Assembly: GCA_035578905.1 (NCBI GenBank)
Contig: JAQJVL010000103.1
Span: 2,269,717 to 2,333,716 of the forward strand
Reading direction: 5' to 3'
DNA: 64,000 nt
Source: Stictocephala bisonia
Lineage: Eukaryota; Arthropoda; Insecta; Hemiptera; Membracidae
The position numbers and the translations under genes were made by a program. Below the pieces are notes generated by a model that worked only from the letters and a program-made list of their open reading frames with translations, searched no databases and was not told the DNA's origin. Shown piece after piece: positions 1-64,000 of this stretch; position 1 is the stretch's first letter, and every line of letters starts with the position of its first letter.

Positions 1-126
1 AACAAATAATATCTATAAATACAAAATTGTTTTTCCTCATTAATTTTTTAGATTCTACTAACCTTAAAGTTAGTACAATAATTAGTAAACTATGATGCAG
101 ACATACACTTGTGTTAGAGATATGTA

Positions 127-1369
127 CAGGGTGTCTTTTAAATGGGCCACCATTGTGATCTTGTAAACCAAAAGTCTGATGAAAAACTTTAAACGGGAAA
201 CCTAACTTTTTTTACCGTTTTTAGAGACAATTGAAAATACAAAATTAAAATAAAAAGCCGCCATTTTACAAAATGACGGTCAACTTTGTTTTTTCTTATG
301 CAACACTCTGCATTTTATGATTGTTTTAGATAAAAATAGTAATTTTTATACTTTTTTATTTTTGGCAGTGTTTCGATATTTTGTTTAATAACGCAGATAT
401 GAGACCGTAAAATGTTCAGACTCCTTATGGAGATTATCATTGAGATGAGAAATGTTTTTAATATGCATTCAAAAGATTGATTTAATCTGCCAATATCACA
501 ACAAACATTTGGGATATGTATGCCTAGCTATTATTTGTTCACAATTTAACGGAATAGTGTGATAAATTTAAACAAATATGTTACTATTTTGTTACATATT
601 TACATACAGTCGGCACTGGTGGTGCAGTGCTGTAACCCAGCTACTTGGGGACAAAGTGTTTGGGAGATTGTAGGCGATAGGTTGGATGGTCGGTCCGCTT
701 AATACAGACATGGCATCCGCTTGATGGTTGCTATCGGCGTGGACACTACTAGAGAAGTATGGGGCTTGTAAATTAGCTGAAAATCAGACCAGCACTACGT
801 GGTTCGGATTCCACGTAAAGCTGTAGGTCCATTAGTTGCCCTGGCTGTTGGGCTATTAATAAATTGCCCTTTCTGAGGAACAGTTGAACTCAGTTAGAAA
901 CCAGACTACACTCATCCACACTCATCCTACACTCATATAACCATTCATATTCGCCTTAAAATACCAACAACGTTGTGTCGGCGTCTCATATGAAAGAATA
1001 CATATAAATTGATGTTGGCAGCACTATTACCATTATCAGCTGTTTAAGTCAAATTTCAAATATTTAAATTTCTCCCATACAATTATTTAAATCCATATTA
1101 TTAAATTTCTCTGTATTATCATTTAAAACACTATTCTATTTCTGTCAAATCGTAAAAAATAAAAAAAACTGTCAAGAATAAAAAAGTCATAAAACTACTA
1201 TTTCTATCTAAAACTATCGTAGAATATAGGTTGTTGTATAAGAAAAACAAAATTGTAATATGTATTTTTAATTGTCTCTAGAAACAAGGTAAGGTTCCCC
1301 TTTTGAAGTTTTTTGTTGTACTTGTGCTTCCAAGATCACAATGGTGGGCCACTTAAAAAAGACACCCTA
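127..1369. mobile_element. Mariner-like non-autonomous terminal-inverted-repeat element
   Basis: The left end begins CAGGGTGTC after a TA. The right end is its near-complement, GACACCCTA. The arms stay alignable for roughly 130 bp: the motif ggccaccattgtgatcttg on the left reappears in reverse complement near 1330-1350, and gagacaattgaaaatac also recurs inverted. No transposase can be read inside. A copy of the ~400 bp dispersed repeat (609-990) sits in the middle, so that insertion is younger. Assignment to a Tc1/mariner-like group rests only on the CAGGGTG terminus and the TA flank. Confidence 0.6.
609..990 (-). repeat. Dispersed ~400 bp repeat family, copy 1 (reverse)
   Basis: Shared landmarks of the family are ctgtaacccagctacttggg, gaaaatcagacca, tacgtggttcggattccacg, ttgccctggctattgggc and catattcgcc. 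The same landmarks recur near 1.4, 5.0, 14.1, 24.5, 29.6, 52.1 and 55.0 kb. The class is unknown. A SINE is possible, but I see no convincing pol III promoter at the proper spacing. I call orientation + where the order reads gggcgaata ... ctgattttcagct ... gctgggtta. Confidence 0.75.
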
Positions 1370-1416
1370 AAATAATGTATGTAAGAAAATAGTCATCATT
1401 ATCCATTACAGTACTA

Positions 1417-1796
1417 GGACGTTGATCGTAAGGATATATGCGAATATAAAGGGTGAATGAAAGTGATGGGTGAAGATTAACGAGTTTAGTCATTGTTACT
1501 CAAGTTACTGAGGAAGAGAATTTTTAAATTCTCTTATTGCCAGGACATCAATACTTACAACTTTACGTGAAATCCGAAACACTTAGTATTGGTCTGATTT
1601 TCAGCTAAATGAAAAGCCTCAGTTCTTTCTCCTACACGACATTCAGTCCTTGACCACCAGACTTCTCTAGTGACCACGTCGCTGGTAACCATTGAGCGGA
1701 CGCCATATCAGTATTAATAGAACCAAGTATAGAACATATTGCATATAATCTCCACAACTCTTTGTCCACAAGTAGCTGGGTTACCCATCATCAAGA
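1417..1796 (+). repeat. Dispersed ~400 bp repeat family, copy 2
   Basis: It carries the family landmarks ggtctgattttcagcta near 1593, aaccattgagcggacgcca near 1688 and agtagctgggtta near 1781. It lies just outside the mariner-like element, about 430 bp from copy 1 and in opposite orientation. Confidence 0.75.
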
Positions 1797-1912
1797 AAGC
1801 TAGGTCTAGGTTAGGTTAAGTTCAGTTAGGTTAGCTAAAGATAAGTCACGGCAGTCCAAAGGGGGGAGGGGGCGAGCGAGGCGGTCCCCATTTAAAAAAA
1901 ACAACTTTTTTT

Positions 1913-2725
1913 AATGTTGTGTTATAAATAGTTACTTTCTTTAATTCTTACAAGTGAGTTGTCGTTCTCACATGTACGTACATAATATGTCAGGAAATGA
2001 ATTGGAGTATAGGAGAATTACGCAAGTCTAGGGTCAGTTTTCGGAAGCATTCGCTCTTGACCATCCAAACGGCCGTGCAAATGTATACTATGAAGCGTAA
2101 CTTAACTTGACGTACTTAATCTAACCTAACTAAACTTGACCTAACCTAACTTATCTCCTCAGGGCCGTCCCTACCGTTGACGGCGCCCTGGGCAAAGAGG
2201 TCTTGGCGCCCCTCCCTCCTCTTACCAAAAACATTGAATGAGGTGTAACCTGAGTAATGTCGGAATGAATCACTGATAGTTAAGAAATAAGTTTCCATTA
2301 ATTAGTTTGTTTTTTAACAGAAACTTCATTCTTTTGGTGTGGCAGTCATATCTTTCCGATAGGTCTCATATAACCGAAGTAGACCTTTCGATAAAAACAG
2401 GAACAGAAATCTTCTTAGTGTGTGTTGCAAGTGAGGAAATTCTCGTGATAAATAAAGAGGAGAGAATACTGACAGTCAAAATTGTGTATTATAAGCGGGT
2501 TGTCTTTTACTTATTGCCTAACTATTCCTTACTTTTTCCTCTTCGTAAATAATTTACACTCTTCTATGCAAAGTTAGTTCACTATTCTTTGGAATTTGAT
2601 TTAGTCTCGTTCATTATAATTTATAAGGCTAATTGCTAAAGAAAAAAACCAATAATACAAAATTAAGAACTAAAACGTTAAAAATCGTATGGAAAACGAT
2701 GAAAAAATAATTTAATACAACAAGC
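1913..2725 (+). repeat. Left arm of an 0.8 kb inverted repeat
   Basis: This arm is inverted at 4222-5012. Matching landmarks are gagttgtcgttctcac, the CTAACCT-rich stretch near 2115-2150, gacggcgccctgggcaaaga near 2180, and aatcgtatggaaaacgatga near 2685. Identity is high but not perfect, with several indels. Short open frames inside show no recognisable domain. The arms enclose ~1.5 kb that contains a dead reverse transcriptase. Confidence 0.8.
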
Positions 2726-3200
2726 AAACAGGTAAAAATAATATAAACACGATAATCAGCATAGTGGTGCTGGTAGGGAAAAGCGAGGCGCGCATGCACA
2801 GTACGCTGTTGCCGTGGAGACCTATTACACGCAAGACATGCTTGAGGGCAAGTCCCAAATATCAAACCTATTTAGATGTTCACGAGCATGCCCACATCAG
2901 CTTGTCTATGTCAAAAATACAATATATCACATGGGGGGACTTGCTCGTGAGCATGCTTATATGGACATTCTCATGAACGAGACCTCGCGTGAAATACACC
3001 TTTTATTTATTTATTTATTTATTTTGTGAATGCTACATAACAGCAATGCCAATTAGAATGTAGCATTAATTATTATACATCTAACAATACATGCAGCAGA
3101 GTAAGAATTCTTGCTAAAGTTCTTCGATCAGTCCAGCACAAAACATTTTCAATTTAAACCATAATACACGAACCATAAGATAATTAATTATAAACATACA

Positions 3201-3204
3201 TATA

Positions 3205-3236
<32 letters not shown>
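3201..3236. repeat. TA microsatellite
   Basis: Alternating TA is interrupted by a single CA step. It lies between the inverted arms, and a TTTA-rich run precedes it at about 3000-3025. Confidence 0.8.
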
Positions 3237-3482
3237 AACAATATAACTTAGGCTATAAAAAAGATGTACACTAAATACGCTTAACATACAAATGAGCATC
3301 CCGTAACAGTACAAATAAACGAGTGACAGTATCAGTTAATCAGTTGATAACATGCACAACAATAAAATTCAACCAACATAAATAAAATTTACAAAGAAAA
3401 AACTTAACAAAATATAATATTAGTGTAATAACGAATTATATAACTAAAGCATTATGCAAACTTTTATGACTTAAAACCAAAA

Positions 3483-4200
3483 ACAGTCAAGTTCAAAGTT
3501 CCACAAGGATCCATTCTTGAACCCATAATATTCATTTGATATATAAATGACATAGCTGACTACCTTCTTGGCAAGCTCAACACTATCTTCACAGATGATA
3601 ATTCCATTTTGACCTCTCATAAAGAATGAAATAACTTAGAATAGGATTCCTTTCTTAACCGTAAAGCCATTTCTCAATACTTCTCAAACATTAATCTTCG
3701 CATAAATCCACAAAAACCCCAATTTCTTTATTTCATGGCAAAATAGAATAAAAAACACTTTAACCAGATTAGGTATACAAAGTACAACCTAAGTACAATT
3801 GTGAAACTTCCTTCCGTTGAGAATGTGATCGAGAAATCACAGTTTGTTGATTAGTTTACTTTGGAGTGAGGCTGGACGGTGGTCTCAAGTGGAACTACCA
3901 TGTTGATAAATAATTGGCAAAACAACTTTATGCCAACTCTTTAGTTCTGAGAAGCATTTTTTCTCTAAATAACATTGCTTTGTCAACGCTGGGTTACTGG
4001 CTTGATAAGGTACACAATCGTACTCTGGGACATATCTATATATAATAGGCTAACATATTTTTTTTAAGATCTGTAAGACGTATTTTAAAAGCTAAACCAA
4101 CAGAATTAAGTAAAGTTCATTTTAAAGAGCAAAGCTTATTAACCTCACGTTTAAGATTTCCTGCGTTAAAGAACAACTTGTAAAGGTACGTCAGCATTCC
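3483..4200 (+). pseudogene. Decayed non-LTR retrotransposon reverse transcriptase fragment
   Basis: Conceptual translation shows the RT pattern VPQGSILEP (normally VPQGSILGP), then YINDI, then a TDDNS remnant at the catalytic FADD/YADD position. An NxRINPQKTQF stretch follows near 3690, and LDGGLKWNYHVDK with a downstream LVLRSIFSLNN near 3860-3970. This is the order of the palm and thumb region in Jockey/CR1-type ORF2. Stop codons and frameshifts interrupt it and the catalytic motif has lost its first Asp pair, so it is dead. The 5' domains (endonuclease) and the 3' end are absent. Confidence 0.7.
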
Positions 4201-4221
4201 GTAACACCAGACACAGAAATT

Positions 4222-5012
4222 GTTGTATTAAATTATTTTTTTATCGTTTTCCATACGATTTTTAACGTGTTATTTCTTAATTTTGTATTATTGGTTTTTT
4301 CTTTAGCAATTAGCCTTATAAATTATAATGAACGAGACTAAATCAAATTCCAAAGAATAGTGAACTAACTTTGCATACAGGAATGTAAATTGTTTACGAA
4401 GGAGAAAAAGTAAGGAATAGTTGGTCAATAAGTAAAAGACAACTAGCTTATAATACACAATTTTGATTTTCAGTATTCTCCTCTTTATTTATCACGAGAG
4501 TTTCCTCACTTGCAACACATCGTAAGAAGATTTCTGTTCCTGTTTTTATCGAAAGGTCTACTTCGGTTATATGAGACCTATTCGAAATATATTACTGCCA
4601 CACTAAAAGAATCAAGTTTCTGTAAAAAAACTAATTAATGGAAACTTATTTCTTAACTATCAGTGATTCATTACGACATAACTCAGGTTACACCTCATTC
4701 AATGTTTTTGGTACGAGGAGGGAGGGGGGCGCCAAGACCTCTTTGCCCAGGGCGCCGTCAACGGTAGGGACGGCCCTGAGATAAGTTAGGTTAGGTCAAG
4801 TTTAGTTAGGTTAGATTAAGTACGTCAAGTTAAGTTACGCTTTGCCTTTGCACGGCCGTTTGGATGGTCAAGAGCGAATGCTTCCGAAAACTGACCCTAA
4901 ACTTGCGTAATTCTACTATACTCCAATTCATTTCCTGACATATTATGTACGTACACGTGAGAACGACAACTCACTTGTAAGTATTAAAGAAAGTATTTAT
5001 GACACAACATTA
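4222..5012 (-). repeat. Right arm of the 0.8 kb inverted repeat
   Basis: It is the reverse complement of 1913-2725 (ttgttgtattaaatta at the inner edge, tatttatgacacaacatt at the outer edge). Together the arms bracket 1913-5012, about 3.1 kb. This could be a TIR transposon with long ends, or two copies of a repeat inserted head to head. Confidence 0.8.
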
Positions 5013-5037
5013 CAAAATGTTATTCATTATTCATTTC

Positions 5038-5470
5038 TAAGACGCCGATCGTAGAGATATGGGCGAATATGAGGGGTGATTGAGTGTGATGAGTGTAGAC
5101 GAACGAGTGTAGTCATTGTTACAAACTGAGTTCGACTTAGCTTAGAAAGGACTATTTATTAATAGCCTAATAGCCAGGGCAACTAAGGGGCCCGTGAAAT
5201 CCGAACCACGTAGTATTGATCTGATTTTCAGCTATTTGAGAAGCTTTATACTCAATTCTCTTCCCTACACATCATCCGGACCTGACTACCACCCAACATG
5301 GACACCCTAGACCTATGCAGTAGTGTCCACGTAGATGGGATGCCATGTCGTGGACCATTGAGGGGATGGCATGTTGGTATTAGGAGGAGCAAGAATAGAA
5401 CCTAGGATCACCTACAATTTCCACAACACTTTGTTCCCAAATAGCTGGGTTACAGAACTGCGCTACCAGG
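5038..5470 (+). repeat. Dispersed ~400 bp repeat family, copy 3 (fullest)
   Basis: This is the most complete copy. It begins gacgccgatcgtagagatat and ends with caaatagctgggttacag and a short tail. It abuts the right inverted arm directly. Confidence 0.75.
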
Positions 5471-6000
5471 TAACCTTTACATATAAAAAAAAAGAAAAAA
5501 TACCAACCATAATATGTTCGACCTTAATATGTATATCTTTAGAACGGTCAGACTAACCGTCTGGTAGTAATCATCGACAGATCGAGGTTAAGTGAGTGTA
5601 ACCAAACAACAGTCGGGATCAGTTAGACAAACAGATTGGGATTGAGGTGTGCTGAGCGAAGTGTGCCTGTGGGTCAGGAATGTGCTGCTAGAGCGTCCAT
5701 TGTCAGGGCCCTACTTCGGCATGACGGGAGAGAACAGAGATGGCACTTTTGCTTCCCAGATATCCTATTATGTTGTTTTTTCTCTCGATGACCATTTGAT
5801 TCGTGCCACTGTCAGTTTTACTATACAAGAACTCTTACCTGTTCGGCAAAACCATCAGTTCGAGGTTCTGACAACTGTCAACTGACGTGAAGAGTAAAAT
5901 GTTGTGTTTTTGGCAGTGAAAACGTGGAAAACACCGTTACAAGATATTTTACGATAGCTGTAACTCTCTTATAGAAATTCCTTGGAATGGAGACCTATAT
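5471..6000. other. Unassigned intergenic sequence
   Basis: A 78-codon open frame (5649-5885) has no initiator ATG in a good context and no recognisable domain. I see no splice-supported exon here. Confidence 0.4.
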
Positions 6001-6019
6001 TTTATGAGGTCATGACAAA

Positions 6020-6080
6020 ATTACGACGGTGCGAGTGACGGGGTCGGCTCACGAAACGTACTGAAGTGTCCCTTAGTTAA
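6020..6080 (+). repeat. Degenerate Helitron-like 3' end
   Basis: gcgagtgacggggt, then a decayed cacgaaacgt hairpin, then gtgtcccttagtt. These match, in order, the better preserved end at 40740-40802 and the inverted copy at 25875. Only the terminal part is recognisable. Confidence 0.5.
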
Positions 6081-6451
6081 CTTATAAATGGAAACATAAA
6101 TGCAAGTATTTACATGTACTAGAGGCATATATACAAATTTTAATCCTACTCACATTGTCATTTGCAAATAAATTAGTAAAAAATAAACACTTTGAAACTC
6201 GAAATTTCAATTTGATAGAATTACAAGAAAACAGAAAAAGCAATATGTCAGAAAAATACTTAGATATTAAATTCATATATAGATTTAAAAAAAAATCAAA
6301 GTATACATAGTGTCTGGGAAGGTAATACTATAGGACAAACATATAAACAATTAATATTTTGGGAACCTGTCGAAACATTTCAAAATTTTAGACAGTTACC
6401 GGCCAATATTCATTGCGTAAAGAAGACAAGCCGGTGGTAGACTGATCTTTT

Positions 6452-6900
6452 TTCACACATAAACACATACCAAGTATTTAGTGATTCCATTAGGTTGTCG
6501 TGTGTTGAGCAGGGCGAGGCTGGCCGGAGTTTTCACTTTCACTACCTTAGTCCACTGCCCCACAGCCACATCATCTCGATGGCGGTTGGCTGATCGTGTT
6601 TCACACATAAACACTTACCCAGTATTTAGTGATTTCATTAGGATGTCTTATGTTGAGCAGGGCGAGGCTGGCCGGAGTTTTCACTTTCACTACCTTAGTC
6701 CACTGCCCCACAGCCACATCACCTCATCGGCGGCTGGCTGATCGTGTTTCACACATAAACACTTACCCAGTATTTAGTGATTTCATTAGGTTGTCGTGTG
6801 TTGTTGAGCAGGGTGAGGCCGGCCGGAGTCTTCACTTTCACTACCTTAGTCCACTGCCCCACAGCCACATCATCTCGTCGGCGGCTGGCTGATCGTGTTT
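6452..6900 (+). repeat. 148-bp tandem repeat, three copies
   Basis: gtgattycattaggatgtc-type landmarks recur at 6481, 6629 and 6777, an exact 148-bp period. The first copy is the most diverged and the third has a 3-bp insertion (gtgttgttgag). Unit composition (~50% G+C) is higher than the flanks. The short open frames seen here are the same peptide repeated and are a by-product of the tandem array. Confidence 0.9.
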
Positions 6901-8924
6901 TATGTAACAAATTACACCTCCGACTAGAGCTCCCGGCTCGGCTACGGCGTTCCCTCAATAAGTGGGTCACATAACGTCTAAAATGTCAAGTGACAGATCT
7001 TTTCATTACATCAGACAGTTTATTGAATAACTTATACTTTGTTGACTTCACGATAGTTTTATGTGACTCTTATTATTTCTTTTCATTGTAACTGTAGAAA
7101 AAAATAACTACTTGAAGATGTAATACAAAACTAGATCATAAAAATTTTTTACGTTGTATTTTTTAGTTAGGTCTAATATATTTATTTTATTAATGTAAAA
7201 AAAGAAAAAAATACCAAGACTGTGATTTGATAGTGGACGTTTTCTTTCGATAGTTTATAATAAATATGAAGTATATAATGAAGAACACTTTTTTATACTT
7301 TTTCGATTTACATAGAAAGAACAAATTTAAAAATTTTTTATAAATTTTCTTATTTGTGTTTTAGTCCCGTTATCAAATGTTCCATGTTACGGGAACATGG
7401 CCTCAGGGCTGGCCAGACGACAATGGAGAAGATCGGGGATGCATGGGCTAGTGTGAGCCCCATAAAAAAGAAGTTAACGACATTCTCTTAATTTGATATT
7501 AACACCCCATCACTTTCAAGATTACAGGGAGGGGTTGCAGCAGAGTTATTCAAATAGGACCCATTGAATACATAGGACTGTTATACCCTTCTTGGTGTAA
7601 AAGTACAATGTATAGTTCTGACCCGAGAAGGTGGTGGCTTACAAAACAGCTGATCCTAGTTTGGTTTTCAGCTTGACAAAGAAGTTTGGTTCAACGAGTC
7701 TACAAAACATAAAAGGAATCGTCTTTCCAGCCAAGGGGAACTGAACCATAGTTACGTATCCCGCCCTAATAAAGGGGACTCGATGTTTTGTACTATTTTT
7801 AAGAATTAAAATACGTTTGTATTGAGTAAAATGTAAACTGACGGATCTTCTCACCATTTCAGGAATGTGGTTGAATCACTAAACTCTTGAGAATTGTGGT
7901 TACGTAATTCTAATTTTTCTCTTCAGCGTGATTTTAGAAAAATAAACCAATTTACACCCTAAAATAACTATACAATGCTAGGCCAGCTACATTTTGTTTA
8001 TGTTATTATTTTAAACAAATTTAATATTTAAAATATATAATTTATCAGGACTTTGAATTGATTTACCCATCCAATCCATACTGTCATACCTAATGGGCTA
8101 CTTCCTCACCATACAAACACACATTTCTTCAAGTGTTCCTCTCTTTCAATGGTACGCATACTCTTTATTTATATGGTTATTCTTTTTTCCTACATGCTAA
8201 AGCCAATTTTCATAGCACTCAAACTTTGTTCTCTTCAGTTAGCATGCACATAACAAAACGGGAATCAACATAGAAATCAATAACTATCGACACATCACAA
8301 TTCTATAGGTTTTTTTGATAAGAAGCCAAATCAAGTTTTTTATGTTTAAAAAGTAATATTTTATGGACCAATATTGTCTCAGTTATATTGGTTTATCATT
8401 GTAATTACATAAAAGCTCGTCCTATTTAAATTCATTAGTTTATTTTATATTTCTAAATTATAAAATTGATAGTCATTCTTGTATGAATTCAAGGTCTCTT
8501 CGGGTAAAATCTTAAAGTGCCCTCACACAGTCATAAGATGATGCAACATAACACGCAGTCTAGGACAGAGGCAGGATGACAGAGAGAAAGTGACCGGGAC
8601 TAAAGGAAGGGACTCATAGTTATCCTACTTAGATGCCTGTAAATTAGAAAAGTAAAGCACAAATGACGGCAGTAACAAGAAACAATGCTGTTTGTAGCGT
8701 TGCAATTACATATTTCCGTGTTACAATGCATCAATGACCTGAGTCTAAGGAAGGCATTGACGTAGATCTATGGGTTGTAGTCATCCGTCTAACGAAATTT
8801 ATAAATACAGTTTGTTATCTAGAAATAGTTTATAAATCAACATATTATGAGTTAGTAGAAATACAATACTTGTGAACGTCACTCAACACAGATTAATTAC
8901 AATATAAGTAAAAATATGCAATTA
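6901..8924. other. Unassigned AT-rich sequence
   Basis: No coding region, RNA gene or recognised repeat. A 72-codon minus-strand open frame at 7639-7857 has no domain I can name. Confidence 0.4.
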
Positions 8925-8992
8925 TGATGGCGATCAGTTCCTCTGGTCTGAGGATGGTAAACGTAGTTTACGGAGATCCATCACCATAATAT
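8925..8992 (+). repeat. Single copy of the paired-hairpin motif
   Basis: ctggtctgaggatggtaaac followed by a gtaaac-gta-gtttac hairpin. The same motif is tandemly triplicated at 35896-36080. Here the first stem is cctc/gagg instead of accatcc/ggatggt. Confidence 0.65.
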
Positions 8993-9526
8993 TTGTTAAT
9001 TTTGTACCTTAATTGTAATAAATTTGTCTTGTGTGAATTTCACTTGTATTGTTAAGTAAAAGTATAATTATAAATATGAAAATAAATATAAAACTAGAGC
9101 AGACATTGTGGCCGGTTGCTGTAACCCAGTTAGCCTTCTTTGGAATTCAAAATATTTATTACTTGCAGATTATGATTTAGGAAATTAGTTATTTTTATGT
9201 AAGATTTAGTTAAAATTACGTAACAAAATTATTATTTTCCGCTATTATAGCTACAAAGCAATATTAGTAAGGGGTGACACTTCAGTAAAAATAAGCACCC
9301 TTGTCATTCTAAAAAAAATGAAAAATTGTTTACCTTAACTGAAAAGGACCAAAAACCTGATATAACAAAATAAAAAGTGAAAAATACGAAAACACAAAAA
9401 TCTTGACTGTGTCTTAGGAGCTATTTACTACATTTCCTGATTAACATAAGAACCTGGTTAATTACTTTAACTAATCACTTCTCGTAGCAGTGAGGTTCGT
9501 AAAACTGGAAGCTTTTGTCAATCGAT

Positions 9527-10271
9527 TAGCGATGGCAAATATTATCGAAATATCGATCTAACGATAATATCGATGATAATAATAATAATAATGAAAAAAA
9601 CATGAGTGAAATAAGAGTTAGCGCATAATTTTTAACAAATAAATCATTTACAATTCGATACCTCGGTTACTCAATATTTCGAAAAATATCGATATATCGG
9701 GTAACCGATGTATCAAATTGTAAATGATTATACGGATTGTAACTATGCGCCAACTCTTATGTCAATCATGTTTATAACAGCCTACTGAATGTAAAAATTG
9801 AATACGTTTATCTACACAAACAAGCTGTAGTCTGTGGGTTTGAATGAAAAAAATTTAAAATAAAAATAACTATATTTTTAATTATTATGTTAATTATAAA
9901 TGAATAATGTAATAACACTGTTATTTTTGTTTTTCACATTAAAAAATGCCATTAGAATTCTTATAAACATTAAACTTCCTTCCAATAGTTCACAATAAAC
10001 TACATTTAAGAGCATTCACGTAAACTAATAAGAAAAGTTACTTAATTACTTCAATGCATGTTTTGTACGCATAAGAGGAAATTAACAAATTTTTTTAATC
10101 GTAATGATTTTGAGGAGAGAGAATAACGTCAATATTTAGTGATATGATATATTGGAGCAAAATATCGATATGGCAAATATTATCGAAAGAAAATATCGAT
10201 ACTAATATATCGATATATCGAGCCATATTTATCGATATTTCCGATAAATCGATATATCATTGCCATCCCTA
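9527..10271. mobile_element. hAT-like non-autonomous element rich in TATCGATA
   Basis: Left end TAGCGATGGCAA and right end TTGCCATCCCTA form imperfect terminal inverted repeats. The flanking octamers caatcgat and gagccgat agree at 5 of 8 positions, compatible with a decayed 8-bp target duplication. The interior has repeated atcgatat/tatcgata motifs near both ends and an inner hairpin with ~75-nt arms (about 9603-9770, agagttagcgcata against tatgcgccaactct). No transposase is readable. The superfamily call is inferred from the termini and the octamer. Confidence 0.5.
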
Positions 10272-10279
10272 GAGCCGAT

Positions 10280-13200
10280 AGACCATTCGCGTAACTAGGA
10301 CAATCGGATAGAAGTTGCTTGGTACGTAGTTTATATTTACGCAACGAGCCGGTTGTTGATGTTTAAAGTTTCATTCTAGTAAAAAGTTGGTTTTTATGAC
10401 TAGGAAAGTCGAAAATCCACATTCACCAGGTAAGTGTCAACAATATGACCAACAAGGAAGAGGGGGGAGGAAGATATGTCAGCGATATGAGTAACATGGA
10501 AGCAGATGTTTGTATGCCACAACGCCGACTATGTAAACATGTGTAACTCATATTATGCATGCGTGGCGTAAGTTTATTCAAAGTGAAAGTTGTGAGCTAG
10601 GACCACTCATCTTTTACCCTGCCTACAAATAGCTTTGAATTCAGGTTTACTGGTTCTCAGATTTTACCCTCTCATAACCAAAATACTAAAAATAGCTCTA
10701 CTTAATGGCTTTTTTGTCCTTTAATCACAGTAGAACTTTGTTAGTTCAACAATCGATGAGACGCACAACACTATTTTCCGTGGCTGGTTCTGCACGGATT
10801 AAGCTGGGACAGATCAACGAAATAATAGTTCAAAGTGAATATTAGCATTGATTTTACTATACATAGAAGATAGTTCCATCCAATGTTAAATATTGAGGCA
10901 CGGAAAATGGGACCGACCGTGCTGCAACCTGTCGTCAATCAAGTTAAAGAGGTCGAAATTGCCTCCAGTTTCGACTGTTCGGTTGCACAACCTGTGAGCA
11001 GTAAAGGAACTAATCACTCCCTCTCATTCCCCCATTCTCTCTCTCTCCTTTCTCAGAGGAGACGAGCGTCCGATAGTACTTGTTTACTGTCGCCCCTCCA
11101 TCTGTCTCGCCGATAAGCCTCGATAGAGAGTCAAGTCAAAGTGGGATATTATTCCGTTCTGTGGTTTGTCTTGCACGGAAAGGAATCGCGATCTTTTATT
11201 TAGGCCTTAGGGGTTTGTGAATATGAAAAATGTTAGAGGACATATTTTTGTTATTTTGTCAATGTAAATAACAGTATGTTACAGATGTTTAGTTAAAACA
11301 TTATGCATTATCTAAAATGATGTAAATACTGCGTATTGTAAGTTTATTGATATTTTAAGTAATTGTATATTTAGAAGTAGCAAGAAAAATGGTGGTACAT
11401 AGTTCTAAATTGTTAAAGGCTAATTTTTTTTGTTAAGTCCCTGGATAACACCAAACATTTTACATAAATTTGAGAGACAAAAAATTATATAAAATTTCTA
11501 CGAGAATACCATATGAAAGAGTTTTTCAAAATTATTTTGCAAAATATACTAATCAATTAAATAATGTGATCAATTTTACAAAAAAAATTATTCAACATCA
11601 TTGGAAAACTGTAAAGGTGATGTATCTGAGCAGTGGAAGGTAATAAATAACTTAACAAGTAGTTTTTCAAAGAAATAGTTGAGCTAATTGAATTTCCAAA
11701 TTCTTGTCAATATTGCATTGTATAATATTATTGTTGTATTTTTAATTATAAATGAATATTACTTTTGTTTAAAAGTAAATTGAACTATTTGTCATAAATA
11801 CCACAATATTAAAATCTGCTTCCTTGGCACGCCGTGGACAGTGAAATGTGTGTGGTAGGCCTACCGAAAGTTTTAATATTCCTTGTTTTCCTCGTGTGTG
11901 AACTGTGTTTGTTAAGTTTTAATTAATTTGTGACGCGTCCCACTTGGACTTATTTGTGTTCTTTAACCTGAAAATGCCGTTTATATAGTTTTGTTAGTTC
12001 TTGGCATTGTTTGTTCTGTTATAATTAAAAACGCCACAGAGTGCGGCTTTAGTTTATTTTGTTATTATTTAGACTCTGTAGTTACTTAAAATTAGTTATT
12101 TCTTATGTTATTGCTGGTCACGCTACTTGTGAAATTTTTCCAGAGTGTCTTTACCAGAGAAATTTAAAATATAAATAAATTGCAGTTTATCCATACTTTC
12201 ACATCTAGTAAAATAATAGAAACGTGTATGAAAAACAGATATGATAACTTTAATTATATTCGCCTTAGACATACTTTTTACAATGGTCTGATTCAATCAA
12301 TGTTATAGAACGGAATTTTTGAAAGGGGGACATAAACAAAATTTACAATAATTTCAACCTGATTAAAATAATGAAAATTGAATCCAAATAATCAGTAGTC
12401 TAGTTATATTCTATCACGATAATATTTCCTAACCAATTTCAATTGACATTAAGATTGTTTTTCTCAAGAAGTAATAAGAGTCACAACTCTTCATGATTCC
12501 GAAAAAAATGAAAACTGACCATTCACCAAACAATGAAATATTTTACAAACAATCATGCAATTACTTGGAACCAAATAATATGTTAATGTTACATACAGTA
12601 ATAGTAAAACAGACGTTTATAGTAAAATGAAAAATAATGCTATTTTAAATTAAATGCCTATACATAGATTGTCTGAATCAGGCCATAAGATGAAAGCTAT
12701 TTTTATCTTGTATAGAAGTAAATTAGTGGTGTGTTATGATTTTTTCTAACCCTATCATGAAATTTGAATCTCACCTGGGTTTTATATTTTGCCCAGTATT
12801 ATTCTATATAAATATCATAGGCCTATTTCAATATCTATTTTGTCAAAGAAATAAATAATGTCACTTTTTTTGTATTTCACTATATTATATATATTCCTGG
12901 AATATTTGCAGATTAATTTCATAATTGAAATGGGAGTCATTGATTGGATTTGAAAACAATTAATTTTTTAATCAATTGCCGAATATGAAAAAATTAATGA
13001 TTGAGTACAACAGTCGATTTAATCACCTAATCGATGGTTAAAATGCAATAAATAAAGATTATTCAGATGTTCTATATAATATGAAAATGTTTATTAAATC
13101 AGCAGTAATTATCGCCAGCATTGCCGATAAGTTAGCGGTCTATTCAAGTGTGTCTATTTACAAATACACGGTGTGTTAATCATATAAATCAATATGGTGT

Positions 13201-13385
13201 TTTAATTTATTCAGTTATAAATATTTCTTTATTCAATATGAATGTCACACTGAGTTTTACTGTATCAACAATAGTATTAACACAGTATTCTTTATTATTC
13301 GAAAGAGATGCAAGCAAATATAAAAACAGAGTACCCGGATAAACGTTGGCCATATGGAATAACGTAAACAATTATCTAAGCAGGA
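10280..13385. other. Unassigned AT-rich sequence
   Basis: No gene found on either strand. A 77-codon open frame at 10883-11116 lacks a recognisable domain. A pyrimidine-rich run (ctctctctcctttctc) lies near 11035. Confidence 0.4.
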
Positions 13386-13459
13386 CGTTGTTTGTGTGTG
13401 GGACCTAAGGAAGGAGAGGGCGGGGCGGCTGTCTGGAGAATGGGAGAGTGGGTTAAGAG

Positions 13460-13512
13460 GAGGGAAGTGAGAGAGAGAGAGAGACGGAAGAGCGTGCGAG
13501 AGAGAGAGGAAA
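13460..13512 (+). repeat. GA-rich low-complexity tract
   Basis: Interrupted (GA)n: gagagagagagagac then gcgagagagagagg. It creates overlapping short open frames on both strands that are not genes. Confidence 0.7.
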
Positions 13513-14029
13513 TATGGCTATGCGCAGCGCAGCGTGGGGCCTCAAAACAGTTTTGGGGCCTCGCCACAACTCTCCCATATGGATGGAGTATCTCTTTATA
13601 TAGTAAAATCAATGATATTAGTTAAAAATTACTAATTTCGTTGACATTAAGTTACTACGGTAACTTGTATGAATTTACTGTTCATAATATAATAACTTTT
13701 ATTGTAGCTCCATACCAAATCAGTAGGACATACATTGCTAAGTAACGTATTGCTTGGTTTTGTTCAAATTTCAAACTATTGAAGAAATAACAATAATAAT
13801 AATAATAGACTAATAAAAAAACGACTAATAAAAAACGACACATTTCATTATAAAATCCTTTTGATTCATGTTTACTACACATTTATTATAGTTCGGCATT
13901 TCGATACAAAAACAACTCTGTAGTCTATAAGGTGTCGACCAATGAAGGCTTGACTGTAATAGCCACTCGCAGTATTGTCCATTTTCGACTAACTGACAGA
14001 TCTAATACTCGGTTCTCTTCCGTCGACAA

Positions 14030-14320
14030 CATCCGAGTGGCGAGTGAGCGTTGCCATTGTTACTAACTGTTCCTTAGAAAGGGTAATTAGTAATAGCCCA
14101 ATAGTCAGGGAAACTAAGGAACCTACAGCTTTACGTAGAATCCGAACCACATAGTATTGGCCTAATTTTAAGCTAACTGTAAAGCCTACTACTTAGTTCT
14201 CTTCCTTGATAACATCCGAACTCTGGTCACCATAAAAAAATAACACTCCAGACCTCTATAGTAGTATCCACGCCGATAAGAACCATTGAGTGGACCGATA
14301 ATAGAATATATCGTGTTTCT
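14030..14320 (+). repeat. Dispersed ~400 bp repeat family, partial copy 4
   Basis: Landmarks: ttccttagaaaggg, agtaatagcccaatag, tccgaaccacatagtattgg and aaccattgagtggaccg. The 3' end after the ccattgag block is missing. Confidence 0.65.
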
Positions 14321-14448
14321 TACAGGAAAAAACTCAACGAACGAACTCTATAGCTAGAGTAAATAATTGATATCTAAACAACTATCCGTTGACCTGAAAA
14401 TTGCGAGCACTTTCACTCAACACTGGAAATTACTACTTCGCTAAAACT

Positions 14449-14461
14449 ACCCCCCCCCCCC
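14449..14461 (+). repeat. Poly-C run
   Basis: About 13 consecutive C residues. Its length should be treated as uncertain because homopolymers are prone to sequencing error. Confidence 0.7.
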
Positions 14462-14754
14462 ACATCTAGGTTTGCGAATGGTCATGGAATCTGCACCAAC
14501 TACTGTTGAAATAGTGCAACCTTTCTCATTTACACAACCTGTCTCATACGCAATCCGGTTAACTATCCATGCCTAGCATTATTGACACATTTTTACTCCG
14601 GTCGAATGATCTACGTCGCTTCTATTTTGGTAAATGAGTCAATAACTTACTTCTTGCTTTACTGACTGAATCAAAATCATCGATACCCGAGTTTGAACTT
14701 AAATTGAACAATGACTAGACATTAAAAATTGAAAAGAGCACCCTGACCTATCCA

Positions 14755-14815
14755 AATCTAACCTTACCAACGAAACCTAACCTAAAATAACCTAACGAAC
14801 CCAACCTAACCTAAT
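14755..14815 (+). repeat. Degenerate CCTAA-rich stretch
   Basis: aacctaacctaaaataacct and similar blocks resemble decayed insect telomere pentamers. It is not a clean array. Confidence 0.45.
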
Positions 14816-15441
14816 ATAAATAATTTATTTATTTTTCTATATTAACCTTCGTAGATTTAAAATTTGTATTACGTTTTAGTTGATTAGTTATCGATTTAGA
14901 AAAAAGTATCACTACTGGACATCTTTGGGCTGTTTTTCGTAACTAAAAAAATGTTTTCTGAATAGACGTTTTCTCGACACCGAGTCTAGTTAGAGAGCCG
15001 TTGATGTCATTAACTCGGATATGCAACTATTGTTATTTTATGCATGCTGACTGATTCTATAATGATTTGTTATTAATAAATCAGTATCTGTCTGCCTGGT
15101 GTTATGAGTGGTGAACCGGGAACTTGTCCCTTACGCTTTTAATAATGAAAGGGTTAAAATGTGGTACTTAATTTACTTTTGTGATGATTAAAAGAACATT
15201 AAAACATAATAAATATTTGAAATAGGTTAAAGTATAAATAATGCTAACATAATAATAAAGTATAAATTATGTTCAAACTCGAGTATCTATAATTTTGTAA
15301 AGGGCATTCGTTAAGTGTATATCAAACAAAAAGAGCTATTTTCTAACTAGGTACAACATTCAAAGATAATCGTAGCTCAAGCCGATATTTTGTCGATAGC
15401 CGATATTTTGAACCGAAAACATCTTTTTGTTTTATGTTTTC

Positions 15442-16358
15442 TTAAGGCGATCCGCCATCATTCACAAAACATCTGTGGCTTTTTATTCCTGTCCCTAATT
15501 TTATTTCTTAAAAAGTATTTAATAATAACAAGTTTGGCAACAACAAAAATTTTAAATATTTTTTAGAGTTTTTGATTTTTTTTATGGTGGGGGGAGTGAA
15601 ATTAAAAGTTTAAGTAACTTTTTTAATTTTAAAGTTATATTAAAAAAGTAAACATTTTCTTGTTTCATATGATTTACTCTAACTTTATTGATATAAGAAT
15701 TGTATTATCATTTGAAGAACAATATTTAAATAATTTGTATAAGAAGTATTTTATACAAATTATTTAGAAAATAATTTGTAAAAAATTTGAAATCGTACCT
15801 TTTTTATTAAAAAACTAATTAATAAAGTATTTATTTGATGATTTACAAGATTAAAAACGACATTAAAATTAGTATAAAGTTTAATGTTGAAGTGGTAAAA
15901 ATATAAAGAACCAAGATCAAGAACTTTGGAAGTTATTTAACTAAATGTCTACAAAAACTTGATTTTTGGAAAATCACGCCGAAAGTCCGAGAATACACAA
16001 ACATTTACTTTTTACCACTAAAACTCTCCTGCTCCATAAGTAGCGCCTTCTTCTGCTTTCTTCTTTTCTTCTACTGCCATTTGTTTGCTCTCTAGTAACT
16101 TTTTAAATAAATATAAGTATTATGAAGCATGAAATGATGTTTTGCTTTATAAAAAGATGAAAAATGTATGAATTGTTGAAAAATCCTAAAATGCACAGTT
16201 TATGTTTTTTATTTTTTTAAAGGTAAACATGGTCAAATAAGCATAAAAATTCACGAAAAAATTCTTAATAGAATAAGTAATAAGAATATTCAATAATTAA
16301 AAAAAATTATATGTATTTATAAAAAAAATACTCAGAAAATGGTGGCGAATCCCCTTAA
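15442..16358. mobile_element. TTAA-flanked terminal-inverted-repeat element
   Basis: Left end TTAAGGCGATCCGCCATCAT; the right end in reverse complement reads TTAAGGGGATTCGCCACCAT. The ~20-bp ends match at most positions and are about 915 bp apart. TTAA at both edges would suit a piggyBac-type target site, but the ends lack the usual CCC start, so the superfamily stays open. The interior is AT-rich with no transposase. It contains a local hairpin near 15728-15767 (aaataatttgtata/tatacaaattattt). Confidence 0.5.
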
Positions 16359-16870
16359 GATGTGACTGAGAATTTTATGGGTCACAGGAGTTGTATAACC
16401 TATATGTTGGTGCAACCAGGAATATTTCTGTATACTGATTGGTTGTTTCATAAACTAGATAATGGAATATTGAAGCAGATTGAAAACTTGATAGTAGATT
16501 GATGTCAAGTTCAAACATAACCTATTTAGCTAAGTATGGGGTTGCCATAATTTATGAAGGCAAAGTTCTAACAGAAGAATGTTCGGGGATAGAAAAACAA
16601 ATTAATAGCAAATATGTACTGGCATAATTGTATATAATATATGTTGGGTGAAGAGTATGTACAGTATATATAAAAGAATTAGATTCAGCATTTGCTTATG
16701 GGCTGTACTGAGTCCAGAGATAGATCACTGATTATTTTTTCCTGTTTTACATTTTTTAGAATAACTAGTTTCCTCTGAAAAGATTTTCATTTTGTATGTT
16801 ATTCTAATATACCCATCTGTAAATAAAACATTAGCTGTAATATTAACAAGACCTTTTACAAAAGACAGCT

Positions 16871-17500
16871 AATTTTCTGTACTTAAACCACCCAACCTTG
16901 GAGAGTTCTTCAATGTTAACTATTCCAGCTCATCAAACAGCACTTTACAATAGATCTTTTACTGTCACTGCCTGCAGATTGTGGAATAAACTTGATCCTT
17001 CAACTCGAAATATTGATAGTCGAGCTCGGTTTGTTACGGCACTAAGGGAGTGGTTGTCGGCGGATTCATGGGGGTTGTAGGCCTTGGCCGTGCTGTCAAT
17101 GTTGGACTGAGTGTATGTGTGATGTGTGATTTTTGTGATCAGTTCATGGAATAATTTTTATTTATTATTATTATTTTATTTATTTTATTTGTTTATTTAT
17201 TAATTTTTTTATTTGTTTATTTATTTTTTTAAAGTAAGTAATAGTTTTTGTTTTCTTCTTTGTTTATGTTCTTTCACGCTTTATGCTTAATTTGTTTAGT
17301 TTTAATTATCTTAAAACTCTAATTTTTTATTGTTGTTTAGCTTGTAAATAATGTGCTCAGCAGCAGTGAACACGTATGAACTCTTAGATATACTCATTGT
17401 AGTTATATATTAATTTTTCTTTATGAGGTTAAGTGTAAGAGAGGACCTAATGGTCCTAACTTTGCCTCACTAAATAAAACTTTTTGAAGTTATACTTCTT
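16871..17500 (+). pseudogene. 3' end of a non-LTR retrotransposon (ORF2 C-terminus and 3' UTR)
   Basis: The frame ending at 17080 reads FTVTACRLWNKLDPSTRN followed by RFVTALREWL. This is the usual C-terminal signature (RLWNxLP...R...F...L..L) of Jockey/CR1-type ORF2 proteins. It is followed by ~400 bp of T-rich non-coding sequence that includes tggtcctaactttgcctcac and an aataaa near 17473, as expected for a retroelement tail. The catalytic domain is absent, so this is a 5'-truncated copy. Confidence 0.65.
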
Positions 17501-18285
17501 TGCGCCCGTTAGACACTTTGGGATGGGATGTTGGTCGAGAAACCGCGTCACGCTGAAAAGTAAGAACAAATTTTTAAGAACTATCGATTAATCGAAGAAA
17601 TTTAATCGAAGAAATTACTGATAATGATAATATAGGTGTATAATATAATAATGAAGTCACGTATAATATATTGAAGATAAATATATTGAATAATATTGAA
17701 AAATGTCTTATATTTCATTTATATATCCTGTCTGTTTGTGTGCGTGAGTGGGTGTATGAGAATGGCCAAAGAAGTATAACTTCCACCGTGTGGTCCGACG
17801 CACACCCAATTTTTTTCATTTCATTTCATTTCAACCTAACCTCACAATCGAAGTACACTTTGAAGTACACGGTAGAAGTATATTTTAAAAATATTCAGGA
17901 ATATTGAGATGTTGCTTCTAAATATCCCTTAAATATTTCTTTCCATTTCTCGTTTTCTTTTTCAGTGTTTTTTTTCTCTTTTTATAAGAAAGCTCAATTA
18001 TGTTTCATGTTCCCCAGCCTAATTTTAGTTAAATCCGGATATTTCCCAAATCCGGACGCCAAACCAGATAAAAATTACAAAACCGGATTAAACCAAATCA
18101 ATTTATTCATTGCAGTATACAAATACATTGCAATGCAAACGTCATTTTTATCATTTTATATTTATAACATTTGGTCGCATTCATCCCACAAAATTCTCTT
18201 TCAAACATACAATGAAGGTCACTCAAACATCCCACACTCACTCTTGCCAATCATTTCCACTTTCAGAAACTGTGTCAGTCACCGG
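17501..18285. other. Unassigned sequence
   Basis: A 108-codon open frame at 17965-18291 shows no domain and overlaps the end of the neighbouring minus-strand retroelement fragment. I do not regard it as a gene. Confidence 0.4.
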
Positions 18286-18880
18286 TTATAAGGTCTCCCA
18301 ATTATTCGCCATAAACTCGTCTACACTATAAAAAGCGCGTGAGGCTAAAAAGCCTTTTAGGCGAGTTTTGAACACCTTGGGTGTTGTGGCGTATTTTATT
18401 GTGTTGGGCAGTTTGTTGATTAATCGAACACCTAGCTGTGTAGGCAAGTGTTCATAAGTTACTGTTCTATGCATCCCAGTCCTCTAGTTATCCCTGCCTC
18501 TTGTGTTATGTTCATGCACGTCTCGCCCCTGAACTAGTGCTTTTGCGGTATTAAACAGTGTCGTTTAAAAAATGTAGAGGCTATGGAATGTTAGAATGTT
18601 GAGTTCCTTTAAAAAGAGCCTGAAGGAATCTCTGTAGCAATTTTAGCAACAAGGCGGATTGCTTTTTTTTGCAGTATAAACAGTCTTAACAATTGATTCT
18701 TAGATCCTGCTCCCCATAGCACAACTCCATAGACAAGGAGGGGATATATCAAGCCATAATATACCATCATCAGTATCTGAATAGGGAGGTATTTAGCTAG
18801 GGATCTGAGGACAAAAATGCCTGATGATAATTTTTGTTGATGGCTTTAAGCTCTCAATAAGGCTTTTAGTTATGTAAAAG
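18286..18880 (-). pseudogene. Non-LTR retrotransposon ORF2 C-terminal fragment
   Basis: Minus-strand translation gives YGLIYPLLVYGVVLWGAGSK, then LQKKAIRLVAKI (near 18680-18760). Closer to the end it gives GVRLINKLPNTIK, FKTRLKGFLASRAFYSVDEF. This order (WG block, QKRAIR block, N-LP-IK block, FYS-EF) is typical of the C-terminus of Jockey-type ORF2. A frameshift or gap separates the blocks. Further upstream on this strand the sequence runs into the CA microsatellite, so the polymerase core is lost. Confidence 0.7.
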
Positions 18881-19232
18881 TTAAACATATATCCTATTTC
18901 ACTTGATGGGCGAAATACTTATCAAACACAAGGAAGCCTTGTTATCTGTAATTAATTTACTGTAATTAATTAATAATTAAATGTTATCTGTATAGAAAAT
19001 ATTCAATGGAATTGATCCAATAGATTTCCTGACTATAGATATTTGTATTAATCTAGCTAAACCTGGCCTTATTTTGCTGTAGTTTAGTCTGATATTTTTG
19101 ACTTTAGTTGTTGACAGTTTACTTGATTTTATCTTAAATAAAGTGACTTCAGTTGTTTTCTTTAATAAACAATCATCTGGCCGCAGTAATAAACTGGCCG
19201 GGAAATGATTTGGATATGATAGAATTGATTTT

Positions 19233-22217
<2,985 letters not shown>

Positions 22218-22635
22218 AGATAATATTTGGAGATTTCCAATGCTTTGAGTGTTTAAGAAACAAACACAACGTTTCGAAAGGTATAATAAACTCCGCCGTC
22301 TTCAGGTGTACTTACTAACTTAGCCTATATCTAAAACAAATTTTCCCCTTACAAAATCAGAAAAGACTTAATACTACATGGTAAATACTAAAGATTACTG
22401 TTGAAAGGCAATAGTTCTTAAACAGAAAAGAACGTTTGACTTTCAACATGTACTTTTCAACGTCTATCTAGCATGTAATATTAAGACTTTTCTGATTTAG
22501 TAAGAGGAAAAATTGTTTTAGATGTAGGCTAAGTTATTAAGTACACCTGAAGACGGCCGAGTTTGTTATGCCTGTCGAAACGTTGTGTTTGTTTCTTAAA
22601 CACTCAAAGCATTGAAAATTTCCAAATATTATCTA
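22218..22635. mobile_element. Palindromic MITE, ~420 bp
   Basis: The left half (gataatatttgg, gctttgagtgtttaagaaac, cgtcttcaggtgtactta) is repeated in reverse complement on the right half (gtacacctgaagacgg, gtttcttaaacactcaaagc, ccaaatattatc). The centre lies near 22427 with a further hairpin (tgttgaaaggcaatag against ctttcaaca). No coding content. Confidence 0.75.
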
Positions 22636-23817
22636 CTCGTACATATCATGAACAATCCAATGCTAATAAATAACTTTCAAACAACAGTTTGTAATATTTA
22701 TAAATAATGTTCAATCATAATTTCCTTTATACGTCTTAAAACAAAAACAATTAATTAAGCCTACATCCAAATAATTCTATATTTAGGTTAATTTTAATAC
22801 AACAGATAATTTTGCTATAGTTACTCAATTTGAACCATTACACGTGTTTGCAATACAAATGTTTGCTATTCAATTACTCTTCAATACAGTAAATGTGGGG
22901 AGTGCGTCACATTCCCAGAATGTGACGGTCGTCACACATTTTCGAATAATGAAGAACTCAGTAGAAGACCACTTAAAATGCTTATTTGGGTAGGCACACA
23001 AAGTTTAAATGTGAAATGTGTTTACTTAAGATCGGACAAAGGCTGGGAGAGGACGGCGTCCGTCTTTAGTGATTGTCTCTAGACATTGTCTCAACAATGT
23101 CTTCGAGGATCATGGTCAATAGGAATCACAATATAACATGGTAATCAAGGTTACAATACATTTTATCGTATTTTCTAGTTTATCTCAACCCTTGATTGAT
23201 CTTTACTGTCTCTACTCTTTTGGTATCATCCTTGGTATAAAATCAATGGTATTATCTTCCAACCCCTAGTGGGTTAGAGTTGGAAAATACATTGTAACAT
23301 CATGTATTCCAAGTCATTTAGTTACTTTTACACATGACGCCAATAAAAATGTCTTTTTGAAAGTATTTTAACTAAAAATTTAAAAAAATTAAGAAGTAAA
23401 ATTAATTAAAAAATGTTATGACATTTAATAAAAAAACTTAAAAATACAATAAAAAATCAAAATCAACATATTTTAATTTTATTTTTAGTTTATTCATACA
23501 ATAATTGACAAGCCTACAATGAGAATACAGTACATAGCTTCATCTGTACCTGTTAATTCCTAAACATAATAGGCATATAACTTTGTCAACCCTTGATCAG
23601 TTACGATGACAAAGTATGATATTAATGTGAAAGTATTAACATAAAACTCGTATGAAACCTGTGAATCCATTTAAATATTCAAATTTAACTATTGCACATG
23701 GAATATGAAACCCACCTCGTGTTGGTCAGGGCAATAATAAATAATTTGTCCCTCTACACATGTACGACAAAATATATTAATTTATCGAAACAGAATGGCA
23801 GCAATCATCTGGGATTT
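22636..23817. other. Unassigned AT-rich sequence
   Basis: No gene or named repeat. A short perfect inverted repeat, cgtcacattc/gaatgtgacg, lies near 22905-22928. Confidence 0.4.
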
Positions 23818-24048
23818 GTATATGTTACCGGACAAACCCGATTTTAGGACAAACTAGTTTGGACAAGGATGATCTAGTTTTTCCTGACCGCCCTAGGATA
23901 ACCTAACCTAACCTAACCTAGCCTAACCTAACCTAACCTAACCTAACCTAACCTGGATGATCTAGTTTTTCCTGACCGCCCTAGAATAAAATCTTCCTAG
24001 TCCAAACTAGTTTGTCCTAAAATAGGGTTTGTCCGGTAACATATACAC
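23818..24048. mobile_element. Small MITE carrying a telomere-like CCTAA array
   Basis: Terminal inverted repeats of ~50 bp (gttaccggacaaaccc ... acaaactagtttggac, inverted at 23995-24045) flank two direct copies of a 30-bp block (ggatgatctagtttttcctg..., 23867 and 23954). Between the direct copies lie about eleven CCTAA units (23899-23953), one of them altered (gcctaa). The outermost bases are tatatg and catata. Confidence 0.8.
23899..23953 (+). repeat. CCTAA (TTAGG) array, ~11 units
   Basis: This is the insect-type telomere pentamer in an interstitial position inside a MITE. One unit is changed near 23921. Confidence 0.9.
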
Positions 24049-24539
24049 AATTCAACTTCGTAGTAGTTCATATAATTATTAGTAAAGTGTGGACTAATTA
24101 CGTAGTCATTACTGTGTTTATATTATTTAACTAGATTATTTTTACTAAAAACAAGATAAATATTTTTTAATTTAAAATCAACTATTATCGTTGAAATGAC
24201 CCAAGATACGTGTATTGAGAATTCATGGGCTTATTGCATCTCCTACATTTCTTCCCTACTGGGTTTCGAAATCCTTTTTTCCTTATTTATTGACATTTAA
24301 GTCACTAAAATTATTAAGAAGGCGCTTATCGACTGTACTGGTTGCAATCGATGGTCGAATTTCAGAATGATGGTGATTCACGATCAACATCATAGCAGGC
24401 ATAGCCTATAAATTTTCTAAAAAAATATCCTTTTAATTTTGAGACAATGGAACTGACAATTTATTAAGATCTTATTTGTAATTTAATAAAGAAAATATAA
24501 CATTCCTTTTTATTTATTTATATTAATTTACTTATTAAA

Positions 24540-24965
24540 AAGATACCGATAGTCAAGATATGGGCGAATAAGGTTGGCGAATGAATGTAGATGAACGACT
24601 TAATCTGTGTTCCTAACTAAGATTTAATGTTTCTAAGAAAGAGCTATTTATTAATTGCCCAATAGGCAGGGAAACTAAATGATCCGTAGATAAGTGTGGA
24701 ATCCAAACCACGTAGTATTGCTCTGATTTTCGGCTGGCTGACAAGCCTGATAGTTCATTCTTTTTCCTAGACCCAGACAACACCCAAACCTGGCAATCAC
24801 CAACATGAACGTCCTAGATTTCTCTAGTAGTGCCAATGTTGATGACGATCATTGAGCGGTTGCCATGTCGGTGTTAAGAGGACTAAGAACAGGACCTATC
24901 ACCTACAATCTTCACAACACGTTGCCACCAAGTAGCTGGGTTACAGTACTACACTACAGTCCTGT
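24540..24965 (+). repeat. Dispersed ~400 bp repeat family, copy 5
   Basis: Near-complete: starts gataccgatagtcaagatat and ends agtagctgggttacagtact. Carries ctgattttcggct and cattgagcggttgccatg. Confidence 0.75.
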
Positions 24966-25056
24966 AGCACACATAACATTAATTTTCTTCCTCTTAGAAT
25001 GTTCCTAATCATTTTACAAGGAATGAAATGAAATGGGATGAAAATCAGCTTTATAC

Positions 25057-25525
25057 ATAGTGGGAAAAAAATATGGAAACGCTTTTAAAACAACGTTATT
25101 TTTTCATAGGTAATTTGATAATCTTTTGACTGACTGTAAAGTATGATTTTTATCAGAATAATTTTCTTGAAACCGTAAAATACTGGAGAAATAATATTGT
25201 TCAAATTAGTTACTTTGAAATTCATATGACCGATACTCTGGAAAGGATAAACCTTTCAAACACCGGTTTGCGGCAATTAATTTAACTAGAATTTTGATAC
25301 CTTTAATTCGATACCAAACTAGATCTAGGCTTACAATGAAGATTTTCGTTCAACTCCTCGTGGGCTCGTTCAACTCTTTTCGTTCAACTCCTAGAAAAGA
25401 TGAAATGTCACTAATGGCGTCAAAAAGTATTTCCTTTGTAAGGTCGATTATGTACAAGATTTCACTTTTGCAAGTGAAGTCATAAAAAAAGTTATGAAAG
25501 TGTTTCCATATTTTTTCCCACCCTG
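25057..25525 (+). mobile_element. ~460 bp MITE, copy A
   Basis: The ends are catagtgggaaaaaaatatg on the left and catattttttcccaccctg on the right, as inverted repeats. Internal landmarks are actctggaaaggataaacct, ttagttactttgaaattca and gaagattttcgttcaactcc. The last of these is locally triplicated (cgttcaactc at three places near 25345-25390). The two other copies in the window allow a consensus. No coding potential. Confidence 0.8.
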
Positions 25526-25874
25526 CATTATGTGGTGAAGGTAGGACTATTTAGTCCTCTCTTTCGCTAACTACACAGTGTAAACACATGCCCATACGTT
25601 ACGTACTGTAGTTTTTTTTGTTTAAATTTATATATTAATTCTTTTATACTATTCAAACTTCTGGATTATTAGTCAGGCTTACTAATCCTTACATATTAAA
25701 CATATTGGATTAATATTCCTGAAACATATAATTGGGGTCTATCGAAACGCAACCATAACAGGTTCGCCAATCGATACCTGATTTTACTTTCAAATTTTTT
25801 TGCAATACCAATGTATTAGGAGCTACATTTTCCGATCGCATAATCTATTCTGGTTTAGTTGATTTAATAACAAC

Positions 25875-25935
25875 TTGGGGACACCCCTGCACGCTTCGCG
25901 TGCTAACCCCGTCACTCTCTGCACTTTATTTTTAC
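25875..25935 (-). repeat. Helitron-like 3' end, reverse copy
   Basis: In reverse complement: agagtgacggggttagcacg, then a gcacgc-gaa-gcgtgc hairpin, then aggggtgtcccc. It is nearly identical to 40760-40802 but ends CAAGTT rather than CTAGTT. The sequence to ~26345 probably belongs to the same element; its other end was not located. Confidence 0.6.
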
Positions 25936-26345
25936 TCTATTTATGGTATCATAATTTTAAACAAATAATGTTATTAAAGCCTATTTCAAATATTTTCATT
26001 TTATTTAACGGCTGATGATAACATACACACAGACAGACATGTATTCGTTCTTTTATAATTGACTTGATATTTTACTGTGCTGCTCCTTTATGTTTAACCT
26101 AACAAATTATATGGACCATTTAACATTTGTTTATGCCATCAGCTGGTCAGTTAAAATTTAATCTCCAGAATAACATTTTAGCTTTAACGCCGGTAGGGCT
26201 AAAATCTATGAGAATTTCAAAATCCTTGCTGCATTAAGACTTAGAAATCAAAATTATCTTTTGAATAAAAAAAATATCAAAATCGGTCAAGTAGTAAGTT
26301 TAGAAAGTGAGTGAACTAAATGACCCGATGGTTTTAATACATAGG

Positions 26346-29042
26346 ATATTAACATGTTAAAAAAAGTGCAGATAGTGTTGTTATTTTCTATGCGTGAAAT
26401 GGATTTTCACACAAAATTATACTCGTATCATAGTATTTAATTCTAAAATGTTTAAAGCTCTTTTTGTCAATATGAAAAAAACAATGCTTACAACATTATA
26501 TTTTTTAATTAAACTCATATAATTTGTTATCTCTTGTCTAATAATTGATTTAAATATGTCTTTAAATAGTTGTGATAATTCTCAAGTTTGTGATAATACC
26601 TAATAGCTAGTCAAACAAATGTACCTAAATACGATAAAAATCACAATCCTGAAAAAAATCTTTATTTTTGACTTAGTAGTGGCGTCAGCTTATGAATATT
26701 ACACCACAGAGTATATAGAAATATTAATCTTTACATAAAACCACTGTGGTTATTAATTTGAAAAACTTAGGCGTACAAATATGAATCATAGTTCCTGTTA
26801 CTCTATTTAATTCTTACGGGACAAATGTTACAATATTTTTTGTGTAATATTTTAAAACTGAAACAGTTTTAATATTAGTAAAATTGAATCAAATCAATCA
26901 ATAAAATACATTTCAATTAATTTTTATAGTAATTGGAATTTATATTTTGTAATGTTTAAGAGAACATTTTCAGTATATACAGGGTGTTTGATTCGCTCTT
27001 AGCCTAGAATCAATATCCCAAAAGGTTGGTAGAGGGTTCTGAAAGTCAATACCACTGTTCGTGTATGGGTGGGTCGTAACCAATGTACTTGTATGGGAAT
27101 GTACCGAAAAATGTTCAACAACGATATATCATTCTTCGTGTTTTTGGCCAAGAAATATTTGGCAACGATATATCTTTGTTACTTAATAATTTTGCCGAGA
27201 CAATATATTTTCGTCAAATAAACAAAACTACAAACCAACGTTTATTTCTAAACATGTTCTAATTACCTTTACTATAACAATGGTCTTTTAACATGTGTCT
27301 GATTAAAAATATTATTAAAATTCTAGCTCCGTTATTTCCTTCTACACTTATATACCTTCGTACAAAATAAAGAATCATAGAAATATATTATTCTAGTGGT
27401 TGTCTCGCAGTCTGCGTGAATGAAATAATCCTATTATTTTAAGATGTTGGGCAGATAACTTGATATTTTAGCTGTGCAATACTGTACTGCTCTCTATGGT
27501 TAATCTAACAAATTATTTGAACATTTGTATAATATTTTTGGAAATGTACAATACTAAATATTTGCATCTTCAATTACAAGATAGCTGTTATCTTGTATAT
27601 TATGTTACATTATCTGCCTCATAATAGACACACAATAACTGTACTCTGTATATCACAAATACACTATAAACACAGACCGACAATAGGTTGTCACAAGAGT
27701 TACACAATAGGCAACCGTAAGTGTGCAAAAGTGGTGTAGTGTAATTAATCAACATTTGCTTGTTATATATTGACCTCAGTTTAATAATTACTTATTACAA
27801 TAATCAGTTGTGCACGTCACGTTAGGTAACTGTTACACCGTACACACATAGAGGAACGATTGTGCTGGCTCACTCACCCATCCACATACTGTGGTACATT
27901 GAAGCTACCCCCTTATATAAGCCGTAAGATCTCGCCTTATGTACACATACAATTCATAATGTTTTATAATCCATTTGATAGGTAACATTCTTATTTATTT
28001 ACTTTTTAATTATTACATTTCTTACAAATCGTCAAGATACGAGTGACATAAAATTCGAATTAGAGTGAAGAGCGAATTCTTTTTACAAACTGAGACCGAT
28101 TGTTCTTAGAAAATAGTGTTTTAACCAACATAATACGTATTGGTACATATGTATACGAATATGCTTTAGAAAATGTCTTCAATTAATAACACAATGACAG
28201 ATAAATAGCCAGTGGCTATCAGCTGATCCCATTTAACATTTATTTTGTTTTGACTAAGTTTGGAATCAAACTAAGAGCCTTTAGTTTGTGAAGGTTTAAC
28301 CAACGACATTATCTGATCCAAGGTAGTATATTAATAGTAATGTAATATTGTATTAAAATAGTTAATAATACAATTGTATGTGTGTAATGGTTATTTTTTA
28401 TAGCAGTTTTAAACCTTAATCACTTGTAATTTCCATAAATTAACGGGTTGAATCGGGTTTAATTTTAATTTAAAAAATAAAAAAACGATGTAACCACTCA
28501 TCATGAAATCTCCGTAACTACAGAACAGATTTTGATGAAATTTAGATGGAAGTTAGCTTTTGTATTATAGAGACCCACTATGAAATAATTTCTCGAAATC
28601 CCATTCCTAAGGGGTAGAAACGGCCCCTCAACGTTTCCCTTTTTCCATAAGAGGAAAATTGACAATAATTAAATGTAATAAATTATTTAAAAACAACAAA
28701 AAAATCTGCAAAAACGTGGCTGAGATTTGGTTTTCACTGTGAACATTTTCAGACCAATTCTACTAAATCTTACACGATTAAACTACTAAAGTAGAGTTAT
28801 TGAGTTTTATAAACTGTAAAACTTTACTATCTAGAAGAATGGATGCAGGATGAGCTTTTATATTGATGTGATGGACTAGAGAGAACCACGGAGGGTAGGG
28901 TAAGCAAGTGTAGAGAATAACCCGAGGTGAAACAAGGCATTTAGAATGAAAGTAAATGTAAAACAAAATAAATATAATTAACTGATATTGACTATCTACA
29001 TAAAGCACTTCACAAAATCATGTTTCGTATTTTGTATGTTGC
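26346..29042. other. Unassigned AT-rich sequence with transposon-like fragments
   Basis: tatatacagggtgtttgatt near 26976 looks like one end of a mariner-type element, but I did not find the partner. The stretch at 28490-28640 (gaaatctccgtaactacaga, cagattttgatgaaatttag) has the wording common in dispersed insect elements. No gene is supported. Confidence 0.35.
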
Positions 29043-29134
29043 AGCATTATGCCGGACATTCTTCACCTGGTACTAAGACAGCCATCGTTAACCATGGATA
29101 CGATCATCGTCAATATTTTCTCCAAGACCATCCA
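29043..29134 (+). other. Candidate internal exon
   Basis: A polypyrimidine-poor but plausible acceptor (tttgtatgttgcag) precedes 29043. An open frame from the ATG at 29048 runs MPDILHLVLRQPSLTMDT and onward to a CAG|GTAGTA donor at 29134. The frame stays open a little further, to a TAA near 29180. I do not recognise the peptide and no neighbouring exon is visible. It could equally be chance. Confidence 0.25.
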
Positions 29135-29556
29135 GGTAGTATTCCGAGCTGTAGAGTACAACGTTGGAAATCGTTGTTAAAGTGTTTGGCCCTGCGATTG
29201 TGGGAGGTTGATAGCTGTTACTTATTAAACAAACTCTATTGTTACTGTCAACAAACTCGTCATTGGTTCGGGGCGTAGCCCTCGCCTCAGTTGTTCAACA
29301 CACAAAACGTAAGTAACAGAATTTGTGTAATCCCAAACTCCTATGTGATAGTGAATGGATTTTAATGCAGTCAGGAGTCGGGAAGTGCTTGTCACAGAGG
29401 ATGACTTGCAGAAAGTAAAACGCGCAGGACCCCTTTATGTCCTGACAGCGACTGGATTGTCCTTTCTCAAGTAATAGTATCATTAGCTGTGTATTCATTT
29501 AAAGGTTACTTAAAATGTCAGTCAGTTTATCCAACACTATTTTTTTTATTTATTAA

Positions 29557-30150
29557 TAAATACCGATCGTCAAAAAATTGCCGGCGTGGTGGCTCAGTGG
29601 CCAAAGCTTAGGACTGCGCAGTGCATTGTCTAGGGTTCGAATCTCAATGAGCTAACAGTCGGTACTTCATTCAGTGAATAAAGTTCTCGTACAGGCCTGT
29701 ATGCCCATGTAAACTGGCCAGTGAATGTTTTTTATTGGAAAAAAATAAGGATTTCGAATGAATCTGAAGAGTGTACACAAACGAGTGTAGTCATTTATAT
29801 TAACTAAAGTCAACTGTCCCTTAGAAAGGACTATTAACATTGGTCCAAGGACTATTGACATTTATTAATAGCCCAATAGCCTGGAAAATTAAGGGACCAT
29901 ACATCTTAACAGGAATTCGAACCACGTAGTACTTGTTTGGTTTTTCGGCTATCTGACATGGCTGGTACTCAGATCTCTTCCCTTGAGTTCTCACTAGACA
30001 GCACCTGACATTGACCATCTAGACTTCTCTAGTAGTGTCCACGTCGATGGTAACCATTGTGCGGTACCATGTTGTAATTAAGATGAGTGAGAGCACAGCT
30101 TCTCGCCTACGATTTCCACAACAATACACCACAGATCCGGTTACAATTTA
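29557..30150 (+). repeat. Dispersed ~400 bp repeat family, copy 6, interrupted
   Basis: It begins taccgatcgtcaa, is broken by a tRNA-derived SINE at 29579-29745, then resumes with cgaatgaatctgaagagtgt and continues to ttccacaacaatac. It contains a local duplication of aggactatt near 29826 and 29848. The interruption shows that the SINE inserted after this copy was in place. Confidence 0.7.
29579..29745 (+). mobile_element. tRNA-derived SINE
   Basis: Begins gccggcgtggtggctcagtgg, with an A-box (TGGCTCAGTGG) and a B-box (GGTTCGAATCT) about 43 nt apart, the spacing of an internal pol III promoter. The flanks do not fold into a tRNA acceptor stem, so it is not a functional tRNA gene. The downstream body is tRNA-unrelated and ends in an A-rich ggaaaaaaataagg stretch. 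Confidence 0.7.
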
Positions 30151-30314
30151 ATGCAATTAATAAGAATTATTCTAGTTTTGTTTTATGATAAAATTCGTAT
30201 ATATGACACTCAAGTCCATATAACAGTTTTAATTCCAGAGCGTATCTTAGGTACTAGATATAATGAACTTAATAAAAATACAAAAATGTGAAATTTTCAA
30301 TACGAAATCGTCGG

Positions 30315-30522
30315 CAAGTCTGGAGAAGTCTTCTGAACGTCATGCCTCTAAGATATTGAAGGCACTGATTTGCATTGAAAAAGCACAAGTCATGAAATGT
30401 ACATATCATAATTAGTAATTACGACAGGTACACTACATGACTTGTTCTGTTTTAATGGAAATCAGTGCGTTAAATATCACAGAGATATGAAGTTCAGTAG
30501 TTCAGAGGACTTCTCGTGACTC
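30315..30522. repeat. Imperfect palindrome, ~200 bp MITE-like
   Basis: agaagtcttctgaac, cactgatttgcatt and caagtcatgaaatgtac on the left match, inverted, gtacactacatgacttg, aatggaaatcagtgc and gttcagaggacttct on the right. The centre is near 30415. Confidence 0.65.
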
Positions 30523-31703
30523 ACCAACTATTCCTTTTGGGATCACTCCAGTAGCGAGGATGTGGGGCGTTGTTAGCGAAAATAAAATAAATAGTACTAC
30601 CACCCCAAAACTATGTTATGGAATAGATTATTTACACTACTTATATTTTATGAATTGTTTCCCTATAACTCTTCCTATAAAATGTAACAAATAAATGTTT
30701 ATAAATTATTGTAATAAAATAGACGATAAAGTTATTTTTATAATAATAAATTACTATAAATTTCCTATAAAGTAAAATAATTTCACTTTTTAACCCTTTT
30801 GTAATAATGAAATATGACACAGAGATATCTTTAAGTGCATTTAATTGTGAATATGAATGTTTACATGAACTTAGTATAATATGTGTAGTCTGGTTTACTA
30901 ACTTGAACGGAGTATCTTTGAAAGATCGCTTCTAAATATAATAAAATGGCAAGTAAATATTTTATTAATATTGTTAGTATATTGAGATAAGAGCGATTTT
31001 GCGATTTAACTCATTAGCTTAGTTCAGTATTCAAAGTAAAGGTAGACTTTTCATTAAGAGAAACACTTTAACAGCTTAAACAGAAAAAAAGTATCAATAT
31101 TAAAGCGATAAATCAACAAAATAAACTAGGATATACATTTTATATATTAAAATATACTGGTTCAATGGTAAGAAAAATATATAGTGCAGCTCAGGAAACT
31201 CTAAATTATACTGAAAAGTGTGATGCATCTTGGCCCTTGCATTCGCAACAGACAGTAAAATATATCCTTGCCGCCCACCCATAAACGCAGGTAGCAATCA
31301 GCCTCCCACCCACCCATAACCTAATTGCTGTGAGGATTACTAAACACAAAATATTACTATTTTACCAGCTGTAAAAGCAATTTGTTGGTAGACATTATAA
31401 AGTGAACACACAAAATAATGTTGGTACCGTGAACAATTTATTTAACCGACATCGATTACTTAATCATGACAAATATTATGTTTTTATTTTGTATTGAATT
31501 TGTGTTTTTTGACGCCCCACTTGATTTATTTTTAAATATTAACAATGAAAGACGATGAATCATGAGTATTACATAAGCAGCTCAAGAAAGTTCAGTAATT
31601 GGTGAGAAAGTAACAATTTAATGCGAACAAAATACCCGTTATTGCTAATAACTGTCAACACATATAGGCAAATGTCTTAAAATGTTTTTACCTATTCAGT
31701 ATA
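30523..31703. other. Unassigned AT-rich sequence
   Basis: No gene, RNA or named repeat found. Confidence 0.4.
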
Positions 31704-32159
31704 CAGGGTGGGAAAATGGAAACGCTTTCTCAACTTTTGTTCAACTTCACTTGTAAAAGTGAAATCTTGTACACGATCATTGTTACAAACAACATAATTT
31801 TTGACGCCATTAGCTACATTTCATCTTTTCAAGGGGATGGCCTACGAGGAGTTGAACAAAAATCTTCAACGTAAGCCTAGGTCGAGATTAGTATCAAATG
31901 ATAGGTCTTTTCAAGATAAATTAAAATTAATTGCCCCAAACCGGACTTCAAAAAGTTTATCCTTTCCAGAGTAGGGGTAATTTGAATTTCAAAGTAACTA
32001 ATTTGACCAATATTATTTCTCCACTATTTAACGGTTTTAAGTCAATTATTCTGATCAAAAACTATACTTTATGGAACACAATTATTAAGAAAAATTAAAT
32101 TATCACATTATCTTTGGAGAAAAATAACGTTGTTGTGAAAGCATTTTTATATAACCCTC
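31704..32159 (-). mobile_element. ~460 bp MITE, copy B (reverse)
   Basis: Starts cagggtgggaaaatggaaac. Contains the reverse complements of the family landmarks (aggagttgaacaaaaatctt, ttatcctttccagagta, ttgaatttcaaagtaacta) and ends gtgaaagcatttttatataa with a decayed terminus. Confidence 0.8.
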
Positions 32160-33725
32160 TATATAAAAAGCAAAGCCCTGATCCTAAATAAATAAAAATA
32201 ATGTGATTGTTTTCTAGCAAAGTTATGGCGTCTTTACAATAATCCAACAAGAGACTGGCATCTGTTTGGATGAATCGTTTAAGCTGTATCATTTGGAGGT
32301 GTTATTTGCAGTTTTCACTAGACGCACGAACAGCGGTGGTGGAAACCACAAGATTGGCGGGAAGATAACGGATTCATTTTGAGGTTAGATTTTTTCATTG
32401 GATAATGACAGTGAAGGGTAAAAAGCAGGTTGGTATTCATTCTCAGTACCAACACTGATCACTCTGTTATCATACCCTTCACTGTTTGGTAACCTTTCAT
32501 AATAATTTATGAAATGAAATAAAATGAAAATGAAATGAAAAAATATTTATTTCCAAAGCAATTAAAACATTTAAATCAAGTTAATCTCAGTTATTAATAC
32601 AACGAAATCATAAATAACAAAATCCAGTATTAAAAAAAAAAAAAAAAACATTAAAACTAAACAAACCCTCATATATAACAACAAAAACTACTCTTAAATT
32701 ATGTAATAAACAATACAAAATTCAAAAAATGATAATATTTAATGAATATAATTAATTATTAAACAAAGAAGGCTATTCAGTACACTATAACATGAGAGTT
32801 GCTATGGAAATAATACAAACACACTAGGGAAATTCAATCCCTGTCAGTGTGCCGGAGCATCAGAAGAACTTAATTTGAACAAGAATAATCTAACAATAAC
32901 AAGAATAAACAAGAAAAAGCTAAAAATACATTTCAAAGGAACTCTTTAGACCACACGAAAAAACTTGAAATTTTGTCATCAGTAGGTAAACTCAGGTCTA
33001 TATTTTCTGCAATGATAGTTTTTATTCACTGAAAACTCAAGTTTTTTTTCAAATCTTTGGGTATTATTCTTTACGGTTCCGTTATATAACGTATCGGACA
33101 TTTTTGTTATTTTAAGGTGTATTTTTACGTTGCACATGAATTTGAAAACTATTTTGTTCAAGGATAATTATTTATCGAGATAACACGAAAAATATACTTT
33201 CGCTTCAAATAATTTGTCATTTTCTAGCCACGAAATACGACGAATTCTCACGTATTTTCCGGGAGGCCGCAGTACTAACTTTTACACAAACCACGAAATG
33301 GTTTTCTGTATTGTGATTAACGTTAACTTTATTAGGGTAAGTGAAAGTGGGGTTTTGGGGATGAAATAATTATATCCCTAAAAAAATTTATCGTGTTAAA
33401 AATTAAATTAAAGCGTTATAAAAATTAAAAACTTGAAATGTTGATTATTGGTCAAAAACAAATTAACCGGTAAAATAACATTTTTTCACGGTACAAAATA
33501 AATTCGCTTATATAACCTCATTTTGTGTTAAAAAAAACCACAGTTTATAAGGGGTCAGAAGCTTTAGAAATGAATAACAAAATTAAATGCTGTTAAATTT
33601 TTTCTGTATTTATTTAGGATATACTAGGTTTTGTTATTTTAAGTATCCCAAGGTTGAAATTGTCTGAATAATTGTCTTTCATATCTTACATAGCGAATAC
33701 AGTGTAATGTATTCAACCCTTGAAA
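32160..33725. other. Unassigned AT-rich sequence
   Basis: Includes an ~18-nt poly-A near 32632 and a small inverted repeat (gacagtgaaggg against cccttcactgt, about 32410-32475). No gene supported. Confidence 0.4.
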
Positions 33726-34185
33726 CAGGGTTGAAAAAAATATGGAAACGCTTTCACAACAACCTAATTTATTGACCATAGATAATTTGATAATTTAATT
33801 TTTTTGAGTAATTGTATTCCATAAAGTATAATTTTTAATCGTGATAATTTACTTGAAACCGTTAAATAGCGGAGAAATAATGTTGTTCAAATTAGTTACT
33901 TTGAAATTCAAATGACCGCTACTCTGGAAAGGATAAACCTTTCGAAGTCCGGTTTGCGGAAATTAATTTCTTTTGAATAGAGCTTTCATTTGATACTAAC
34001 TCGACCTATGCTTCTGTTGAAGATTTTCGTTCAACTCCTCAGGGGCCGTACACTCCTTAAAATATTAAATGCCACCAATGGTGTCGAAAAGTAGGTTCTT
34101 TTAATCATGATGATGTACAACATTTCACTTTTATAAGTAAAGTTATACAAAAGTTGTGACAGCGTTTTCATATTTTGTCCACCCT
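33726..34185 (+). mobile_element. ~460 bp MITE, copy C
   Basis: Starts cagggttgaaaaaaatatgg and ends catattttgtccaccctata. Internal landmarks match copies A and B (ctctggaaaggataaacct, gaagattttcgttcaactcc). It lacks the local cgttcaactc triplication of copy A. Confidence 0.8.
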
Positions 34186-35895
34186 ATATGTGGCAAAAGA
34201 TTGTACATTATTTGTACGATTGAACATGGATTCAATGTAAATTTACATAAATTTAAATTAACAGAGTTAGCCTTGTCATTTGACCACTTGAAGGCAATTT
34301 TTAAGTTGTAAATGTATCGACCTAAGCTAATGTCTGTTAGATTTCGTCCTCGAGAAGACGAGAAAGAAATGTTACATACAGCACATATCCCTATTCCCAC
34401 CGTTACGGCCATATAACGGTTGGAGATGGGTAGCTGATGCGGAGGAAAGTGCAGGACAGACCATCATTGAGGTCGAGTTTTGCGGGAGGACGCTAGGCGC
34501 GCGTAACGTCCGTGTGAAACACGCCACTATTGTACTTTCCCCGTTGTAGTTGAGCCGCTCGACAATTAGTTGTTGCTCAACTGTTCTATATTAACTTACC
34601 GTGACGTAAAACTGATTAAGGATGCAATACGTACGTTGAGAATACGAACTTCACTTGGTCTGTGTTCCCTCTGTCGGGAGATGTAGGATAGATAAAATGT
34701 CAAATAAATAAATATAGGGAAACTGTTTATTATATTAATGTTATTATTTTTGTATAGATTATTATATGAATTTTATTAATATAATTTACAGTGAATAGAG
34801 TAACATTTGGTAATGGAGATGGGTTGAGCTTTTCAGATCTGAAGGTCAGAAGTCGGGTCATGGTGCTGAAGACTAGTTGAGATATATACAGGGGACTCAA
34901 GACACTCGGAGAAGTCGAGGAGACGTTGGTCTGTGGTGTATTAGGGGGGAAACACTGGTTTTAGATAGAGACTCAGGGAGTTTACTTTTGAGACTCAAAT
35001 TATTTATGTTTGTTTGATATATGAATCAATTGACATGCACAGAAAACTGTAATATGTTCTATTGTGTTAATAAAGAAATTGAAATGAATTGAATTGAATG
35101 GAGTCGTTAGTTCGGAGCTAATTATCGGAGGCCAGTTCAAGAACGGAATTACAAGTAAGTAATTCGAACTATTCATTTATATTTAACTTTTCACAGGTTC
35201 AGTGCCAGCAGCATCATCACCTGAGCATTTTTTTTATTTATGTACTTTATGTTATATTAATTTGTGTACTTTCTGTTTTATAGAATTTGTGGTCTATGTT
35301 GTGTTAATATATTTTGAAGAACTTGGTTATTTCTGTTGTTATTCATTTGATAATTCATTTTGATATTTTATTGTTCTATTAATTATTAAGTCTGTCTCAT
35401 TAATTAGTATTTCACAGCCAAGCGAATACTTTATTTCACGCCCAGTTAGCGATCCCGGTCGTTCGCGATTTCTACTCAAAGATTCTGAACTCTAAAGAGG
35501 AGTAGATATCGTGACACTTCCCTTCGCAGATTGTGAAAGACATTTGTACTACACAGAGCAATACTATCTTTACTAATCATACCCATATACGTGCACAACT
35601 CATGAGTGACCGGACGTAGCTTTAGTTCATAAATTCATAAATCATGTTCCTGTGTAGGGTAGGTGGGAGCAACTTTCACGCCACAGCCCTAGGGAGCCCT
35701 CCTACCCACGATATATTGTTTTTTATGCAAACTGTTCTCATAAAAAGTTCATAATAAAATAATCAATTTCGCGTGTATACAATTCATAAACACATACATT
35801 TTAATAATATAGTTTTGAATAGTTTATTAGTTAGCAAGTTACGTGTTCGTATATAAAAAAACACAAATTTAACATAATTAAGAAATTAAAAAAGT
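34186..35895. other. Unassigned sequence
   Basis: A G+C-richer patch (34430-34560) contains ggacgctaggcgcgcgtaac, but no open frame I can support. The remainder is AT-rich. Confidence 0.4.
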
Positions 35896-36080
35896 ATTAT
35901 GGGACCATCCGGTCTGAGGATGGTAAACGTGGTTTATCGAATCGATCATCATACTATTATGGTGACCGTCCGGTCTGAGGATGGTAAACGTGGTTTATCG
36001 AATCGATCATCATACTAGTATGGTGACCATCCGGTCTGAGGATGGTAAACCTGGTTTATCGAAATCAATCACCTTAATAT
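35896..36080 (+). repeat. 61-bp tandem repeat with paired hairpins, three copies
   Basis: ggtctgaggatggtaaac recurs at 35911, 35972 and 36033, an exact 61-bp period. Each unit can form accatcc/ggatggt (7-bp stem, 7-nt loop) and then a taaac/gttta-type stem. A single related copy lies at 8925-8992. Confidence 0.85.
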
Positions 36081-37136
36081 TTTACACTTATATTATGATA
36101 AATCTGTGCTATGGGACGTTGATTTGTTTTGTGTAATATTACGTACAATATTATTTTTGATTTGAAATATTGTAAATCAATATCCACATTTAAACGTACA
36201 TTTTTCCTGTTTCTTTTAAGACAATGCAGGAAGAGATTGGGCATGCTGGTGGTCGACGGTCTAAGATATCAGGACTTTGAGTCTAAGTTAGAAGTGGCAC
36301 AGGTTCGAATTATGGTCAAGACTGAAGTTTTATGAGCAACTGGTTCCCCTCCCTGTCTCTGTCTGAATACGTTTCTCGCTCAAATCACAAAATATTTATG
36401 GTAAGTTTTTAGAAGGAGATCGGCCTCTTCTTGAAGAAGAGATTTTTTAACTTATTTATACTGCTTATAACTATATTTACGATACAACGTGAACCTCCTC
36501 AATACCTCTGTATGTGTCGGAGAATACATGGTGGGTGGGTGTACTATACCACCGTAGGCTACGTCAATACCACTAAATATTTATGGGTGGGTGAGTTAGA
36601 CATTATCTTTCTCATACCAATGTTAAAATTAATCAAACTTATAATAAATAGGAAAACTGCAATTAGTTGTACTGAGATCATATATTTGAAAGGAAGTCTG
36701 TTCCCACTCCGGTCATAGCCCGCCAACATTGTTGACAATCCACCTCAGATCCTGACAAGGAAGATTAGAAAACTGTAAAACGAGAATCCCAAGACTAAAA
36801 ATGAGTAAAAAAATGGAAAGGAAATTTCGGCATTCAACAATTTGAAAGATCATTACAGTTCTGTCAATTAATTACATTTCAATGAGGCCCTTTGAATACG
36901 GATGACTGGTTTTGCATAACATATGAATGACAATTAGAAGGGTTGTTATGGAATCATACACTTAATGGAGGGAAACATATACAATCGTAAATTGGTGTGA
37001 CAAATAGAAAAACCTTATATTCTCATAAAAATTCAATTTCTATAGCAAAAATCAAGTGAACGTCACTAGCACAAATTTATTACCAAAATTAGTATAAAAT
37101 TACATTTTCTATTTTGTATTTATTTTCTATTTTTTA
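36081..37136. other. Unassigned sequence
   Basis: Short open frames at 36129-36335 and 36431-36718 show no domain, and neither begins at a convincing ATG. Confidence 0.4.
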
Positions 37137-37260
37137 GGGGCTTCAATTCACCCTACACACTACCGATCCACCGACTGGCCATGATACGAACAAGTTCAAC
37201 TCTCAATTATTCAAAGTAGCCTTCATGGCCAAACAAGCAACACTCGAGAAATGGGGCTAA
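37137..37260 (+). other. Candidate terminal exon of an unrecognised gene
   Basis: An acceptor-like tattttctattttttag lies directly before GGGCTTCAATTC. From there a 40-codon frame (GLQFTLHTTDPPTGHDTNKF and onward, ending LEKWG) runs to a TAA at 37258-37260. An AATAAA follows ~105 bp downstream (37368-37373). The composition is more coding-like than the flanks. I cannot match it to a family, no upstream exon is visible, and chance or a decayed transposon exon are alternatives. Confidence 0.35.
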
Positions 37261-37379
37261 ACTGGTTGAGTGTGAGTTTAGTCACACATTCAAGAATTAT
37301 ATGCTACTAACAACGACCTTATAAATCTGTTATAGTCGTTTTAGAAAAAAATTGTAAATAATTATCAATAAACTATCAA

Positions 37380-40040
37380 CGATATTGGTGAAATTGACAT
37401 TTATTCTCCCATTTCTACAACCTAAGAACATATCACATGGTTTTTTTTTTTATGACCCAAGGTCCCGGCTCAGCCCATTCGATATTTAGAAAGTACGTCT
37501 TTACCACACCAACAAAGACGAAAGTAAGACGAAGAAGAGGGCCTCACCTTCAAGTGAGTGATAACGCTGTTTCAGTTATTTTCAGAGAAATGGATGCAAT
37601 AGTGCAAATAAATTTGCTAGGGTTGTTTTAAAATTATATGGACATTCAGTAATATTTTTAATGTACTAATTTAATCGGATTTAACTAAGCAGATTTCATA
37701 CCTTAGTTAAATAAATGGTTCCAAATAATTGCCACAAACTTTCCCATATTAAGCACTAAAAAAAATCAAAACTTTAAAAATTACCAGTTTGATTCCCAAA
37801 TATTTTTTTCCATAGCTAAAAAATTAGTCAATTTAAAGACATGTGGTTTTTACTAAACTATTTTAAATTGTAATTCACATCATTCCTGAAAATGTAATCA
37901 AAATTGTTAGTTCGGATTTTGAGAATATTTCATTTTGTGTGTTTTTGCCCGTAAAAATATAAAGAAAACTAAAATTTCAAAAAAGTGAAAAAATTGTCTT
38001 GAGATATTAGCTAAATACATACCAAATTTCATAAAAATTGATCCATCCGTTAGGTCTCCAGCGAACTGCACATACACACAGACAGACACACATACGGACA
38101 GACACCAACATTTTTTGGGTTCAGAGGACCCTACAATGGATTTTTAGACCAACTTGTGAAAAGTATTTTTGTACGATCACAATAATTTTTCTTTGCTAAC
38201 TAACGCATATGGAAGAATGTAAAAACGATGGTATAACTTTCATAGGTATGTTTTAGATAATTTTAAATTATTAATTATTGTTATTATTTAACTTTACTTA
38301 TGATATAATACAACAATCTACTACAACAATACCAATCTATTTTCATATTAGATAATTTTTCCCAGCAAATTTTGAATCAATTTAACTATAACTAAACCAA
38401 TAATTAGTCTTCCTGTATTGTGTCAATCTGTAAACGGTTGTCCAACTAAATAGGGGTTACACCTCAAGTAACACCGTGAGTCTTAGATAACTAACTAACT
38501 ACGTGTTAGGTAATAACAGTTATTCTTAGTTACAAACCAGCCATTCATGTTTAATTGCCAATCCGACGCAAGAATGAAGCAGTCCCAGTTATCGCAGCTG
38601 TAGACCTATAATTGAAATATTTAATTGTACACTTTAAATCTAAAACTCAATTAGGTCCATACTAACGAGTTTTAACGTATTTGAAATGTTGCGTTTCGGC
38701 GTCTAGAGGCTTAATTTTGAAAATATTTCGAAATAGATAACTTTCTTAATCTGAGTTCACACCACATAATATGGTTGGTGTTGAGCTAATTTATGTTATT
38801 CACGCAATTTCACTTTTTAAGCATTAATTTTTAATTAGAGTCCTAATAATGAGATTTTTTTTAGTTTTAATTTAAATTTTTATAATTTGATACTAATAGT
38901 AAGTCATTAGAATATTATTATTTATACTTATATTTCATACACGGTAACAGAGTATGGCTTTTTGCAAGTTAATTTTACTGTGATGCTGTGACGTACTTGG
39001 AGAATTCAATTTTGTAGCATTATAAACGAAATACATCAAATAAAGAAAACAAATAAATTAAACGGTATGTGTGTAACATGTCATTATTTTGTAAATTCGT
39101 CAACATAGAGATTGATAACTAAGAATTTGCTTAATAGTGACACACACCCAATTTATTTTAAAACGCAACTTATGATTTGAAATGGGTTGAATTTCCATAC
39201 AATACTATACATACATTTAACAATACGTCATAAAGTTAGTAAAATGGGTTCAAAATACTGTTCGAAAAGATTTTGACATAAAACAAACGATTTTGTTTTA
39301 AAATATTCCTCCACAGTAAACATTATGGTTTTTGCTCAAAACCATGTTTCTAACCTCAATTTAATGACATTGCACGAAACCCAAATAAAGTGAACAACAA
39401 TGCCACAATGTAAATCAGCTGATAGCCAAGGAAGAAGAAGAACCAGGCTACCAACCTATGAACTTGTAACTATCTTAAAACTTCATTTTCTGTACGTGTA
39501 AATAGGGTTTCAATTTAAAAGAAACGCCCTGCATATATATCATTATCATATTGGATTTTTACTAGGTCAAATCTCTCAGATCCCAAAGAAAAGAAAAAAT
39601 TACACAATAATATTGCGTAAACGACTCTCTACCTCAAGCAGGATGAGTGACACTCTGGGCATTCCAGCACACCCACGACACCAATATTGACATACTGGAA
39701 GACTGGAGTCTGAGAACTGAAGACTAAACAAAACAAACAAGGCTTCAAGAAGCTTTACGTATACAAGTGTGAATTCACACGTTCAAGTTTTGTTGCATAA
39801 GGAGGCTCCAGTGAGCATGGTCGGTGTTAGGATGTGTCTAGTGTAGGATGACCAAATCATTTTTTGACAGGTTGTTCGTCTAAATGCATAAATTTACCAG
39901 AATACTAGAATAAATGAACCAAAATATTTAAACATTAAAATTTTTATAATACAATCGAAATCCTATTTCATCCAGTCGTAAAATAATGACAATTACTTTC
40001 AGTTACTGAATAACAATAACAGAAGCTAAATTACTTAAAT
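37380..40040. other. Unassigned AT-rich sequence with transposon-like fragment
   Basis: The stretch 37880-38165 (gatccatccgttaggtctcc, cacacagacagacacacata, gggttcagaggaccctacaa) has the form of a dispersed element tail. aaaagaaacgccctgcata at about 39518 looks like one end of a mariner-type element; its partner was not found. No gene supported. Confidence 0.35.
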
Positions 40041-40065
40041 CTATATTTATAAAAGAGGATGTATG

Positions 40066-40104
<39 letters not shown>

Positions 40105-40802
40105 TTGAAGTTTATGCGCTGCCAAACCACCCAACCGATCGCCATGAAACTTTAGGAAATTGTCTTGTATACTCCCGAGATGGTTTCTGTGAAGTTTGAT
40201 GCAGATCCGTCCACAGGGTCCCACCCCACGGGCTCCTAAAGATCCCATGTTATTCAAATGGAGAATCTGAATTGTTTACAAAAAACATATGACTGTGTGG
40301 TTTAATGTAGTTTCACATGCCATAAGCAGATTGAAGTTCTCACAACAATAGTACTGTATATGTTTTGATTTATTGTAGTTCTACATTTCACCTTGAGAGT
40401 GTAGCACACACTACTTTTACTTGATCAGGTGATCTGTATTTGGTGTTAACCTTTTTTCCTCGGTAATTAAAACATAATATTATTATGGTGAAATGTGAAA
40501 ATAAAAAATAAATAATTATTTGTTGTGCAGTTTACTTTTTATGACATGCCTCCTAAAAAAATTAACACGTTTGAAATAGGCTGAGTAATATCATTGGATG
40601 TTTATACTTAGAAGTAGGTAGCAACGCAAGTAATGTCAGTGAGATATTGTAAATAAATGTAATATTGTGATTTTATATTATACGGTTAACCTAATATTAG
40701 GCCTATGTAGTGAAAATTTACAGCTCGAGGCCAAAGGCCGAGGTGTAACGAGCGCAGCGAGTGACGGGGTTGGCACGCGAAGCGTGCAGGGGTGTCCCCT
40801 AG
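40041..40802 (+). mobile_element. Helitron-like non-autonomous element
   Basis: The 5' part reads tctatatttataaaagagga, then a TA and a GT microsatellite (40062-40104). Next comes the phrase aaccgatcgccatgaaactt, common near the 5' ends of short insect Helitrons. The 3' part has a gcacgc-gaa-gcgtgc hairpin (40773-40787), a second aggggtgtcccct hairpin, and terminal CTAG followed by T. Hairpin plus CTRR-T end is the Helitron hallmark. No Rep/helicase is present, so it depends on another element. The 5' boundary is approximate. Confidence 0.6.
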
Positions 40803-41164
40803 TTATTTATAAATACACACATATTTGTCATCCGATGTTAAATTTATGTCTTTATTTATCAGCTGTTTTTAATCCTAGTAGTGGATCGCTGGTGTAAATG
40901 AAATGCAATTTAAACCAGCTAAAGGTGCGTTGTCACTGGTGCGGCTGGAACGATAATCGTTGAACTACAGTCGTTGGACGATAATCGTAGAGCGCCTGCT
41001 GTGCATTGTCTTCAATGGCGCCGTTGTCACTGACGCGACTGTCGCCAGAGTCGCTGACTGCAGTCGTACGGGTCTGCTGCTGGAGCAGTCATAATCGCAG
41101 TCGTTGGCCGATTTTCGAGGGGTGCAAATGCGAGTTTGATTGAGTGCGTAAGTGTGTTTGTGCA

Positions 41165-41336
41165 ATGTCATCCAAAACAGCTCTAAAATTAAATTTTACA
41201 CCTGAGGAAGACGAGAAACTAGTAGAGGCGATTTCTCCTCACCCTTTGATTTATGACCTGAGAAATCCCCAGTATAAGGACCAAAGGGCTAAAGACAATG
41301 TTTGGGTGGTTATATCTGAAGAAGTTGGAAGATCAG
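41165..41336 (+). CDS. MADF-domain DNA-binding protein, exon 1
   Basis: Exon 1 of a MADF-BESS type protein, probably the DNA-binding partner of the Harbinger transposase. Translation from the ATG at 41165 begins MSSKTALKLNFTPEEDEKLV, then AISPHPLIYDLRNPQY and NVWVVISEEVGRS. This fits the MADF pattern (acidic start, LI..V...P.LYD, then W..I...G). The donor CAG|GTAAGT at 41336/41337 leaves codon phase 1. Exon 2 (42909-43071) completes the MADF helix, exon 3 begins at 43229, and the same exon continues at 63823 after the inserted palindrome. All splice phases agree. With the 20.4 kb insertion in exon 3, the protein should lose its C-terminal BESS-like motif, so this copy is broken. An upstream in-frame GTG at 41144 is not a credible start. 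Confidence 0.75.
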
Positions 41337-41854
41337 GTAAGTGTATTTCACATAATTAACTAATATAACAAACTAATAACCCCCACAGTTTGATTATGCT
41401 CTGTTTTAATACTTTAGAATACTTTCTTTCAGAAAATATCATATTTTTTGCCTTACAAAATTTAAAAAAGCAATAAAAAATAACTGTAGTTGATGATACT
41501 CGTTTTCTATATCTGGAGGTCTCCAAACTTAATTATTCCTATCGGGAAGCAAATAGGGGCGATATTTTTACCAATTTTTGGATGATATTTCATACCTATA
41601 CCTATACCTTTTTTACCTATAGGTTAAGTAGTTTCTTAGACAAGAGTACCTAAAGAGGAATTTAACAATTCGGAGGTAGGCCTTAGTGGCTCGCCTTAAG
41701 CGGTATGCCAAGTGATCACTCAATTTACAAGAAATAACTGTGATAGTAAAGAAACAAAAATACAGCAAAACCTTTTTATTAAGACATAAAAATGAACATT
41801 TAAATGTTTGTTTCGTTAATAAACCAATAGCGTAAACTCTCAAGACATGTTGGT

Positions 41855-42779
41855 TTAGGATCTGTCTGTTTTGTGTACACTTGATTCTTGCCAACTTACT
41901 TTCCCCTCTTCCACAAAGTATGAGGCAAAAGTGCTCCTCACGGTGAAACCCTTAACGTTTGCATAACCACCAGTAGCTCTTAGGGGGATCAAATTTTCTG
42001 TCGGTAGGGCCTCGGTTGGGTCAAGTTCGTAGTTCGCTCTTCCACTACGAGAGAGATAGCCTTCCCTAATCATGTTGTGCAAACAACAACTGACAACTAT
42101 GACATTGTCAACAGTTTCTGGGAGTAGATTGATTGGAGTATAAAAAACTCGAAATACCTGGCTCAAAATGCCAAAGGCGTTTTCAGAGGTTCTGCGAGCA
42201 CGGCACAACCGGTAATTGAACGTGCCTTTAATATTGTTTGCAAGAGCATCTTCTTTTTGGTAAGGTTTCATCATATTAGGATGTAGCTTGAATGCGTCAT
42301 CTCCTATCAACACATGTGGCAGCAAAAGTTGACTGTTTGGAAGCCTTCGTGGAGGTGGAAGTAGAGTGCCATTGAAAAACGCTTTCCCCAAGGTAGATTT
42401 TTCAAAAATCCCGCTATCTCCCTCTTTCCCGTAGGAGCCGACATCAATAAACATAAACTTGTAGTTAGCATCAACAACTGCAAGCAATACTATAGAAAAG
42501 AACCCTTTGTAATTGTAGTACAAAGAGGAAGACTTCATAGGACACCTGATTCGTACGTGTTTTCCGTCGATGGCTCCGATGCAGTTTGGGAAATTCCATT
42601 TTACATAATATTCGTTAGACTTCTCTTCCAGTCCTTCTTTAGAAATGTTTGGTAAAAACAGTGGCACTAGCTTCTCCTTCAAAACAGCCAGAGTTTGTTT
42701 TATAATACGGCTTATTTCACTAACTGAAATCCTGTACTGAAATCTTAAAGAGTGATATGACTCTCCAGTAGCCAAGAAT
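41855..42779 (-). CDS. PIF/Harbinger transposase (DDE_4), last exon
   Basis: Cut-and-paste transposase of the HARBI1-like DDE_4 family. The exon follows a good acceptor (ttttttccag, ending at 42780) and opens with FLATGESYHSL, matching the family's RFLATG block. It continues with LRFQYRISVSEI, then FPNCIGAIDGKHVRIRCP, GSYGKEGDSGIF, LIGDDAFKLHP, RARRTSENAFGIL and VSCCLHNMIRE, in the canonical order. Counting from the Leu codon at 42775, the candidate acidic residues are D70, D120, D159/D160 and E198, and none is lost. The 308-codon exon has no frameshift or stop, so the catalytic core looks intact. The N-terminal exon(s) with the helix-turn-helix were not found between 42784 and 43381; they may lie beyond the window. 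It sits antisense within intron 1 of the MADF gene. Confidence 0.85.
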
Positions 42780-42908
42780 CTGGAAAAAACAAGAAGTAAC
42801 GTTAAATTTCTTAGTAATTTTGTAATTACAACTATTTTGTAACTATGACATACTATCTAAATTATGCATCTAAAAGGAAACTTGCATAAAAATATTTGTC
42901 TTTTTCAG

Positions 42909-43071
42909 TTGCTGACTGCAAGAAACGTTGGAGAAATATAAAAGATACACATGACAGGAAGATGCGAGAAAACAACAAAACTGGTTCTGAGGCCCCACCA
43001 TGTAAAAAAGGGAAGAAGTGGCAGTTACAAGAACAACTTGCTTTCCTCCATTCTGCGGATGTTAAACGAAA
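42909..43071 (+). CDS. MADF-domain protein, exon 2
   Basis: Flanked by ttttttcag upstream and A|GTAAGT downstream. With the phase-1 base from exon 1 it reads VADCKKRWRNIKDTHDRKMR, the C..RW..I+D.. closing helix of a MADF domain. A basic linker (CKKGKKWQLQEQLAFLHS) and ADVKRK follow. It ends with two bases of a split codon that exon 3 completes. The frame is confirmed by both junctions. Confidence 0.8.
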
Positions 43072-43228
43072 GTAAGTTAAATAATATACTAAGGGTTAAC
43101 GTTGATGGTATATCAATATTTGTATTGAGAATATGTTTTATTCTGGTCAGTAGTGTACCTTCCTGTTTTCATTATTAAATCTTTTATTACGAGAAACAGG
43201 TTACCTAGTATTTTTTATTTGTTTTCAG

Positions 43229-43381
43229 AAGCTTCTGCAGCATCACCGAGGACAACGAAGGGAGTGCTTATGACGAAAATGATGACTCAGTTCCTTTCGA
43301 TGTATCTGAAATTGAGCAAGAAACGCAAACAGATGCAGCAGCTCGATCCTCGCCTCAGCCTGTGCCTCCGAAACAAGTGTC
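43229..43381 (+). pseudogene. MADF-domain protein, exon 3, 5' part (split by insertion)
   Basis: Acceptor tttgttttcag at 43218-43228. The frame set by exon 2 reads SFCSITEDNEGSAYDENDDS, then VPFDVSEIEQETQTDAAARS and PQPVPPKQV. This is an acidic Ser/Gln-rich linker typical between MADF and BESS regions. At 43381 the palindrome begins; translation would run into the C-rich minisatellite. The frame resumes exactly at 63823. Confidence 0.8.
43376..43381 (+). repeat. Target-site duplication, left copy (AGTGTC)
   Basis: Six bases identical to 63817-63822, directly abutting the first base of the left arm. A 6-bp duplication is the size made by Maverick/Polinton integration. Confidence 0.9.
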
Positions 43382-43433
43382 AGTAGGGAAAAGATGCCGA
43401 TATTGCCGTCAAAATTTAAGACTTCTGCGTCAA

Positions 43434-43880
43434 ATCCCCTCCCCTCTCCCCCCCTCTCACTGACTATCCACCCCTTCCCCCTTCCACCTCCCCTCTCCCC
43501 CCCTCTCACTGACTATCCACCCCTTCCCCCTTCCACCTCCCCCCTCCCCCCTCTCACTGACTATCCAGCCCTTCCTCCTTCCACCTCCCCCCTCTCCCCT
43601 CTCACTGACTATCCACCCCTTCCCCCTTCCACCCCCCCTCCCCCCTCTCACTGACTATCCAGCCCTTCCACCTCCCCCCTCTCCCCCTCTCACTGACTAT
43701 CCACCCCTTCCCCCTTCACCTCCCCCCTCTCCCCCTCTCACTGACTATCCAGCCCTTCCCCCTTCCACCTACCCCCTCTCCCCCTCTCACTGACTATCCA
43801 GCCCTTCCGCCTTCCACCTCCCCCCTCTCCCCTCTCACTGACTATCCAGCCCTTCCCCCTTCCACCTCCCCCCTCTCACT
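43434..43880 (+). repeat. C-rich sub-terminal minisatellite, left arm
   Basis: About ten units of 40-50 bp built on ctcactgactatccagccct, ccttccacctcc and a C-run. Unit length varies through C-run length. The G-rich complement has four or more G-runs per unit and could form G-quadruplexes. The Pro/Ser/Leu-rich frames seen here are by-products of the repeat. Confidence 0.9.
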
Positions 43881-43890
43881 GGAGCTATCA

Positions 43891-43913
43891 ACCTAACCTA
43901 ACCTAACCTAAAC
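43891..43913 (+). repeat. CCTAA array, left arm
   Basis: Four consecutive CCTAA units followed by ACCCTG, immediately inside the minisatellite. Mirrored at 63285-63307 as TTAGG. Confidence 0.85.
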
Positions 43914-45800
43914 CCTGTATTTGTATTTCTATTAACCCATATTTTTAAAAACCGTATTGATAATTACATTACTACATTTAAATACAGATTTCATATAGAC
44001 TTAATGCTATATTCATGTGGTACCTAAGCTACGGTACGTTTGCGACTATGTAATGTATAGAGAACAAAGCCTTGCTCGATCGTAGCATACATGGCCTTAT
44101 AAAACTTCTTTCAGAATAAATTGTATATACTTTATTACATATTTAGTTATGTGTAATAGCTTAGGGCATCCTATCAGGTTGTTTCAAATCATTATTAGTA
44201 ATAAATGAGAATTATATGATGACTTGTGTAAGGTTTGCTTAGCGTATCTAGGACAAACTAGATGATGTGGAACCCGAACCACTTGTTACTGACAAACTAG
44301 GACACTCTAGTGAGGTCCTACGATTAGCACTACTAGTGGTCAGCCGTACTATCTTAAACATTGTTTCTCTCTCTATACATGTAACCATTAACTACCAGAC
44401 CTTTAGCTTACCAAACATATCATATTTAATCTTTAAGGTTCAACAATACCGAACCTACTTCACATAGCTTGATGATAAATAAAAGCAGCACTTGTGAACA
44501 TAATATTGATTACTCGCTTCAGCTCAGGAGAGCGACCTTGAAACATGTCAGTTCTCACTTCCCCGTTGTTCTGTAGACACATGTTCTGAACCCATTTAGC
44601 ATAAGTCTGTAGTTTAGATTGTTCTACAGGAAGTTTGTCTCGGGTGTTACGTGTAATATAGTAAAATACATAAACACTTAGTTTTACACAAGAAATCCAC
44701 CAGTTTGATAGGAATTATTGTACTATATATCCTTTGTCTAGGCTTTATTGATTCTCCTTATATAACTCTAATTACAAGATTTTTTAAAGCTCTTTCCATG
44801 CTTCTCATATCCAACAAATGTGTAGCTAAACCAACAACGAACGTACTAGGCTACTTTTTTATATCCGTAATTACAAGACCACACAACGAAAACATACATG
44901 AACATTGGCCGGTAGAATGTTAGTTAAAAAGCCCCTGAAGGAACGTCAACCTCCTCTACCATCTCAGGGGTCACTACTTTTGAGGCTCACTCATATTAAC
45001 GTTTATATTTATCTAAGTTTTGGAAATGTTGAGTGATGTACCTCGGGTCGAGGCTCCCAACAGGCCTAGGCCAAATAAACCTGCTGGTACGGAGACCCCA
45101 TCTAGCAATAATAAACGTGTCTCTCACTCTATGTTAGCACTAAGCAAGACAGGTTAGGTGACGCAAGAGTGTGGTTCAAGTTGAGGAAAGTGATTGGAAG
45201 GTTACACAGTTGATGCAATTGAAGAAATCAATCTTATCTATCATTTCAACCATTCATGGGTTACGGATCGTCAGGTCACTTCAGAGCCCACACATACAAA
45301 TACTCGTACCGAACGAGGGCCCGGACTGCGACTCGAGGTCTTACGGAGGTTAATCCAGCCCCAAGCTGCAGGACTGATTCAGGTCTTACGCGTTTTACGG
45401 CCGCCTTGGAAAACAGTCGGGCTTTTTTATTGAATTTGGGCCGCCCTCACCTCGATGGTACGGTGATTGCACTCTGTACTGGGTTACGGACCGTCAGACC
45501 ACCCCAGAGCCCATACACATCATGGAACTACAAATTACCGTAGTATCACACATAGAAACGACAGGCTCATTTTGAATTTCTTCAAGAACACACAACAATG
45601 TTATTAATTAGGAAACAGGTACTTACATCCCATCCAATTACGTCACACCAAACAGTCTGCGGATAAAATTGTAACATTCAGAGCTAGACACACGTTTTTA
45701 TTACTAGGAAAACCTACATTTATTGTTCATAACAAATACTTTTTGAAAACGGACTATTTTCAAGCTAAAGATTTACTATTTAAAACAAACTTTTTTTGTA
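43914..45800. other. Non-coding stretch between array and polymerase gene, left arm
   Basis: No recognised gene. It contains two ~40-bp direct repeats built on gggttacggaycgtcag and cagagccca (near 45256 and 45480). Three short overlapping open frames at 45171-45543 have no domain. This stretch lies downstream of the polymerase gene. Confidence 0.5.
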
Positions 45801-45805
45801 AGTCT

Positions 45806-45811
45806 TTTATT
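45806..45811 (-). terminator. Poly(A) signal of the left polymerase gene
   Basis: AATAAA on the minus strand about 200 bp after the stop codon; the mirrored copy is at 61386-61391. Confidence 0.5.
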
Positions 45812-46008
45812 GTTTAATATTTTTATATTTGTCTTTTATAGGGCTAACTCAGGTTATAGCAACACAGGTAAACCTGGGTTAACCTTACGTGGGGTTGATA
45901 AAATCCCGGTTAACACAACGTGGATAAATCATATAACGCCGCAATAATACTGCATACGCAGTGTTATTTTCTTCCATTTAAGATTGTAGATATGTCTTTT
46001 AGAGTTTA

Positions 46009-49000
46009 TCATTCTTTAGACGTAATTGTCTCATCTATTTTTCTCCTCTTTATAATTGGTTGTCCATCTTTAGCCTCTTCCCGTTCACGTTTAATTCTAT
46101 AGTGTCCATAAGCCAGTGTGTTTACTCCATCGTTTAATATGTACCGCTTATCATCGTAAGGTGAAAGTGACAATTTTGAAATATTCTGAGTATACAGTTG
46201 GTGACGGTCACTTCTAATGTTTAGAGCGGATGTTGTTTTTAACACGTGATGAAAAAGACATTGTTTATATTGCTCATGTTTTAATTCTTTCTTTATCACC
46301 ACTCTAGACACACCTTTAGCGACTCGCTTTGACATCATTTCCTCCATATTCTCGTCTGAGGCTTCTTTGAAGTCCTCCTCCTTTGATTTAAGAACAGAGT
46401 AACATTTAGCTCTAAGGCCAACGATCTCTACTGGTGGTTTTCCATTCATTTCATCCTTAAATTTTCCTAGTTTCTTTTTGTTGTTCAAACTGTAACATGG
46501 ATGTTCCTCAGGATAATCTGATGTATCAAATAGGTCAAGATCATTTCTCATATCTTCGTAGATGTTTGCTGTTGTAATATGATAAAACAGACTGTCAGTA
46601 TCTGTCATGCATAATTTTACGTTTGCACCATATTTCTTTACTGTCCAATTATAATGGAAATCGTACATTGTGAGTTTACTGATGTCCAGTACAGTTAGGC
46701 CTACGTAAATTGGCTTGTTTAGCAATATACTTTGTTTCTTTAAGGTCAATCCGACAAGGTCTTCATTGTAAGCAAAGAAATTTGTTAATCTGGGACTTGC
46801 AGTCCACTTTAGCAATTGCTTTTCATTATTTACTAGTTTAAAATCTATCCTAGATCTTACATTTTCCAAACTCTTCCCGTACGTAGCGTTGTTCATTAAT
46901 TTAAAAAAATCTTTTTCAAAATTATTTTTGGCACATTTTCTTTTCTCTGTATTAAAGTTTATGAAAGGTGCAAGCCATGTACTCTGTTTAAATGCAAGAA
47001 TCCTATGTACTTTCTTCAGTTGAAGACCTAAGTCAAGGTACAGCTTGAGGTTTCTGTAATGCAAAATGTATTTCTCCTTATCTTCCAATGTGGTTAAAAG
47101 TTTATGTACTTTAGCTGGCTTATGGTTGAGTTCATCTAGTAACAATTTTGAATACGGTGACAGCATATTTTCTGTGACTACTTTACGTTCTGGAGCTAAT
47201 GGATAATCAGAATGGAGATCATGTAGGTGTTGAGGATAGTAGAGATCCACTTCTAAAATATATCCCATTTCCGAATTATCCGGTATTTCCCTAATATTCA
47301 ATTGATCTATTTCTTGTTGTTGTAACCACTTGAATTCAGAATGAGGGAGCGGCTCACTTAAGGCTTTTCCATAAAGATTGTTACAATCGAGGTATACGAG
47401 GTAACTATTAGGTGTTGTGGGATCGAAATCAGGAAGGTAAGGGTTGTTTGCTTTGGCGAATCTATGTGGAATCATTGCAACACCACCTCTAACACCATTC
47501 TCAATAAATAGATGCTGATTTATGTCTGTTAACAATTCAATGCTAACATTCGTCATCTTTAACATGGAGTTCCATGCGAGACCAGGAGCAGAATACACAT
47601 TACAGGGATCAATTTCATAATATTGGAGGCTCGTGTTTCGGAAATTTTCAAAAACGTCAGCCAATAGGAGAACATCTGTCATAAGATACAGATCGTGGTA
47701 GTCTTTCATTGTAGTCATATTGAAGCTATCCCATACAAGTTGGGCGTGTAAGTAGTCATTGTCTGTGATTGGTGTTTTGGTTAGGTCGTTGTAGAATGCT
47801 TCTTTCGAAGGAAGTTGTGTCTCTGAAAGTTTGGATGTCTCAGTCAACCAATTGTATGGAAATACACCTTTACGGATCAGAAGATGTTGATTAGATTCAA
47901 TGCATTGATGGAGAATTGGAAATTTAGTTGAGCCTTCTGGAGCAAGGTTACTAACAAGAGTGTCAAGTGAAGCATTCAGAAATTGAAGGGAGTCAAGAAA
48001 ACGAAGAGACTCTAGTGTTACGGATATATAACGCTCGCTAGTAGTTGCGATGCAAGATATCTTTTCCTTTTTAAATTTACCAAAGCCTTGGATTAAGTGA
48101 TGGCAATCGTAACCTCTCAGGTTGTGAAAAAAAACAGGGATATGCTGAGGGACTTTGTATTGCAAATTGCAATCATTGTGAGCAGCTCCAATATATTTTC
48201 CATTAATGTGGTTGTGGTTTCTAACCTTATCTTCCCCAAGTGGTTTCTTACATAAATGACAGTCAGTAGCATTTTCAAAGTTTTCATTGTCCTCATGTGT
48301 CATCACCATCGGTACGTTATTTTTCAGTATTGGTACCAAAATGTTGGCTTCTTCGATCAGTTTGTTGAGGAACGTATCAATGACGTTAGGACCTGTATAC
48401 ACTACTGGTGGTTTTATAGCTTTTCCATCATTGTCAATAATGACGTAGCAAAAGCCTGATGGAATGTGCTTTGATACGTTTGTGGTGTGGGATGTTCCTG
48501 GATTGTTCAAAGATGTTGTTATAGGTACAATGTAGGACTCGAAGTCGCAATAGATGGTGAATGGGACCTTGTAACATAGTGTGTAGTTTTTAAAGTACAT
48601 CAACTTGTCATTCTCATTGGGTAGTTTGGTCTTTTGAACACCATGAGGAGTACATAAGGGTTCATGCTCAGTTAACAGTTCATTTGATGAAAAGCGGTGG
48701 AGGCAATAATTACAGTAATAAGTCGTATGTCCATGTTTTGTCAGATGTGAGAGAAGGCGGGACATGTTGGTAATCAAACAATAGTGTTGCTTACCTTCCG
48801 TATTTGATAGAAGTAAAAGATTAACATGTGTCTCCCTATTTTTCTCCTTTGTTATTCTAGTTGGATATAGCTCACCATTTTCATAAGCAAAGATATTGAT
48901 GGAAATTGTTTGGTTGAGCTTCTCAAACTTATCGATTTGTGTTAGATCAAAGACTGGATAATTGATACCTGTCATATTAATTTCATGCTCAAACTGTTTG

Positions 49001-50067
49001 AAATAATTTACTCTGTTGTTTTGATGTGTATCTGGATGAATTTGTGCCAAGACTGACCACATAAAACATTTTTGATCATTATTCTTAATATTCAAAACTC
49101 CTTTGCTAGTTTGAGCAAGACTTTTAGGTGTTGGTATGTATGTTGATCTACAGATTTCCCCAGGAGTACAGTTTGGTACGTGTTTTTGTAACAATTCTTT
49201 AGTTGGAAATGACTGAATACAATAGTTGCAAAAATGTACTTTCTTGTGATCTTTGGTTGGACGTGGTAAAATCTTGGAAAGGTCAGATATCAAGCAGTAA
49301 TGTGTGTTCTCTTCTTCATTCAATATCAACAAGTTAACATGCTTGCGATTTTTCAGTGTAGTCGCTCTTATGACATGTATTTCCCCATTTTCGTACCCAA
49401 AAACATTTATAGACAGAGATGGATTATTTTCTTCAAAGAGATCTAAATCTGTAATCTTAACTGGGTATTCAATGCCTGACATGTTGATTTCCTGCTCAAA
49501 ATGTTTGTAGTACTGCACTCTGTAATTTTTATTCCCGTCATGACCATGTAGTGCACACAAAACAGACCAAAGAAAACATTTATTGTCTGTGTTTTTAATA
49601 TTAATTATTCCTTTAGTAACTACCAAACTTTTAGGGGTGGGTATGTAAGAAGCTGCTACAAGGGCTTTGTATTTTACCATACATAAGTCTATCTGTTCAA
49701 CATTGTTTAGTTGCCAACCACTTCCGTCTCTGATATACTTTGTCATACTCTCCAGTATCTTATCAAGGGCTTCCATAAATTGCTTATCTAGATCATCAGA
49801 TGACAACAAAGCCCTAGTTTTACCGTGGAAGGTAGGGGATGAGTAAATTTCAGAATTGTTTATAGTTTTGAAAAAGATTACACGAACAGCAATGTACCAT
49901 TTAAGGCTTCTCATTTTACCCAATTGGGACCTAATTTCGTCGAGAATATTGTTTTTCTTATCAGTTAGAGCACTCAAAACATCATTGTAATCGGTGGAAT
50001 ACTTTTTGCATACTTTTTTGTATGAGACATTTAAAAGATTACCATTTAGAGCACTTGTGGTAGCCAT
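46009..50067 (-). CDS. Protein-primed family-B DNA polymerase, left copy
   Basis: 1352 aa. I place the start at ATG 50067 (context AAGATGGCT). The frame is open 12 codons further upstream, but that extension begins with TTG. Architecture and motif positions are as in the right copy at 57130-61188. This copy has Ile, Thr and Leu at residues 551, 742 and 1299, where the other has Lys, Ala and Phe. Every catalytic motif is present and there is no stop or frameshift, so it should be functional. It is transcribed toward the left end of the element and away from the other copy. Confidence 0.92.
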   Translation of the reverse strand: MATTSALNGNLLNVSYKKVCKKYSTDYNDVLSALTDKKNNILDEIRSQLGKMRSLKWYIAVRVIFFKTINNSEIYSSPTFHGKTRALLSSDDLDKQFMEALDKILESMTKYIRDGSGWQLNNVEQIDLCMVKYKALVAASYIPTPKSLVVTKGIINIKNTDNKCFLWSVLCALHGHDGNKNYRVQYYKHFEQEINMSGIEYPVKITDLDLFEENNPSLSINVFGYENGEIHVIRATTLKNRKHVNLLILNEEENTHYCLISDLSKILPRPTKDHKKVHFCNYCIQSFPTKELLQKHVPNCTPGEICRSTYIPTPKSLAQTSKGVLNIKNNDQKCFMWSVLAQIHPDTHQNNRVNYFKQFEHEINMTGINYPVFDLTQIDKFEKLNQTISINIFAYENGELYPTRITKEKNRETHVNLLLLSNTEGKQHYCLITNMSRLLSHLTKHGHTTYYCNYCLHRFSSNELLTEHEPLCTPHGVQKTKLPNENDKLMYFKNYTLCYKVPFTIYCDFESYIVPITTSLNNPGTSHTTNVSKHIPSGFCYVIIDNDGKAIKPPVVYTGPNVIDTFLNKLIEEANILVPILKNNVPMVMTHEDNENFENATDCHLCKKPLGEDKVRNHNHINGKYIGAAHNDCNLQYKVPQHIPVFFHNLRGYDCHHLIQGFGKFKKEKISCIATTSERYISVTLESLRFLDSLQFLNASLDTLVSNLAPEGSTKFPILHQCIESNQHLLIRKGVFPYNWLTETSKLSETQLPSKEAFYNDLTKTPITDNDYLHAQLVWDSFNMTTMKDYHDLYLMTDVLLLADVFENFRNTSLQYYEIDPCNVYSAPGLAWNSMLKMTNVSIELLTDINQHLFIENGVRGGVAMIPHRFAKANNPYLPDFDPTTPNSYLVYLDCNNLYGKALSEPLPHSEFKWLQQQEIDQLNIREIPDNSEMGYILEVDLYYPQHLHDLHSDYPLAPERKVVTENMLSPYSKLLLDELNHKPAKVHKLLTTLEDKEKYILHYRNLKLYLDLGLQLKKVHRILAFKQSTWLAPFINFNTEKRKCAKNNFEKDFFKLMNNATYGKSLENVRSRIDFKLVNNEKQLLKWTASPRLTNFFAYNEDLVGLTLKKQSILLNKPIYVGLTVLDISKLTMYDFHYNWTVKKYGANVKLCMTDTDSLFYHITTANIYEDMRNDLDLFDTSDYPEEHPCYSLNNKKKLGKFKDEMNGKPPVEIVGLRAKCYSVLKSKEEDFKEASDENMEEMMSKRVAKGVSRVVIKKELKHEQYKQCLFHHVLKTTSALNIRSDRHQLYTQNISKLSLSPYDDKRYILNDGVNTLAYGHYRIKREREEAKDGQPIIKRRKIDETITSKE

Positions 50068-50150
50068 CTTAACAGAACTTATGTAATGCTGACACAAAGA
50101 CAAGCAAAGTACAAATGATACTTTTAAAAGGTGTCCTATATATATATATA
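50068..50150 (-). promoter_or_regulatory. Core promoter of the left polymerase gene
   Basis: Minus-strand TATATATATA at about 50137-50147, and an initiator-like TCATTT whose A lies near 50116, about 30 bp downstream. The predicted leader is ~49 nt before the ATG. Mirror of 57051-57129. Confidence 0.6.
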
Positions 50151-50495
50151 CGTTTAAGAGAACAGTAGCTTTGGAAAGTTACTACGTTAATTAAGTAAAC
50201 ACTTAACAATCACAAGTTAATTTTTAACCAACTTGTCACTTTGACAGTCAAATAAAGACTAAGATTTTTTTTCTAAGTACTCTATATAAGTAATCTTGTG
50301 AAAAACCGTAAAGAGAACGGTAGCTTGATGAAAAGTAACACGTTAACCAAGTAAATTCTCTACTACTAATGGAAAATTCCCGATATCCTATCACTTTAAC
50401 AGTCAAATAAAGACTATGACTTTTTATCTAAGTACTGTATATAAGTAATCTTGTGGAAAACCGTAAAGAGAATGGTAACTTAATGAAAAGTCTTA
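50150..50495 (-). repeat. Promoter-region tandem repeats, left arm
   Basis: Three related units of ~140-160 bp (gtaaagagaacggtagct, gtcaaataaagact, tatataagtaatcttgtg), mirrored at 56702-57047. Each contains a TATA-like block; the real TATA box lies in the unit nearest the gene. Confidence 0.7.
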
Positions 50496-53360
50496 ATTTG
50501 TAACAATATGCTATCACCTAATCGCTATGCTAATAGTTTAGATAACAATTACTATTATTATAAAAATAGTTGACACGAACCTCTAAAAGCAAAAATAAAC
50601 TGCAGGCTAATAACCCAAAGATGAATATTAAAATATACAAGAGTGATTTTAAAAAAATATAACAAAACAAGTTTCAACTTTAAAAGCCGTTTAAATGTTA
50701 AATCAATTTATATCTGGTATGTGGTAATGTTAAATCAATATATGTGGTAATGATTTATAATACACAACTTGAAATGATTTATAATATATATATTTCGAAA
50801 TAAATTCATTGAAACTAAAAAGTATTGAAATTAAATCAGATTGTTAGAAGCAATTTAAAAACTTAGATAAAATATTTAATGTTAATTAAAGTAAACCAAG
50901 TGTGTGTTACTAATGGCTTTTCTATCAGGAAAAACTTATTAATTTAATTCAAAAAACAAAATGTATGTAAATACAATTGAAACGTAATATAGAAACTATA
51001 AAGACAGAAATAATATTTACTTAAAGAAGTTATGTAAAGTATTGTAAAAGTACAACAAAATACTATAGACTCAACAGCAAATTAAGACAATGTATATGCG
51101 ATAATTTACTATGATCAATTTAATGAAGATAGTACTTACCACCTGAATGTCTGAAATATCAGTCAGTATTTTCCAGCTTTAATTTTAAAGTTAGGAGAAA
51201 CCTTGAAAAAACTGTTTAACTAGTTGCAAAAATAAGTAATACTTTAAGAGTTACATACCAAATTGTATCAAGTCATTCTTGAACAAAACATTTATTAAAA
51301 TGTTTTCTACACAACTCAACCGTTGCTCTCCAAACAATAGTACGAGCTAATCTTACGTTATCTCGCCAATGACCATTTGCATATCTTAAGTGACTCAGTT
51401 AATCTTTGCACTGCTACCATTAAACAAAAATCGATATTTCTAAACTGTTTTTCTTCATTGATGCTATTGAAATAAAAATATATCATGTCCCATATTACGT
51501 TCCGATTTTTTGGTTGCATTCAAATGATATAAATACTAAAACATGGTTAAAAATTTATGAAAATAAATATATAAACGGGATATGTCAGTTTTTAATAGTA
51601 CTTTAAATTTTGAAAACAGCGTTTCTGACTGAGGAAGGAGAAAAACTTATGGCTGGAATTTCATGCCTTTATTATCATGAAAATTAAAATGGTTCAAGAA
51701 GTACATAAAATATACATTGCAGGATATGCGCATTAATACTAGACCATTGTTTTCATATTTAAATTAAAGCTTCAAATTTACCAAACCTCCAGAGAAAAAA
51801 AATCTTTGCAAGTACATATCATATGGAAAAGTATATATTTGCTGTGTTCATTTTATTTACAATTTAATGATCATGTAAAAGAAAATATATAAGTTAACTC
51901 TAAATATTATTTCTGCCTTAATAAGATTATTGTGCTACTTATTTTTAAATACTTTCCAAAACACATAAATAGATAACAATGGAAATACAGTTAAAAGACA
52001 ACAAATATCAAAAATTTAATAAAATAACTTTGTTAAATTTGTTAAGAGAATTATGTTCTATTATCTATCAGACCAATACTACGTGGTTCAGATTCCAAGT
52101 AAAGCTGTAGATCTATTAGTTGCCCTGGCTATTGGGTGAATAATGGACAAGTCTTTTTAAGGAAGACAATATTAGTTAATAACAATTACTACTATCGTTT
52201 ATGTAAATTCAGTGCACTCCTACACTACTCATATTCAGCCATATCTCTACAATGTCTTGTAATGAATAATTAAATAAAATATATTTAATTTTCCCTTCAA
52301 ATCAAATAAAATATACAAATTGACTTTGTGAATTTTATTAGAGAGTAGACCATAAGCATTATTTTAACGAGTTAATTTACATTATCATGATTTATCGTAA
52401 ATATTTTGTAATATTATCTTTCACTTATTATGTCTGCATTTTAACATATGCTGATAAATTAGTGAAATGTACGAATTATATAAATTTATATATTTTGAGC
52501 TAGTTTAAACATTAATGTTATATTTTTATTATTAATGTACGGTATTATAATATACGATACAGAACTAATGATTTTCAAGGAATGGTTCCAAAAATCTTGT
52601 AAATCCTACAAAAGTTATTTTTAAGAATTTTCTTTAGTTTACCGTAAAAAGTTTAAATTTAAACACAGTTTCACTACATAAATATACACTTAAATTTGAC
52701 ACGTTTATAATAGTATTAATTTAATAACATAAACATTTATATTTCTAAGGACCAATTGGCTGATACCTAGGATTGAAATAATTTTTTGAACATTACATAA
52801 AACCTGTGATATTCCACACATGACTCTTAATAGACCAATCCACCTATCTCTACACACACGATTCCTTAGGACACACCCTACACCCACCACTCATCCTACA
52901 GACAAAACTCCTAGAGAACTACCCATCCACCATAAAAACACTATTTCTTCATATAATAATGTTTTAAAATAACATTATTACACTGTAAGATATGTTTAAT
53001 ATAGCTAAACACACACACAAAACATATCAAACCACACAAACTCTAAATACAAGATTTTTGACAAACCTCCCACCTAGTAAACACAATGTTACTCTGTTAT
53101 ATCACCTGACTCTCCATTGCATTTGACTTTTGATTGTCCATCTACCTATCCATAAGCACATGTACAAGACAGCTCCATAACCCTACCTATCCATTAGTAA
53201 GACTCTCCTACCCACTTAGCCAACATGAGAACTACCCATTCACCATAAAAACAATATTGCTTCATATAATCATGTTTTAAAATAACATTATTACACTATA
53301 AGATAGGTTTAATATAGCTAAAGACCTAAAGTGTTTCCTAAAATTCTGCTTTTCAACTAA
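50496..53360. other. AT-rich non-coding inner part of the left arm
   Basis: No open frame worth calling. The 61-codon frame at 52705-52890 has no ATG-supported context or domain. It contains a truncated copy of the dispersed repeat family (52066-52270). Confidence 0.6.
52066..52270 (-). repeat. Dispersed repeat family, truncated copy 7, inside the left arm
   Basis: cagaccaatactacgtggtt, ttgccctggctattggg and catattcagccatatctcta match the reverse orientation of the family. Only one half of the repeat is present. The same truncation is found at 54927-55133. Confidence 0.75.
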
Positions 53361-53368
53361 AAAATACG

Positions 53369-53580
53369 AGAGAAAGTTAGGTTTAAAAGCAATGAACACA
53401 GAAAAAGGTAGGTTTTAAAAAAATGAACATAGAAAAAGATAGGTTTAAAAGCAATGAACACAGAAAAAGGTAGGTTTAAAAAAAATGAACATAGAAAAAG
53501 ATAGGTTTAAAAGCAATGAACACAGAAAAAGTTAGGTTTAAAAAAATTGAACATAGAAAAAGTTAGGTTAGCAAACATCA
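53369..53580 (+). repeat. Central minisatellite, left side
   Basis: Alternating ~30-bp subunits, gcaatgaacacagaaaaagg and aaaatgaacatagaaaaaga, each with aggttt, form a ~60-bp higher-order unit repeated about three times. Mirrored at about 53622-53831, so the array spans the symmetry centre as an inverted pair. Confidence 0.85.
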
Positions 53581-53585
53581 GAAAA

Positions 53586-53614
53586 GTTCAGTTAAAATTG
53601 ACTTTTAACTGAAC
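53586..53614. repeat. Symmetry centre: 12-bp stem, 5-nt loop
   Basis: gttcagttaaaa-ttgac-ttttaactgaac. The loop TTGAC (53598-53602) is the only unpaired sequence between the 10.2 kb arms, as expected of a snap-back or hairpin-joined dimer. Confidence 0.9.
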
Positions 53615-53834
53615 TTTTCGGATGTTTGCTAACCTAACTTTTTCTATGTTCAATTTTTTTAAACCTAACTTTTTCTGTGTTCATTGCTTTTAAACCTATC
53701 TTTTTCTATGTTCATTTTTTTTAAACCACCTTTTTCTGTGTTCATTGCTTTTAAACCTATCTTTTTCTATGTTCATTTTTTTAAAACCTACCTTTTTCTG
53801 TGTTCATTGCTTTTAAACCTAACTTTCTCTCGTA

Positions 53835-56700
53835 TTTTTTAGTTGAAAAGCAGAATTTTAGGAAACACTTTAGGTCTTTAGCTATATTAAACCTATCTTA
53901 TAGTGTAATAATGTTATTTTAAAACATGATTATATGAAGCAATATTGTTTTTATGGTGAATGGGTAGTTCTCATGTTGGCTAAGTGGGTAGGAGAGTCTT
54001 ACTAATGGATAGGTAGGGTTATGGAGCTGTCTTGTACATGTGCTTATGGATAGGTAGATGGACAATCAAAAGTCAAATGCAATGGAGAGTCAGGTGATAT
54101 AACAGAGTAACATTGTGTTTACTAGGTGGGAGGTTTGTCAAAAATCTTGTATTTAGAGTTTGTGTGGTTTGATATGTTTTGTGTGTGTGTTTAGCTATAT
54201 TAAACATATCTTACAGTGTAATAATGTTATTTTAAAACATTATTATATGAAGAAATAGTGTTTTTATGGTGGATGGGTAGTTCTCTAGGAGTTTTGTCTG
54301 TAGGATGAGTGGTGGGTGTAGGGTGTGTCCTAAGGAATCGTGTGTGTAGAGATAGGTGGATTGGTCTATTAAGAGTCATGTGTGGAATATCACAGGTTTT
54401 ATGTAATGTTCAAAAAATTATTTCAATCCTAGGTATCAGCCAATTGGTCCTTAGAAATATAAATGTTTATGTTATTAAATTAATACTATTATAAACGTGT
54501 CAAATTTAAGTGTATATTTATGTAGTGAAACTGTGTTTAAATTTAAACTTTTTACGGTAAACTAAAGAAAATTCTTAAAAATAACTTTTGTAGGATTTAC
54601 AAGATTTTTGGAACCATTCCTTGAAAATCATTAGTTCTGTATCGTATATTATAATACCGTACATTAATAATAAAAATATAACATTAATGTTTAAACTAGC
54701 TCAAAATATATAAATTTATATAATTCGTACATTTCACTAATTTATCAGCATATGTTAAAATGCAGACATAATAAGTGAAAGATAATATTACAAAATATTT
54801 ACGATAAATCATGATAATGTAAATTAACTCGTTAAAATAATGCTTATGGTCTACTCTCTAATAAAATTCACAAAGTCAATTTGTATATTTTATTTGATTT
54901 GAAGGGAAAATTAAATATATTTTATTTAATTATTCATTACAAGACATTGTAGAGATATGGCTGAATATGAGTAGTGTAGGAGTGCACTGAATTTACATAA
55001 ACGATAGTAGTAATTGTTATTAACTAATATTGTCTTCCTTAAAAAGACTTGTCCATTATTCACCCAATAGCCAGGGCAACTAATAGATCTACAGCTTTAC
55101 TTGGAATCTGAACCACGTAGTATTGGTCTGATAGATAATAGAACATAATTCTCTTAACAAATTTAACAAAGTTATTTTATTAAATTTTTGATATTTGTTG
55201 TCTTTTAACTGTATTTCCATTGTTATCTATTTATGTGTTTTGGAAAGTATTTAAAAATAAGTAGCACAATAATCTTATTAAGGCAGAAATAATATTTAGA
55301 GTTAACTTATATATTTTCTTTTACATGATCATTAAATTGTAAATAAAATGAACACAGCAAATATATACTTTTCCATATGATATGTACTTGCAAAGATTTT
55401 TTTTCTCTGGAGGTTTGGTAAATTTGAAGCTTTAATTTAAATATGAAAACAATGGTCTAGTATTAATGCGCATATCCTGCAATGTATATTTTATGTACTT
55501 CTTGAACCATTTTAATTTTCATGATAATAAAGGCATGAAATTCCAGCCATAAGTTTTTCTCCTTCCTCAGTCAGAAACGCTGTTTTCAAAATTTAAAGTA
55601 CTATTAAAAACTGACATATCCCGTTTATATATTTATTTTCATAAATTTTTAACCATGTTTTAGTATTTATATCATTTGAATGCAACCAAAAAATCGGAAC
55701 GTAATATGGGACATGATATATTTTTATTTCAATAGCATCAATGAAGAAAAACAGTTTAGAAATATCGATTTTTGTTTAATGGTAGCAGTGCAAAGATTAA
55801 CTGAGTCACTTAAGATATGCAAATGGTCATTGGCGAGATAACGTAAGATTAGCTCGTACTATTGTTTGGAGAGCAACGGTTGAGTTGTGTAGAAAACATT
55901 TTAATAAATGTTTTGTTCAAGAATGACTTGATACAATTTGGTATGTAACTCTTAAAGTATTACTTATTTTTGCAACTAGTTAAACAGTTTTTTCAAGGTT
56001 TCTCCTAACTTTAAAATTAAAGCTGGAAAATACTGACTGATATTTCAGACATTCAGGTGGTAAGTACTATCTTCATTAAATTGATCATAGTAAATTATCG
56101 CATATACATTGTCTTAATTTGCTGTTGAGTCTATAGTATTTTGTTGTACTTTTACAATACTTTACATAACTTCTTTAAGTAAATATTATTTCTGTCTTTA
56201 TAGTTTCTATATTACGTTTCAATTGTATTTACATACATTTTGTTTTTTGAATTAAATTAATAAGTTTTTCCTGATAGAAAAGCCATTAGTAACACACACT
56301 TGGTTTACTTTAATTAACATTAAATATTTTATCTAAGTTTTTAAATTGCTTCTAACAATCTGATTTAATTTCAATACTTTTTAGTTTCAATGAATTTATT
56401 TCGAAATATATATATTATAAATCATTTCAAGTTGTGTATTATAAATCATTACCACATATATTGATTTAACATTACCACATACCAGATATAAATTGATTTA
56501 ACATTTAAACGGCTTTTAAAGTTGAAACTTGTTTTGTTATATTTTTTTAAAATCACTCTTGTATATTTTAATATTCATCTTTGGGTTATTAGCCTGCAGT
56601 TTATTTTTGCTTTTAGAGGTTCGTGTCAACTATTTTTATAATAATAGTAATTGTTATCTAAACTATTAGCAAAGCGATTAGGTGATAGCATATTGTTACA
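53835..56700. other. AT-rich non-coding inner part of the right arm
   Basis: Mirror of 50496-53360. No gene supported on either strand. Confidence 0.6.
54927..55133 (+). repeat. Dispersed repeat family, copy 8, inside the right arm
   Basis: Mirror of 52066-52270 with the same truncation point. The insertion therefore predates the formation of the palindrome, or was copied between arms. Confidence 0.75.
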
Positions 56701-56701
56701 A

Positions 56702-57047
56702 ATTAAGACTTTTCATTAAGTTACCATTCTCTTTACGGTTTTCCACAAGATTACTTATATACAGTACTTAGATAAAAAGTCATAGTCTTTATTTGACTGT
56801 TAAAGTGATAGGATATCGGGAATTTTCCATTAGTAGTAGAGAATTTACTTGGTTAACGTGTTACTTTTCATCAAGCTACCGTTCTCTTTACGGTTTTTCA
56901 CAAGATTACTTATATAGAGTACTTAGAAAAAAAATCTTAGTCTTTATTTGACTGTCAAAGTGACAAGTTGGTTAAAAATTAACTTGTGATTGTTAAGTGT
57001 TTACTTAATTAACGTAGTAACTTTCCAAAGCTACTGTTCTCTTAAAC
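56702..57047 (+). repeat. Promoter-region tandem repeats, right arm
   Basis: Units share accgttctctttacggtttt, acaagattacttatata and agtctttatttgactgt. TATA-like blocks occur at about 56756, 56910 and 57051, spaced ~155 and ~140 bp. The last is the TATA box of the polymerase gene. Confidence 0.7.
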
Positions 57048-57050
57048 GTA

Positions 57051-57129
57051 TATATATATAGGACACCTTTTAAAAGTATCATTTGTACTTTGCTTGTCTT
57101 TGTGTCAGCATTACATAAGTTCTGTTAAG
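57051..57129 (+). promoter_or_regulatory. Core promoter of the right polymerase gene
   Basis: TATATATATA at 57051-57060. TCATTT at 57079-57084 fits the arthropod initiator (TCAKTY), with its A at 57081, 30 bp after the first T of the TATA box. The ATG at 57130 then has a 49-nt leader. It therefore looks like a complete pol II core promoter. Confidence 0.6.
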
Positions 57130-60100
57130 ATGGCTACCACAAGTGCTCTAAATGGTAATCTTTTAAATGTCTCATACAAAAAAGTATGCAAAAAGTATTC
57201 CACCGATTACAATGATGTTTTGAGTGCTCTAACTGATAAGAAAAACAATATTCTCGACGAAATTAGGTCCCAATTGGGTAAAATGAGAAGCCTTAAATGG
57301 TACATTGCTGTTCGTGTAATCTTTTTCAAAACTATAAACAATTCTGAAATTTACTCATCCCCTACCTTCCACGGTAAAACTAGGGCTTTGTTGTCATCTG
57401 ATGATCTAGATAAGCAATTTATGGAAGCCCTTGATAAGATACTGGAGAGTATGACAAAGTATATCAGAGACGGAAGTGGTTGGCAACTAAACAATGTTGA
57501 ACAGATAGACTTATGTATGGTAAAATACAAAGCCCTTGTAGCAGCTTCTTACATACCCACCCCTAAAAGTTTGGTAGTTACTAAAGGAATAATTAATATT
57601 AAAAACACAGACAATAAATGTTTTCTTTGGTCTGTTTTGTGTGCACTACATGGTCATGACGGGAATAAAAATTACAGAGTGCAGTACTACAAACATTTTG
57701 AGCAGGAAATCAACATGTCAGGCATTGAATACCCAGTTAAGATTACAGATTTAGATCTCTTTGAAGAAAATAATCCATCTCTGTCTATAAATGTTTTTGG
57801 GTACGAAAATGGGGAAATACATGTCATAAGAGCGACTACACTGAAAAATCGCAAGCATGTTAACTTGTTGATATTGAATGAAGAAGAGAACACACATTAC
57901 TGCTTGATATCTGACCTTTCCAAGATTTTACCACGTCCAACCAAAGATCACAAGAAAGTACATTTTTGCAACTATTGTATTCAGTCATTTCCAACTAAAG
58001 AATTGTTACAAAAACACGTACCAAACTGTACTCCTGGGGAAATCTGTAGATCAACATACATACCAACACCTAAAAGTCTTGCTCAAACTAGCAAAGGAGT
58101 TTTGAATATTAAGAATAATGATCAAAAATGTTTTATGTGGTCAGTCTTGGCACAAATTCATCCAGATACACATCAAAACAACAGAGTAAATTATTTCAAA
58201 CAGTTTGAGCATGAAATTAATATGACAGGTATCAATTATCCAGTCTTTGATCTAACACAAATCGATAAGTTTGAGAAGCTCAACCAAACAATTTCCATCA
58301 ATATCTTTGCTTATGAAAATGGTGAGCTATATCCAACTAGAATAACAAAGGAGAAAAATAGGGAGACACATGTTAATCTTTTACTTCTATCAAATACGGA
58401 AGGTAAGCAACACTATTGTTTGATTACCAACATGTCCCGCCTTCTCTCACATCTGACAAAACATGGACATACGACTTATTACTGTAATTATTGCCTCCAC
58501 CGCTTTTCATCAAATGAACTGTTAACTGAGCATGAACCCTTATGTACTCCTCATGGTGTTCAAAAGACCAAACTACCCAATGAGAATGACAAGTTGATGT
58601 ACTTTAAAAACTACACACTATGTTACAAGGTCCCATTCACCATCTATTGCGACTTCGAGTCCTACATTGTACCTATAACAACATCTTTGAACAATCCAGG
58701 AACATCCCACACCACAAACGTATCAAAGCACATTCCATCAGGCTTTTGCTACGTCATTATTGACAATGATGGAAAAGCTAAAAAACCACCAGTAGTGTAT
58801 ACAGGTCCTAACGTCATTGATACGTTCCTCAACAAACTGATCGAAGAAGCCAACATTTTGGTACCAATACTGAAAAATAACGTACCGATGGTGATGACAC
58901 ATGAGGACAATGAAAACTTTGAAAATGCTACTGACTGTCATTTATGTAAGAAACCACTTGGGGAAGATAAGGTTAGAAACCACAACCACATTAATGGAAA
59001 ATATATTGGAGCTGCTCACAATGATTGCAATTTGCAATACAAAGTCCCTCAGCATATCCCTGTTTTTTTTCACAACCTGAGAGGTTACGATTGCCATCAC
59101 TTAATCCAAGGCTTTGGTAAATTTAAAAAGGAAAAGATATCTTGCATCGCAACTACTAGCGAGCGTTATATATCCGTAACACTAGAGTCTCTTCGTTTTC
59201 TTGACTCCCTTCAATTTCTGAATGCTTCACTTGACACTCTTGTTAGTAACCTTGCTCCAGAAGGCTCAACTAAATTTCCAATTCTCCATCAATGCATTGA
59301 ATCTAATCAACATCTTCTGATCCGTAAAGGTGTATTTCCATACAATTGGTTGGCTGAGACATCCAAACTTTCAGAGACACAACTTCCTTCGAAAGAAGCA
59401 TTCTACAACGACCTAACCAAAACACCAATCACAGACAATGACTACTTACACGCCCAACTTGTATGGGATAGCTTCAATATGACTACAATGAAAGACTACC
59501 ACGATCTGTATCTTATGACAGATGTTCTCCTATTGGCTGACGTTTTTGAAAATTTCCGAAACACGAGCCTCCAATATTATGAAATTGATCCCTGTAATGT
59601 GTATTCTGCTCCTGGTCTCGCATGGAACTCCATGTTAAAGATGACGAATGTTAGCATTGAATTGTTAACAGACATAAATCAGCATCTATTTATTGAGAAT
59701 GGTGTTAGAGGTGGTGTTGCAATGATTCCACATAGATTCGCCAAAGCAAACAACCCTTACCTTCCTGATTTCGATCCCACAACACCTAATAGTTACCTCG
59801 TATACCTCGATTGTAACAATCTTTATGGAAAAGCCTTAAGTGAGCCGCTCCCTCATTCTGAATTCAAGTGGTTACAACAACAAGAAATAGATCAATTGAA
59901 TATTAGGGAAATACCGGATAATTCGGAAATGGGATATATTTTAGAAGTGGATCTCTACTATCCTCAACACCTACATGATCTCCATTCTGATTATCCATTA
60001 GCTCCAGAACGTAAAGTAGTCACAGAAAATATGCTGTCACCGTATTCAAAATTGTTACTAGATGAACTCAACCATAAGCCAGCTAAAGTACATAAACTTT

Positions 60101-61188
60101 TAACCACATTGGAAGATAAGGAGAAATACATTTTGCATTACAGAAACCTCAAGCTGTACCTTGACTTAGGTCTTCAACTGAAGAAAGTACATAGGATTCT
60201 TGCATTTAAACAGAGTACATGGCTTGCACCTTTCATAAACTTTAATACAGAGAAAAGAAAATGTGCCAAAAATAATTTTGAAAAAGATTTTTTTAAATTA
60301 ATGAACAACGCTACGTACGGGAAGAGTTTGGAAAATGTAAGATCTAGGATAGATTTTAAACTAGTAAATAATGAAAAGCAATTGCTAAAGTGGACTGCAA
60401 GTCCCAGATTAACAAATTTCTTTGCTTACAATGAAGACCTTGTCGGATTGACCTTAAAGAAACAAAGTATATTGCTAAACAAGCCAATTTACGTAGGCCT
60501 AACTGTACTGGACATCAGTAAACTCACAATGTACGATTTCCATTATAATTGGACAGTAAAGAAATATGGTGCAAACGTAAAATTATGCATGACAGATACT
60601 GACAGTCTGTTTTATCATATTACAACAGCAAACATCTACGAAGATATGAGAAATGATCTTGACCTATTTGATACATCAGATTATCCTGAGGAACATCCAT
60701 GTTACAGTTTGAACAACAAAAAGAAACTAGGAAAATTTAAGGATGAAATGAATGGAAAACCACCAGTAGAGATCGTTGGCCTTAGAGCTAAATGTTACTC
60801 TGTTCTTAAATCAAAGGAGGAGGACTTCAAAGAAGCCTCAGACGAGAATATGGAGGAAATGATGTCAAAGCGAGTCGCTAAAGGTGTGTCTAGAGTGGTG
60901 ATAAAGAAAGAATTAAAACATGAGCAATATAAACAATGTCTTTTTCATCACGTGTTAAAAACAACATCCGCTCTAAACATTAGAAGTGACCGTCACCAAC
61001 TGTATACTCAGAATATTTCAAAATTTTCACTTTCACCTTACGATGATAAGCGGTACATATTAAACGATGGAGTAAACACACTGGCTTATGGACACTATAG
61101 AATTAAACGTGAACGGGAAGAGGCTAAAGATGGACAACCAATTATAAAGAGGAGAAAAATAGATGAGACAATTACGTCTAAAGAATGA
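57130..61188 (+). CDS. Protein-primed family-B DNA polymerase, right copy
   Basis: 1352 aa, single exon; the DNA_pol_B_2 family copies linear DNA from a protein primer. Residues 140-300 and 309-473 are a duplicated module: IPTPKSL, KCF.WSVL, SIN.F.YENGE, HVNLL, HYCLI, then a zinc-finger-like C-x2-C-x12-H-x3/4-C. The exonuclease follows with ExoI DFE at 508-510, ExoII HNLRGYD at 648-654 and ExoIII YLMTD at 794-798. Between ExoI and ExoII, residues 603-633 form an endonuclease-VII-like C..C...HNH...H..C unit. Polymerase motif A is DCNNLYG (894-900), motif B KLMNNATYG (1056-1064), motif C DTD (1156-1158), and KCY lies at 1221-1223. The A-to-B distance leaves room for a TPR2-type insertion. The tail is basic (KRRK), a possible nuclear signal. 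Start chosen at ATG 57130 rather than the upstream TTG. It belongs with Polinton, adintovirus and bidnavirus-like polymerases; the exact clade needs a tree. Confidence 0.93.
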   Translation: MATTSALNGNLLNVSYKKVCKKYSTDYNDVLSALTDKKNNILDEIRSQLGKMRSLKWYIAVRVIFFKTINNSEIYSSPTFHGKTRALLSSDDLDKQFMEALDKILESMTKYIRDGSGWQLNNVEQIDLCMVKYKALVAASYIPTPKSLVVTKGIINIKNTDNKCFLWSVLCALHGHDGNKNYRVQYYKHFEQEINMSGIEYPVKITDLDLFEENNPSLSINVFGYENGEIHVIRATTLKNRKHVNLLILNEEENTHYCLISDLSKILPRPTKDHKKVHFCNYCIQSFPTKELLQKHVPNCTPGEICRSTYIPTPKSLAQTSKGVLNIKNNDQKCFMWSVLAQIHPDTHQNNRVNYFKQFEHEINMTGINYPVFDLTQIDKFEKLNQTISINIFAYENGELYPTRITKEKNRETHVNLLLLSNTEGKQHYCLITNMSRLLSHLTKHGHTTYYCNYCLHRFSSNELLTEHEPLCTPHGVQKTKLPNENDKLMYFKNYTLCYKVPFTIYCDFESYIVPITTSLNNPGTSHTTNVSKHIPSGFCYVIIDNDGKAKKPPVVYTGPNVIDTFLNKLIEEANILVPILKNNVPMVMTHEDNENFENATDCHLCKKPLGEDKVRNHNHINGKYIGAAHNDCNLQYKVPQHIPVFFHNLRGYDCHHLIQGFGKFKKEKISCIATTSERYISVTLESLRFLDSLQFLNASLDTLVSNLAPEGSTKFPILHQCIESNQHLLIRKGVFPYNWLAETSKLSETQLPSKEAFYNDLTKTPITDNDYLHAQLVWDSFNMTTMKDYHDLYLMTDVLLLADVFENFRNTSLQYYEIDPCNVYSAPGLAWNSMLKMTNVSIELLTDINQHLFIENGVRGGVAMIPHRFAKANNPYLPDFDPTTPNSYLVYLDCNNLYGKALSEPLPHSEFKWLQQQEIDQLNIREIPDNSEMGYILEVDLYYPQHLHDLHSDYPLAPERKVVTENMLSPYSKLLLDELNHKPAKVHKLLTTLEDKEKYILHYRNLKLYLDLGLQLKKVHRILAFKQSTWLAPFINFNTEKRKCAKNNFEKDFFKLMNNATYGKSLENVRSRIDFKLVNNEKQLLKWTASPRLTNFFAYNEDLVGLTLKKQSILLNKPIYVGLTVLDISKLTMYDFHYNWTVKKYGANVKLCMTDTDSLFYHITTANIYEDMRNDLDLFDTSDYPEEHPCYSLNNKKKLGKFKDEMNGKPPVEIVGLRAKCYSVLKSKEEDFKEASDENMEEMMSKRVAKGVSRVVIKKELKHEQYKQCLFHHVLKTTSALNIRSDRHQLYTQNISKFSLSPYDDKRYILNDGVNTLAYGHYRIKREREEAKDGQPIIKRRKIDETITSKE

Positions 61189-63284
61189 TAAACTCTAAAA
61201 GACATATCTACAATCTTAAATGGAAGAAAATAACACTGCGTATGCAGTATTATTGCGGCGTTATATGATTTATCCACGTTGTGTTAACCGGGATTTTATC
61301 AACCCCACGTAAGGTTAACCCAGGTTTACCTGTGTTGCTATAACCTGAATTAGCCCTATAAAAGACAAATATAAAAATATTAAACAATAAAAGACTTACA
61401 AAAAAAGTTTGTTTTAAATAGTAAATCTTTAGCTTGAAAATAGTCCGTTTTCAAAAAGTATTTGTTATGAACAATAAATGTAGGTTTTCCTAGTAATAAA
61501 AACGTGTGTCTAGCTCTGAATGTTACAATTTTATCCGCAGACTGTTTGGTGTGACGTAATTGGATGGGATGTAAGTACCTGTTTCCTAATTAATAACATT
61601 GTTGTGTGTTCTTGAAGAAATTCAAAATGAGCCTGTCGTTTCTATGTGTGATACTACGGTAATTTGTAGTTCCATGATGTGTATGGGCTCTGGGGTGGTC
61701 TGACGGTCCGTAACCCAGTACAGAGTGCAATCACCGTACCATCGAGGTGAGGGCGGCCCAAATTCAATAAAAAAGCCCGACTGTTTTCCAAGGCGGCCGT
61801 AAAACGCGTAAGACCTGAATCAGTCCTGCATCTTGGGGCTGGATTAACCTCCGTAAGACCTCGAGTCGCAGTCCGGGCCCTCGTTCGGTACGAGTATTTG
61901 TATGTGTGGGCTCTGAAGTGACCTGACGATCCGTAACCCATGAATGGTTGAAATGATAGATAAGATTGATTTCTTCAATTGCATCAACTGTGTAACCTTC
62001 CAATCACTTTCCTCAACTTGAACCACACTCTTGCGTCACCTAACCTGTCTTGCTTAGTGCTAACATAGAGTGAGAGGCACGTTTATTATTGCTAGATGGG
62101 GTCTCCGTACCAGCAGGTTTATTTGGCCTAGGCCTGTTGGGAGCCTCGACCCGAGGTACATCACTCAACATTTCCAAAACTTAGATAAATATAAACGTTA
62201 ATATGAGTGAGCCTCAAAAGTAGTGACCCCTGAGATGGTAGAGGAGGTTGACGTTCCTTCAGGGGCTTTTTAACTAACATTCTACCGGCCAATGTTCATG
62301 TATGTTTTCGTTGTGTGGTCTTGTAATTACGGATATAAAAAAGTAGCCTAGTACGTTCGTTGTTGGTTTAGCTACACATTTGTTGGATATGAGAAGCATG
62401 GAAAGAGCTTTAAAAAATCTTGTAATTAGAGTTATATAAGGAGAATCAATAAAGCCTAGACAAAGGATATATAGTACAATAATTCCTATCAAACTGGTGG
62501 ATTTCTTGTGTAAAACTAAGTGTTTATGTATTTTACTATATTACACGTAACACCCGAGACAAACTTCCTGTAGAACAATCTAAACTACAGACTTATGCTA
62601 AATGGGTTCAGAACATGTGTCTACAGAACAACGGGGAAGTGAGAACTGACATGTTTCAAGGTCGCTCTCCTGAGCTGAAGCGAGTAATCAATATTATGTT
62701 CACAAGTGCTGCTTTTATTTATCATCAAGCTATGTGAAGTAGGTTCGGTATTGTTGAACCTTAAAGATTAAATATGATATGTTTGGTAAGCTAAAGGTCT
62801 GGTAGTTAATGGTTACATGTATAGAGAGAGAAACAATGTTTAAGATAGTACGGCTGACCACTAGTAGTGCTAATCGTAGGACCTCACTAGAGTGTCCTAG
62901 TTTGTCAGTAACAAGTGGTTCGGGTTCCACATCATCTAGTTTGTCCTAGATACGCTAAGCAAACCTTACACAAGTCATCATATAATTCTCATTTATTACT
63001 AATAATGATTTGAAACAACCTGATAGGATGCCCTAAGCTATTACACATAACTAAATATGTAATAAAGTATATACAATTTATTCTGAAAGAAGTTTTATAA
63101 GGCCATGTATGCTACGATCGAGCAAGGCTTTGTTCTCTATACATTACATAGTCGCAAACGTACCGTAGCTTAGGTACCACATGAATATAGCATTAAGTCT
63201 ATATGAAATCTGTATTTAAATGTAGTAATGTAATTATCAATACGGTTTTTAAAAATATGGGTTAATAGAAATACAAATACAGGG
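61189..63284. other. Non-coding stretch downstream of the right polymerase gene
   Basis: Mirror of 43914-46008. No recognisable gene. The cluster of short minus-strand frames (61654-62026) mirrors the one in the left arm. Confidence 0.5.
61386..61391 (+). terminator. Poly(A) signal of the right polymerase gene
   Basis: AATAAA about 200 bp after the TGA at 61186-61188. Confidence 0.5.
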
Positions 63285-63307
63285 TTTAGGTTAGGTTAGG
63301 TTAGGTT
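63285..63307 (-). repeat. TTAGG array, right arm
   Basis: Four to five TTAGG units after cagggtt, mirrored in the left arm. Confidence 0.85.
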
Positions 63308-63317
63308 GATAGCTCCA

Positions 63318-63763
63318 GTGAGAGGGGGGAGGTGGAAGGGGGAAGGGCTGGATAGTCAGTGAGAGGGGAGAGGGGGGAGGTGGAAGGCGGAAGGGCTGGA
63401 TAGTCAGTGAGAGGGGGAGAGGGGGTAGGTGGAAGGGGGAAGGGCTGGATAGTCAGTGAGAGGGGGAGAGGGGGGAGGTGAAGGGGGAAGGGGTGGATAG
63501 TCAGTGAGAGGGGGAGAGGGGGGAGGTGGAAGGGCTGGATAGTCAGTGAGAGGGGGGAGGGGGGGGTGGAAGGGGGAAGGGGTGGATAGTCAGTGAGAGG
63601 GGAGAGGGGGGAGGTGGAAGGAGGAAGGGCTGGATAGTCAGTGAGAGGGGGGAGGGGGGAGGTGGAAGGGGGAAGGGGTGGATAGTCAGTGAGAGGGGGG
63701 GAGAGGGGAGGTGGAAGGGGGAAGGGGTGGATAGTCAGTGAGAGGGGGGGAGAGGGGAGGGGA
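63318..63763 (-). repeat. G-rich sub-terminal minisatellite, right arm
   Basis: agtcagtgagag with G-runs and ggtggaagg, about ten units, the mirror of 43434-43880. The number and order of variant units match the left arm closely, which argues for recent arm duplication or homogenisation. Confidence 0.9.
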
Positions 63764-63816
63764 TTTGACGCAGAAGTCTTAAATTTTGACGGCAATATCG
63801 GCATCTTTTCCCTACT

Positions 63817-63822
63817 AGTGTC
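63817..63822 (+). repeat. Target-site duplication, right copy (AGTGTC)
   Basis: Identical to 43376-43381. The base after it, C63823, completes the Ser codon opened by the last two bases of the left exon part. Confidence 0.9.
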
Positions 63823-64000
63823 CACCAAAGAAGTCTTGTCTAAGAACGAAACTACTCTGCCAAAGAAAACTACTTTCCGCGATAAAGTTTGTTTTGCAAT
63901 CGAAAAACGCTCCAAAGAGAGAGATACAATGATCAAGAATCTGCTTGAGAAGGATGAAGAAACAGACGATATAACTTTATTTTTTAAAAGCATTGCAAAA
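63823..64000 (+). pseudogene. MADF-domain protein, exon 3, 3' part with BESS-like motif
   Basis: In the frame carried over from 43381 this reads TKEVLSKNETTLPKKTTFRD, then a charged stretch (IEKRSKERDTMIKNLLEKDE), then ETDDITLFFKSIAK. The last block matches the start of a BESS protein-interaction motif (acidic residues, then a FF.SI core). The open frame continues off the window edge. It lacks its own start and is separated from its 5' part by the palindrome, so it is not expected to be made as part of the MADF protein. Confidence 0.75.

Follow-up and report, generated by a model that had tools for sequence, protein, structure and literature searches.

A PolB element of Stictocephala bisonia with Polinton-type ends is one 20,435-bp inverted repeat and probably multiplies as a self-complementary hairpin

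Structure of the locus

The window, a stretch of 64,000 nucleotides from Stictocephala bisonia contig JAQJVL010000103.1 (C103), contains a palindrome of 20,435 bp with two arms of about 10.2 kb. The left arm (43382..53597, + strand) starts with the outer end AGTAGGG at 43382. The right arm (53603..63816, - strand) is its inverted copy and terminates with CCCTACT at 63816. An unpaired 5-nt loop (53598..53602) was located at the axis by inverted-repeat and axis-fold analysis. Arm alignment yielded 10,206 identical columns out of 10,220, besides nine mismatches and five gap columns. A first-pass annotation had described the palindrome as perfect; the inverted repeat indeed extends from end to end, but at 99.9% identity, not 100%. 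In an inverted-repeat search of the window, the arms pair via repeat I11 at the axis and I1-I3 over the remainder. Single pieces of 6,533 nt and 3,346 nt reached 100% identity after rounding, far above chance. Arms and loop make up the entire element, in agreement with the earlier statement that a unique core is missing.

Mirror symmetry ends at the target-site duplication AGTGTC (43376..43381 and 63817..63822). The sequence AGTAGGGAAA occurs twice in the window, both times as a terminus, versus a mean of 0.10 in shuffles. Flanks joined with a single AGTGTC form one open frame carrying a BESS motif, and this continuity is what a clean insertion would predict. The palindrome is thus confirmed as a genuine structure, and its AGTAGGG termini between AGTGTC copies uphold the assignment to mobile elements with Polinton-type ends and a 6-bp duplication. 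Tandem-repeat listing identified subterminal arrays of 48 bp (43438..43877 and 63320..63760) and arrays of 31/62 bp adjoining the axis (53369..53569 and 53631..53830).

Gene content of the arms

One long gene per arm encodes, as judged from homologs and a structural model, a DNA polymerase B (PolB) of phi29 fold related to the polymerases of adintoviruses and Polintons. The left ORF (46009..50103, - strand, 1364 aa) is read from the axis outward. The right ORF (57094..61188, + strand, 1364 aa) differs from it in three amino acids. A homolog search revealed 50% identity to the PolB of a Parasteatoda house spider adintovirus. The AlphaFold2 model covers residues 501-1364, downstream of the N-terminal region in which adintovirus PolB carries an OTU-like domain. 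It has a pLDDT of 88.6, and its nine best matches among PDB structures are all phi29 DNA polymerase, which predicts a protein-primed enzyme. Sequence comparison of PolB with Pfam, PHROGs and PDB gave no usable match, in Pfam none above the cut-off.

Open PolB copies showed dN/dS ratios of 0.14-0.39 in every pair with dS >0.02. Among the youngest palindromic copies (C103, C4071_R, C5535_R; dS <=0.0024) the ratio was 0.26-1.54 or undefined, so that no clear constraint is apparent for the palindromic stage. C4071 and C5535 each contain one interrupted PolB copy. An Endonuclease VII-like stretch was matched in 7 of 12 PolB relatives and not in the window PolB at E 0.01; a resolvase reading of PolB was dropped on this account. 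A viral-contig search detected one relative, L048 (38%), with ORFs that look capsid- and ATPase-like by eye; an inverted repeat of at least 40 nt is absent from it.

ORF lists, together with a Pfam comparison of six short arm ORFs, revealed no RVE integrase among the intact, unspliced arm ORFs, no hexon gene, no integrase with chromodomain and no Rep/NS1 gene. ATPase, protease and capsid genes were likewise not seen among the unspliced arm ORFs, and neither a terminal protein nor a nickase was identified in the palindromic element. The right arm holds no further ORF >106 aa apart from the terminal-array frames. Additional arm genes were dropped as candidates, as the six short ORFs had no match in Pfam and an Rfam scan of 40000-64000 returned no family at its cut-off.

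Related palindromes in the same genome

The whole genome (1.68 Gb) was searched, and 40 of 5,298 candidate places were scored. Among the matches listed, near-axis sequence forms an inverted pair in 10 of the 11 contigs with matches >800 bases. The first-pass annotation had suggested a search for further copies, each with its own duplication. All six palindromes with both ends clean possess an exact 6-bp duplication, each a different one: AGTGTC in C103, CACTGG in C4071, TATAAA in C5535, TATATA in C1058 (weak alone, its flanks being A+T-rich), GACAGA in C2433 and CAAACT in C2033. Their flanks are mutually unrelated. C1058 and C2433 were read in part, and a PolB match in the right arm of C2433 is absent among the matches listed. 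A seventh palindrome, C8283, has the duplication AGTAAT next to a left end that is rough. Of the long matches listed, C1845 alone is unpaired, and it ends abruptly within the arm.

The axis block was found in nine of ten axes searched. In four relatives it comprises 128 nt and is predicted to fold into two side hairpins as an AAV-like T. In the window (53563..53637), one of the two side hairpins is retained, according to the predicted fold. The 5-nt loop noted earlier therefore holds for the window, while the fullest form in the family is the predicted two-hairpin T instead of a plain 5-nt loop. C103 and C5535 have lost just one side hairpin, which we read as the expected product of copying a folded strand. 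The axis interior is predicted to fold much more stably than shuffled sequence, with z-scores of -10.0 (C2433), -7.5 (C4071) and -8.1 (window), and only -3.1 for the axis hairpin of C1453.

The two arms of one element are 0.07-0.31% apart (C103, C4071, C5535, C2033). Between elements, arms diverge by 0.31-3.8%, or by 3.1% at most if the rough left arm of C8283 is left out; the arm pair of C8283 is 0.81% apart. The C5535 pair is 0.308% apart, the same as C5535_R and C8283_R, and the C4071 pair has a tree support of 0.46. Private differences are present in the arms. Two disabling one-base deletions in the PolB of C2033 occur in both of its arms and in none of the other nine arms. The left arm of C5535 includes a tract in which nine sites carry C2033/C1058-lineage alleles, and such alleles are shared at four sites in C4071 and three in C8283. 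Because of this tract and these sites, the arms cannot always have been equalised.

Four contigs of the same genome (C193, C10, C354 and C78) carry relatives with a single PolB and a unique core between terminal repeats of about 1.2 kb. These relatives have AGTA ends and 6-bp duplications. Ends matching those of the palindromic element are also paired at C7562:10445-21976, C4477:28207-39103 and C1766:26742-38033, marking candidate elements. Another palindrome, C4503, has a different axis and identical broken PolB frames in both arms; its arms align with six mismatches over 7,919 paired columns, in addition to 158 gap columns. It shares an extra-gene region with C354 at 96.5%. By this sequence relationship, C4503 would have arisen from the single-PolB kind by an independent fold-back; its different axis implies that fold-back recurs. 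The core of C193 contains three ORF pieces with matches to a piggyBac-type transposase family, of which one exceeds the cut-off, and similar pieces were seen by eye in C10 and C78. A transposase of this type would be at odds with 6-bp duplications.

Proposed replication and alternative explanations

From these sequences we infer that the palindrome is the form that replicates and integrates, as a hairpin copied from one open end, with an integrase acting in trans. The element probably multiplies in this self-complementary state. The linear palindrome would first exist as a free molecule, either newly made or released. PolB would initiate, probably from a protein primer, at the AGTAGGG sequence common to both ends and displace one strand. 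The displaced strand would snap back with the axis as its tip. A second start at the open end would take PolB along one arm, around the tip and back along the other, so that the complete duplex is restored; mismatch repair during arm pairing would keep the arms alike. An integrase, probably lent by a fuller relative, would insert both ends 6 bp apart. Gene conversion on the chromosome could also keep the arms alike.

That conversion is part of a less probable account, in which one Polinton-type fold-back was followed by a life as an ordinary double-stranded, non-autonomous transposon, the axis hairpins being without a role. The single-PolB relatives with their 1.2-kb repeats, AGTA ends and 6-bp duplications, the recombinant tracts between elements and the lack of clear constraint on the youngest PolB copies are consistent with it. 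However, it leaves unexplained why a strongly foldable two-hairpin axis is kept in four copies, and why fold-back was repeated in C4503. The first-pass annotation regarded the palindrome as a hairpin-joined dimer of a 10.2-kb linear replicon. Its fold-back style of origin is supported, whereas a one-off dimer is contradicted by a palindrome common to a family with a recognisable axis block. Its version in which a 10.2-kb linear replicon with one closed hairpin end forms a fresh inverted dimer for each insertion comes close to the hairpin-copying model and is improbable. In its favour, the axis is common to the family, and where it is most complete its predicted fold resembles a hairpin telomere; AAV duplex dimers are a described precedent (PMC1131931). 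Against it, the matches listed include no insertion of a single arm with its axis intact; C1845 breaks off within the arm. The two arms of C5535 differ in ancestry over one tract, which is hard to obtain by copying one monomer unless the arms changed afterwards.

Palindromes are a known artefact of reads and assemblies; two contigs, C8283 (20,390 bp) and C7486 (23,801 bp), hardly exceed the element in length, and the first of them has a rough start. An assembly fold-back is nevertheless very improbable. It was rejected on the different exact duplications and unrelated flanks of six copies; the frame over the joined insertion site and the private differences of the arms also speak against it. 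Two separate head-to-head insertions would result in inverted copies too. This origin is hardly conceivable and was rejected, since each palindrome has one duplication pair, at its outer ends, and the same axis block recurs in nine contigs.

More tentatively than hairpin copying itself, the family may constitute a new transposon class whose genome is self-complementary. A parvovirus-like T hairpin would join the Polinton-type open ends, each single strand would fold into one complete hairpin for PolB to copy from its only open end, and a single priming site and a single gene would be enough, given a borrowed integrase. Such a transposon would need neither a second kind of end nor a unique core; assembled from Polinton parts, it would be the natural equivalent of a self-complementary AAV genome. 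If correct, copying of a giant hairpin would be a novel lifestyle among transposons. It bears directly on the regeneration of ends in protein-primed elements, on the route by which PolB genes joined parvovirus-like components such as those of bidnaviruses, and on the maintenance of a chromosomal palindrome of 20 kb. The titles and abstract beginnings listed from the open-licence literature mention no palindromic Polinton or self-complementary transposon. No paper there combines Polinton with self-complementary.

Comparison with known systems

Terminal inverted repeats of Polinton/Maverick elements begin with AG. The palindromes have AGT...ACT ends, here AGTAGGG or AGTAGTG, and a PolB of putative protein-primed type, as indicated by homologs and the modelled phi29 fold. 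Their exact 6-bp duplications (six of six clean-ended copies) resemble the 5-6 bp target-site duplications given for mavirus and Maverick/Polinton elements in PMC8547959. Unlike Polintons, the window element is an inverted repeat throughout, and no integrase, ATPase, protease or capsid ORF was seen in it; a unique core between shorter repeats is found in the single-PolB relatives. Foldback/Galileo-type transposons likewise have very long terminal inverted repeats, but belong to another transposase class and are not known to carry PolB.

Adintoviruses are animal Polinton-like viruses, as outlined in PMC11071296. The PolB of the window element is 50% identical to that of the Parasteatoda house spider adintovirus, whereas the element is palindromic and no hexon, penton or integrase ORF was seen in it. 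Bidnaviruses unite a PolB of adintovirus class with parvovirus parts, according to the same source (PMC11071296); no NS1 or capsid ORF was seen in the window element. Bidnavirus genomes, moreover, are not known to be palindromic.

The inverted dimers of self-complementary AAV carry a T-shaped ITR hairpin at the axis and can fold back, as described in PMC1131931. By analogy, the palindromes may work in a similar way, with a T-type axis predicted in four relatives and a single hairpin in the window. In contrast to AAV, the window element has PolB, Polinton-type ends and 6-bp duplications, and no Rep or capsid ORF was seen in it. Truncated endogenous virophages are shortened elements of a related kind whose terminal inverted repeats must have been regenerated; their repeats measure 0.2-2.3 kb and flank a core (PMC8547959).

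Structure and insertion site of the palindrome

The inverted repeat of the window comprises 20,435 bp (43382-63816). Arm alignment places the left arm at 43382-53597 and the right arm at 53603-63816, with a spacer of 5 nt at the axis; 10,206 of 10,220 columns are identical, leaving nine mismatches and five gap columns. PolB is the sole long gene. It occurs once per arm, encodes 1364 aa, is directed from the axis outward and differs between left and right copy in three residues. The 6-mer AGTGTC flanks the element on either side. Rejoining the flanks through one AGTGTC yields an uninterrupted frame that contains a BESS motif (E 2.4e-5). No fold-back artefact would leave the frame continuous, and this reading was rejected; the insertion is real. 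Near the split gene lies a DDE_Tnp_4 (PIF/Harbinger-type) transposase (41855-42775), with a closest named relative in Ischnura elegans (61%). Harbinger transposons pair their transposase with an accessory gene. Since the rejoined frame adjoins the transposase, the gene split by the palindrome was probably a Harbinger accessory gene.

The element resembles Polintons in its ends, its duplication and its PolB. It differs in the palindromic body and the axis hairpin, and has no visible integrase, capsid gene or core. No description of a palindromic body with a hairpin axis on a Polinton-type element was found among the open-licence papers listed.

The palindrome family in the genome

The genome (1.68 Gb, 11,105 contigs) was surveyed with an arm stretch close to the axis (window 53740-56700), counting matches longer than 800 bases. 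Scoring covered 40 of 5,298 candidate places, and the contig counts are therefore lower bounds; shorter matches, chiefly to the PolB-adjoining stretch common to single-PolB relatives, were left out of the count. Long matches occurred in at least 11 contigs, ten of these 11 with both inverted arms: C103 (the window's own palindrome), C4071, C2433, C8283, C1058, C5535, C7486, C2033, C1453 and C2832. Among the matches listed above 800 bases, C1845 has a lone one, broken off within the arm. Both arms were covered in C103, C4071, C5535, C8283 and C2033, and partly in C1058 and C2433. C1453 carries PolB in both arms; the partly covered C2433 showed none in its right arm among the matches listed.

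Both ends were examined in seven palindromes (C103, C4071, C5535, C1058, C2433, C2033 and C8283), and six have exact 6-bp duplications, every one different. That of C1058, TATATA, is weak alone, as its flanks are A+T-rich. The seventh, C8283, has an AGTAAT duplication next to a rough left end. C7486 stops where its contig stops.

The terminal 54 bp of the element were also observed as inverted end pairs, 6.1-11.5 kb apart, in contigs C7562, C4477, C1766, C4909 and C470. These are further family members and possible integrase donors.

The axis

A 128-nt axis block was found in nine of ten axes searched, the exception being C2033. In C4071, C8283, C2433 and C1058 its predicted fold is a T, with two side hairpins within a long stem. 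C103 and C5535 keep one side hairpin; in C1453 and C2832 it is the other kind that remains, and C7486 has neither. Without the outer stem, the axis interior gave folding z values of -10.0 (C2433) and -7.5 (C4071). The axis hairpin reached -8.1 in the window and only -3.1 in C1453. The window axis retains a mismatch, which looks to us like the scar of a lost hairpin.

The polymerase

A homology search with PolB scored 7,992 proteins and returned 7,477 of them. Top named homologues among the 120 matches listed are from Lycorma delicatula (56%); a Parasteatoda adintovirus PolB matches at 50%. The Lycorma homologues, together with the Ischnura relative of the neighbouring transposase, make an insect the probable host. 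The structural model has a pLDDT of 88.6, and its nine best PDB matches are all phi29 DNA polymerase (TM 0.64-0.69 by target length). Across eight open copies, dN/dS is 0.14-0.39 for every pair at dS >0.02. For the palindromic pairs nearest to each other (dS <=0.0024) the ratio is 0.26-1.54 or undefined, and constraint is not evident there. Both C103 arms have an open frame; in C4071 and C5535 one arm is open and the other interrupted, and in C2033 both copies are broken.

Single-PolB relatives and a second palindrome

C193, C10, C354 and C78, all covered in full, are 12.8-13.3 kb long, with one PolB, terminal repeats of ~1.2 kb and a unique core. They have AGTA ends and 6-bp duplications, three of the four exact and that of C193 matching in 5/6 letters. 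The C193 core holds decayed piggyBac-type transposase pieces with DDE_Tnp_1_7 matches; similar pieces, common to single-PolB elements, were seen by eye in C10 and C78 (core stretches L020-L023 and L026-L027 of the three contigs).

C4503 is a second palindrome, of the single-PolB relatives' kind. Its arms (3752-11826 and 12079-19999, the right end lying beyond the sequence examined) show six mismatches in 7,919 paired columns, plus 158 gap columns, which we read as mostly one additional tandem unit of about 155 bp. Over 2.9 kb, its extra-gene region matches the C354 counterpart at 96.5%. The axis spacer is 252 nt, unlike the window's axis. Because this palindrome is of the single-PolB kind with a different axis, fold-back arose at least twice. 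Beside PolB, C354 (L024:4705-5658, minus strand) and C4503 (L014:7817-8527, plus strand) have an extra ORF of 237-318 aa, which gave no Pfam family above cut-off and was not seen in the window's palindrome.

Arm likeness and proposed copying

Over arm positions 520-9940, the arms of one element differ at 7/9,419 (C103), 10/9,403 (C4071), 29/9,405 (C5535), 22/8,307 (C2033) and 76/9,404 (C8283) positions. Between elements the difference is 0.31-3.8%, and the upper value falls to 3.1% if the rough left arm of C8283 is set aside. In C8283, 130 of 154 differing columns (gaps included) lie within the outer 2 kb. In the whole-span unrooted tree, drawn from the C8283 arm pair, arms pair by element, well supported for C103, C5535 and C2033 and at 0.46 for C4071. 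In the inner-third tree the C5535 left arm groups with C2033/C1058, away from its partner. Arm differences are private in C103 (7/7) and C2033 (22/22); four in C4071, nine in C5535 and three in C8283 are common to other elements. Both C2033 arms share two one-base deletions absent from the other nine arms, and both C4503 arms the same broken frames, so that arms were equalised after PolB broke. Such equalisation is compatible with either hairpin copying or gene conversion.

In hairpin copying, protein-primed strand displacement would release single strands. A palindromic strand would close on itself as a full-length hairpin, whose single open end is identical for both strands. Copying from this end would rebuild the duplex, and between-arm mismatches would become repairable. 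The free form of the element, a terminal protein and an integrase acting in trans are postulated. One analogue of the hairpin-axis palindrome comes from AAV, whose duplex dimers and self-complementary genomes are described as carrying an axial ITR (PMC1131931). Truncated endogenous virophages, whose terminal repeats must have been regenerated according to PMC8547959, are another through their rebuilt terminal repeats.

C2433 is a mosaic, its near-axis region about 100% like C103, yet its PolB at dS about 0.09. On this sequence pattern, modules seem to pass between palindromes and other lineages.

Other features

Arrays of 48 bp, purine-rich on one strand, lie just inside both element ends (43438-43877 and 63320-63760); pyrimidine-rich repeats were also seen by eye in the terminal repeats of C10 and C78. 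A CA/TG dinucleotide tract of >1 kb (about 19200-20550) is open in several frames. Three further inverted repeats, 88-96% complementary (1928-2647 with 4295-5000, 31924-32124 with 33769-33969, and 22199-22387 with 22465-22653), are perhaps other transposons.
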